A DNA stretch of 64,000 nt, from contig OY727094.1 of assembly GCA_963402885.1 (NCBI GenBank), positions 32,738,501 to 32,802,500 on the forward strand, written 5' to 3'. This document shows, one piece after another, positions 1 through 64,000 of the stretch (positions are counted from its first letter, which is position 1; each line of letters starts with the position of its first letter). This DNA comes from Antedon bifida. Lineage: Eukaryota; Echinodermata; Crinoidea; Comatulida; Antedonidae. The notes beneath the pieces were generated by a model that ran no database searches, was not told the origin of the DNA, and saw nothing but the letters and a program-made list of their open reading frames with translations. The translations under genes and the position numbers were made by a program.

Positions 1-468
1 TGATTTATACATCAAATTTTATTTTTTACGCTTTCTAAGAATCACGTGCGCAAAAACGTGTTTTTGCGCAGTAATTTTTTGAAACGCGCAAATGGCCTAA
101 TTCATGCTCTAAATTGATCAAAACTTAATTTTGAGCGTTCTAAATTTTTAACGCGCGATTTCACGTGCATGACCTTGAAACGCGCAACTTTTTATTTGCT
201 AATATTTTTACCCTTGACATGAAGTTTACGTGTAGTGAATTTCATTAATATGTGATAATGAATTATGGAGATATGATTGATAATGTGATTTCACAAAATG
301 GCGTATAAATGACGTCACGGATGAGTGATCACGCTGGAAAGCTTATTAGGATTAAGTTATATCATTTGAAAGATATTCTGAAATTTTGGTAATCATTGAC
401 ATTAAACTTTTTGAGATATCTGTTACACAAAATAGTGTACAGAAACAATAAAAAGAAAAAAAATAAAA
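1..468 (-). mobile_element. E1: family A Helitron-like unit, partial
   Basis: This is the plus-strand right part of a family A element cut by the window edge. It starts in the CpG-rich internal hairpin region (GCGCAAAAA/TTTTTGCGC near 49-69) and runs to the conserved body end GTTACACAAAATAGTGTACAG and an A-rich tract. The terminal hairpin is absent at the join to E2, so I treat E1 as interrupted by E2. The A-rich remainder at 2231-2243 may also belong to it. No stranded hairpin can be assigned to it with certainty. Confidence 0.75.
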
Positions 469-2230
469 CTAGACATGAAACTCGTCACTTTGACGAGTTT
501 GGTTATCCGCTGCGCAAGTGGTGAAACATGGTCGTTTAACGATGTACCTTTTAACATTAAGGGGATAGGTTGAGGCCAAAAGGAAGCGTTCACGTTGGCA
601 TTATGACCTACAGGCCGGACAAGCAACTGACAAACAAAACCAGAAAATGTAATAGAAATCACATATCTCCTAACAACGATGAACGGCTCTGATATGAGAA
701 AAATATTGTTTGCCTCTCTCTATCCTGTAAAAATAACGTCTTATTTGGCCTGCTACATTATAGAAATAGGTAGGAAATAAACGATTTGAGCTATTCCATT
801 ACAGTCGGTATAAACAGTAAAATCTGTTTACATATTACATACAGTGTAGATTAGGTGAAATTACGGGAGCCGCCATTTATTCCAAATTTTAACATGGCGG
901 CGGCATCAAAATGAAATACAAAGATAGCAATTTCGGAAGGATATTATCTCAGCAACAACATATTAACGTGCAGAAGAAATTTGAATACGTGAAATATTGA
1001 TGCGCGCTCTTTTAAATGTAATGAACTATTACGCAAAAAATGAAAATACGACTTTTTTTAGTTAAGTGGCCATATGATGACGTCACATCATCAGATTGGC
1101 AAAATTTTCACATGATTTCGTATCTACAATCCAATAGCTTCCAGAAAACGTTTTAATCGTGATTATCACATTTTATTCTTACGAGCTATAACAGATTAAA
1201 ATTTACTGTACAGATGAAATTAATGCCACACGTAATTTAAATTTTTAGGCATGATGACGTCAAAAAAATTAAAATATTTTTAACTCATGCGAAAGATAGT
1301 TGATTGACCTAGACAATATCAAAATCGGGGTGAAAATGGAAAACGGATAAGTGGAGATGCGCTCTATTAAATGTGATGAGCTATGACGAAAGATACAAAA
1401 ATCCTAAATTTTATATTCGCGTGGCCATACGATGACGTCACAATGTCCGGTTAGCCATATTGATACATGATCCTATATCTACAACTCATCAACTTCCAGA
1501 ATATGTCATCCACAAAAAGTTGACCGTGCAGTTTAGAAACTACGACTGTTTAAAAAAAGGCATAATTTTGACGAATTTCTGAACTTTTTCATCAAAAACG
1601 CGCGCAAATTGACCAATTCGACGTGCTCGTATGACGTAACCTTAAGCCCAAATTGTTTAAAAGTTGGTAAAATTACTAGAAGAGGCTGGAAAAACATAAA
1701 TCACGCGGAAAATACATGTTTTCAATGCTACGTGCGCACCGCACACGTAAATATTTGCGCACGCGTGGGAATTTTTGACATGCTTAAAATGACATGAAAC
1801 GCGTAGAAAATTGATTAGAAAATAATTTTGCGCATTTTGAAATTTTAAATGCGCGTGCGAGCGTAACTTTGTGTAAAACACACAATTTTTGTTCAACAGA
1901 AAGTTAGCGCATGATATAAATTAAATTTGTGCAAAGTTTCAATTTAAAATGTTATTTGGTTTTTGACCTATGTTAAATACGAGAAAATCGTTAAATCGCG
2001 CGTACGTCACGTTGCGCAATTGTAAACATCATGAAAAGCTTCGCTTGACGACGTTACATAAATGTCAAAATGTTAACCTAGTTCACAAAATGTTATGTTT
2101 GCAAGTTTCAGAGAAAAGCGTTACACAAAAATCATACAGAAAGAAAGAAGAGAAATAAAAAGATGATGTTGATGTTGATGATTTCGTACAATCACAAGAG
2201 GTTATCAGCAACTTCGTTGCGGATAACCAA
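469..2230 (-). mobile_element. E2: family B Helitron-like element, GGTTATC arm type
   Basis: On the plus strand it begins CTAGACATG, followed by the AACTCGTCA/TGACGAGTT hairpin and the subterminal arm GGTTATCCGC. It ends in a terminal hairpin at 2200-2228 with arms GGTTATC/GATAACC around an inner GCAAC-TTC-GTTGC stem. The arm type at both ends agrees. The body holds two diverged copies of a monomer of about 358 bp (starting near 855 and 1213), then the shared right half beginning near CGTGCTCGTATGACG. Positions 711-800 share a segment with the longer B elements E5, E7 and E14, but no LINE fragment is seen. Several short frames inside it (for example 1609-1797) are non-coding shadows. Confidence 0.8.
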
Positions 2231-2243
2231 AAAATAAAAAAAA

Positions 2244-3752
2244 CTAGAATTTAATTCGTCACTTTGACGAATTATAGGTGATCATTTTTATCATTTTACT
2301 GAAATTAATTTTTTTTAAACATGCACGTACGTTAACATACGATCGGAAAATGTTGATGTATGCCATCCTATTATATGCTTATAGTGCTGAGTTGCGCCTA
2401 TATGCCATATACAATATGTACAGTATATACTGTATATCTATATACAGTGTAGCATAGGTGAAATTACGGGACACACATGTTCTAATTTTTTGGCATGATG
2501 ACGTTATCAAACTAAACTTTAAGATGACAATTTCGAAAGATAATTAATTGAGCAAAAAAATATAAGATTTGGAAAAAAATTTGGCACGTAGAAGCGCTGT
2601 GCGCGCTCTTTGAATTGTGTATAACTTTGACGAAAAATATGAAAAAACTACTTTTTCACTTCAACTGGCCATATGTTAACGTCACAACATCCGATAGGCT
2701 TAATTTTTATATGAATTAATATCTACATTTCATCAGCTTTCATAATAAATTATAATCATCAAGGTAACCTTCAATTCTGAAGAGCTGTAAGATATTCAAA
2801 TTTACTGCGAATGTGAAATTACACGGCCTACGTTATTCAAGTTTTTACGCGTGATGACGTCATTAAAATGAAGATAGTGTCAACTCATGATAAAGATAAT
2901 TAATTAAGCAAGCACATACTGAAAGTTGTGCGAAATTCGAGCACACATAACCAAGATGCGCTCTGTTGAATGTGATAATCTACACAAAAAGATAACAAAT
3001 CCTAATTTTTAAATTCAAGTGGCCATTTGATGACGTCAAAACATTTTGTACGTCAAATGTGTACATGAATTCATATCTACAACTCAATGGCTTCCAGAAT
3101 AAGTTAAAAAAATCGGGGGTCATCTTGCATTCTGAAGAATTATTTTCATTTTAAAAAAGACCTATTTTTCACCATTTTCAGAACTTTTGTAAAATTAATG
3201 TGCGCATTTTGTCATTTTTAACGTGCTCGTATAGCGTTATTTTAAGTCGGAACTGACTCAAATTTGGTGAATGTACTAAGGATGGTGAGTAGAATGAGAT
3301 TTGTAAAAAAAATTCATGTTTTTTACGCTTTTTAAGTATCGCGCGCGCAAAAACGCATTTTTGCGCAGTAATTTTTTGAAACACGCAAATGGCCTAATTC
3401 ATGCTCTAAATTGATCAAAACTTAATTTTGAGCGTTTTAAATTTTTAACGCGCGATATCACGCGCATGAACCTACGTGCGCGTGCGTTTTTATTTGCTAA
3501 TATTTTTACCCTTGATCTGAAGTTTACGTGTAGTGAATTTCATTAATATGTGATAATGAATTATGGAGATATGATTGATAATGTGATTTCGCAAAATGGC
3601 GTATAAATGTCGTCACGGATGAGTGATCACGCTGGAAAGCTTATTAGGATTAAGTTATATTATTTGAAAGATATTCTGAAATTTTTGTAATCATTGACAT
3701 TAAACTTTTTGAGATAATTGTTACACAAAATAGTGTACAGAAACAATAAAAA
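2244..3752 (-). mobile_element. E3: family A element, main part (split)
   Basis: This is a good reference copy for family A. The plus-strand left end is CTAGAATT, a 10-bp hairpin TAATTCGTCA (2252-2261) / TGACGAATTA (2265-2274) with loop CTT, then the arm TAGGTGATCATTT (2275-2287). A palindrome ACAGTATATACTGT lies near 2420. Two tandem diverged monomers start near 2455 and 2811. The right half contains a CpG-rich hairpin near 3350 and ends at AGAAACAATAAAAA. The element's own terminal hairpin is missing here and is best matched to the stranded one at 7131-7162, displaced by E4 and E5. In element sense CTAG is the 3' end. Confidence 0.8.
2455..3166 (+). repeat. Internal tandem pair of ~356-bp monomers (shown in E3)
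   Basis: The first monomer starts near 2455 (AGGTGAAATTACGGGAC) and the second near 2811 (GTGAAATTACACGGCC). Shared landmarks in the same order are GATGACGT, AAGATAATTAATT, GATGCGCTCT or GTGCGCGCTCTTT, GTGGCCATTTGATGACGTC, TATCTACA, GGCTTCC or AGCTTTC, and ATTCTGAAGA. Every A element except the deleted E32 has the pair. B elements carry a homologous pair (for example from 855 and 1213). C elements keep only the last few dozen bases. Confidence 0.75.
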
Positions 3753-5062
3753 CTAGATCTTAAACTCGTCACTTGAGGACGAGTTTGGTTATCCGCCCGC
3801 AACAAACGTATCTTGCGCATTCAAGTACTTTTCAATCATGACTTTTCCAAAAAGTAGCCTATTCGAAAATGAAACTCCCTTTCAGTGTAAAAAGCAAATA
3901 AATCCTTTTATTTAATTATTTTCCCGTGACGGGATTCGATCCCGGTACCTCTGATACCAAAGTCGGTTGCACTACACATCGAGCCATATGAGCACCTGCT
4001 GAAGAAAATCCGAAGAACAATTACTCGTTCATTCGGTATGTCGTGAACCCCTCGATGCAAGTTGATTATTACCTATCAAACTAAATCATAATTTTTACTA
4101 TGATGAAATCTTCACACATTTTAAACAGTAACATATTATGAAAGTTCATACTTTCAAGTTTTATATATTAAAATGTGAAGTAAAAAGATAAACGTTATGT
4201 TTATTGTTTTGCTCTTTGAAAATGTTAGTGTTTGTTTGATGATCAAAATTTCAAAAATTATATTTAATATGCACATAATGTAGCCATCAAACACGTTTTA
4301 GCATTCAAGACTATAATAAATCAGACCTATGATTCATACACTGCAAGAAAATAAAATAAAAAATGGGGGTAACCTTGCATTCTGATGAACTGTATCGTTT
4401 TTAAAAGTAGACATATTTTGCAACATTTTCACAATTATTAGACATTTTACGTGCGCAGCCAGCCATGTTTAACGTGCTCGTGGAACGCCATTTCCAGTTG
4501 AATAGTGAATAAAATAACGCAAAATTGTTAACTGAAGTTTGAAAAACACAGTCTATGCAAAATAAAGGCTCATATGCGTTCCCTGCGCCGTGCGCGCGTG
4601 AAAATGTGCGCATCTGGTGGGAATTTTTTAAACGCTTAAAATGACCTGAAACGTGCGCTAATTTAATCAGAAAATGATTTGAAGTATTTTAAAATTTCAA
4701 ACGCCGTTTACGCGCGCACTTTCTAATGTTACAAAATTCGGTAGCGATAAAACAGTTTACAATTGATGTGAAGCAACCGTGGCTGAAAATTTCGTTAAAA
4801 AATATTTATTTGTTTCCAAGTTATGATCAATTTAAGAATTTCAGAAATTCGCGCGTAACTTACGCTACGTGGCTCTGACAGCGTCCAAAAGCTTCGCAGT
4901 ACAACTTCAGTTAAATGTCTAAATGTTTACAAAGTTACAACATGTTATGTTAACACGTTGCAGAGAAAAGCTGAACACAACAAGTGGCGGAAATATGGAA
5001 GAATAATAAAAAAAAGAAACACTACAATTCCAAGGGCTTATCCGCTTGAGGCGGATAACCAA
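3753..5062 (-). mobile_element. E4: family C Helitron-like element
   Basis: This is the reference copy for family C. The left end is CTAGATCTT, with a hairpin AACTCGTC (3763-3770) / GACGAGTT (3778-3785) and the arm GGTTATCCGC (3787-3796). A tRNA-like segment follows at 3923-3995. The middle (about 4000-4340) is not shared with A or B. The right half, from about 4360 (GGGGGTAACCTTGCATTCTGA), is clearly homologous to the right halves of A and B. It ends in a terminal hairpin at 5035-5060 (TTATCCGC/GCGGATAA, loop TTGAG, then CC) plus AA. It appears inserted in E3, and E5 abuts it directly. Confidence 0.8.
3923..3995 (-). other. tRNA-like segment in E4 (possible pol III internal promoter)
   Basis: Read on the minus strand, which is also the element's sense strand, these 73 nt resemble a tRNA. 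There is a box A-like TGGCTCGATGTG, a CTTTGGT run where an anticodon loop would lie, and a T-arm CGGG-ATCGAAT-CCCG that matches box B except for one base. Box spacing is about 44 nt, as in real tRNA genes. The acceptor ends do not pair, so this is not a functional tRNA. It looks like a tRNA-derived or SINE-like promoter piece. A TTTTT run lies about 26 nt beyond its 3' end. Confidence 0.55.
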
Positions 5063-7081
5063 CTAGACATGTAACTCGTCACTTTGACGAGTTTGGTTTT
5101 CCGCCGCGCAAGTGGTGCAACATGAACGTGTAACGACGTACCTTTTAACATTAAGGGATGGTCGCAAATTCGCCACCTCGACTTCTCTTTTTGAGGAATG
5201 TATTAAGATAGGCACATTTCTTGTCATGTCACGGATATCTGTAAAAGAGCTAATAAGAAACTAGGAATGATTTATAGATCTTTTAAATTCTTGAATAAAG
5301 ATGTATTTTTAAATGTCATTAATTATTAAAATTCGACTTTTTCCATTTAACTGGCCATTTGATGACGTCAAAACATTCGATTGACAACATCTTCACATGA
5401 TTTCGTATCTAAAATCCAATAGCTTCCAGAAAACGTTTTAATCGTGATTATACAATGTTATTCTTACGAGCTACAACAGATTAAACTTTACTGTAAAGGT
5501 GAAATTAATGAAACCAGCATTATGATTGCCAAATTCGACCCTTTCACGCCCTCTATCCTGTAAAAATAACGTCTTATTTGGCCTGCTACATTATACAAAT
5601 AGGTAGGAAATAAACAATTTGGGCTATTCCATTGCTGAATTTTATTATTTAAATTCATATATAGTATACACAGTATAATCTGTATCCATATCACATACAG
5701 TGTAGAATAGATGAAATTACGGGACCCGATATTTATTGCAATTTTTAACATGTTGACGGTTTTAAAATGAAACGCGAAGGTAGCATTTCCGAAAGGAAAT
5801 TATCTCAGCAACAACGTATTAGCGTGTAGAAGAAATTTGAATACGTGAAATATTGATGCGCGCTCTTTTAAATGTAATGAATTATGACGCAAAAGATGAA
5901 AATACGACCTTTTTTGTTTAACTGGCCATATGATGACGTCACAACATCCGATTGGCAACATTTTTACATAGTTTCGTATCTACAATCCAATAGCTTCCAG
6001 AAAAAGTTTTAATCGTGATTATCACATTTTATTCTTACGAGCTATAACAGATTAAAATTTACTGTAAAGAGTAAATTAATGCCACACGTGATTTAAATTT
6101 TTAGGCATGATGACGTCAAAAAAATTAAAAAATTTTTAACTCCTGCGAAAGAAAGTTGATTGACCTAGACAATATCAAAATTTGGGTGAAAATGGAAAAC
6201 GGATAAGTGGAGATGCGCTCTATTAAATGTGATGAGCTATGACGAAAGATACAAAAATCCTAAATTTTATATTAGCGTGGCCATACGATGACGTCACAAT
6301 GTCCGGTTAGCCATATTAATACATGATCCGATATCTACAACTCATTAACTTCCAGAAAATGTCATCCACAAAAAGTTGACCATGCAGTTTAGAAATTACG
6401 ACTGTTTAAAAAAAGGCATATTTTTAACGAATTTTTTAACCTTTTCATAAAAAACGCGCGCAAATTGTCCAATTCGACGTGCTCGTATGACGTATCTTTA
6501 AGTCGAAATTGTTTAAAATTTGGTAAAATTACTAGAAAAGGCTGGAAAAACATAAATCACGCGAAAAAAATACGTTTTCAATGCTACGTGCGCACCGCAC
6601 ACGTAAAAATGTGCGCACGCGTGGGAATGTTTGACATGCTTAAAACGACATGAAACGCGTAGAAAGTTGATTATAAATTAAATTTGCGCATTTTGAAATT
6701 TTAAATGCGCGTGCGCGCGTAACTTTGTGTAAAACACGCAATTTTTTTCCCACAGAAAGTTAGCGCATAATATAAATTAAACTTTTGCAAAGTTTCAAGT
6801 TGAAATGTTATTTGGTTGTCGAGCTATGTTAAATACGAGAAAATCGTTAAATCGCGCGTACGTCACGTTGCGCAATTGTAAGCATCATGAAAAGCTTCGC
6901 TTGACGACGTTACATAAATGTCAAAATGTCAACATAGTTAAAAAAATGTTATGTTTGCAAGTTTTAGAGAAAAGCGTTACACAAAAATCATACAGAAAGA
7001 AAGAAGATGAAAAAAAAGATGATGATGATGATTTCGTACAATCACAAGAGGTTTTCCTGCAACTTCGTTGCGGAAAACCAA
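5063..7081 (-). mobile_element. E5: family B element, long LINE-carrying subtype, GGTTTTCC arm
   Basis: The left hairpin AACTCGTCA (5073-5081) / TGACGAGTT (5085-5093) is followed by the arm GGTTTTCCGC (5095-5104). This subtype is about 400 bp longer than other B elements. It carries an antisense LINE fragment (5171-5329) and an extra piece of the 358-bp monomer (about 5336-5510). The terminal hairpin at 7050-7079 has arms GGTTTTCC/GGAAAACC with a single T bulge and the inner GCAAC-TTC-GTTGC stem. A GAT trinucleotide run precedes it. It is nearly identical to E7 and E14. Frames such as 6805-7137 run through the terminal hairpin and are not credible genes. Confidence 0.8.
5171..5329 (+). pseudogene. 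LINE reverse transcriptase fragment inside E5
   Basis: Plus-strand translation in the frame of 5171 gives HLDFSF, a stop, a short disrupted stretch with a second stop, then HISCHVTDIC, KRANKKLGMIYRSF and FLNKDVFLNV before a stop at 5327-5329. This resembles the region after the palm of non-LTR (CR1/Jockey-like) reverse transcriptases, where the usual pattern is LxFxxHI...KANKxLGxIxRxFxxLxKxVFLxLY. Only about 50 codons survive, with in-frame stops, so it is a dead captured fragment. It sits antisense to its host element and is absent from shorter B elements, where the sequence after AACATTAAGGG differs. Confidence 0.65.
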
Positions 7082-7163
7082 TAAAAAAAAAAATAAAAAA
7101 AATAATAATAAAGATTTTATACAATAACAATAGGTGATCATTTTATTCTAAATGATCACCTAA
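7082..7163 (-). mobile_element. Stranded terminal end of a family A element (assigned to E3)
   Basis: After E5's own end (CCAA) there is an A/T-rich tract, the motif TACAATAACAA, and a perfect 13-bp hairpin at 7131-7162 (TAGGTGATCATTT/AAATGATCACCTA, loop TATTCT) ending CTAA. It has no A-family body directly to its left. The nearest unclosed A body to the left is E3, whose A-rich tract was opened by E4 and E5. E1 is the alternative owner. Confidence 0.65.
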
Positions 7164-8680
7164 CTAGAATTTAATTCGTCACTTTGACGAATTATAGGTG
7201 ATCATTTTTATCATTTTAATGAAATTAAAACTTTTTAAACATGCACGTATGTTAACATACGATCGTTAAAAGGTTGATGTATGCCATTCTATGACATGAT
7301 GCATACGCTTATAGTACTGAGTTGTGCATGCCATATACAATATGTACAGTATATACTGTATATCTATATACAGTGTAGCATAGGTGAAATTACGGGACAC
7401 ACATCATGTTCTAATTTTTTGGTATGATGGAATTATCAAAATAAACTCAAAGATGACAATTTCGAAAGATAATGAATTGAGCAAATAAATATAAGAATTG
7501 CAAGAGAATCTGGCATGTAGAAGCGCTGTGCGCGCTGTTTGAAATTTGTATAACTTTGACGAAAAAGATGAAAAAACTACTTTTTAACTTCATCTGGCCA
7601 TATGTTAACGTCACAACATCCGATAGGCTTAGTTTTTATATGAATTCATATCTACATTTCATCAGCTTTCATAATAAATTATAATCATCAAGGTAACCTT
7701 CAATTCTGAAGAGCTGTAAGATATTCAAATTTACGGCAAAGGTGAAATTACACGACCTACGTTATTCAAGTTTTTACGCGTGATGACGTCATCAAAATGA
7801 AAACACTGACAACTTATGATAAAGATAAATAATTAAGCAAGCACACACTGAAATTTGTGCGAAAATCGAGCTCAAATAGCGGAGATGCGCTCTATTGAAT
7901 GTGATAACCTACACAAAACGGAAAAAAATCCTAATTTTTTAATTCAAGTGGCCATTTGATGACGTAATACCATTTTGTACGTCTAATGTGTATATACATT
8001 TATATCTACAACTCAATGGCTTCCCGAATAAGTTAAAAAACTTAGGGGTCATCGTGCATTCTGAAGAATTATTTTCATTTTAAAAATGCCTTATTTTTCA
8101 TCATTTTCAGCACTTTAATGCAATTAATGTGCGCATTTTGTCATTTTTAACATGCTCGTATAGCGTTATTTTAAGTCGGAACGGACTCAAATTTGGTGAA
8201 TGTACTAAGGATGGTGAGTAGAATGCGATTTCTACAAAAAATTCGTATTTTTACGCTTTTTAAGAATTGCGCGCGCAAAAACGCATTTTTGCGCAGTAAT
8301 TTTTTGAAACACGCAAATAGCCTAATTCATGCTCTAAATTGATCAAAACTTAATTTTGAGCTTTTTAAATTTTTTACGCGCGATTTCACGCGTATGACCC
8401 TACGTGCGCGTGCCTTTTATTGGTTAATATATTTACCTTTTACCTGAAGTTTACGTATTGTGAATTTTATTGATATGTGATAAAGAGTTATGGCGATATG
8501 ATTGATAATGTGATTTAACAAAATGGCGTATAAATGACGTCACGGTTGAGTGATCACGCTGAAAAGCTTATTAGGATTAAGTTACAGTATTTGAAAGATA
8601 TTGTGAAAATTTTGTCATCTTCAACATTCAACTTTTTGAGATAATTGTTACACAAAATCTGTACAGAGAGAAATAAAGAA
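7164..8680 (-). mobile_element. E6: family A element, main part (split by E7 and E8)
   Basis: This is a family A body ending AGAAATAAAGAA directly before E7. From 7456 onward it matches 23321-24545 closely at a constant offset of 15,865. There the same tract continues uninterrupted into AATAAAGATTTCATAC and the A hairpin. That second copy is the empty site for the E7 insertion. Confidence 0.85.
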
Positions 8681-10632
8681 CTAGACATGTAACTCGTCAC
8701 TTTGACGAGTTTGGTTTTCCGCCGCGCAAGTGGTGCAACATGAACGTGTAACGACGTACCTTTTAACATTAAGGGATGGTCGCAAATTCGCCACCTCGAC
8801 TTCTCTTTTTGAGGAATGTATTAAGATAGGCACATTTCTTGTCATGTCACGGATATCTGTAAAAGAGCTAATAAGAAACTAGGAATGATTTATAGATCTT
8901 TTAAATTCTTGAATAAAGATGTATTTTTAAATGTCATTAATTATTAAAATTCGACTTTTTCCATTTAACTGGCCATTTGATGACGTCAAAACATTCGATT
9001 GACAACATCTTCACATGATTTCGTATCTAAAATCCAATAGCTTCCAGAAAACGTTTTAATCGTGATTATACAATGTTATTCTTACGAGCTACAACAGATT
9101 AAACTTTACTGTAAAGGTGAAATTAATGAAACCAGCATTATGATTGCCAAATTCGACCCTTTCACGCCCTCTATCCTGTAAAAATAACGTCTTATTTGGC
9201 CTGCTACATTATACAAATAGGTAGGAAATAAACAATTTGGGCTATTCCATTGCTGAATTTTATTATTTAAATTCATATATAGTATACACAGTATAATCTG
9301 TATCCATATCACATACAGTGTAGAATAGATGAAATTACGGGACCCGATATTTATTGCAATTTTTAACATGTTGACGGTTTTAAAATGAAACGCGAAGGTA
9401 GCATTTCCGAAAGGAAATTATCTCAGCAACAACGTATTAGCGTGTAGAAGAAATTTGAATACGTGAAATATTGATGCGCGCTCTTTTAAATGTAATGAAT
9501 TATGACGCAAAAGATGAAAATACGACCTTTTTTGTTTAACTGGCCATATGATGACGTCACAACATCCGATTGGCAACATTTTTACATAGTTTCGTATCTA
9601 CAATCCAATAGCTTCCAGAAAAAGTTTTAATCGTGATTATCACATTTTATTCTTACGAGCTATAACAGATTAAAATTTACTGTAAAGAGTAAATTAATGC
9701 CACACGTGATTTAAATTTTTAGGCATGATGACGTCAAAAAAATTAAAAAATTTTTAACTCCTGCGAAAGAAAGTTGATTGACCTAGACAATATCAAAATT
9801 TGGGTGAAAATGGAAAACGGATAAGTGGAGATGCGCTCTATTAAATGTGATGAGCTATGACGAAAGATACAAAAATCCTAAATTTTATATTAGCGTGGCC
9901 ATACGATGACGTCACAATGTCCGGTTAGCCATATTAATACATGATCCGATATCTACAACTCATTAACTTCCAGAAAATGTCATCCACAAAAAGTTGACCA
10001 TGCAGTTTAGAAATTACGACTGTTTAAAAAAAGGCATATTTTTAACGAATTTTTTAACCTTTTCATAAAAAACGCGCGCAAATTGTCCAATTCGACGTGC
10101 TCGTATGACGTATCTTTAAGTCGAAATTGTTTAAAATTTGGTAAAATTACTAGAAAAGGCTGGAAAAACATAAATCACGCGAAAAAAATACGTTTTCAAT
10201 GCTACGTGCGCACCGCACACGTAAAAATGTGCGCACGCGTGGGAATGTTTGACATGCTTAAAACGACATGAAACGCGTAGAAAGTTGATTATAAATTAAA
10301 TTTGCGCATTTTGAAATTTTAAATGCGCGTGCGCGCGTAACTTTGTGTAAAACACGCAATTTTTTTCCCACAGAAAGTTAGCGCATAATATAAATTAAAC
10401 TTTTGCAAAGTTTCAAGTTGAAATGTTATTTGGTTGTCGAGCTATGTTAAATACGAGAAAATCGTTAAATCGCGCGTACGTCACGTTGCGCAATTGTAAG
10501 CATCATGAAAAGCTTCGCTTGACGACGTTACATAAATGTCAAAATGTCAACATAGTTAAAAAAATGTTATGTTTGCAAGTTTTAGAGAAAAGCGTTACAC
10601 AAAAATCATACAGAAAGAAAGAAGATGAAAAA
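8681..10632 (-). mobile_element. E7: family B long subtype, main part (split by E8)
   Basis: The first 1.94 kb match E5 at offset 3,618 and E14 at offset 11,409, including the LINE fragment. The left arm is GGTTTTCCGC. The body stops at GAAGATGAAAAA, where E8 begins. Its terminal hairpin is stranded at 12248-12277 and has the same GGTTTTCC arm. Joining the two sides gives the uninterrupted A-run seen in E5 and E14. Confidence 0.85.
8789..8947 (+). pseudogene. LINE reverse transcriptase fragment inside E7
   Basis: This is the same captured piece as at 5171, shifted by 3,618, with the KRANKKLGMIYRSF stretch at about 8861-8902. It was inherited with the element rather than inserted independently. 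Confidence 0.65.
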
Positions 10633-12212
10633 CTAGACATGTAACTCGTCACTTTGACGAGTTTGGTTATCCGCCGCGCAAGTGGTGCAACATTAACATT
10701 AAGGGGATAGGTTGAGGACAAAAGGAAGTGTTCACGTATGACCTGAACTGAAGAATATGATATGTTGTTATTGCTGAATTTTATTATTTAGATTCATATA
10801 TAGTATACACAGTATAATCTGTATCCATATCACATACAGTGTAGAATAGGTGAAATTACGGGACCCGCTATTTATTGCAATTTTTAACATGTTGACGGTT
10901 TTAAAATGAAACGCGAAGGTAGCAATTTCGGAAGAAAATTATCTCAGCAACAACATATTAACGTGTAGAAGAAATTTGAATACGTGAAATATTGATGCGC
11001 GCTCTTTTAAATGTAATGAATTATGACGCAAAAGATAAAAATACGACCTTTTTTATTTAACTGGCCATATGATGACGTCACAACATCGATTGGCAAAATT
11101 TTTACATGATTTCGTATCTACAATCAAATAGCTTCCAGAAAACGTTTTAATCGTGATTATCACATTTTATTCTTACGAGCTATAACAGATTAAAATTTAC
11201 TGTAAAGATGAAATTAATGCCACACGTAATTTAAATTTTTAGGAATGATGACGTCATAGAAATTAAAATATTTTTAACTCATGCAAAAGATAGTTGATTG
11301 ACCTAGACAATATCAAAATCGGGGTGAAAATGGAAAACGAATAAGTGGAGATGCGCTCTATTCAATGTGATGAGCTATGACGAAAGATACAAAAATCCTA
11401 AATTTTATATTCGTGTGGCCATACGATGACGTCACAATGTCCGGTTAGCCATATTATTACCTGATCCGATATCTACAACTCATCAACTTCCAGAATATGT
11501 CATCCACAAAAAGTTGACCGTGTAGTTTAGAAATTACGACTGTTTAAAAAAAGGCATATTTTTAACGGATTTTTGAACTTTTTCATCAAAAACGCGCGCA
11601 AATTGTCCAATTTGACGTGCTTGTATGACGTAACTTTAAGTCGAAATTGTTTAAAATTTGGTAAAATTACTAGAAGAGGTTGGAAAAACATAAATCACGC
11701 GAAAAAAATATGTTTTCAATGCTACGTGCACACCGCACACGTAAAAATTTGCGCACGCGTGGGAATTTTTTACATGCTTAAAACGACATGAAACGCGTAG
11801 AAAGTTGATTAGAAATGAATTTTGCGCATTTTGAAATTTTAAATGCGCGTGCGCGCGTAACTTTGTGTAAAACACGTAATTTTTTTTCAACAGAAAGTTA
11901 GCGCATGATATAAATTAAACTTTTGGAAAGTTTCAATTTGAAATGTTATTTGGTTTTCGACCTATGTTAAATACGAGGAAATCGTTAAATCACGCGTAAG
12001 TCACGTTGCGCAATTGTAAACGTCATGAAAAGCTTCGCAGCACATCTTCATGTGCATGACGATATGTTGAGAAAGTTACAAAATGTTATGTTTGCAAGTT
12101 TTAGAGAAAAGCGTTCCACAAAAATCATACAGAAAGAAAGAAGCCAAATAAAAAGTTGATGATTTCGTACAATCACAAGAGGTTATCCTGCAACTTCGTT
12201 GCGGATGACCAA
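10633..12212 (-). mobile_element. E8: family B short subtype, GGTTATCC arm
   Basis: The left end is CTAGACATG with the arm GGTTATCCGC. It lacks the LINE fragment. It ends at its own hairpin at 12181-12210, with arms GGTTATCC/GGATGACC (one T-G wobble), so both ends share the GGTTATCC type. The hairpin just to its right is instead the GGTTTTCC type of E7. It is the innermost, hence youngest, of the E6/E7/E8 nest. Confidence 0.85.
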
Positions 12213-12279
12213 AAAGATGATGATGATGATTTCGTACAATCACAAGAGGTTTTCCTGCAACTTCGTTGCGGAAAACCAA
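12213..12279 (-). mobile_element. Stranded terminal end of E7
   Basis: This holds AAAAGATGATG, the GAT run, TACAATCACAA and the hairpin at 12248-12277 (GGTTTTCC/GGAAAACC), then AA. Removing E8 rejoins GAAGATGAAAAA to AAAGATGATG and restores the 8-A run found in E5 and E14. Confidence 0.85.
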
Positions 12280-12334
12280 TAAAGATTTCATACAATAACA
12301 ATAGGTGATCATTTTATTCTAAATGATCACCTAA
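12280..12334 (-). mobile_element. Stranded terminal end of E6
   Basis: TAAAGATTTCATAC, the motif TACAATAACAA and the 13-bp A hairpin at 12302-12333. Joined to 8680, it reproduces the uninterrupted sequence seen around 24545. Confidence 0.85.
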
Positions 12335-13876
12335 CTAGAATTTAATTCGTCACTTTGACGAATTATAGGTGATCATTTTTATCATTTTACTGAAATAAAT
12401 TTTTTTTAAACATGCACGTACGTTAACATACGATCGGAAAATGTTGATGTATGCCATCCTATTATATGCTTATAGTGCTGAGTTGTGCCTATATGCCATA
12501 TACAATATGTACAGTATATACTGTATATCTATATACAGTGTAGCATAGGTGAAATTACGGGACACACATGTTCTAATTTTTTGGCATGATGACGTTATCA
12601 AACTAAACTTTAAGATGACAATTTCGAAAGATAATTAATTGAGCAAAAAAATATAAGATTTGGAAAAAAATTTGGCACGTAGAAGCGCTGTGCGCGCTCT
12701 TTGAATTGTGTATAACTTTGACGAAAAATATGAAAAAACTACTTTTTCACTTCAACTGGCCATATGTTAACGTCACAACATCCGATAGGCTTAATTTTTA
12801 TATGAATTAATATCTACATTTCATCAGCTTTCATAATAAATTATAATCATCAAGGTAACCTTCAATTCTGAAGAGCTGTAAGATATTCAAATTTACTGCG
12901 AAGGTGAAATTACACGGCCTACGTTATTCAAGTTTTTACGCGTGATGACGTCATTAAAATGAAGATAGTGTCAACTCATGATAAAGATAATTAATTAAGC
13001 AAGCACATACTGAAAGTTGTGCGAAATTCGAGCACACATAACCAAGATGCGCTCTGTTGAATGTGATAATCTACACAAAAAGATAACAAATCCTAATTTT
13101 TAAATTCAAGTGGCCATTTGATGACGTCAAAACATTTTGTACGTAAAATGTGTACATGAATTCATATCTACAACTCAATGGCTTCCAGAATAAGTTAAAA
13201 AAATCGGGGGTCATCTTGCATTCTGAAGAATTATTTTCATTTTAAAAAAGACCTATTTTTCACCATTTTCAGAACTTTTGTAAAATTAATGTGCGCACTT
13301 TGTCATTTTTAACGTGCTCGTATAGCGTTATTTTAAGTCGGAACTGACTCAAATTTGGTGAATGTACTAAGGAAGATGAGTATAATGCAATTTGTACAAA
13401 AAATTGGTGTTTTTTACGCTTTCTATGTACGCACGCGCAAAAACGTGTTTTTGCGCAGTAATTTTTTAAAACATGCAAATGGCCTAATTCATGCTCTAAA
13501 TTGATCAAAACATAATTTTGAGCTTTTCAAATTTTAAACGCGCGATTTCACGCGCATGACCCTACGTGTGTGTGCGTTTTTATTTGCTAATATTTTTACC
13601 CATGACCTGAAGGTTACGTGTAGTGAATTTCATTATTATGTGATGATTAATTATGGAGATATGATTGATAATGTGATTTCACAAAATGGCGTATAAATGA
13701 CGTCACGGATGAGTGATCACACTGGAAAGCTTATTAGGACCAAGTTAAAGGATTTGAAAGACATTGTGAAATTTTGGTAATCATTGGCATTAAACTTTTT
13801 GAGATATTTGTTACACAAAATCTGTACAGAAAGAAATTGGGAAGTAAAATTGTTTTTGTATAAAAACAATTTTACA
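12335..13876 (-). mobile_element. E9: family A element with alternative terminal hairpin
   Basis: The left end is standard for family A. The right end is different: after CTGTACAGAAAGAAATTGGGAA comes a 14-bp hairpin at 13844-13875 (GTAAAATTGTTTTT / AAAAACAATTTTAC, loop GTAT) that does not match the left arm TAGGTGATCATTT and lacks the TACAATAACAA motif. The near-identical copy E16 lies 12,266 bp to the right. Confidence 0.8.
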
Positions 13877-15444
13877 CTAGAATTTAATTCGTCACTTTGA
13901 CGAATTATAGGTGATCATTTTTATCATTTTAATGAAATTAATTTTTTTTTTTACATGCACGTACGTTAACATATGATCAGAAAATGTTGATGTATGCCAT
14001 CCTATTATACGCTTATAGCGTTGAGTTGAGCCTATTATATGCCATATACAATATGTACAGTATATAATGTATATCTATATACAGTGTAGCATAGGTGAAA
14101 TTAGGGGACACACATCATGTTCTAATTTTTTGGTATGATGGAATTATCAAAATAAACTTGAAGATGACAATTTCGAAAGATAATGAATTGAGCAAATAAA
14201 TATAAGAATTGGAAGAGAATTTGGCACGTAGAAGCGCTGTGCGCGCTCTTTGAAATTTGTATAACTTTGACGAAAAAGATGAAAAAACTACTTTTAAACT
14301 TCAACTGGCCATATGTTAACGTCACAACATCCGATAGGCTTGATTTTTATATGAATTCATATCTACATTTCATCAGCTTCCATAATAAATTATAATCATC
14401 AAGGTAACCTTCAATTATGAAGAGCTGTAAGATATTCAAATTTACGGCGAAGGTAAAATTACACGACCTACGTTATTCAAGTTTTTACGCGTGATGACGT
14501 CATAAAAATAAAAATAGTGGGAATTCATGAGAAAGTCAATTAATTGTGCAATCACATACTAAAATTTGAGCGAAAATCGGGCACAAAATAACAGAGATGC
14601 GTTCTATTGAATGTGATAAAATATGACGAAAGAGAAAAAAAACTTAATTTTAAATTCAAGTGGCCATTTGATGACGTCACAACATTTTGTACGGAAAATG
14701 TGTACATGAATTCATATCTACAACTCAATGGCTTCCAGAATAAGTTAAAAAAATTGGGGGTCATCGTGCATTCTGAAGAATTATTTTCATTTTAAAAATG
14801 ACTTATTTTTCACCATTTTCAGCACTTTTATGCAATTAATGTGCGCATTTTGTCATTTTTAACCTCCTCGTATAGCGTTATTTTAAGTCGGAACGGACTC
14901 AAATTTAGTAAATGTACTAAGGATGGTGAGTAGAATGCGATTTGTACAAAAAATTCGTATTTTTTACGCTTTTTAAGTACAGCGCGCGCAAAAACGTGTT
15001 TTTGCGCAGTAATTTTTTAAAACGTGCAAATGGCCTAATTCATGCTCTAAATTAATCAAAACTTAATTTCAAGCTTTTTAAATTTTTAACGCGTGATTTC
15101 ACGCGCATGACCTTGAAACGCGCAAGTTTTTATTGTCTAATATTTTTACCCTTGACCCGAAGTTTACGTGTAGTGAATTTCATTATTATGTGATGATTAA
15201 TTATGGAGATATAATTGATAATGTGATTTCACAAAATGGCGTATAAATGACGTCACGGTTGAGTGATCACGCTGAAAAGCTTATTAGGATTAAGTTACAG
15301 TATTTGAAAGATATTGTGAAATTTTTGTGATCATTGACATTTAACTTTTTGAGATATTTGTTACACAAAATAGTGTACAGAAAGAAGAATAAAGATTTCA
15401 TACAATAACAATAGGTGATCATTTTATTCTAAATGATCACCTAA
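13877..15444 (-). mobile_element. E10: family A element, complete ends
   Basis: It has a standard left end and the A terminal hairpin at 15412-15443, with CTAA directly abutting E11. The AT palindrome is altered here (GTACAGTATATAATG). It is copied as E17 at offset 12,266. Small frames on both strands (14552-14764 minus, 14607-14795 plus) recur only because the copy is duplicated. Confidence 0.8.
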
Positions 15445-17019
15445 CTAGAATTTAATTCGTCACTTTGACGAATTATAGGTGATCATTTTTATAAATTTAT
15501 TGACATTAATATTTTTTAAACATGCACGTACGTTAACATACAATCGGAAAATGTTGATGTATGCCATCCTATTATACGCTTATAGTGCTGAGTTGTGCCT
15601 ATTATATGCCATATACATTATGTACAGTATATACTGTATATCTATATACAGTGTAGCATTGGTGAAATTACGGACACACATCATGTTCTAATTTGTTGGC
15701 ACTGATGACATTATCAAAATAAACTTGTGAATAACAATATCGAAAGATAATGAATTGAGCAATAAAATATAACAATTGGAAGAAAATTTGGCATGTAGAA
15801 GCGCGGTGCGCGCTCTTTCAAATTTGTATAACTTTGACGAAAGAGATAAAAAAACTACTCTTTAACTTCAACGGCCATATGATAACGTCACAACATTCAA
15901 TAGGCTTAATTTTTATATGAATTCATATCTACATTTCACCAGCTCTCACAATAAGTTATAAACATCAAGGTCAACTTTAATTCAGAAGAGCTGTAAGGTA
16001 TTCAAATATACGTTGTAGGTGAAATTACGTAACCACCGTTATTCAAATTTTAAGACATGATGACACCATCAAAATGAAAATATTGGCAACTCATAAGTAA
16101 CATAATTGGTTGAGGTAGAATATATTAAAAATTAAAAAAAAATCGATCACAGATAAGCGAGTTGCGCTCTGTTGAATATGGTGGTATATGACAAAAGGGG
16201 AAAAAACCCTATTTTAAAAATTCATGTGGCCAAATGATGACGTCATACCATTTTGTACGTCTAATGTGTATATGCATTTATATCTACAACTCATTGGCTT
16301 CCATAATAAGTTAAAAAAATTGGGGGTCATCTTCCATTCTGAAGAGTTCTATTCATTTTAAAGAGGCCTTATTTTTTACCATTTTTAGCACTTTTGTACA
16401 ATTAATGTGCGCATTTTGTCATTTTTAACGTTCTCGTATAGCACTATTTGAAGTCGAAATGGACTCAAATTTAGTGAATGTACTAAGGAAGATGAGTAGA
16501 ATGGAATTTGTACAAAAAATTGTTATTTTTTACGCTTTCTATATACGCACGCACAAAAACGTGTTTTTGCGCAGTAATTTTTTGAAACACGCAAATGGCC
16601 TAATTCATGCTCTAAATTGATCAAAACTTAATTTCGAGCTTTTTAAATTTTTAATGCGCGATTTCATGCGCATAACCCTACGTGTGCGTGCGTTTTTATT
16701 TGCTATTATTTTTTCCCTTAACCTGAAGTTTACGTGTAGTGAATTTCATTAATATGTGATAATTAATTATGGAGATATGATTGATAATGTGATTTTACAA
16801 AATGGCGTATAAATGACGTTACGGATGAGTGATCACGCTGAAAAGCTTATTAGGATTAAGTTATATCATTTGAAAGATATTCTGAAATTTTGGTAATCAT
16901 TGACATTAAACTTTTTGAGATATCTGTTACACAAAATAGTGTACAGAAACAATAAAAAGAAAAATAAAGATTTGATACAATAACAATAGGTGATCATTTT
17001 ATTCTAAATGATCACCTAA
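15445..17019 (-). mobile_element. E11: family A element, complete ends
   Basis: A more diverged A subtype, with GTAACCACCGTTATTC and GAATATATTAAAAATT in the second monomer. The tract AAAAAGAAAAATAAAGATTTGATAC leads to the hairpin at 16987-17018. Its copy E18 has the same tract opened by E19, so this is the empty site for the family C insertion. Confidence 0.8.
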
Positions 17020-18578
17020 CTAGAATTTAATTCGTCACTTTGACGAATTATAGGTGATCATTTTTATCATTTTACTGAAATTAATTTTTTTAAACATGCA
17101 CGTACGTTAACATACGATCGGAAAATGTTGATGTATGCCATCCTATTATATGCTTATAGTGCTGAGTTGTGCCTATATGCCATATACAATATGTACACTA
17201 TATACAGTGTAGCATAGGTGAAATTACGGGACACACATGTTCTAATTTTTTGGCATGATGACGTTATCAAACTAAACTTTAAGATGACAATTTCGAAAGA
17301 TAATTAATTGAGCAAAAAAATATAAGATTTTGAAAAAAATTTGGCACGTAGAAGCGCTGTGCGCGCTCTTTGAATTGTGTATAACTTTGACGAAAAATTT
17401 GAAAAAACTACTTTTTCAATTCAACTGGCCATATGTTAACGTCACAACATCCGATAGGCTTAATTTTTATATGAATTAATATCTACATTTCATCAGCTTT
17501 CATAATAAATTATAATCATCAAGGTAACCTTCAATTCTGAAGAGCTGTAAGATATTCAAATTTACTGCGAAGGTGAAATTACACGGCCTACGTTATTCAA
17601 GTTTTTACGCGTGATGACGTCATTAAAATGAAGATAGTGTCAACTCATGATAAAGATAATTAATTAAGCAAGCACATACTGAAAGTTGTGCGAAATTCGA
17701 GCACACATAACCAAGATGCGCTCTGTTGAATGTGATAATCTACACAAAAAGATAACAAATCCTAATTTTTAAATTCAAGTGGCCATTTGATGACGTCAAA
17801 ACATTTTGTACGTAAAGTGTGTACATGAATTCATATCTACAACTCAATGGCTTCCAGAATAAGTAAAAAAAATCGGGGGTCATCTTGCATTCTGAAGAAT
17901 TATTTTCATTTTAAAAAAGACCTATTTTTCACCATTTTCAGAACTTTTGTAAAATTAATATGCGCATTTTGTCATTTTTAACGTGCTCGTATAGCGTTAT
18001 TTTAAGTCGGAACTGACTCAAATTTGGTGAATGTACTAAGGATGGTGAGTAGAATGAGATTTGTAAAAAAAATTCATATTTTTTACGCTTTTTAAGTATC
18101 GCGCGCGCAAAAACGCATTTGTGCGCAGTAATTTTTTGAAACACGCAAATGGCCTAATTCATGCTCTAAATTGATCAAAACTTAATTTTGAGCGTTTTAA
18201 ATTTTTAACGCGCGATATCACGCGCATGAACCTACGTGCGCGTGCGTTTTTATTTGCTAATATTTTTACCCTTGACCTGAAGTTTACGTGTAGTGAATTT
18301 CATTAATATGTGATAATGAATTATGGAGATATGATTGATAATGTGATTTCGCAAAATGGCGTATAAATGTCGTCACGGATGAGTGATCATGCTGGAAAGC
18401 TTATTAGGATTAAGTTATATTATTTGAAAGATATTCTGAAATTTTGGTAATCATTGACATTAAACTTTTTGAGATAATTGTTACACAAAATAGTGTACAG
18501 AAACAATAAAAAGAAAAAAAATAAAGATTTCATACAATAACAATAGGTGATCATTTAGCATTCTAAATGATCACCTAA
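17020..18578 (-). mobile_element. E12: family A element, complete ends
   Basis: A subtype with a shortened AT palindrome (ATGTACACTATATACAG). The terminal hairpin at 18544-18577 has a 14-bp stem with loop GCATTC. It matches E20 (offset 13,890) and closely resembles E33. Confidence 0.8.
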
Positions 18579-20089
18579 CTAGAATTTAATTCGTCACTTT
18601 GACGAATTATAGGTGATCATTTTTATCATTTTACTGAAATTAATATTTTTTAAACATGCACGTACGTTAACATACGATCGGAAAATGTTGATGTATGCCA
18701 TCCTATTATATGCTTATAGTGCTGAGTTGTGCCTATATGCCATATACAATATGTACAGTATATACTGTATATCTATATACAGTGTAGCATAGGTGAAATT
18801 ACGGGACACACATGTTCTAATTTTTTGCCATGATGACGTTATCAAACTAAACTTTAAGATGACAATTTCGAAAGATAATTAATTGAGCACAAAAATATAA
18901 GATTTGGAAAAAAATTTGGCACGTAGAAGCGCTGTGCGCGCTCTTTGAATTGTGTATAACTTTGACGAAAAATATGAAAAAACTACTTTTTCACTTCAAC
19001 TGGCCATATGTTAACGTCACAACATCCGATAGGCTTAATTTTTATATGAATTAATATCTACATTTCATCAGCTTTCATAATAAATTATAATCATCAAGGT
19101 AACCTTCAATTCTGAAGAGCTGTAAGATATTCAAATTTACTGCGAAGGTGAAATTACACAGCCTACGTTATTCAAGTTTTTACGCGTGATGACGTCATTA
19201 AAATGAAGATAGTGTCAACTCATGATAAAGATAATTAATTAAGCAAGCACATACTGAAAGTTGTGCGAAATTCGAGCACACATAACCAAGATGCGCTCTG
19301 TTGAATGTGATAATCTACACAAAAAGATAACAAATCCTAATTTTTAAATTCAAGTGGCCATTTGATGACGTCAAAACATTTTGTACGTAAAATGTGTACA
19401 TGAATTCATATCTACAACTCAATGGCTTCCAGAATAAGTTAAAAAAATCGGGGGTCATCTTGCATTCTGAAGAATTATTTTCATTTTAAAAAAGACCTAT
19501 TTTTCACCATTTTCAGAACTTTTGTAAAATTAATGTGCGCATTTTGTCATTTTTAACGTGCTCGTATAGCGTTATTTTAAGTCGGAACTGACTCAAATTT
19601 GGTGAATGTACTAAGGATGGTGAGTAGAATGAGATTTGTAAAAAAAATTCATATTTTTTACGCTTTTTAAGTATCGCGCGCGCAAAAACGCATTTTTGCG
19701 CAGTAATTTTTTGAAACACGCAAATGGCCTAATTCATGCTCTAAATTGATCAAAACTTAATTTTGAGCGTTTTAAATTTTTAACGCGCGATATCACGCGC
19801 ATGAACCTACGTGCGCGTGCGTTTTTATTTGCTAATATTTTTACCCTTGATCTGAAGTTTACGTGTAATGAATTTCATTAATATGTGATAATGAATTATG
19901 GAGATATGATTGATAATGTGATTTCACAAAATGGCGTATAAATGACGTCACGGATGAGTGATCACACTGGAAAGCTTATTAGGATTAAGTTATATTATTT
20001 GAAAGATATTCTAAAATTTTGGTAATCATTGACATTAAACTTTTTGAGATAATTGTTACACAAAATAGTGTACAGAAACAATAAAAAGA
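18579..20089 (-). mobile_element. E13: family A element without terminal hairpin
   Basis: The body ends AATAAAAAGA directly before E14. In its copy E21 the tract reads AATAAAAAGAAAAA and joins straight to the next A element (E22). The hairpin was therefore already separated from this body before the duplication. I cannot find its stranded end with confidence. Confidence 0.75.
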
Positions 20090-22108
20090 CTAGACATGTA
20101 ACTCGTCACTTTGACGAGTTTGGTTTTCCGCCGCGCAAGTGGTGCAACATGAACGTGTAACGACGTACCTTTTAACATTAAGGGATGGTCGCAAATTCGC
20201 CACCTCGACTTCTCTTTTTGAGGAATGTATTAAGATAGGCACATTTCTTGTCATGTCACGGATATCTGTAAAAGAGCTAATAAGAAACTAGGAATGATTT
20301 ATAGATCTTTTAAATTCTTGAATAAAGATGTATTTTTAAATGTCATTAATTATTAAAATTCGACTTTTTCCATTTAACTGGCCATTTGATGACGTCAAAA
20401 CATTCGATTGACAACATCTTCACATGATTTCGTATCTAAAATCCAATAGCTTCCAGAAAACGTTTTAATCGTGATTATACAATGTTATTCTTACGAGCTA
20501 CAACAGATTAAACTTTACTGTAAAGGTGAAATTAATGAAACCAGCATTATGATTGCCAAATTCGACCCTTTCACGCCCTCTATCCTGTAAAAATAACGTC
20601 TTATTTGGCCTGCTACATTATACAAATAGGTAGGAAATAAACAATTTGGGCTATTCCATTGCTGAATTTTATTATTTAAATTCATATATAGTATACACAG
20701 TATAATCTGTATCCATATCACATACAGTGTAGAATAGATGAAATTACGGGACCCGATATTTATTGCAATTTTTAACATGTTGACGGTTTTAAAATGAAAC
20801 GCGAAGGTAGCATTTCCGAAAGGAAATTATCTCAGCAACAACGTATTAGCGTGTAGAAGAAATTTGAATACGTGAAATATTGATGCGCGCTCTTTTAAAT
20901 GTAATGAATTATGACGCAAAAGATGAAAATACGACCTTTTTTGTTTAACTGGCCATATGATGACGTCACAACATCCGATTGGCAACATTTTTACATAGTT
21001 TCGTATCTACAATCCAATAGCTTCCAGAAAAAGTTTTAATCGTGATTATCACATTTTATTCTTACGAGCTATAACAGATTAAAATTTACTGTAAAGAGTA
21101 AATTAATGCCACACGTGATTTAAATTTTTAGGCATGATGACGTCAAAAAAATTAAAAAATTTTTAACTCCTGCGAAAGAAAGTTGATTGACCTAGACAAT
21201 ATCAAAATTTGGGTGAAAATGGAAAACGGATAAGTGGAGATGCGCTCTATTAAATGTGATGAGCTATGACGAAAGATACAAAAATCCTAAATTTTATATT
21301 AGCGTGGCCATACGATGACGTCACAATGTCCGGTTAGCCATATTAATACATGATCCGATATCTACAACTCATTAACTTCCAGAAAATGTCATCCACAAAA
21401 AGTTGACCATGCAGTTTAGAAATTACGACTGTTTAAAAAAAGGCATATTTTTAACGAATTTTTTAACCTTTTCATAAAAAACGCGCGCAAATTGTCCAAT
21501 TCGACGTGCTCGTATGACGTATCTTTAAGTCGAAATTGTTTAAAATTTGGTAAAATTACTAGAAAAGGCTGGAAAAACATAAATCACGCGAAAAAAATAC
21601 GTTTTCAATGCTACGTGCGCACCGCACACGTAAAAATGTGCGCACGCGTGGGAATGTTTGACATGCTTAAAACGACATGAAACGCGTAGAAAGTTGATTA
21701 TAAATTAAATTTGCGCATTTTGAAATTTTAAATGCGCGTGCGCGCGTAACTTTGTGTAAAACACGCAATTTTTTTCCCACAGAAAGTTAGCGCATAATAT
21801 AAATTAAACTTTTGCAAAGTTTCAAGTTGAAATGTTATTTGGTTGTCGAGCTATGTTAAATACGAGAAAATCGTTAAATCGCGCGTACGTCACGTTGCGC
21901 AATTGTAAGCATCATGAAAAGCTTCGCTTGACGACGTTACATAAATGTCAAAATGTCAACATAGTTAAAAAAATGTTATGTTTGCAAGTTTTAGAGAAAA
22001 GCGTTACACAAAAATCATACAGAAAGAAAGAAGATGAAAAAAAAGATGATGATGATGATTTCGTACAATCACAAGAGGTTTTCCTGCAACTTCGTTGCGG
22101 AAAACCAA
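20090..22108 (-). mobile_element. E14: family B long subtype, complete, recent insertion
   Basis: It matches E5 at offset 15,027 and carries the LINE fragment. The arm GGTTTTCCGC on the left agrees with the terminal hairpin at 22077-22106. It splits the A-run between E13 and E15. The copy of this junction at 33979-33984 lacks it, so it arrived after the tandem duplication. The left flank has one A and the right six, against five in the empty site. Confidence 0.88.
20198..20356 (+). pseudogene. LINE reverse transcriptase fragment inside E14
   Basis: The same captured fragment as at 5171, shifted by 15,027. It is antisense to E14 and has the same stops. Confidence 0.65.
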
Positions 22109-22112
22109 AAAA

Positions 22113-24600
22113 CTAGAATTTAATTCGTCACTTTGACGAATTATAGGTGATCATTTTTATCATTTTAATGAAATTAACATTTTTTAAACATGCACGTACT
22201 TTAACATACGATCGTAAAAAGCTGATGTACGCCATCCTATGACATGATGCATATACACTTATAGTGCTGAGTTGTACCTATTATGTGTCATATACAATAT
22301 ATACAGTATATACTGTATATCTATATACAGTGTAGCATAGGTAAAATTATGGGACCCACCATCATGTTCAAATTTGTTGGTATGATGGAATTATCAAAAT
22401 AAACTCGAAGATGACAATTTCGAAAGATAATGAATTGAGCAAATAAATATAAGGATTGGAAGAGAATTTGATATGTAGAAGCGCAATGCGCGCTCATTGA
22501 AATTTGTATAACTTCGACTAAAGAAATCTAAAAACTACGTTTTAACTTCAACTGGCCATATGATAACATCATAACATCCGATAGGCTTAATTTTTATATG
22601 AATTCATATCTACATTTCAACAGCTTTCATAATAAGTTATAATCTTCAAGGTCACCTTTAATTCTGAAGAGCTATTAGATATTCAAATGTATGGTGTAGC
22701 TAAAATTACACGACCTAGGTTATTCAAGTTTTTACGCGTGATGACGTCATCAAAATACAAATGTTTACAACCCATGAGAAAGATAATCAATTCAGCAAGC
22801 ACATTCTAAAATTTTTGCGAAAATCGGGCTCAAATAACGGAGATGCGCTCTATTGAATGTGATAACCCACAGAAAAAGATAAAAATTACTAATTTTTAAA
22901 TTCAAGTGGCCATTTGATGACGTCATACCATTTTGTACGTCTAATGTGTACATGAATATGTATCTACAACCCAATGGCTTCCCGAATAAGTTAAAAAAAT
23001 TAGGGGTCACCTGCCATTCTGAAGATTTATATTCATTTTAAAAAGGCCTTATTTTTCACAATTTTCAGCACTTTGATGCAATTAATTTGCGCATTTTGTC
23101 ATTTTTAACCTGCTCGTATAGCGTTATTTTAAGTTGGAACTGACTCAAATTTGGTGAATGTACTAAGGCTGGTGAGTAGAATGCGATTTGTATAAAAAAA
23201 TTGCATTTTTTACGCTTTGTAAGTATCGCGCGCGCAAAATATTTTTTTGCGCAGTAATTTTTTGAAACACGCAAATGGCCTAATTCATGCTCTAAATTGA
23301 TCAAAACTTAATTTTGAGCTACAATTTCGAAAGATAATGAATTGAGCAAATAAATATAAGAATTGCAAGAGAATCTGGCATGTAGAAGCGCTGTGCGCGC
23401 TGTTTGAAATTTGTATAACTTTGACGAAAAAGATGAAAAAACTACTTTTTAACTTCATCTGGCCATATGTTAACGTCACAACATCCGATAGGCTTAGTTT
23501 TTATATGAATTCATATCTACATTTCATCAGCTTTCATAATAAATTATAATCATCAAGGTAACCTTCAATTCTGAAGAGCTGTAAGATATTCAAATTTACG
23601 GCAAAGGTGAAATTACACGACCTACGTTATTCAAGTTTTTACGCGTGATGACGTCATCAAAATGAAAACACTGACAACTTATGATAAAGATAAATAATTA
23701 AGCAAGCACACACTGAAATTTGTGCGAAAATCGAGCTCAAATAGCGGAGATGCGCTCTATTGAATGTGATAACCTACACAAAACGGAAAAAAATCCTAAT
23801 TTTTTAATTCAAGTGGCCATTTGATGACGTAATACCATTTTGTACGTCTAATGTGTATATACATTTATATCTACAACTCAATGGCTTCCCGAATAAGTTA
23901 AAAAACTTAGGGGTCATCGTGCATTCTGAAGAATTATTTTCATTTTAAAAATGCCTTATTTTTCATCATTTTCAGCACTTTAATGCAATTAATGTGCGCA
24001 TTTTGTCATTTTTAACATGCTCGTATAGCGTTATTTTAAGTCGGAACGGACTCAAATTTGGTGAATGTACTAAGGATGGTGAGTAGAATGCGATTTCTAC
24101 AAAAAATTCGTATTTTTACGCTTTTTAAGAATTGCGCGCGCAAAAACGCATTTTTGCGCAGTAATTTTTTGAAACACGCAAATAGCCTAATTCATGCTCT
24201 AAATTGATCAAAACTTAATTTTGAGCTTTTTAAATTTTTTACGCGCGATTTCACGCGTATGACCCTACGTGCGCGTGCCTTTTATTGGTTAATATATTTA
24301 CCTTTTACCTGAAGTTTACGTATTGTGAATTTTATTGATATGTGATAAAGAGTTATGGCGATATGATTGATAATGTGATTTAACAAAATGGCGTATAAAT
24401 GACGTCACGGTTGAGTGATCACGCTGAAAAGCTTATTAGGATTAAGTTACAGTATTTGAAAGATATTGTGAAAATTTTGTCATCTTCAACATTCAACTTT
24501 TTGAGATAATTGTTACACAAAATCTGTACAGAGAGAAATAAAGAATAAAGATTTCATACAATAACAATAGGTGATCATTTTATTCTAAATGATCACCTAA
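22113..24600 (-). mobile_element. E15: chimeric family A unit spanning a duplication join
   Basis: Positions 22113-23320 match the start of E22 (offset 11,871) as far as AACTTAATTTTGAGCT. From 23321 (ACAATTTCGAAAG) the sequence matches E6 from 7456. The join falls at unrelated points of the A element and shows no shared bases, giving a unit of 2,488 bp, about 1.6 normal lengths. The right end has the complete A hairpin at 24568-24599 and provides the uninterrupted version of E6's tract. Confidence 0.85.
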
Positions 24601-26142
24601 CTAGAATTTAATTCGTCACTTTGACGAATTATAGGTGATCATTTTTATCATTTTACTGAAATAAATTTTTTTTAAACATGCACGTACGTTAACATACGAT
24701 CGGAAAATGTTGATGTATGCCATCCTATTATATGCTTATAGTGCTGAGTTGTGCCTATATGCCATATACAATATGTACAGTATATACTGTATATCTATAT
24801 ACAGTGTAGCATAGGTGAAATTACGGGACACACATGTTCTAATTTTTTGGCATGATGACGTTATCAAACTAAACTTTAAGATGACAATTTCGAAAGATAA
24901 TTAATTGAGCAAAAAAATATAAGATTTGGAAAAAAATTTGGCACGTAGAAGCGCTGTGCGCGCTCTTTGAATTGTGTATAACTTTGACGAAAAATATGAA
25001 AAAACTACTTTTTCACTTCAACTGGCCATATGTTAACGTCACAACATCCGATAGGCTTAATTTTTATATGAATTAATATCTACATTTCATCAGCTTTCAT
25101 AATAAATTATAATCATCAAGGTAACCTTCAATTCTGAAGAGCTGTAAGATATTCAAATTTACTGCGAAGGTGAAATTACACGGCCTACGTTATTCAAGTT
25201 TTTACGCGTGATGACGTCATTAAAATGAAGATAGTGTCAACTCATGATAAAGATAATTAATTAAGCAAGCACATACTGAAAGTTGTGCGAAATTCGAGCA
25301 CACATAACCAAGATGCGCTCTGTTGAATGTGATAATCTACACAAAAAGATAACAAATCCTAATTTTTAAATTCAAGTGGCCATTTGATGACGTCAAAACA
25401 TTTTGTACGTAAAATGTGTACATGAATTCATATCTACAACTCAATGGCTTCCAGAATAAGTTAAAAAAATCGGGGGTCATCTTGCATTCTGAAGAATTAT
25501 TTTCATTTTAAAAAAGACCTATTTTTCACCATTTTCAGAACTTTTGTAAAATTAATGTGCGCACTTTGTCATTTTTAACGTGCTCGTATAGCGTTATTTT
25601 AAGTCGGAACTGACTCAAATTTGGTGAATGTACTAAGGAAGATGAGTATAATGCAATTTGTACAAAAAATTGGTGTTTTTTACGCTTTCTATGTACGCAC
25701 GCGCAAAAACGTGTTTTTGCGCAGTAATTTTTTAAAACATGCAAATGGCCTAATTCATGCTCTAAATTGATCAAAACATAATTTTGAGCTTTTCAAATTT
25801 TAAACGCGCGATTTCACGCGCATGACCCTACGTGTGTGTGCGTTTTTATTTGCTAATATTTTTACCCATGACCTGAAGGTTACGTGTAGTGAATTTCATT
25901 ATTATGTGATGATTAATTATGGAGATATGATTGATAATGTGATTTCACAAAATGGCGTATAAATGACGTCACGGATGAGTGATCACACTGGAAAGCTTAT
26001 TAGGACCAAGTTAAAGGATTTGAAAGACATTGTGAAATTTTGGTAATCATTGGCATTAAACTTTTTGAGATATTTGTTACACAAAATCTGTACAGAAAGA
26101 AATTGGGAAGTAAAATTGTTTTTGTATAAAAACAATTTTACA
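24601..26142 (-). mobile_element. E16: family A element with alternative hairpin (copy of E9)
   Basis: Duplicate of E9 at offset 12,266, with the GTAAAATTG-type hairpin at 26110-26141. Confidence 0.8.
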
Positions 26143-27710
26143 CTAGAATTTAATTCGTCACTTTGACGAATTATAGGTGATCATTTTTATCATTTTAATG
26201 AAATTAATTTTTTTTTTTACATGCACGTACGTTAACATATGATCAGAAAATGTTGATGTATGCCATCCTATTATACGCTTATAGCGTTGAGTTGAGCCTA
26301 TTATATGCCATATACAATATGTACAGTATATAATGTATATCTATATACAGTGTAGCATAGGTGAAATTAGGGGACACACATCATGTTCTAATTTTTTGGT
26401 ATGATGGAATTATCAAAATAAACTTGAAGATGACAATTTCGAAAGATAATGAATTGAGCAAATAAATATAAGAATTGGAAGAGAATTTGGCACGTAGAAG
26501 CGCTGTGCGCGCTCTTTGAAATTTGTATAACTTTGACGAAAAAGATGAAAAAACTACTTTTAAACTTCAACTGGCCATATGTTAACGTCACAACATCCGA
26601 TAGGCTTGATTTTTATATGAATTCATATCTACATTTCATCAGCTTCCATAATAAATTATAATCATCAAGGTAACCTTCAATTATGAAGAGCTGTAAGATA
26701 TTCAAATTTACGGCGAAGGTAAAATTACACGACCTACGTTATTCAAGTTTTTACGCGTGATGACGTCATAAAAATAAAAATAGTGGGAATTCATGAGAAA
26801 GTCAATTAATTGTGCAATCACATACTAAAATTTGAGCGAAAATCGGGCACAAAATAACAGAGATGCGTTCTATTGAATGTGATAAAATATGACGAAAGAG
26901 AAAAAAAACTTAATTTTAAATTCAAGTGGCCATTTGATGACGTCACAACATTTTGTACGGAAAATGTGTACATGAATTCATATCTACAACTCAATGGCTT
27001 CCAGAATAAGTTAAAAAAATTGGGGGTCATCGTGCATTCTGAAGAATTATTTTCATTTTAAAAATGACTTATTTTTCACCATTTTCAGCACTTTTATGCA
27101 ATTAATGTGCGCATTTTGTCATTTTTAACCTCCTCGTATAGCGTTATTTTAAGTCGGAACGGACTCAAATTTAGTAAATGTACTAAGGATGGTGAGTAGA
27201 ATGCGATTTGTACAAAAAATTCGTATTTTTTACGCTTTTTAAGTACAGCGCGCGCAAAAACGTGTTTTTGCGCAGTAATTTTTTAAAACGTGCAAATGGC
27301 CTAATTCATGCTCTAAATTAATCAAAACTTAATTTCAAGCTTTTTAAATTTTTAACGCGTGATTTCACGCGCATGACCTTGAAACGCGCAAGTTTTTATT
27401 GTCTAATATTTTTACCCTTGACCCGAAGTTTACGTGTAGTGAATTTCATTATTATGTGATGATTAATTATGGAGATATAATTGATAATGTGATTTCACAA
27501 AATGGCGTATAAATGACGTCACGGTTGAGTGATCACGCTGAAAAGCTTATTAGGATTAAGTTACAGTATTTGAAAGATATTGTGAAATTTTTGTGATCAT
27601 TGACATTTAACTTTTTGAGATATTTGTTACACAAAATAGTGTACAGAAAGAAGAATAAAGATTTCATACAATAACAATAGGTGATCATTTTATTCTAAAT
27701 GATCACCTAA
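26143..27710 (-). mobile_element. E17: family A element (copy of E10)
   Basis: Duplicate of E10 at offset 12,266, with the complete A hairpin at 27678-27709 directly abutting E18. Confidence 0.8.
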
Positions 27711-29227
27711 CTAGAATTTAATTCGTCACTTTGACGAATTATAGGTGATCATTTTTATAAATTTATTGACATTAATATTTTTTAAACATGCACGTACGTT
27801 AACATACAATCGGAAAATGTTGATGTATGCCATCCTATTATACGCTTATAGTGCTGAGTTGTGCCTATTATATGCCATATACATTATGTACAGTATATAC
27901 TGTATATCTATATACAGTGTAGCATTGGTGAAATTACGGACACACATCATGTTCTAATTTGTTGGCACTGATGACATTATCAAAATAAACTTGTGAATAA
28001 CAATATCGAAAGATAATGAATTGAGCAATAAAATATAACAATTGGAAGAAAATTTGGCATGTAGAAGCGCGGTGCGCGCTCTTTCAAATTTGTATAACTT
28101 TGACGAAAGAGATAAAAAAACTACTCTTTAACTTCAACGGCCATATGATAACGTCACAACATTCAATAGGCTTAATTTTTATATGAATTCATATCTACAT
28201 TTCACCAGCTCTCACAATAAGTTATAAACATCAAGGTCAACTTTAATTCAGAAGAGCTGTAAGGTATTCAAATATACGTTGTAGGTGAAATTACGTAACC
28301 ACCGTTATTCAAATTTTAAGACATGATGACACCATCAAAATGAAAATATTGGCAACTCATAAGTAACATAATTGGTTGAGGTAGAATATATTAAAAATTA
28401 AAAAAAAATCGATCACAGATAAGCGAGTTGCGCTCTGTTGAATATGGTGGTATATGACAAAAGGGGAAAAAACCCTATTTTAAAAATTCATGTGGCCAAA
28501 TGATGACGTCATACCATTTTGTACGTCTAATGTGTATATGCATTTATATCTACAACTCATTGGCTTCCATAATAAGTTAAAAAAATTGGGGGTCATCTTC
28601 CATTCTGAAGAGTTCTATTCATTTTAAAGAGGCCTTATTTTTTACCATTTTTAGCACTTTTGTACAATTAATGTGCGCATTTTGTCATTTTTAACGTTCT
28701 CGTATAGCACTATTTGAAGTCGAAATGGACTCAAATTTAGTGAATGTACTAAGGAAGATGAGTAGAATGGAATTTGTACAAAAAATTGTTATTTTTTACG
28801 CTTTCTATATACGCACGCACAAAAACGTGTTTTTGCGCAGTAATTTTTTGAAACACGCAAATGGCCTAATTCATGCTCTAAATTGATCAAAACTTAATTT
28901 CGAGCTTTTTAAATTTTTAATGCGCGATTTCATGCGCATAACCCTACGTGTGCGTGCGTTTTTATTTGCTATTATTTTTTCCCTTAACCTGAAGTTTACG
29001 TGTAGTGAATTTCATTAATATGTGATAATTAATTATGGAGATATGATTGATAATGTGATTTTACAAAATGGCGTATAAATGACGTTACGGATGAGTGATC
29101 ACGCTGAAAAGCTTATTAGGATTAAGTTATATCATTTGAAAGATATTCTGAAATTTTGGTAATCATTGACATTAAACTTTTTGAGATATCTGTTACACAA
29201 AATAGTGTACAGAAACAATAAAAAGAA
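27711..29227 (-). mobile_element. E18: family A element (copy of E11), main part, split by E19
   Basis: Duplicate of E11 up to AATAAAAAGAA, where the family C element E19 begins. The rest of the tract and the A hairpin lie at 30852-30909. Confidence 0.87.
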
Positions 29228-30851
29228 CTAGATCTGAAACTCGTCACTTGAGGACGAGTTTGGTTATCCGCCCGCAACAAACGTATCTTGCGCATTCAAG
29301 TACTTTTCAATCATGACTTTTCCAAAAAAGTAGCCTATTCAAAATTAAAACTGCCCTTTCAGTGTAATAACCTAATAAATCCTGTTAATTGATTGTTTTT
29401 CCGTGATGGGATTCGAACCCGGTACCTCTGATACCAAAGCCGGTTGCACTACACATCGAGCCATATGAGCACCTGGTGAAGAAAATCCGAAGAAAGAATC
29501 CTCGTTCATTCGGTATGTCGTGAACCCCCTCGATGCAAGTTGATTATTACATATCGAACTTAAATCATAATTTTTACTATGATGAAATCTTCACAAATTT
29601 TAAACAGTCACATATTATGAAAGTGCATACTTTCAAGTTTTATATATTAACATGTAAAGAAAAAAGATAAACGTTATGTTTATTGTTTTACTCTTTGAAT
29701 ATGTTTATGTTTGTTTGATGATAATTATTTCAAAAATTACATTTAATATGCAAATAATGTTGCCATCAAACACTTTTTAACATTCAAGACTATTATAAAT
29801 TAGACCTATGATTCATACACTGCAAGAAAATAAAATAAAAAATGGGGGTAACCTTGCATTCTGGTGAACTGTTTCATTTTTAAAAGTAGACATATTTTGC
29901 AACATTTTCACAATTTGTTGACGTTTTCGTGCGCAACCTGTTATGTTTAACGTGCTCGTAGAACGCCATTTCAAGTTGAAAAGTGAATAAAATAACGTAA
30001 AATTGTTAACCGAAGATTTAAAAACACAAATCGTGTAAAAGAAATGCTCATACGTGTTCCCTGCGCCGTGCGCGCGTAAAAATGTGCGCACCAGTGGCAA
30101 TTTTTTTAACGCTTAAAATGACCTGAATCGTGCTCTAATTTATTCAGAAATTGATTTGAAGCATTTTAAAATTTCAAACGCCGTTTACGCGCGCACTTTC
30201 TAATGTTACAAATTGCGGTAGCGTTAAAAAAGTTAACTATTGATGTGAAGCAAACGTGGCTGAAAATGACGTTAAAAAATATTCGTTTGTTTCGAAGTTA
30301 TAACCAATTTAAGATTTTCAGAAAATCACGCGTAACTTACGCTACGCGGCTCTGACTTCGTCAAAAAGCTTGGCTGGACAACTTCAGTAAAATGTCTAAA
30401 TGCTGAACAAGTTACAACATATTATGTTTACACGTTGAAGAGAAACAGCGTGCACAAAATAAGAAGAGTAAAATATTTCAAACGCAATTTACGCGAAAAC
30501 TTTCTAGTCTACAAAAATTTGTTAAACATTCCAAAAGTTAGCCATTGATGTGAAGAAAACGTGGCTGAAAATTTCGTTAAAAAATATTTATTGGTTTCGA
30601 AGTTATGACCGATTTAAGATTTTCAGAAAATCGCGCGTGACTTACGCTACGCGGATCTGACAGCGTCCAAAAGCTTGGCTGAACATCTTCAGTTAAATGT
30701 CTAAATGTTGACCAAGTTACAACATGTTATGTTAACACGTTGAAGAGAAAACGCGTGCACAAAATCTGAGAAAGAAAGAAGAATAATAAAAAAAAAAAAA
30801 AAAAGTAACACTACAATTCCAAGGGCTTATCCGCTTGAGGCGGATAACCAA
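29228..30851 (-). mobile_element. E19: family C element, recent insertion
   Basis: The left end is CTAGATCTGAAACTCG, with the arm GGTTATCCGC. The terminal hairpin at 30824-30849 is followed by AA. Its right half carries an internal tandem duplication with a period of 304 bp (ATTTCAAACG at 30171 and again at 30475), shared with E35. It lies in E18's A-rich tract. The corresponding place in E11 (about 16961/16962) is uninterrupted. Confidence 0.87.
29401..29472 (-). other. tRNA-like segment in E19, perfect box B
   Basis: The same 73-nt tRNA-like module as in E4 (72 nt here, one C fewer). On the minus strand it contains GGGTTCGAATCCC, a perfect match to the pol III box B consensus GGTTCGANNCC, about 44 nt beyond the box A-like TGGCTCGATGTG. 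Confidence 0.6.
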
Positions 30852-30909
30852 AAATAAAGATTTGATACAATAACAATAGGTGATCATTTTATTCTAAATG
30901 ATCACCTAA
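30852..30909 (-). mobile_element. Stranded terminal end of E18
   Basis: AAATAAAGATTTGATAC, TACAATAACAA and the A hairpin at 30877-30908. Its position follows exactly from E11 when E19 is removed. Confidence 0.87.
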
Positions 30910-32468
30910 CTAGAATTTAATTCGTCACTTTGACGAATTATAGGTGATCATTTTTATCATTTTACTGAAATTAATTTTTTTAAACATGCACGTACGTTAA
31001 CATACGATCGGAAAATGTTGATGTATGCCATCCTATTATATGCTTATAGTGCTGAGTTGTGCCTATATGCCATATACAATATGTACACTATATACAGTGT
31101 AGCATAGGTGAAATTACGGGACACACATGTTCTAATTTTTTGGCATGATGACGTTATCAAACTAAACTTTAAGATGACAATTTCGAAAGATAATTAATTG
31201 AGCAAAAAAATATAAGATTTTGAAAAAAATTTGGCACGTAGAAGCGCTGTGCGCGCTCTTTGAATTGTGTATAACTTTGACGAAAAATTTGAAAAAACTA
31301 CTTTTTCAATTCAACTGGCCATATGTTAACGTCACAACATCCGATAGGCTTAATTTTTATATGAATTAATATCTACATTTCATCAGCTTTCATAATAAAT
31401 TATAATCATCAAGGTAACCTTCAATTCTGAAGAGCTGTAAGATATTCAAATTTACTGCGAAGGTGAAATTACACGGCCTACGTTATTCAAGTTTTTACGC
31501 GTGATGACGTCATTAAAATGAAGATAGTGTCAACTCATGATAAAGATAATTAATTAAGCAAGCACATACTGAAAGTTGTGCGAAATTCGAGCACACATAA
31601 CCAAGATGCGCTCTGTTGAATGTGATAATCTACACAAAAAGATAACAAATCCTAATTTTTAAATTCAAGTGGCCATTTGATGACGTCAAAACATTTTGTA
31701 CGTAAAGTGTGTACATGAATTCATATCTACAACTCAATGGCTTCCAGAATAAGTAAAAAAAATCGGGGGTCATCTTGCATTCTGAAGAATTATTTTCATT
31801 TTAAAAAAGACCTATTTTTCACCATTTTCAGAACTTTTGTAAAATTAATATGCGCATTTTGTCATTTTTAACGTGCTCGTATAGCGTTATTTTAAGTCGG
31901 AACTGACTCAAATTTGGTGAATGTACTAAGGATGGTGAGTAGAATGAGATTTGTAAAAAAAATTCATATTTTTTACGCTTTTTAAGTATCGCGCGCGCAA
32001 AAACGCATTTGTGCGCAGTAATTTTTTGAAACACGCAAATGGCCTAATTCATGCTCTAAATTGATCAAAACTTAATTTTGAGCGTTTTAAATTTTTAACG
32101 CGCGATATCACGCGCATGAACCTACGTGCGCGTGCGTTTTTATTTGCTAATATTTTTACCCTTGACCTGAAGTTTACGTGTAGTGAATTTCATTAATATG
32201 TGATAATGAATTATGGAGATATGATTGATAATGTGATTTCGCAAAATGGCGTATAAATGTCGTCACGGATGAGTGATCATGCTGGAAAGCTTATTAGGAT
32301 TAAGTTATATTATTTGAAAGATATTCTGAAATTTTGGTAATCATTGACATTAAACTTTTTGAGATAATTGTTACACAAAATAGTGTACAGAAACAATAAA
32401 AAGAAAAAAAATAAAGATTTCATACAATAACAATAGGTGATCATTTAGCATTCTAAATGATCACCTAA
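30910..32468 (-). mobile_element. E20: family A element (copy of E12)
   Basis: Duplicate of E12 at offset 13,890, with the 14-bp hairpin at 32434-32467. Confidence 0.8.
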
Positions 32469-33983
32469 CTAGAATTTAATTCGTCACTTTGACGAATTAT
32501 AGGTGATCATTTTTATCATTTTACTGAAATTAATATTTTTTAAACATGCACGTACGTTAACATACGATCGGAAAATGTTGATGTATGCCATCCTATTATA
32601 TGCTTATAGTGCTGAGTTGTGCCTATATGCCATATACAATATGTACAGTATATACTGTATATCTATATACAGTGTAGCATAGGTGAAATTACGGGACACA
32701 CATGTTCTAATTTTTTGCCATGATGACGTTATCAAACTAAACTTTAAGATGACAATTTCGAAAGATAATTAATTGAGCACAAAAATATAAGATTTGGAAA
32801 AAAATTTGGCACGTAGAAGCGCTGTGCGCGCTCTTTGAATTGTGTATAACTTTGACGAAAAATATGAAAAAACTACTTTTTCACTTCAACTGGCCATATG
32901 TTAACGTCACAACATCCGATAGGCTTAATTTTTATATGAATTAATATCTACATTTCATCAGCTTTCATAATAAATTATAATCATCAAGGTAACCTTCAAT
33001 TCTGAAGAGCTGTAAGATATTCAAATTTACTGCGAAGGTGAAATTACACAGCCTACGTTATTCAAGTTTTTACGCGTGATGACGTCATTAAAATGAAGAT
33101 AGTGTCAACTCATGATAAAGATAATTAATTAAGCAAGCACATACTGAAAGTTGTGCGAAATTCGAGCACACATAACCAAGATGCGCTCTGTTGAATGTGA
33201 TAATCTACACAAAAAGATAACAAATCCTAATTTTTAAATTCAAGTGGCCATTTGATGACGTCAAAACATTTTGTACGTAAAATGTGTACATGAATTCATA
33301 TCTACAACTCAATGGCTTCCAGAATAAGTTAAAAAAATCGGGGGTCATCTTGCATTCTGAAGAATTATTTTCATTTTAAAAAAGACCTATTTTTCACCAT
33401 TTTCAGAACTTTTGTAAAATTAATGTGCGCATTTTGTCATTTTTAACGTGCTCGTATAGCGTTATTTTAAGTCGGAACTGACTCAAATTTGGTGAATGTA
33501 CTAAGGATGGTGAGTAGAATGAGATTTGTAAAAAAAATTCATATTTTTTACGCTTTTTAAGTATCGCGCGCGCAAAAACGCATTTTTGCGCAGTAATTTT
33601 TTGAAACACGCAAATGGCCTAATTCATGCTCTAAATTGATCAAAACTTAATTTTGAGCGTTTTAAATTTTTAACGCGCGATATCACGCGCATGAACCTAC
33701 GTGCGCGTGCGTTTTTATTTGCTAATATTTTTACCCTTGATCTGAAGTTTACGTGTAATGAATTTCATTAATATGTGATAATGAATTATGGAGATATGAT
33801 TGATAATGTGATTTCACAAAATGGCGTATAAATGACGTCACGGATGAGTGATCACACTGGAAAGCTTATTAGGATTAAGTTATATTATTTGAAAGATATT
33901 CTAAAATTTTGGTAATCATTGACATTAAACTTTTTGAGATAATTGTTACACAAAATAGTGTACAGAAACAATAAAAAGAAAAA
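32469..33983 (-). mobile_element. E21: family A element without hairpin (copy of E13)
   Basis: Duplicate of E13. It ends AATAAAAAGAAAAA and joins directly to CTAGAATTT of E22. This is the unfilled version of the E14 site. Confidence 0.8.
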
Positions 33984-35544
33984 CTAGAATTTAATTCGTC
34001 ACTTTGACGAATTATAGGTGATCATTTTTATCATTTTAATGAAATTAACATTTTTTAAACATGCACGTACTTTAACATACGATCGTAAAAAGCTGATGTA
34101 CGCCATCCTATGACATGATGCATATACACTTATAGTGCTGAGTTGTACCTATTATGTGTCATATACAATATATACAGTATATACTGTATATCTATATACA
34201 GTGTAGCATAGGTAAAATTATGGGACCCACCATCATGTTCAAATTTGTTGGTATGATGGAATTATCAAAATAAACTCGAAGATGACAATTTCGAAAGATA
34301 ATGAATTGAGCAAATAAATATAAGGATTGGAAGAGAATTTGATATGTAGAAGCGCAATGCGCGCTCATTGAAATTTGTATAACTTCGACTAAAGAAATCT
34401 AAAAACTACGTTTTAACTTCAACTGGCCATATGATAACATCATAACATCCGATAGGCTTAATTTTTATATGAATTCATATCTACATTTCAACAGCTTTCA
34501 TAATAAGTTATAATCTTCAAGGTCACCTTTAATTCTGAAGAGCTATTAGATATTCAAATGTATGGTGTAGCTAAAATTACACGACCTAGGTTATTCAAGT
34601 TTTTACGCGTGATGACGTCATCAAAATACAAATGTTTACAACCCATGAGAAAGATAATCAATTCAGCAAGCACATTCTAAAATTTTTGCGAAAATCGGGC
34701 TCAAATAACGGAGATGCGCTCTATTGAATGTGATAACCCACAGAAAAAGATAAAAATTACTAATTTTTAAATTCAAGTGGCCATTTGATGACGTCATACC
34801 ATTTTGTACGTCTAATGTGTACATGAATATGTATCTACAACCCAATGGCTTCCCGAATAAGTTAAAAAAATTAGGGGTCACCTGCCATTCTGAAGATTTA
34901 TATTCATTTTAAAAAGGCCTTATTTTTCACAATTTTCAGCACTTTGATGCAATTAATTTGCGCATTTTGTCATTTTTAACCTGCTCGTATAGCGTTATTT
35001 TAAGTTGGAACTGACTCAAATTTGGTGAATGTACTAAGGCTGGTGAGTAGAATGCGATTTGTATAAAAAAATTGCATTTTTTACGCTTTGTAAGTATCGC
35101 GCGCGCAAAATATTTTTTTGCGCAGTAATTTTTTGAAACACGCAAATGGCCTAATTCATGCTCTAAATTGATCAAAACTTAATTTTGAGCTTTTTAAATT
35201 TTTAACGCGCGATTTCACGTGCATGACCCTACGTGTGCGCGCGTTTTTATTTGTTAATATTTTTACCCTTGACCTAAAGTTTATGTGTAGTGAATTTCAT
35301 TAATATGTGATAATGAATTATGGAGATATGATTGATAATGTGATTTCACAAAATGGCGTCTAAATGACGTCACGGATGAGTGATCACGCTGAAAAGCTTA
35401 TTAGGACTAAGTTAAAGTATTTGAAAGACATTCAGACATTTTGGTAATCATTGACATTAAACTTTTTGAGATATTTGTTACACAAAATCTGTACAGAAAG
35501 AAATTGCGAAGAAACATTTTTTGTTTTACAAAAACAATTTCTCA
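33984..35544 (-). mobile_element. E22: family A element with degraded alternative hairpin
   Basis: Its first 1,208 bp are the source type of E15. The terminal structure at about 35511-35541 is an imperfect relative of the GTAAAATTG-type hairpin, keeping TTTTTGT/ACAAAAA and GAAA/TTTC pairing. A related A subtype, E23, follows directly. Confidence 0.75.
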
Positions 35545-37120
35545 CTAGAATTTAATTCGTCACTTTGACGAATTATAGGTGATCATTTTTATCATTTTAA
35601 TGAAATTAACATTTTTTAAACATGCACGTACGTTAACATACGATCGTAAAAAGCTGATGTACGCCATCCTATGACATGATGCATAAACACTTATAGTGCT
35701 GAGTTGTACCTATTATGTGTCATATACAATATATACAGTATATACTGTATATCTATATACAGTGTAGCATAGGTAAAATTACGGGACCCACATCATGTTC
35801 AAATTTGTTGGTATGATGGAATTATCAAAATAAACTCAAAGATGACAATTTCGAAAGATAATGAATTGAGCAAATAAATATAAGGATTGGAAGAGAATTT
35901 GATACGTAGAAGCGCAATGCGCGCTCATTGAAATTTGTATAACTTCGACTAAAGAAATCTAAAAACTACGTTTTAACTTCAACTGGCCATATGATAACAT
36001 CACAACATCCGATAGGCTTAATTTTTATATGAATTCATATCTACATTTCAACAGCTTTCATAATAAGTTATAATCTTCAAGGTCACCTTTAATTCTGAAG
36101 AGCTATTAGATATTCAAATGTATGGTGTAGCTAAAATTACACGACCTAGGTTATTCAAGTTTTTACGCGTGATGACGTCATCAAAATAAAAATGTTTACA
36201 ACCCATGAGAAAGATAATCAATTGAGCAAGCACATTCTAAAATTTTTGCGAAAATCGGGCTCAAATAACGGAGATGCGCTCTATTGAATGTGATAACCCA
36301 CACAAAAAGATAAAAATTACTAATTTTTAAATTCAAGTGGCCATTTGATGACGTCATACCATTTTGTACGTCTAATGTGTACATGAATATGTATCTACAA
36401 CCCAATGGCTTCCCGAATAAGTTAAAAAAATTAGGGGTCACCTGCCATTCTGAAGATTTATATTCATTTTAAAAAGGCCTTATTTTTCACCATTTTCAGC
36501 ACTTTGATGCAATTAATTTGCGCATTTTGTCATTTTTAACCTGCTCGTATATCGTTATTTTAAGTTGGAACTGACTCAAATTTGGTGAATGTACTAAGGC
36601 TGGTGAGTAGAATGCGATTTGTATAAAAAAATTGCATTTTTTACGCTTTGTAAGTATCGCGCGCGCAAAATATTTTTTTGCGCAGTAATTTTTTGAAACA
36701 CGCAAATGGCCTAATTCATGCTCTAAATTGATCAAAACTTAATTTTGAGCTTTTTAAATTTTTAACGCGCGATTTAACGCGCATGACCCTACGTGTGCGC
36801 ACGTTTTTATTTGTTAATATTTTTACCCTTGACCTAAAGTTTACGTGTAGTGAATTTCATTATTATGTGATGATTAATTATGGAGATATGATTGATAATG
36901 TGATTTCACAAAATGGCGTATAAATGACGTCACGGATGAGTGATCACGCTGGAAAGCTTATTAGGATTAAGTTGTATTATTTGAAAGATATTCTGAAATT
37001 TTGGTAATCATTGACATTAAACTTTTTGAGATAATTGTTACACAAAATAGTGTACAGAAACAATAAAGATTTCATACAATAACAATAGGTGATCATTTAG
37101 CATTCTAAATGATCACCTAA
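35545..37120 (-). mobile_element. E23: family A element, complete ends
   Basis: Same A subtype as E22 (CGTAAAAAGCTGATGTACGCC, TGTCATATACAATATATACAG). The right end is the standard A hairpin with loop GCATTC at 37086-37119. Confidence 0.8.
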
Positions 37121-38707
37121 CTAGAATTTAATTCGTCACTTTGACGAATTATAGGTGATCATTTTTATCATTTTACTGAAATTAATTTTTTTTAAACATG
37201 CACGTACGTTAACATACGATCGGAAAATGTTGATGTATGCCATCCTATTATATGCTTATAGTGCTGAGTTGTGCCTATATGCCATATACAATATGTACAG
37301 TATATACTGTATATCTATATACAGTGTAGCATAGGTAAAATTACGGGACACACATGTTCTAATTTTTTGGCATGATGACGTTATCAAACTAAACTTTAAG
37401 ATGACAATTTCGAAAGATAATTAATTGAGCAAAAAAATATAAGATTTGGAAAAAAATTTGGCACGTAGAAGCGCTGTGCGCGCTCTTTGAATTGTGTATA
37501 ACTTTGACGAAAAATATGAAAAAACTACTTTTTCACTTCAACTGGCCATATGTTAACGTCACAACATCCGATAGGCTTAATTTTTATATGAATTAATATC
37601 TACATTTCATCAGCTTTCATAATAAATTATAATCATCAAGGTAACCTTCAATTCTGAAGAGCTGTAAGATATTCAAATTTACTGCGAAGGTGAAATTACA
37701 CGGCCTACGTTATTCAAGTTTTTACGCGTGATGACGTCATTAAAATGAAGATAGTATCAACTCATGATAAAGATAATTAATTAAGCAAGCACATACTGAA
37801 AGTTGTGCGAAATTCGAGCACACATAACCAAGATGCGCTCTGTTGAATGTGATAATCTACACAAAAAGATAACAAATCCTAATTTTTAAATTCAAGTGGC
37901 CATTTGATGACGTCAAAACATTTTGTACGTAAAATGTGTACATGAATTCATATCTACAACTCAATGGCTTCCAGAATAAGTTAAAAAAATCGGGGGTCAT
38001 CTTGCATTCTGAAGAATTATTTTCATTTTAAAAAATACCTATTTTTCACCATTTTCAGAACTTTTGTAAAATTAATGTGCGCATTTTGTCATTTTTAACG
38101 TGCTCGTATAGCGTTATTTTAAGTCGGAACTGACTCAAATTTGGTGAATGTACTAAGGATGGTGAGTAGAATGAGATTTGTAAAAAAAATTCATATTTTT
38201 TACGCTTTTTAAGTATCGCGCGCGCAAAAACGCATTTTTGCGCAGTAATTTTTTGAAACACGCAAATGGCCTAATTCATGCTCTAAATTGATCAAAACTT
38301 AATTTTGAGCGTTTTAAATTTTTAACGCGCGATATCACCACATGAACCTACGTGCGCGTGCGTTTTTATTTGCTAATATTTTTACCCTTGATCTGAAGTT
38401 TACGTATAGTGAATTTCATTAATATGTGATAATGAATTATGGAGATATGATTGATGATGTGATTTCGCAAAATGGCGTATAAATGTCGTCACGGATGAGT
38501 GATCACGCTGGAAAGCTTATTAGGATTAAGTTATATTATTTGAAAGATATTCTGAAATTTTTGTAATCATTGACATTAAACTTTTTGAGATAATTGTTAC
38601 ACAAAATAGTGTACAGAAACAATAAAAAGAAAAAAAATAAAAAAAATAATAATAAAGATTTTATACAATAACAATAGGTGATCATTTTATTCTAAATGAT
38701 CACCTAA
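37121..38707 (-). mobile_element. E24: family A element, complete ends
   Basis: E3-like A subtype. The A-rich tract is long (AATAATAATAAAG) and leads to the hairpin at 38675-38706. It shows an uninterrupted tract like the one proposed for E3 plus 7082-7163. Confidence 0.8.
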
Positions 38708-40220
38708 CTAGAATTTAATTCGTCACTTTGACGAATTATAGGTGATCATTTTCATCATTTTAATGAAATTAACATTTTTAAAACATGCATGTACGTTAAC
38801 ATGCGATCGTAAATGTACGCCATCCTATGACATGATGCATATACACTTATAGTGCTGAGTTGTACCTATTATGTGTTATATACAATACAGTATATACTGT
38901 ATATCTATATACAGTGTAGCATAGGTGAAATTACGGGACCCACATCATGTTCTAATTTGTTGGTATGATGGAATTATCATAATAAACTCGAAGATGACAA
39001 TTTCGAAAGATAATGAATTGAGCAAATAAATATACGGATTGGAAGAGAATTTGACACGTAGAAGCGCAATGCGCGCTCTTTGAAATTTGTATACATTTGA
39101 CGAAAGAGAGAAAAAAACTACTTTTTAACTTCAACTGACCATTTCATAATGTCACAACATCCGATAGGCCTAATTTTTATATGAATTCATATCTACATTT
39201 CATCAGCTTTTATAATAAATTATAATCTTCAAGGTCACCTTTAATTCTGAAGAGCTGTAAGATATTCAAATGTATGGTGTAGCTGAAAATACACGACCTT
39301 GGTTTTTTAAGTTTTTACGCGTGATGACGTCATCAAAATAAAAATGTTGACAACTCATGAGAAAGATAATTAATTGAGCAAGCACATACTAAAATTTGTG
39401 CAAAAATTTGGTTCAAATAACGGAGATGCGCTCTATTGAATGTGATAACCCACACAAAAAGATAAAAATTACTAATTTTTTAATTCAAGTGGCCATTTGA
39501 TGACGTCATACCATTTTGTACGTCTAATATGTATATATATTTATATCTACAACTTATTGGCTTCCATAATAAGTTAAAAAAATTGGGGGTCACCTGCCAT
39601 TCTGAAGAGTTATATTCATTTTAAAAAGGCCTTATTTTTTACCATTTTTAGCACTTTTGTACAATTAATTTGCGCATTTTGTCATTTTTAACGTTCTCGT
39701 ATAGCACTATTTGAAGTCGAAATGGACTCAAATTTAGTGAATGTACTAAGGAAGATGAGTAGAATGGAATTTGTACAAAAAATTGTTATTTTTTACGCTT
39801 TCTATATACGCACGCGCAAAAACATGTTTTTGCGCAGTAATTTTTTGAAACACGCAAATGGCCTAATTCATGCTCTAATTTGATCAAAACTCAATTTTGA
39901 GCTTTTTAAATTTTTAACGCGTGATTTCACGCGCATGACCTTGAAACACGCAAGTTTTTATTTGCTTATATTTTTACCCTTGGCATGAATTTTACGTGTA
40001 GTGAATTTCATTGATATGTGATAATGAATTATGGAGATATGGTTGATAGTGTGATTTCACAAAATCGCGTATTATTGACGTCATGGTTGAGTGATCACAC
40101 TGAAAAGCTTATTATGGTTAAGTTAAAGTATTTGAAAGACATTGTGTAATTTTTGTGATCATTGCTATTCAACTTTTTGAGATAATTGTTACACAAAAGT
40201 GTACAGAAAGAATAATAACA
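38708..40220 (-). mobile_element. E25: family A element, main part, split by four B elements
   Basis: A diverged A copy whose body ends AGAAAGAATAATAACA before E26. The best candidate for its terminal end is 46666-46721, displaced about 6.4 kb by E26-E29. The residue AAAACAACA at 43436-43444 may also be part of its tract. Confidence 0.7.
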
Positions 40221-41784
40221 CTAGACATGTAACTCGTCACTTTGACGAGTTTGGTTTTCCGCCGCGCAAGTGGTGCAACATGAACGTGTAACGACGTACC
40301 TTACCGTACCGAACATTAAGGGGATAGGTTGAGGACAAAAGGAAGTGTCCACGTTGGCATTATGACCTGAACTGAAGAATATGATATGTTTTTATTGCTG
40401 AATTCTATTATTTTGATTCATATATAGTATATACACAGTATAATCTGTATCCATATCACATACAGTGTAGAATAGGTGAAATTACGGGACCCGCTATTTA
40501 TTGCAATTTTTAACATGTTGACGGTTTTAAAATGAAACGCGAAGGTAGCATTTCCGAAAAGAAATTATCTCAGCAACAACGTATTAGCGTGTAGAAGAAA
40601 TTTGAATACGTGAAATATTGATGCGTGCTCTTTTAAATGCAATGAATTATGACGCAAAAGATGAAAATACGACTTTTTTCATTTAACTGGCCATATGATG
40701 ACGTCACAACATCCGATTGGCAAAATTTTCACATGATTTCGTATCTAAAATCCAATAGCTTCCAGAAAACGTTTTAATCGTGATTATCAAATTTTATTCT
40801 TACGAGCTATAACAGATTAAAATTTACTGTAAAGATGAAATTAATGCCACACGTAATTTAAATTTTTAGGAATGATGACGTCAAAAAAATTAAAATATTT
40901 ATAATTCATGCGAAAGACAGTTGATTGACCTAGACAATATCAAAATTTGGGTGAAAATGGAAAACGGATAAGTGGAGATGCGCTCTATTAAATGTGATGA
41001 GCTATGACGAAAGATACAAAAATCCTAAATTTTATATTAGCGTGGCAATACGATGACGTCACAATGTCCGGTTAGCCATATTAATATATGATCCGATATC
41101 TACAACTCATTAACTTCCAGAAAATGTCATCCACAAAAAGTTGACCGTCTAGTTTAGAAATTACGACTGTTTAAAAAAAGGCATATTTTAAACGAATTTT
41201 TTAACCTTTTCATAAAAAACGCGCGCAAATTGTCCAATTCGACGTGCTCGTATGACGTATCTTTAAGTCGAAATTGTTTAAAATTTGGTAAAATTACTAG
41301 AAAAGGCTGGAAAAACATAAATCACGCGAAAAAAATACGTTTTCAATGCTACGTGCGCACCGCACACGTAAAAATGTGCGCACGCGTGGGAATTTTTGAC
41401 ATGCTTAAAATGACATGAAACGCGTAGAAAGTTGATTATAAATTAATTTTGCGCATTTTGAAATTTTAAATGCGCGTGCGCGCGTAACTTTGTGTAAAAC
41501 ACGCAATTTTTTTTCCACAGAAAGTTAGCGCATAATATAAATTAAACTTTTGCAAAGTTTCAAGTTGAAATGTTATTTGGTTGTCGAGCTATGTTAAATA
41601 CGAGAAAATCGTTAAATCGCGCGTACGTCACGTTGCGCAATTGTAAGCATCATGAAAAGCTTCGCTTGACGACGTTACATAAATGTCAAAATGTCAACAT
41701 AGTTAAAAAAATGTTATGTTTGCAAGTTTTAGAGAAAAGCGTTACACAAAAATCATACAGAAAGAAAGAAGATGAAAAAAAAGA
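40221..41784 (-). mobile_element. E26: family B element, main part, split by E27
   Basis: Arm GGTTTTCCGC. It is nearly identical to E29, including the marker CCTTACCGTACCGAAC. The body stops at GATGAAAAAAAAGA before E27. Its terminal end is at 43374-43435. Confidence 0.83.
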
Positions 41785-43373
41785 CTAGACATGTAACTCG
41801 TCACTTTGACGAGTTTGGTTTTCCGCCGCGCAAGTGGTGCAACATTAACATTAAGGGGATAGGTTGAGGACAAAAGGAAGTGTTCACGTTGGCATTATGA
41901 CCTGAACTGAAGAATATGATATGTTGTTATTGCTGAATTTTATTATTTAAATTCATATATAGTATACACAGCATAATCTGTATCCATATCACATACAGTG
42001 TAGAATAGGTGAAATTACGGGACCCGATATTTATTGCAATTTTTAACATGTCGACGGTTTTAAAATGAAACGCGAAGGTAGCATTTCCGAAAGGAAATTA
42101 TCTCAGCAACAACGTATCAGCGTGTAGAAGAAATTTGAATACGTGAAATATTGATGCGCGCTCTTTTAAATGTAATGAATTATGACGCAAAAGATGAAAA
42201 TACGACCTTTTTTATTTAACTGGCCATTTGATGACGTCACAACATCCGATTGGCAACATTTTTACATATTTCCGTATCTACAATCCAATAGCTTCCAGAA
42301 AAAGTTTTAATCGTGATTATCACATTTTATTCTTACGAGCTATAACAGATTAAAATTTACTGTAAAGATGAAATTAATGCCACACGTGATTTACATTTTT
42401 AGGCATGATGACGTCAAAAAAATTAAAATATTTTTAACTCCTGCGAAAGATAGTTGATTGACCTAGACAATATCAAAATCGGGGTGAAAATGGAAAACGG
42501 ATAAGTGGAGATGCGCTCTATTCAATGTGGTAAGCTATGACGAAAGATACAAAAATCCTAAATTTTATATTCGCGTGGCCATACGATGACGTCACAATGT
42601 CCGGTTAGCCATAATAATACCTGATACGATATCTACAACTCATCTACTTCCAGAATATGCCATCCACAAAAAGTTGACCGTCTAGTTTAGAAATTACGAC
42701 TGTTTAAAAAAAGGCATATTTTAAACGAATTTGTTAACCTTTTCATAAAAAACGCGCGCAAATTGTCCAATTCGACGTGCTCGTATGACGTATCTTTAAG
42801 TCGAAATTGTTTAAAATTTGGTAAAATTACTAGAAAAGGCTGGAAAAACATAAATCACGCGAAAAAAATACGTTTTCAATGCTACGTGCGCACCGCACAC
42901 GTAAAAATGTGCGCACGCGTGGGAATTTTTGACATGCTTAAAACGACATGAAACGCGTAGAAAGTTGATTATAAATTAATTTTGCGCATTTTGAAATTTT
43001 AAATGCGCGTGCGCGCGTAACTTTGTGTAAAACACGCAATTTTTTTTCCACAGAAAGTTAGCGCATAATATAAATTAAACTTTTGCAAAGTTTCAAGTTG
43101 AAATGTTATTTGGTTGTCGAGCTATGTTAAATACGAGAAAATCGTTAAATCGCGCGTACGTCACGTTGCGCAATTGTAAGCATCATAAAAAGCTTCGCTT
43201 GACGACGTTACATAAATGTCAAAATGTCAACATAGTTAAAAAAATGTTATGTTTGCAAGTTTTAGAGAAAAGCGTTACACAAAAATCATACAGAAAGAAA
43301 GAAGATGACAAAAAAGATGATGATTTCGTACAATCACAAGAGGTTTTCCTGCAACTTCGTTGCGGAAAACCAA
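41785..43373 (-). mobile_element. E27: family B element, GGTTTTCC arm, complete
   Basis: The left arm GGTTTTCCGC agrees with its own hairpin at 43342-43371. Its own tail reads GAAGATGACAAAAAAGATG, which distinguishes it from the next hairpin. Confidence 0.83.
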
Positions 43374-43435
43374 TGATGATGATGATTTCGTACAATCACA
43401 AGAGGTTTTCCTGCAACTTCGTTGCGGAAAACCAA
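43374..43435 (-). mobile_element. Stranded terminal end of E26
   Basis: Starts TGATGATGATG, with a second B hairpin at 43404-43433. Joining it to E26's AAAAGA restores a five-GAT run as in E5 and E14. The insertion therefore fell between A and T. Confidence 0.83.
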
Positions 43436-43444
43436 AAAACAACA

Positions 43445-45023
43445 CTAGACATGTAACTCGTCACTTTGACGAGTTAGTTATCCGCACGACAAACGCTACG
43501 TGCACGTCATACGTTGGAATATTGCACACAGAAAAAGATTATGGCATTATGACCTGAACTGAAGAATATGATATGTTGTTAGTGCTGATTTCTGTCAATT
43601 TTGTGTCGTATAGTATATATAGTATAATATGTATACATATTACATAAGTGTAGAATAAGTGAAATTATGGGACCTGCCATTTATTGCAATTTTTAACATG
43701 TTGACGGTTTTAAAATGAAACGCGAAGGTAGCAATTTCAGAAGGAAATTATCTCAGCAACAACATATTAACGTGTAGAAGAAATTTGAATACGTGAAATA
43801 TTGATGCGCGCTCATTTAAATGTAATGAATTATGACGCAAAAGATGAAAATACGACATTTTTTATTTAACTGGCCATATGATGACGTCACAACATCCGAT
43901 TGGCAAAATGTTCACATGATTTCGTATCTACAATCCAATAGCTTCCAGAAAACGTTTTAATCGTGATTATCACATTTTATTCTTACGAGCTATAACAGAT
44001 TAAAATTTACTATAAAGATGAAATTAATGCCAGACGTAATTTTAATTTTTAGGCATGATGACGTCATAAAAATTAAAATATTTTTAAATCATGCGAAAGA
44101 TAGTTGATTGACCTAGACAATATCAAAATCGGGGTGAAAATGGAAAATGGATAAGTGGAGATGCGCTCTATTAAATGTGATGAGCTATGACGAAAGATAC
44201 AAAAATCATAAATTTTATATTCGCGTGGCCATACGATGACGTCACAATGTCCGGTTAGCCATATTAATACATGATCTGATATCTACAACTCATCAACTTC
44301 CATAATATGTCATCCACAAAAAGTTGACCGTGCAGTTTAGAAATTACGACTGTTTAAAAAAAGGCATAATTTTGACGAATTTTTGAACTTTTTCATCAAA
44401 AACGCGCGCAAATTGTCCAATTTGACGTGCTCGTATGACGTAACTTTAAGTCGAAAGTGTTTAAAAGTTGGTAAAATTACTAAAAAAGGCTGGAAAAACA
44501 TAAATCACGCGAAAAAAATATGTTTTTAATGCTACGTGCGCACCGAACACGTAAACATTTGCGCACGCGTGGGAATTTTTGACATGCTTAAAACGACATG
44601 AAACGCGTAGAAAGTTGATTAGAAATTAATTTTGCGCATTTTGAAATTTTAAATAAGCGTGCGCGCGTAACTTTTTGTAAAACACGCAATTTTTTTTCAA
44701 CAGAAAGTTAGCGCATGATATAAATTAAACTTTTGCAAAGTTTCAATTTAAAATGTTATTTGGTTTTTGACCTATGTTAAATACGAGAAAATCGTTAAAT
44801 CGCGCGTAAGTCACGTTGCGCAATTGTAAACATCCTGAAAAGGTTCGCTGCACAACTTCATATGAATGAAGATATGTTGGGAAAGTTACGAAATGTTATG
44901 TTTGCAAGTTTTACAGATACGCGTGACACAAAAATTACAGAAAGAAAGAAGATAAAGAAAAAAAAGATGATGATTTCGTACAATCACAAGGAGTTATCCT
45001 GCAACTTCGTTGCGGATAACTAA
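43445..45023 (-). mobile_element. E28: family B element with AGTTATCC arm
   Basis: The left subterminal arm reads AGTTATCCGC instead of GGTTATCCGC. The terminal hairpin at 44992-45021 has arms AGTTATCC and GGATAACT, so all three copies of the arm carry the matching change. It lacks the CGCAAGTGG segment seen after the arm in other B elements. Confidence 0.83.
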
Positions 45024-46665
45024 CTAGACATGTAACTCGTCACTTTGACGAGTTTGGTTTTCCGCCGCGCAAGTGGTGCAACATGAACGTGTAACGACGT
45101 ACCTTACCGTACCGAACATTAAGGGGATAGGTTGAGGACAAAAGGAAGTGTCCACGTTGGCATTATGACCTGAACTGAAGAATATGATATGTTTTTATTG
45201 CTGAATTCTATTATTTTGATTCATATATAGTATACACAGTATAATCTGTATCCATATCACATACAGTGTAGAATAGGTGAAATTACGGGACCCGCTATTT
45301 ATTGCAATTTTTAACATGTTGACGGTTTTAAAATGAAACGCGAAGGTAGCATTTCCGAAAAGAAATTATCTCAGCAACAACGTATTAGCGTGTAGAAGAA
45401 ATTTGAATACGTGAAATATTGATGCGCGCTCTTTTAAATGCAATGAATTATGACGCAAAAGATGAAAATACGACTTTTTTCATTTAACTGGCCATATGAT
45501 GACGTCACAACATCCGATTGGCAAAATTTTCACATGATTTCGTATCTAAAATCCAATAGCTTCCAGAAAACGTTTTAATCGTGATTATCAAATTTTATTC
45601 TTACGAGCTATAACAGATTAAAATTTACTGTAAAGATGAAATTAATGCCACACGTAATTTAAATTTTTAGGAATGATGACGTCAAAAAAATTAAAATATT
45701 TCTAATTCATGCGAAAGACAGTTGATTGACCTAGACAATATCAAAATTTTGGTGAAAATGGAAAACGGATAAGTGGAGATGCGCTCTATTAAATGTGATG
45801 AGCTATGACGAAAGATACAAAAATCCTAAATTTTATATTAGCGTGGCAATACGATGACGTCACAATGTCCGGTTAGCCATATTAATATATGATCCGATAT
45901 CTACAACTCATTAACTTCCAGAAAATGTCATCCACAAAAAGTTGACCGTCTAGTTTAGAAATTACGACTGTTTAAAAAAAGGCATATTTTAAACGAATTT
46001 TTTAACCTTTTCATAAAAAACGCGCGCAAATTGTCCAATTCGACGTGCTCGTATGACGTATCTTTAAGTCGAAATTGTTTAAAATTTGGTAAAATTACTA
46101 GAAAAGGCTGGAAAAACATAAATCACGCGAAAAAAATACGTTTTCAATGCTACGTGCGCACCGCACACGTAAAAATGTGCGCACGCGTGGGAATTTTTGA
46201 CATGCTTAAAACGACATGAAACGCGTAGAAAGTTGATTATAAATTAATTTTGCGCATTTTGAAATTTTAAATGCGCGTGCGCGCGTAACTTTGTGTAAAA
46301 CACGCAATTTTTTTTCCACAGAAAGTTAGCGCATAATATAAATTAAACTTTTGCAAAGTTTCAAGTTGAAATGTTATTTGGTTGTCGAGCTATGTTAAAT
46401 ACGAGAAAATCGTTAAATCGCGCGTACGTCACGTTGCGCAATTGTAAGCATCATGAAAAGCTTCGCTTGACGACGTTACATAAATGTCAAAATGTCAACA
46501 TAGTTAAAAAAATGTTATGTTTGCAAGTTTTAGAGAAAAGCGTTACACAAAAATCATACAGAAAGAAAGAAGAAAAGAAAGAAGATGAAAAAAAAGATGA
46601 TGATGATGATGATGATTTCGTACAATCACAAGAGGTTTTCCTGCAACTTCGTTGCGGAAAACCAA
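45024..46665 (-). mobile_element. E29: family B element, GGTTTTCC arm, complete
   Basis: Near-identical to E26. The terminal hairpin at 46634-46663 is preceded by a longer GAT run and an extra GAAAAGAAAGAA. Its uninterrupted tail is an approximate empty-site reference for E26. Confidence 0.83.
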
Positions 46666-46721
46666 ATAAAGATTTTGTACAATAACAATAGGTGATCATT
46701 TTATTCTAAATGATCACCTAA
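46666..46721 (-). mobile_element. Stranded terminal end of a family A element (assigned to E25)
   Basis: TAAAGATTTTGTAC, TACAATAACAA and the A hairpin at 46689-46720, with a B element to its left. E25 is the nearest unclosed A body. Confidence 0.65.
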
Positions 46722-48233
46722 CTAGAATTTAATTCGTCACTTTGACGAATTATAGGTGATCATTTTTATCATTTTACTGAAATTAATTTTTTTTTAAACA
46801 TGCACGTACGTTAACATACGATCGGAAAATGTTGATGTATGCCATCCTATTATATGCTTATAGTGCTGAGTTGTGCCTATATGCCATATACAATATGTAC
46901 AGTATATACTGTATATCTATATACAGTGTAGCATAGGTGAAATTACGGGACACACATGTTCTAATTTTTTGGCATGATGACGTTATCAAACTAAACTTTA
47001 AGATGACAATTTCGAAAGATAATTAATTGAGCAAAAAAATATAAGATTTGGAAAAAAATTTGGCACGTAGAAGCGCTGTGCGCGCTCTTTGAATTGTGTA
47101 TAACTTTGACGAAAAATATGAAAAAACTACTTTTTCACTTCAACTGGCCATATGTTAACGTCACAACATCCGATAGGCTTAATTTTTATATGAATTAATA
47201 TCTACATTTCATCAGCTTTCATAATAAATTATAATCATCAAGGTAACCTTCAATTCTGAAGAGCTGTAAGATATTCAAATTTACTGCGAAGGTGAAATTA
47301 CACGGCCTACGTTATTCAAGTTTTTACGCGTGATGACGTCATTAAAATGAAGATAGTGTCAACTCATGATAAAGATAATTAATTAAGCAAGCACATACTG
47401 AAAGTTGTGCGAAATTCGAGCACACATAACCAAGATGCGCTCTGTTGAATGTGATAATCTACACAAAAAGATAACAAATCCTAATTTTTAAATTCAAGTG
47501 GCCATTTGATGACGTCAAAACATTTTGTACGTAAAATGTGTACATGAATTCATATCTACAACTCAATGGCTTCCAGAATAAGTTAAAAAAATCGGGGGTC
47601 ATCTTGCATTCTGAAGAATTATTTTCATTTTAAAAAAGACCTATTTTTCACCATTTTCAGAACTTTTGTAAAATAAATGTGCGCATTTTGTCATTTTTAA
47701 CGTGCTCGTATAGCGTTATTTTAAGTCGGAACTGACTCAAATTTGGTGAATGTACTAAGGATGGTGAGTAGAATGAGATTTGTAAAAAAAATTCATATTT
47801 TTTACGCTTTTTAAGTATCGCGCGCGCAAAAACGCATTTTTGCGCAGTAATTTTTTGAAACACGCAAATGGCCTAATTCATGCTCTAAATTGATCAAAAC
47901 TTAATTTTGAGCGTTTTAAATTTTTAACGCGCGATATCACGCGCATGAACCTACGTGCGCGTGCGTTTTTATTTGCTAATATTTTTACCCTTGATCTGAA
48001 GTTTACGTGTAGTGAATTTCATTAATATGTGATAATGAATTATGGAGATATGATTGATAATGTGATTTCGCAAAATGGCGTATAAATGTCGTCACGGATG
48101 AGTGATCACGCTGGAAAGCTTATTAGGATTAAGTTGTATTATTTGAAAGATATTCTGAAATTTTTGTAATCATTGACATTAAACTTTTTTAGATAATTGT
48201 TACACAAAATAGTGTACAGAAACAATAAAAAGA
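46722..48233 (-). mobile_element. E30: family A element without adjacent hairpin
   Basis: E3-like subtype, nearly identical to E40 (offset about 14,929), including the shared variant TTTTGTAAAATAAATGTGCGC. It ends AATAAAAAGA before E31. Its stranded end may be the second hairpin at 61618-61649, but this is tentative. Confidence 0.75.
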
Positions 48234-49847
48234 CTAGACATGTAACTCGTCACTTTGACGAGTTTGGTTTTCCGCCGCGCAAGTGGTGCAACATGAACGT
48301 GTAACGACGTACCTTTTAACATTAAGGGATGGGTTGAGGACAAAAGGAAGTGTTCACGTTGGCATTATGACCTGAACTGAAGAATATGATATGTTGTTAT
48401 TGCTAAATTCTATTATTTCGATTCATATATAGTATACACAGTATAATCTGTATCCATATCACACAGTGTAGAATAGGTGAAATTACGGGACCCGCTATTT
48501 ATTGCAAATTTTAAGATGTTGACGGTTTTAAAATGAAATGCAAAGGTAGCAATTTCGGAAGGAAATTATCTCAGCAACAACATATTAACGTCTAGAAGAA
48601 ATTTGAATACGTGAAATATTGATGCGCGCTCTTTTAAATGTAATGAATTATGACGCAAAAGATGAAAATACGACTTTTTTCATTTAACTGGCCATATGAT
48701 GACGTCACAACATCCGATTGGCAAAATGTTCACATGATTTCGTATCTACAATCCAATAGCTTCCATAAAACGTTTTAATCGTGATTATCAAATTTTATTC
48801 TTACGAGCTATAACAGATTAAAATTTACTGTAAAGATGAAATTAATGCCACACGTAATTTAAATTTTTAGGAATGATGACGTCATAAAAATTAAAATATT
48901 TCTAATTCATGCGAAAGACAGTTGATTGACATAGACAATATCAAAATTTGGGTGAAAATGGAAAACGGATAAGTGGAGATGCGCTCTATTAAATGTGATG
49001 AGCTATGACGAAAGATACAAAAATCCTAAATTTTATATTAGCGTGGCCATACGATGACGTCACAATATCCGGTTAGCCATATTAATACATGATCCGATAT
49101 CTACAACTCATTAACTTCCAGAAAATGTCATCCACAAAAAGTTGACCGTCTAGTTTAGAAATTACGATTGTTTAAAAAAATGCATATTTTAAACGAATTT
49201 TTTAACCTTTTCATAAAAAACGCGCGCAAATTGTTCAATTCGACGTGCTCGTATGACGTATCTTTAAGTCGAAATTGTTTAAAATTTGGTAAAATTACTA
49301 GAAAAGGCTGGAAAAACATAAATCACGCGAAAAAAATACGTTTTCAATGCTACGTGCGCACCGCACACGTAAAAATGTGCGCACGCGTGGGAATTTTTGA
49401 CATGCTTAAAACGACATGAAACGCGTAGAAAATTGATTATAAATTAATTTTGCGCATTTTGAAATTTTAAATGCGCGTGCGCGCGTAACTTTGTGTAAAA
49501 CACGCAATTTTTTTTCCACAGAAAGTTAGCGCATGATATAAATTAAACTTTTGCAAAGTTTCAAGTTGAAATGTTATTTGGTTGTCGAGCTATGTTAAAT
49601 ACGAGAAAATCGTTAAATCGCGCGTACGTCACGTTGCGCAATTGTAAGCATCATGAAAAGCTTCGCTTGACGACGTTACATAAATGTCAAAATGTCAACA
49701 TAGTTAAAAAAATGTTATGTTTGCAAGTTTTAGAGAAAAGCGTTACACAAAAATCATACAGAAAGAAAGAAGATGAAAAAAAAGATGATGATGATGATTT
49801 CGTACAATCACAAGAGGTTTTCCTGCAACTTCGTTGCGGAAAACCAA
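48234..49847 (-). mobile_element. E31: family B element, complete
   Basis: Arm GGTTTTCCGC and terminal hairpin at 49816-49845. Related to E26 and E29 but with AAGATGTTGACGG and other differences. Seven A residues separate it from E32. Confidence 0.8.
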
Positions 49848-49854
49848 AAAAAAA

Positions 49855-51095
49855 CTAGAATTTAATTCGTCACTTTGACGAATTATAGGTGATCATTTTT
49901 ATCATTTTAATGAAATTAATTTTTTTTTTTACATGCACGTACGTTAACATACGATCGTAAAAAGTTGATGTACGCCATCCTATGACATGATGCATATACG
50001 CTTATAGCGTTGAGTTGAGCCTATTATATGCCATATACATTATGTACAGTATATAATGTATATCTATATACAGTGTAGCATAGGTGAAATTACGGGACAC
50101 ACATCATGTTTTAATTTTTTGGCATGATGGAATTATCAAAATAAACTCGAAGATGACAATTTCGAAAGATAATGAATTGAGCAAATAAATAAAAGAATTG
50201 GAAGAGAATTTGGCACGTAGAATATTTTAAAAATTACAAGAAAATCGATCACAGATAAGCGAGTTGCGCTCTGTTTAATATGGTGGTCTATGACAAAAGG
50301 GGAAAAAAACCCTATTTTAAAAATTCATGTGGCCAAATGACTACTTCATACCATTTTGTACTTCTAATGTGTATATACCTTTATATCTACAACTCATTGG
50401 CTTCCATAATAAGTTAAAAAAATGGGGGGTCACCTTCCATTCTGAAGAGTTATATTCATTTTAAAAAGGCCTTATTTTTCCCCATTTTCAGCACTTTTGT
50501 ACAATTAAGGTGCGCATTTTGTCATTTTTAACGTGCTCGTATAGCAATATTTTAAGTCGAAATGTTCTCAAATTTGGTGAATGTACTATGGAAGATGAGT
50601 AGAATGCAATTTGTGCAAAAAATTGTTATTTTTTACGCTTTGTATGTACGCACGCGCAAAAACGTGTTTTTGCGCAGTAATTTTTTGAAACACGCAAATG
50701 GCCTAATTCATGCTCTAAATTGATCAAAACTTAATTTTGAGCTTTTAAAATTTTAAACGCTCGATTTCACGCGCTTGACCCTACGTGTGCGTGCGTTTTT
50801 ATTTGCTAATATTTTTACCCTTGACCTGAAGTTTACGTGTAGCGAATTTCATTATTATGTGATGATTAATTATGGAGATATGATTGATATATTGATTTCA
50901 CAAAATGGCGTATAAATGACGTCACGGATGAGTGATCACGCTGAAAAGCTTATTAGGACTAAGTAAAAGTATTTGAAAGAAATTGTGAAATTTTGGTAAT
51001 CATTGACATTAAACTTTTTGAGATATTTGTTACACAAAATCTGTACAGAAAGAAATTGGGAAGTAAAATTGTTTTTGTATAAAAACAATTTTACA
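49855..51095 (-). mobile_element. E32: family A element with one monomer deleted
   Basis: The length is 1,241 bp, against 1,510-1,590 for intact A elements. At about 50220 the sequence passes from the first monomer (TTTGGCACGTAG) to the matching phase of the second (AATATTTTAAAAATTAC, as in E11), removing about one 356-bp monomer. The terminal hairpin is the GTAAAATTG type at 51063-51094. Confidence 0.8.
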
Positions 51096-52654
51096 CTAGA
51101 ATTTAATTCGTCACTTTGACGAATTATAGGTGATCATTTTTATCATTTTACTGAAATTAATTTTTTTAAACATGCACGTACGTTAACATACGATCGGAAA
51201 ATGTTGATGTATGCCATCCTATTATATGCTTATAGTGCTGAGTTGTGCCTATATGCCATATACAATATGTACACTATATACAGTGTAGCATAGGTGAAAT
51301 TACGGGACACACATGTTCTAATTTTTTGGCATGATGACGTTATCAAACTAAACTTTAAGATGACAATTTCGAAAGATAATTAATTGAGCAAAAAAATATA
51401 AGATTTTGAAAAAAATTTGGCACGTAGAAGCGCTGTGCGCGCTCTTTGAATTGTGTATAACTTTGACGAAAAATTTGAAAAAACTACTTTTTCAATTCAA
51501 CTGGCCATATGTTAACGTCACAACATCCGATAGGCTTAATTTTTATATGAATTAATATCTACATTTCATCAGCTTTCATAATAAATTATAATCATCAAGG
51601 TAACCTTCAATTCTGAAGAGCTGTAAGATATTCAAATTTACTGCGAAGGTGAAATTACACGGCCTACGTTATTCAAGTTTTTACGCGTGATGACGTCATT
51701 AAAATGAAGATAGTGTCAACTCATGATAAAGATAATTAATTAAGCAAGCACATACTGAAAGTTGTGCGAAATTCGAGCACACATAACCAAGATGCGCTCT
51801 GTTGAATGTGATAATCTACACAAAAAGATAACAAATCCTAATTTTTAAATTCAAGTGGCCATTTGATGACGTCAAAACATTTTGTACGTAAAGTGTGTAC
51901 ATGAATTCATATCTACAACTCAATGGCTTCCAGAATAAGTTAAAAAAATCGGGGGTCATCTTGCATTCTGAAGAATTATTTTCATTTTAAAAAAGACCTA
52001 TTTTTCACCATTTTCAGAACTTTTGTAAAATTAATATGCGCATTTTGTCATTTTTAACGTGCTCGTATAGCGTTATTTTAAGTCGGAACTGACTCAAATT
52101 TGGTGAATGTACTAAGGATGGTGAGTAGAATGAGATTTGTAAAAAAAATTCATATTTTTTACGCTTTTTAAGTATCGCGCGCGCAAAAACGCATTTTTGC
52201 GCAGTAATTTTTTGAAACACGCAAATGGCCTAATTCATGCTCTAAATTGATCAAAACTTAATTTTGAGCGTTTTAAATTTTTAACGCGCGATATCACGCG
52301 CATGAACCTATGTGCGCGTGCGTTTTTATTTGCTAATATTTTTACCCTTGACCTGAAGTTTACGTGTAGTGAATTTCATTAATATGTGATAATGAATTAT
52401 GGAGATATGATTGATAATGTGATTTCGCAAAATGGCGTATAAATGTCGTCACGGATGAGTGATCATGCTGGAAAGCTTATTAGGATTAAGTTATATTATT
52501 TGAAAGATATTCTGAAATTTTGGTAATCATTGACATTAAACTTTTTGAGATAATTGTTACACAAAATAGTGTACAGAAACAATAAAAAGAAAAAAAATAA
52601 AGATTTCATACAATAACAATAGGTGATCATTTAGCATTCTAAATGATCACCTAA
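51096..52654 (-). mobile_element. E33: family A element, complete ends
   Basis: Closely resembles E12 and E20 (ATGTACACTATATACAG; GTAAAGTGTGTACATG), with a 14-bp hairpin at 52620-52653. Confidence 0.8.
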
Positions 52655-54174
52655 CTAGAATTTAATTCGTCACTTTGACGAATTATAGGTGATCATTTTT
52701 ATCATTTTAATGAAATTAACATTTTTTAAACAAGCATGTACGTTAACATACGATCGTAAAAAGTTGATGTACACCATCCTATGACATGATGCATATACAC
52801 TTATAGTGCTGAGTTGTACCTATTATGTGTCATATACAATATGTACAGTATATCTATATACAGTGTAGCATAGGTGAAATTACGGGACCCACATCGTGTT
52901 CTAAATTTTTGGTATGATGGAATTATCAAAATGAACTCGAAGATGACAATTTCGAAAGATAATGAATTGAGCAAATAAATATAAGGATTGGAAGAGAATT
53001 TGACACGTAGAAGCGCAATGCGCGCTCTTTGAAATTTGTATAACTTCGACTAAAGAAATTTAAAAACTACTTTTTAACTTCAACTGGCCATATGATAACA
53101 TCACAACATCCAATAGGCTTAATTTTTATATGAATTCATATCTACATTTCATCAGCTTTCATAATAAGTTATAATCTTCAAGGTCACCTTTAATTCTGAA
53201 GAGCTATAAGATATTCAAATGTATGGTGTAGCTGAAATTACACGACCTAGGTTATTCAAGTTTTTACGCGTGATGACGTCATCAAAATAAAAATGTTGAC
53301 AACTCCTAAGATAGATAATTAATTGAGCAAGTACATACTAAAATTTGTGCGAAAATCGGGCTCAAATAACGGAGATGCGCTCTATTGAATGTGATAATCC
53401 ACACAAAAAGATAAAAAATACTAATTTTTAAATTCAAGTGGCCATTTGATGACGTCATACCATTTTGTACGTCTAATATGTATATATATTTATATCTACA
53501 ACTTATTGGCTTCCATAATAAGTTAAAAAAATTGGGGGTCACCTGCCATTCTGAAGAGTAATATTCATTTTAAAAAGGCCATATTTTTTACCATTTTTAG
53601 CACTTTTGTACAATTAATGTGCACATTTTGTCATTTTTAACGTGCTCGTATAGCGTTATTTTAAGTCGGAATGGACTCAAAGTCGGAGAATGTACTAAGG
53701 ATTGTGAGTAGAATGTGATGTATACATCAAATTTTTTTTTTTACGCTTTTTAAAAATCGCGGGCGCAAAAATGTGTTTTTGCGCAGTAATTTTTTGAAAC
53801 ACGCAAATGGCCTATTTCATGCTCTAAATTGATCAAAACTTAATTTTGAGCTTTTTAAAATTTCAACGCGCGATTTCACGTGCATGACCTTGAAACGCGC
53901 GAGTTTTTATTTGCCAATATATTTTAGCTTGACCTGAAGTTTACGTGTAGTGAATTTCATTAATATGTGATAATGAAATATGGAGATATGATTGATAATG
54001 TGATTTCACAAAATGGCGTATACGTGACGTCACGGATGAGTGATCACGCTGAAAAGCTTATTATGGCTAAGTTAAAGTATTTGAAAGACATGGTGAAATT
54101 TTTGTGATCGTTGCCATTCAACTTTTTGAGATATTTGTTACACAAAAAGTGTACAGAAAGAAGAATAACAACAA
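52655..54174 (-). mobile_element. E34: family A element, main part, split by C elements
   Basis: Body ends AGAAAGAAGAATAACAACAA before E35. The terminal end is best matched to 58359-58413, beyond three family C units. Confidence 0.7.
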
Positions 54175-55732
54175 CTAGATCTTAAACTCGTCACTTGAGG
54201 ACGAGTTTGGTTATCCGCCCGCAACAAAACGTATCTTGCGTATTAAAGTACTTCTCAATTATGACTTTTCCAAAAAAGTAGCCTATTCAAAATTAAAACT
54301 GCCCTTTAAGTGTAATAACCAAATAAATCCTTTTTTGATTGTTTTCCCGTGATGGGATTCGAACCCGGTACCTGTGATACCAAAGTCGGTTGCACTACAC
54401 ATCGAGCCATATCAGCACCTGGTGAAGAAAATCCGAAGAAAGAATCCTCGTTCATTCGGTATGTCGTGAACCCCCTCGATGCAAGTTGATTATTACATAT
54501 CGAACTTAAATCATAATGTTTACTATGATGAAATCTTCACACATTTTAAACAGTGACATATTATGAAAGTGCATACTTTCAAGTTTAATATATTAACATG
54601 TAAAGAAAAAAGATAAACGTTATGTTAATTGTTTTACTCTTTGAATATGTTTATGTTTGTTTGATGATAAATATTTCAAAAATTACATTTAATATGCAAA
54701 TAATGTAGCCATCAAACACTTTTTAACATTCAAGACTATTATAAATTAGACCTGTGATTCATACTCTGCAAGAAAATAAAATAAAAAAATGGGGTAACCT
54801 TGCATTCTGATGAACTGTTTCATTTTTAAAAGTAGACATATTTTGGAACATTTTCACAATTTGTTGACGTTTTCGTGCGCAACCTGTCATGTTTAACGTG
54901 CTCGTAGAACGCCATTTCAAGTTGAAAAGTGAATAAAATAACGTAAAATTGTTAACCGAAGATTTAAAAACACAAATCGTGTAAAAGAAATGCTCATACG
55001 TGTTCCCTGCGCCGTGCGCGCGTAAAAATGTGCGCAACAGTGGCAATTTTTTAAACGCTTAAAATGACCTGAATCGTGCTCTAATTTAATCAGAAATTGA
55101 TTTGGAGCATTTTAAAATTTCAAACGCCATTTACGCGCGCACTTTCTAACGTTACAAATTGCGGTAGCGTTAAAAAAGTTAACTTTTGATGTGAAGCAAA
55201 CGTGGCTGAAAATGACGTTAAAAAATATTCGTTTGTTTCGAAGTTATAACCGATTTAAGATTTTCAGAAAATCACGCGTAACTTACGCTACGCGGCTCTG
55301 ACATCGTCAAAAAGCTTGGCTGGACAACTTCAGTAAAATGTCTAAATGCTGAACAAGTTACAACATATTATGTTTACACGTTGAAGAGAAACAGCGTGCA
55401 CAAAATAAGAAGAGTAAAATATTTCAAACGCAATTTACGCGAAAACTTTCTAGTCTCCAAAAATGTGTTAAACATTCCAAAAGTTAGCCATTGATGTGAA
55501 GAAAACGTGGCTGAAAATTTCGTTAAAAAATATTTATCGGTTTCGAAGTTATGACCGATTTAAGATTTTCAGAAAATCGCGCGTGACTTACGCTACGCGG
55601 ATCTGACAGCGTCCAAAAGCTTGGCTGAACATCTTCAGTTAAATGTCTAAATGTTGACCAAGTTACAACATGTTATGTTAACACGTTGAAGAGAAAACGC
55701 GTGCACAAAATCTGAGAAAGAAAGAAGAATAA
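54175..55732 (-). mobile_element. E35: family C element without adjacent hairpin
   Basis: Left end CTAGATCTTAAACTCG. It has the 304-bp internal duplication also seen in E19 (ATTTCAAACG at 55117 and 55421), so the two share a recent ancestor. It ends AGAAAGAAGAATAA before E36. Confidence 0.8.
54346..54418 (-). other. tRNA-like segment in E35, perfect box B
   Basis: Minus-strand 73-nt module with GGGTTCGAATCCC. The 5' part differs slightly from other copies (GTGCTGATATGG). Confidence 0.55.
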
Positions 55733-56987
55733 CTAGAACTTAAACTCGTCACTTGAGGACGAGTTTGGTTATCCGCCCGCAACAAAACGTATCTTGCGCA
55801 TTCAAGTACTTTTCAATCATGACTTTTCCAAAAATTAGCTCATTCAAAATTTAAACTGCTCTTTCAGTTTAATTACCAAATAAATCTTTTTATTTAAATG
55901 TTTTCCCGTGACGGGATTCGATCCCGGTACCTCTGATACCAAAGTCGGTTGCACTACACATCGAGCCATATGAGCACCTGTCGAATAAAATCCAAAGAAA
56001 GATTACTCGTTTATTCGGTATGTCGTGAACCCCCTCGATGCAAGTTGATTATTACATATCAAACTAAATCATAATTTTAACTATAATGAAATCTTCACAA
56101 ATTTTAAACAGTGACATATTACGAAAGTGCATACTTTCAAGTTTTATATATTAACATGTGAAGAAAAAAGATAAACGTTATGTTTATTGTTTTGCTCTTT
56201 GAAAATGTTAGTGTTTGTTTGATGATCAAAATTTCAAAAATTATATTTAATATGCAAATAATGTAGCCATCAAACACGTTTTAGCATTCAACACTATAAT
56301 AAATTAGACATACGATTCATACACTGCAAGAAGATAAAATAAAAAATGGGGGTAACCGTTAATTCTGATAAACTGTTTCATTTTTAAAAGTAGACATATT
56401 TTGCAACATTTTCACAATTTTGTAACGTTTTACGTGCGCAACCAGTCATGTTTAACGTGCTCGTGGAACGCCATTTCAAGTTGAATAGTGAATAAAATAA
56501 CGCAAAATTGTTAACTGAAGTTTGAAAAACACAATCTATGCAAAATAAAGGCTCATACGCGTTCCCTGTGCCGTGCGCGCGTGAAAATGTGCGCATCTGG
56601 TGGGAATTTTTTAAACGCTTAAAATGACCTGAAACGTGCGCTAATTTAATCAGAAAATGATTTTAAGCATTTTAAAATTTCAAACGCCGTTTACGCGCGC
56701 ACTTTCTAATGTTACAAAATTCGGTAGCGATAAAACAGTTTACAATTGATGTGAAGCAACCGTGGCTGAAAATTTCGTTAAAAAATATTTATTTGTTTCA
56801 AAGTTATGATCAATTTAAGAATTTCAGAAATTCGCGCGTAACTTACGCTACGTGGCTCTGACAGCGTCCAAAAGCTTCGCAGTACAACTTCAGTTAAATG
56901 TCTAAATGTTTAGAAAGTTACAACATGTTATGTTAACACGTTGCAGAGAAACAGCGTGCACAAAATCTGAGAAAGAAAGAAGAATAA
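55733..56987 (-). mobile_element. E36: family C element without adjacent hairpin
   Basis: Left end CTAGAACTTAAACTCG. No 304-bp duplication. It ends AGAAAGAAGAATAA before E37. Confidence 0.8.
55905..55977 (-). other. tRNA-like segment in E36
   Basis: Same module as in E4, with GGGATCGAATCCC at the box B position. Confidence 0.55.
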
Positions 56988-58299
56988 CTAGATCTGAACT
57001 CGTCACTTGAGGACGAGTTTGGTTATCCGCCCGCAACAAAACGTATCTTGCGCATTCAAGTACTTTTCAGTTATGGCTTTTCCAAAAAGTAGCCTATTCG
57101 AAATTAAAACTGCCTTTTCAGTGTAACAACCAAATAAATCCTTTTATTAAATTGTTTTCCCGTGACGGGACTCGATCCCGGTACCTCTGATACCAAAGTC
57201 GGTGGCACTACACATCGAGCCATTTGAGCACCTGTCGAATAAAATCCGAAGAAAGCTTCCTCGTTCATTCGGTATGTCGTGAACCACTCGATGCAAATAG
57301 ATTATTACTTATCAAACTAAATCATAATTTTTACTATGATGAAATCTTCACAAATTTTAAACAGTAACATATTATGAAAGTGCATACTTTTAAGTTTTAT
57401 ATATTAACATGTGAAGAAAAAAGATAAACGTTATGTTTATTGTTTTGCTCTTTGAAAATGTTTATGTTTGTTTGATGATAAAAATTTCAAAAATTATTTT
57501 TAATATGCAAATAATGTAGCCTTCAAACACGTTTTAACATTCAACACTATAATAAATCACACCTACGATTCATACACTGCAAGAAAATAAAATAAAAAAT
57601 AGGGGTAACCTTACATTCTGATGAACTGTATCATTTTTAAAAGTAGACATATTTTGCAACATTTTCACAATTTTTTAACGTTTTATGTGCGCAACCAGTC
57701 ATGTTTAACGTGCTCGTAGAACGCCATTTCAAGTTGAATAGTGAATAAAATAACGTAAAATTGTTAACCGAAGATTGAAAAACACAAATCGTGCAAAAGA
57801 AATGCTCATACGTGATTCCTGCGGCGTGCGCGCGTAAAAATGTGCGCACCTGGTGGCAATTTTTCAAACGCTTAAAATGACCTGAATCGTGCTCTAATTT
57901 AATCAGAAATTGATTTGGAGCATTTTAAAATTTCAAACGCCGTTTACGCGCGCACTTTCCAATGTTACAAATTTCGGTAGCGATAAAAAAGTTAGCAATT
58001 GATGTGAAGTAAACGTGGCTGAACATTACGTTGAAAAATATTCATCTGTTTCGAAGTTATGATCAACTTAGGATTTTCAGAAAATCGCGCGTGACTTACG
58101 CTACGCGGCTCTGACATCGTCAAAAAGCTTGGCTGCACATCTTCAGTTAAATGTCTAAATGTTTACCAAGTTACAACATGTAATGTTAACACGTTGCAGA
58201 GAAAAGTTGAACACAAAAAGTGGCGGAAATCGAGAAGAATAATAAAAAAAAAGTAACACTACAATTCCAAGGGCTTATCCGCTTGAGGCGGATAACCAA
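56988..58299 (-). mobile_element. E37: family C element, complete
   Basis: Left end CTAGATCTGAACTCG. The terminal hairpin at 58272-58297 (TTATCCGC/GCGGATAA, loop TTGAG) is followed by AA and then by further stranded ends. It is the innermost of the nest inside E34. Confidence 0.8.
57159..57231 (-). other. tRNA-like segment in E37
   Basis: Same module as in E4, more decayed: GGGATCGAGTCCC at box B and AAATGGCTCG at box A. Confidence 0.5.
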
Positions 58300-58358
58300 T
58301 AAAAAAAAAAAGAAACACGTACAATAACAAAGGTTATCCGCTTGTGGCGGATAACCAA
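58300..58358 (-). mobile_element. Stranded terminal end of a family C element
   Basis: An A-rich tract, GTACAATAACAA and a perfect 10-bp hairpin at 58332-58356 (GGTTATCCGC/GCGGATAACC, loop TTGTG), then AA. It belongs to E36 or E35. Only two C hairpins exist for three C bodies, so one end has been lost. Confidence 0.7.
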
Positions 58359-58413
58359 TAAAGATTTTGTACAATAACAATAGGTGATCATTTTATTCTA
58401 AATGATCACCTAA
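58359..58413 (-). mobile_element. Stranded terminal end of a family A element (assigned to E34)
   Basis: TAAAGATTTTGTAC, TACAATAACAA and the A hairpin at 58381-58412, lying behind C-family ends. E34 is the nearest unclosed A body. Confidence 0.68.
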
Positions 58414-59989
58414 CTAGAATTTAATTCGTCACTTTGACGAATTATAGGTGATCATTTTTATCATTTTACTGAAATTAATTTTTTTTAAACATGCACGTAC
58501 GTTAACATACGATCGGAAAATGTTGATGTATGCCATCCTATTATATGCTTATAGTGCTGAGTTGTGCCTATATGCCATATACAATATGTACAGTATATAC
58601 TGTATATCTATATACAGTGTAGCATAGGTGAAATTACGGGACACACATGTTCTAATTTTTTGGCATGATGACGTTATCAAACTAAACTTTAAGATGACAA
58701 TTTCGAAAGATAATTAATTGAGCAAAAAAATTTAAGATTTGGAAAAAAATTTGGCACGTAGAAGCGCTGTGCGCGCTCTTTGAATTGTGTATAACTTTGA
58801 CGAAAAATATGAAAAAACTACTTTTTCACTTCAACTGGCCATATGTTAACGTCACAACATCCTATAGGCTTAATTTTTATATGAATTAATATCTACATTT
58901 CATCAGCTTTCATAATAAATTATAATCATCAAGGTAACCTTCAATTCTGAAGAGCTGTAAGATATTCAAATTTACTGCGAAGGTGAAATTACACGGCCTA
59001 CGTTATTCAAGTTTTTACGCGTGATGACGTCATTAAAATGAAGATAGTGTCAACTCATGATAAAGATAATTAATTAAGCAAGCACATACTGAAAGTTGTG
59101 CGAAATTCGAGCACACATAACCAAGATGCGCTCTGTTGAATGTGATGATCTACACAAAAAGATAACAAATCCTAATTTTTAAATTCAAGTGGCCATTTGA
59201 TGACGTCAAAACATTTTGTACGTAAAATGTCTACATGAATTCATATCTACAACTCAATGGCTTCCAGAATAAGTTAAAAAAATCGGGGGTCATCTTGCAT
59301 TCTGAGGAATTATTTTCATTTTAAAAAAGACCTATTTTTCACCATTTTCAGAACTTTTGTAAAATTAATGTGCGCATTTTGTCATTTTTAACGTGCTCGT
59401 ATAGCGTTATTTTAAGTCGGAACTGACTCAAATTTGGTGAATGTACTAAGGATGGTGAGTAGAATGAGATTTGTAAAAAAAAATCATATTTTTTACGCTT
59501 TTTAAGTATCGCGCGCGCAAAAACGCATTTTTGCGTAGTATTTTTTTGAAACACGCAAATGGCCTAATTCATGCTCTAAATTGATCAAAACTTAATTTTG
59601 AGCGTTTTAAATTTTTAACGCGCGATATCACGCGCATGAACCTACGTGCGCGTGCGTTTTTATTTGCTAATATTTTTACCCTTGATTTGAAGTTTACGTG
59701 TAGTGAATTTCATTAATATGTGATAATGAATTATGGAGATATGATTGATAATGTGATTTCGCAAAATGGCGTATAAATGTCGTCACGGATGAGTGATCAC
59801 GCTGGAAAGCTTATTAGGATTAAGTTATATTATTTGAAAGATATTCTGAAATTTTTGTAATCATTGACATTAAACTTTTTGAGATAATTGTTACACAAAA
59901 TAGTGTACAGAAACAATAAAAAGAAAAAAAATAATAAAGATTTTATACAATAACAATAGGTGATCATTTTATTCTAAATGATCACCTAA
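58414..59989 (-). mobile_element. E38: family A element, complete ends
   Basis: E3-like subtype with the A hairpin at 59957-59988. An extra TAATAAAAAAA separates it from E39, so the next element did not land exactly at its tip. Confidence 0.8.
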
Positions 59990-60000
59990 TAATAAAAAAA

Positions 60001-61585
60001 CTAGAATTTAATTCGTCACTTTGACGAATTATAGGTGATCATTTTTATCATTTTACTGAAATTAATTTTTTTTAAACATGCACGTACGTTAACATACGAT
60101 CGGAAAATGTTGATGTATGCCATCCTATTATATGCTTATAGTGCTGAGTTGTGCCTATATGCCATATACAATATGTACAGTATATACTGTATATCTATAT
60201 ACAGTGTAGCATAGGTGAAATTACGGGACACACATGTTCTAATTTTTTGGCATGATGACGTTATCAAACTAAACTTTAAGATGACAATTTCGAAAGATAA
60301 TTAATTGAGCAAAAAAATATAAGATTTGGAAAAATATTTGGCACGTAGAAGCGCTGTGCGCGCTCTTTGAATTGTGTATAACTTTGACGAAAAATATGAA
60401 AAAACTACTTTTTCACTTCAACTGGCCATATGTTAACGTCACAACATCCGATAGGCTTAATTTTTATATGAATTAATATCTACATTTCATCAGCTTTCAT
60501 AATAAATTATAATCATCAAGGTAACCTTCAATTCTGAAGAGCTGTAAGATATTCAAATTTACTGCGAAGGTGAAATTACACGGCCTACGTTATTCAAGTT
60601 TTTACGCGTGATGACGTCATTAAAATGAAGATAGTGTCAACTCATGATAAAGATAATTAATTAAGCAAGCACATACTGAAAGTTGTGCGAAATTCGAGCA
60701 CACATAACCAAGATGCGCTCTGTTGAATGTGATAATCTACACAAAAAGATAACAAATCCTAATTTTTAAATTCAAGTGGCCATTTGATGACGTCAAAACA
60801 TTTTGTACGTAAAATGTGTACATGAATTCATATCTACAACTCAATGGCTTCCAGAATAAGTTAAAAAAATCGGGGGTCATCTTGCATTCTGAAGAATTAT
60901 TTTCATTTTAAAAAAGACCTATTTTTCACCATTTTCAGAACTTTTGTAAAATTAATGTGCGCATTTTGTCATTTTTAACGTGCTCGTATAGCGTTATTTT
61001 AAGTCGGAACTGACTCAAATTTGGTGAATGTACTAAGGATGGTGAGTAGAATGAGATTTGTAAAAAAAATTCATGTTTTTTACGCTTTTTAAGTATCGCG
61101 CGCGCAAAAACGCATTTTTGCGCAGTAATTTTTTGAAACACGCAAATGGCCTAATTCATGCTCTAAATTGATCAAAACTTAGTTTTGAGCGTTTTAAATT
61201 TTTAACGCGCGATATCACGCGCATGAACCTACGTGCGCGTGCGTTTTTATTTGCTAATATTTTTACCCTTGATCTGAAGTTTACGTGTAGTGAATTTCAT
61301 TAATATGTGATAATGAATTATGGAGATATGATTGATAATGTGATTTCGCAAAATGGCGTATAAATGTCGTCACGGATGAGTGATCACGCTGGAAAGCTTA
61401 TTAGGATTAAGTTATATTATTTGAAAGATATTCTGAAATTTTTGTAATCATTGACATTAAACTTTTTGAGATAATTGTTACACAAAATAGTGTACAGAAA
61501 CAATAAAAAGAAAAAAAAAAAAAATAATAATAAAGATTTTATACAATAACAATAGGTGATCATTTTATTCTAAATGATCACCTAA
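60001..61585 (-). mobile_element. E39: family A element, complete ends
   Basis: E3-like subtype. Its own hairpin at 61553-61584 is followed at once by a second A hairpin module. Confidence 0.8.
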
Positions 61586-61650
61586 AAAATAATAATAAAG
61601 ATTTTATACAATAACAATAGGTGATCATTTTATTCTAAATGATCACCTAA
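61586..61650 (-). mobile_element. Second A terminal end in tandem
   Basis: AATAATAATAAAG, TACAATAACAA and the hairpin at 61618-61649. It nearly repeats the preceding end. Under the nesting model it is the stranded end of an earlier unclosed A element (E30 is the nearest). A local duplication of E39's end is the alternative. Confidence 0.55.
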
Positions 61651-63170
61651 CTAGAATTTAATTCGTCACTTTGACGAATTATAGGTGATCATTTTTATCA
61701 TTTTACTGAAATTAATTTTTTTTTAAACATGCACGTACGTTAACATACGATCGGAAAATGTTGATGTATGCCATCCTATTATATGCTTATAGTGCTGAGT
61801 TGTGCCTATATGCCATATACAATATGTACAGTATATACTGTATATCTATATACAGTGTAGCATAGGTGAAATTGCGGGACACATGTTCTAATTTTTTGGC
61901 ATGATGACGTTATCAAACTAAACTTTAAGATGACAATTTCGAAAGATAATTAATTGAGCAAATAAATATAAGAATTGGAAAAAAATTTGGCACGTAGAAG
62001 CGCTGTGCGCGCTCTTTGAATTGTGTATAACTTTGACGAAAAATATGAAAAAACTACTTTTTCACTTCAACTGGCCATATGTTAACGTCACAACATCCGA
62101 TAGGCTTAATTTTTATATGAATTAATATCTACATTTCATCAGCTTTCATAATAAATTATAATCATCAAGGTAACCTTCAATTCTGAAGAGCTGTAAGATA
62201 TTCAAATTTACTGCGAAGGTGAAATTACACGGCCTACGTTATTCAAGTTTTTACGCGTGATGACGTCATTAAAATGAAGATAGTGTCAACTCATGATAAA
62301 GATAATTAATTAAGCAAGCACATACTGAAAGTTGTGCGAAATTCGAGCACACATAACCAAGATGCGCTCTGTTGAATGTGATAATCTACACAAAAAGATA
62401 ACAAATCCTAATTTTTAAATTCAAGTGGCCATTTGATGACGTCAAAACATTTTGTACGTAAAATGTGTACATGAATTCATATCTACAACTCAATGGCTTC
62501 CAGAATAAGTTAAAAAAATCGGGGGTCATCTTGCATTCTGAAGAATTATTTTCATTTTAAAAAAGACCTATTTTTCACCATTTTCAGAACTTTTGTAAAA
62601 TAAATGTGCGCATTTTGTCATTTTTAACGTGCTCGTATAGCGTTATTTTAAGTCGGAACTGACTCAAATTTGGTGAATGTACTAAGGATGGTGAGTAGAA
62701 TGAGATTTGTAAAAAAAATTCATATTTTTTACGCTTTTTAAGTATCGCGCGCGCAAAAACGCATTTTTGCGCAGTAATTTTTTGAAACACGCAAATGGCC
62801 TAATTCATGCTCTAAATTGATCAAAACTTAATTTTGAGCGTTTTAAATTTTTAACGCGCGATATCACGCGCATGAACCTACGTGCGCGTGCGTTTTTATT
62901 TGCTAATATTTTTACCCTTGATCTGAAGTTTACGTGTAGTGAATTTCATTAATATGTGATAATGAATTATGGAGATATGATTGATAATGTGATTTCGCAA
63001 AATGGCGTATAAATGTCGTCACGGATGAGTGATCACGCTGGAAAGCTTATTAGGATTAAGTTGTATTATTTGAAAGATATTCTGAAATTTTTGTAATCAT
63101 TGACATTAAACTTTTTGAGATAATTGTTACACAAAATAGTGTACAGAAACAATAAAAAGAAAAAAAATAA
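61651..63170 (-). mobile_element. E40: family A element without adjacent hairpin
   Basis: Near-identical to E30, but its tract is longer (AAAAAGAAAAAAAATAA) before E41. Its terminal end should lie beyond the window if it was split by E41. Confidence 0.78.
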
Positions 63171-64000
63171 CTAGATCTTAAACTCGTCACTTGAGGACGA
63201 GTTTGGTTATCCGCCCGCAACAAACGTATCTTGCGCATTCAAGTACTTTTCAATCATGACTTTTCCAAAAAGTAGCCTATTCGATAATAAAACTCCCTTT
63301 CAGTGTAATAAGCAAACAAATCTTTTTATTTAATTATTTTCCCGTGACGGGATTCGATCCCGGTACCTCTGATACCAAAGTCGGTTGCACTACACATCGA
63401 GCCATATGAGCACCTGCTGAAGAAAATCCGAAGAACAATTACTCGTTCATTCGGTATGTCGTGAACCCCTCGATGCAAGTTGATTATTACCTATCAAACT
63501 AAATCATAATTTTTACTAGGATGAAATCTTCACACATTTGAAACAGTAACATATTATAAAAGTGCATACTTTCAAGTTTTATATATTAACATGTAAAGAA
63601 AAAAGATAAACGTTATGTTTATTGTTTTGCTCTTTGAATATGTTTATGTTTGTTTGATGATAATTATTTCAAAAATTACATTTAATATGCAAATAATGCA
63701 GCCATCAAACACTTTTTAACATTCAAGACTATAATAAATCAGACCTATGATTCATACACTGCAAGAAAATAAAATAAAAAATGGGGGTAACCTTGCATTC
63801 TGATGAACTGTTTCATTTTTAAAATTAGACATATTTTGCAACAATTTCACAATTTGTTGACGTTTTCGTGCGCAACCTGTCATGTTTAACGTGCTCGTAG
63901 AACGCCAATTTAAGTTTTCAGAATGAATAAAACAACGTAAAATTGTTAACCGAAGTTTGAAAAACACAATTTATGTAAAAGAAAAGCTTATACGCGTTCC
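63171..64000 (-). mobile_element. E41: family C element, partial
   Basis: Begins CTAGATCTTAAACTCG, with the arm GGTTATCCGC, and includes a tRNA-like segment. It is cut off by the window edge in the right half. Confidence 0.78.
63341..63413 (-). other. tRNA-like segment in E41
   Basis: Same module as in E4, with GGGATCGAATCCC at the box B position and 73 nt long. Confidence 0.55.

What the first reader, a model, noticed from the sequence alone, without database searches (positions are those of the whole stretch)
1..64000. A 64-kb transposon array organised as nested brackets
All units point the same way and join at CTAG. Some bodies lack a terminal hairpin, while elsewhere two or three hairpins follow one body. 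Treating a body as an opening bracket and a terminal hairpin as a closing one resolves most of the array: E3(E4 E5), E6(E7(E8)), E18(E19), E25(E26(E27) E28 E29), E34(E35/E36(E37)). The closing order always agrees by family. Unresolved are E1, E13/E21, one C end and possibly E30. Insertion of one Helitron in or next to another is known. A whole array that can be read as an insertion history with its own closing marks is, as far as I know, not described.
Basis: partly seen in the sequence, partly recalled or inferred. Interest (0 to 1): 0.9.

Follow-up and report, generated by a model that had tools for sequence, protein, structure and literature searches.

The report
Jumping genes nested inside one another
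This stretch of DNA from an unidentified, probably eukaryotic genome is built almost wholly of small rolling-circle-type jumping elements that kept landing, in one direction, in or beside the T-rich start of earlier copies, so the order of their ends records much of the history of insertion.

Summary
Forty element 3' ends (CTAG) and 35 hairpin ends lie in the window, all one way round. A last-in-first-out parse pairs 35 of 35 hairpin ends with a body of the same family, four atypical 'D' ends being counted as A by my choice (strict top of stack 33 of 35; at most 26 in 20,000 shuffles). Nesting is shown independently: for five insertions the joined host flanks equal an uninterrupted sequence letter for letter, without target-site duplication. 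New copies land in a T-rich pad 55-83 nt inside a host's 5' end, or exactly at a 5' end. E30 is best closed at 61650. E13 and E21 are copies of one event, made by a 10,247-bp tandem duplication whose copies are identical once three later insertions are set aside. Nested Helitrons and multiple termini are in print; a whole array parsed like this I did not see in eight searches. Not a new kind of element, but a striking natural record of self-targeting.

The parts
1..468 (-). E1, A element, cut by window start; host of E2 and probably of E3 onward (open)
469..2230 (-). E2, B element, inserted in the pad of E1
2244..7163 (-). E3, A element, interrupted by E4 and E5 82 nt from its 5' end; tail type T1
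3753..5062 (-). E4, C element inside E3
5063..7081 (-). E5, B element, exact contact with E4; identical over 2,019 bp to E14 and to E7 with E8 left out
7164..12334 (-). E6, A element, interrupted by E7(E8); uninterrupted site preserved in E15
   Evidence: (115 of 115)
8681..12279 (-). E7, B element inside E6, itself interrupted by E8
10633..12212 (-). E8, B element (GGATAACC-type 3' ATIR) inside E7
   Evidence: (127 of 127)
12335..13876 (-). E9, A body with D-type 5' hairpin
13877..15444 (-). E10, intact A element
15445..17019 (-). E11, intact A element (tail T3); empty-site partner of E18
17020..18578 (-). E12, intact A element
18579..20089 (-). E13, A element whose 5' end is not identified in the window; duplicate of E21
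20090..22108 (-). E14, B element inserted in the pad of E13; empty site at the E21/E22 junction
   Evidence: (105 of 105)
22113..24600 (-). E15, chimera of E22-type (to 23320) and E6-type (from 23321) sequence, joined bluntly: junction of the tandem duplication
24601..26142 (-). E16, duplicate of E9 (D-type 5' end)
26143..27710 (-). E17, duplicate of E10
27711..30909 (-). E18, A element interrupted by E19; uninterrupted copy is E11
   Evidence: 118 of 118
29228..30851 (-). E19, C element inside E18
30910..32468 (-). E20, duplicate of E12
32469..33983 (-). E21, duplicate of E13, 5' end not identified in the window
33984..35544 (-). E22, A body with D'-type 5' hairpin, in the pad of E21
35545..37120 (-). 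E23, intact A element
37121..38707 (-). E24, intact A element, reference for the T1 pad
38708..46721 (-). E25, A element with two insertion sites in one pad: E26(E27) at 65 nt and the E28/E29 pair at 56 nt from its 5' end
40221..43435 (-). E26, B element interrupted by E27
   Evidence: 122 of 122
41785..43373 (-). E27, B element inside E26
43445..45023 (-). E28, B element with AGTTATCCGC/GCGGATAACT ATIR pair, exact contact with E29
   Evidence: end 45023; searches used 45020
45024..46665 (-). E29, B element
46722..61650 (-). E30, A element; best closed by the 5' end at 61607-61650 (tail T1), with three insertion sites in its pad
48234..49847 (-). E31, B element in the pad of E30
49855..51095 (-). 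E32, shortened A body with D-type 5' end
51096..52654 (-). E33, intact A element
52655..58413 (-). E34, A element interrupted by a run of C elements
54175..55732 (-). E35, C body without an assigned 5' end
55733..58358 (-). E36, C element interrupted by E37; the 5' end at 58358 is divergent, assignment to E36 or E35 unsure
56988..58299 (-). E37, C element
58414..59989 (-). E38, intact A element
60001..61585 (-). E39, intact A element inside the pad of E30
61651..63170 (-). E40, A element, open at window end
63171..64000 (-). E41, C element, cut by window end, in the pad of E40
7456..35191 (.). tandem duplication of a 10,247-bp unit (7456-8680 + 12280-20089 + 22109-23320 versus 23321-29227 + 30852-35191), 0 mismatches and 0 gaps once E7(E8), E14 and E19 are left out

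Best explanation
The window is an array of non-autonomous transposons with Helitron2/HINE-type ends, lying on the minus strand: 5'-TT, a hairpin holding the 5' inverted repeat, a T-rich pad about 55-85 nt inside the 5' end, a non-coding body (whole elements about 1.2-2.0 kb), then the matching 3' inverted repeat, a 3' hairpin and CTAG-3'. Copies insert without target-site duplication between A or T and T. The element's own pad and its own 5' TT offer such targets, so new copies land in the pad of, or exactly in front of the 5' end of, older copies, in the orientation set by the T-rich strand. Each insertion brings a new pad, so the array feeds its own growth and becomes nested. A blunt 10.2-kb tandem duplication and insertions present in only one of its copies shaped the present order. 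Shown: ends, nesting, exact empty sites, no TSD, T after every 3' end, target position, duplication in the sequence as given. Inferred: rolling-circle mechanism, transposase supplied in trans, self-feeding growth, insertion as the source of the exact contacts.
For: Ends and hairpins. 5'/3' inverted repeats complementary at 99 of 100 positions over the 10 parser-paired B elements, including E28 with a change at both ends. Five insertions whose joined flanks equal an uninterrupted sequence over 118, 115, 105, 122 and 127 nt. Base after the 3' CTAG is T in 40 of 40; base before the 5' TT is T in 8 and A in 6 of the 14 insertion blocks whose both flanks are host DNA. 12 distinct measurable insertion sites all lie 55-83 nt from the host 5' end, 3.3-5.2% of host length, where 4.7-7.5% of A positions lie at 50-110 nt. 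21 of 40 junctions are exact contacts with another 5' end and the other 19 are in T-rich tracts of a host (that these are pads was read by eye). Stack parse 35 of 35, strict 33 of 35. Published Helitron2/HINE features.
Against: No transposase in the window (no ORF of 150 aa or more with closed ends, bacterial code); end patterns matched nothing in viral or prokaryote collections, so membership rests on ends alone. The four D-type 5' ends do not match their 3' inverted repeat. One C end is missing and the divergent C end at 58358 is unexplained. E13/E21 stay unclosed. Nesting by family labels alone, without the 26 adjacent pairs, is only modestly better than chance (248 of 20,000). Tail types were assigned by eye; E6 and E18 agree with their own duplicates; E25 and E34 agree only with each other, at 92.5%, and not when only the last 500 columns are compared. 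E3's and E30's pad pieces differ from the E24 pad by small indels in a low-complexity tract.
Confidence: 0.87

Rival explanations
1. Head-to-tail concatemers made by rolling-circle replication past a terminator, as proposed for tandem Helitrons in bats and plants.
For: 21 of 40 junctions are exact head-to-tail contacts; tandem Helitron arrays of this origin are proposed in the literature (passages). Three of 14 tested neighbour pairs are 98-99.7% alike.
Against: Over the 14 A neighbour pairs outside the duplicate copy, mean identity is 90.8% against 91.9% for all 153 A pairs, and 4,446 of 5,000 permutations are at least as high; some exact contacts join different families or subfamilies (E4/E5, E28/E29); pad insertions have exact empty sites.
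Confidence: 0.07
2. The array is mainly the product of segmental duplication and recombination among older elements, with little fresh insertion.
For: A 10,247-bp tandem duplication is present in the sequence given; E15 is a blunt chimera; nearest neighbours change along the bodies.
Against: Duplication cannot make three different precise insertions in otherwise identical copies; E5, E7 and E14 are identical 2,019-bp B copies in three different hosts.
Confidence: 0.04
3. Assembly artefact: two haplotypes or repeat copies placed in tandem (concerns the duplication, not the nesting).
For: Two 10.2-kb copies with no difference other than insertions could be misplaced alleles; no reads were available.
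Against: The junction in E15 is blunt with no overlap, unlike an overlap-based misjoin. Empty sites stay valid even if the copies are alleles.
Confidence: 0.12
4. The insertions home to a sequence or structure of a sister element's 5' end rather than to T-richness as such.
For: Every one of the 40 3' ends lies in a pad or at a 5' end; two A references (E10, E23) have no very A-rich 20-mer (plus strand) at all, and only 28 of 255 A-runs of 4 or more in eleven reference elements lie at 50-110 nt.
Against: In A and B references 115 of 119 20-mers with 15 or more A lie in the pad, and in three C elements most of them lie 35-61 nt from the 5' end, so plain T-preference is enough. Only the array is seen, so insertions elsewhere cannot be counted.
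Confidence: 0.12

Closest known systems
Helitron2 elements (Bao and Jurka, PMC3627910; passages seen)
   Same: 5' inverted repeat 0-2 bp from the 5' end and inside a 5' hairpin, 3' inverted repeat just upstream of a 3' hairpin, compensatory changes between ends, no TSD, insertion at T-rich sites
   Different: 3' inverted repeat 32-34 nt from the 3' end here against about 20-30; no transposase seen here
HINE/DINE-1 (non-autonomous Helentrons; PMC4067079 passages and section 11, PMC7492417 passages)
   Same: non-coding, subterminal inverted repeats, palindrome near the 3' end, microsatellite-like tract, internal repeats, TT or oligo-T target
   Different: interspersed in those reports; here stacked in one 64-kb nested array
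proto-Helentron of Phytophthora infestans (PMC4067079, section 11 read)
   Same: 5' TT, 3' CTAG, no TSD, insertion in front of T
   Different: about 14-kb coding element inserting between A and T; here short non-coding copies inserting between A or T and T
FoHeli of Fusarium oxysporum (PMC5148889; passages) and maize Helitrons (PMC3288121; passages)
   Same: self-insertion, nested copies, repeated first 31-85 nt giving multiple 5' termini; multiple termini from nested copies
   Different: in the passages seen, single cases or inferred paths; here many levels with letter-exact internal empty sites

Membership tests
Helitron2 / HINE-type rolling-circle transposon | 5' inverted repeat within 0-2 bp of the 5' end and part of a 5' hairpin | tested here: met
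   met for A, B and C ends, not by the four D-type ends
Helitron2 / HINE-type rolling-circle transposon | matching 3' inverted repeat directly upstream of a 3' hairpin | tested here: met
   distance to the end 32-34 nt
Helitron2 / HINE-type rolling-circle transposon | no target-site duplication, precise insertion | tested here: met
   five empty sites
Helitron2 / HINE-type rolling-circle transposon | insertion at TT or T-rich target | tested here: met
   T after 40 of 40 3' ends; before the 5' end T in 8 and A in 6 of 14 blocks, so TT in 8 of 14 and AT in 6
Helitron2 / HINE-type rolling-circle transposon | autonomous partner with Rep/helicase protein | not testable with these tools
   no ORF of 150 aa or more in the window; no genome held
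Canonical Helitron (Helitron1) | 5'-TC and a hairpin at the 3' side only, no inverted repeats | tested here: not met
   5'-TT, hairpins at both ends, inverted repeats; only CTAG-3' fits CTRR

The most novel reading that the evidence does not exclude
The pad is an evolved landing site and the elements home to sister copies' 5' ends, so they build large oriented nested arrays as a safe, self-feeding niche; such arrays then work as natural recorders of the order of transposition.
Probability: 0.12. Interest if true: 0.72.

Novelty: new variant of a known kind. Interest (0 to 1): 0.5.

Why it matters
Tandem and nested Helitrons are often explained by terminator bypass or inferred from remnants. 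Here one contig holds filled and empty sites side by side with identical flanks, so precise insertion, target choice and order of events can be read directly. It offers a concrete source for the 'multiple 5' termini' reported in fungi and maize, and makes testable whether such elements choose T-rich DNA in general or the 5' ends of their own kind. Three identical 2,019-bp copies in different hosts point to recent activity.

Tried and rejected
Rolling-circle concatemers as the main source: rejected, neighbours are not more alike than random pairs. Homologous unequal crossover as the source of E15: my first idea, rejected because the junction is blunt and out of register (offset 1208 in E22, 293 in E6, zero overlap); the notebook entry written before that still calls it a crossover. 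E13, E21 and E30 as three copies of one open element: first idea (notebook), kept for E13/E21 only; E30 is 99.73% identical to E40 and closes with a T1 tail. A first table of 13 insertion sites took the end of E28 three bases short; one search gives 12 distinct sites, same range. Host identification by pattern scans in viral contigs and prokaryote genomes: 0 matches. Rfam and tRNA scans: nothing at gathering level; one weak U7 match (E 0.28) spans the junction of two elements and I take it as chance. A fuzzy-regex scan timed out and was replaced by blastn-short. Literature: eight searches of the held open-access library; of the papers cited I saw passages, and section 11 of PMC4067079; the silkworm and Helraiser papers (PMC3789558, PMC5876387; passages) added little. 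Subscription papers were not read.
Full report
What is there. The window is AT-rich and 88% of its 16-mers occur more than once; no ORF of 150 aa or more (closed ends, bacterial code) was found, no tRNA and no Rfam family at gathering level. No genome is held, and three exact end patterns gave 0 matches in viral (two scans) and prokaryote (one scan) collections, so the host is unknown; that it is a eukaryote is inferred from the element type. Of 74 CTAG, 40 are element ends in three families (24 A, 10 B, 6 C), all on one strand; there are 35 hairpin ends (17 A, 10 B, 4 C, 4 D-type). The list was curated by me; D' at 35544 was added by eye and 58358 is a partial match.

Orientation. On the minus strand each A, B or C unit starts with TT and a hairpin that contains an inverted repeat (A AGGTGATCAT, B GGTTTTCCGC or variants, C GGTTATCCGCC) and ends with the complementary repeat, a second hairpin and CTAG. 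That is the Helitron2 layout as described in PMC3627910 (passages); 5'-TT and CTAG-3' are also reported for a proto-Helentron (PMC4067079 section 11). The bracket logic is not affected by the reversal.

Is the nesting real? A last-in-first-out parser pairs 35 of 35 hairpin ends with same-family bodies, D ends counted as A; E35 is skipped, and E1, E13, E21, E40, E41 stay open, of which E1 is cut by the window start and E41 by its end, and E40 is open at the end. Strict matching gives 33 of 35, not reached in 20,000 shuffles of either kind (maximum 26); both misses follow from the one missing C end. With the 26 adjacent pairs removed it is 7 of 9 (248 of 20,000). Direct proof comes from uninterrupted sequences: E19 in E18 (reference E11), E7(E8) in E6 (E15), E14 in E13 (E21/E22 junction), E27 in E26 and E8 in E7 (both E5) leave flanks that join to the reference over 118, 115, 105, 122 and 127 nt without a difference and without target-site duplication. 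For the E3, E25, E30 and E34 pads there is only a similar or no reference, and the E3 and E30 joins differ from the E24 pad by small indels in a low-complexity tract. For the 10 B elements the 5' and 3' repeats of parser-paired ends are complementary at 99 of 100 positions, reached in 44 of 20,000 permutations; most of these are adjacent pairs, and only E7/E8 tests the order of nesting. Tail types, which I assigned by eye, agree with the closest bodies for all six nested A hosts (E3, E6, E18, E25, E30, E34). Limits: E6 and E18 agree with their own duplicates, E25 and E34 only with each other (92.5%; not so on the last 500 columns), and T1 and T2g bodies differ by only about 1%.

Where do they land? 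Twelve distinct sites could be measured; they lie 55-83 nt from the host 5' end, 3.3-5.2% of host length. Other pad insertions could not be measured because their host's 5' end is missing. In eleven reference elements 4.7-7.5% of A positions (plus strand) lie at 50-110 nt, and 28 of 255 A-runs of 4 or more. But 115 of 119 20-mers with 15 or more A in ten A and B references lie at 45-115 nt (two A references have none), and in three C elements most lie at 35-61 nt. T-preference, reported for Helentrons, therefore explains the choice without special homing. The base after the 3' end is T in 40 of 40; before the 5' TT it is T in 8 and A in 6 of 14 blocks. 21 of 40 junctions are exact contacts with a neighbour's 5' end. 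A neighbours are not more alike than random A pairs (14 pairs, the 5 pairs touching the duplicate copy left out), which argues against concatemers as the main source.

History. Leaving out E7(E8), E14 and E19, two segments of 10,247 bp are identical, 0 mismatches and 0 gaps. Their junction lies in E15, where E22-type sequence meets E6-type sequence bluntly and out of register. So E13 and E21 are one event, and E7, E8, E14 and E19 are on one copy only. E5, E14 and E7 (E8 left out) are identical over 2,019 bp. Either the duplication and these insertions are very recent, or the copies are alleles placed in tandem by assembly; I cannot tell without reads. E30 is closed at 61650, 14.9 kb away, by last-in-first-out order and tail type; E1, E13 or E21 as owner of that end is not excluded.

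What is known. PMC3288121 (maize; passages) says that Helitrons insert near or inside others and that nesting makes multiple termini. PMC5148889 (Fusarium; passages) reports self-insertion and repeated first 31-85 nt. PMC4067079 (passages and section 11) gives T-rich targets and cites tandem arrays. In eight searches I saw no report of a whole array parsed as nested insertions; that is absence from listings and passages only.

Verdict. A real, well-supported nested array of elements of a known type, with strong internal evidence that they target their own 5' ends or pads. Family membership rests on the ends only.

Noticed in passing
13844-13876, 26110-26142, 51063-51095; variant ending 35544: D-type 5' hairpins: A bodies ending in a hairpin unrelated to their own 3' inverted repeat, in all four cases in exact contact with the next element; perhaps an end replacement.
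   Followed up: partly
5063-7081, 8681-12279, 20090-22108: Three B copies identical over 2,019 bp in three different hosts: recent activity.
   Followed up: yes
58300-58358: A divergent C-type 5' end whose flanking sequence by eye resembles A tails; it does not match the other three C ends.
   Followed up: no
about 3925-3995 in E4: A stretch that by eye (recalled motif) resembles a tRNA-derived sequence on the minus strand; ARAGORN and Rfam did not call it.
   Followed up: partly
A bodies, e.g. 37121-38707: Internal copies 355 bp apart (72% alike), and A and B bodies share 69% identity over 886 aligned positions: satellite-like central repeats as in HINEs.
   Followed up: partly
55732/55733 and 56987/56988: Two C elements interrupted at the same place of the pad: an insertion hot spot or a duplicated event.
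   Followed up: no
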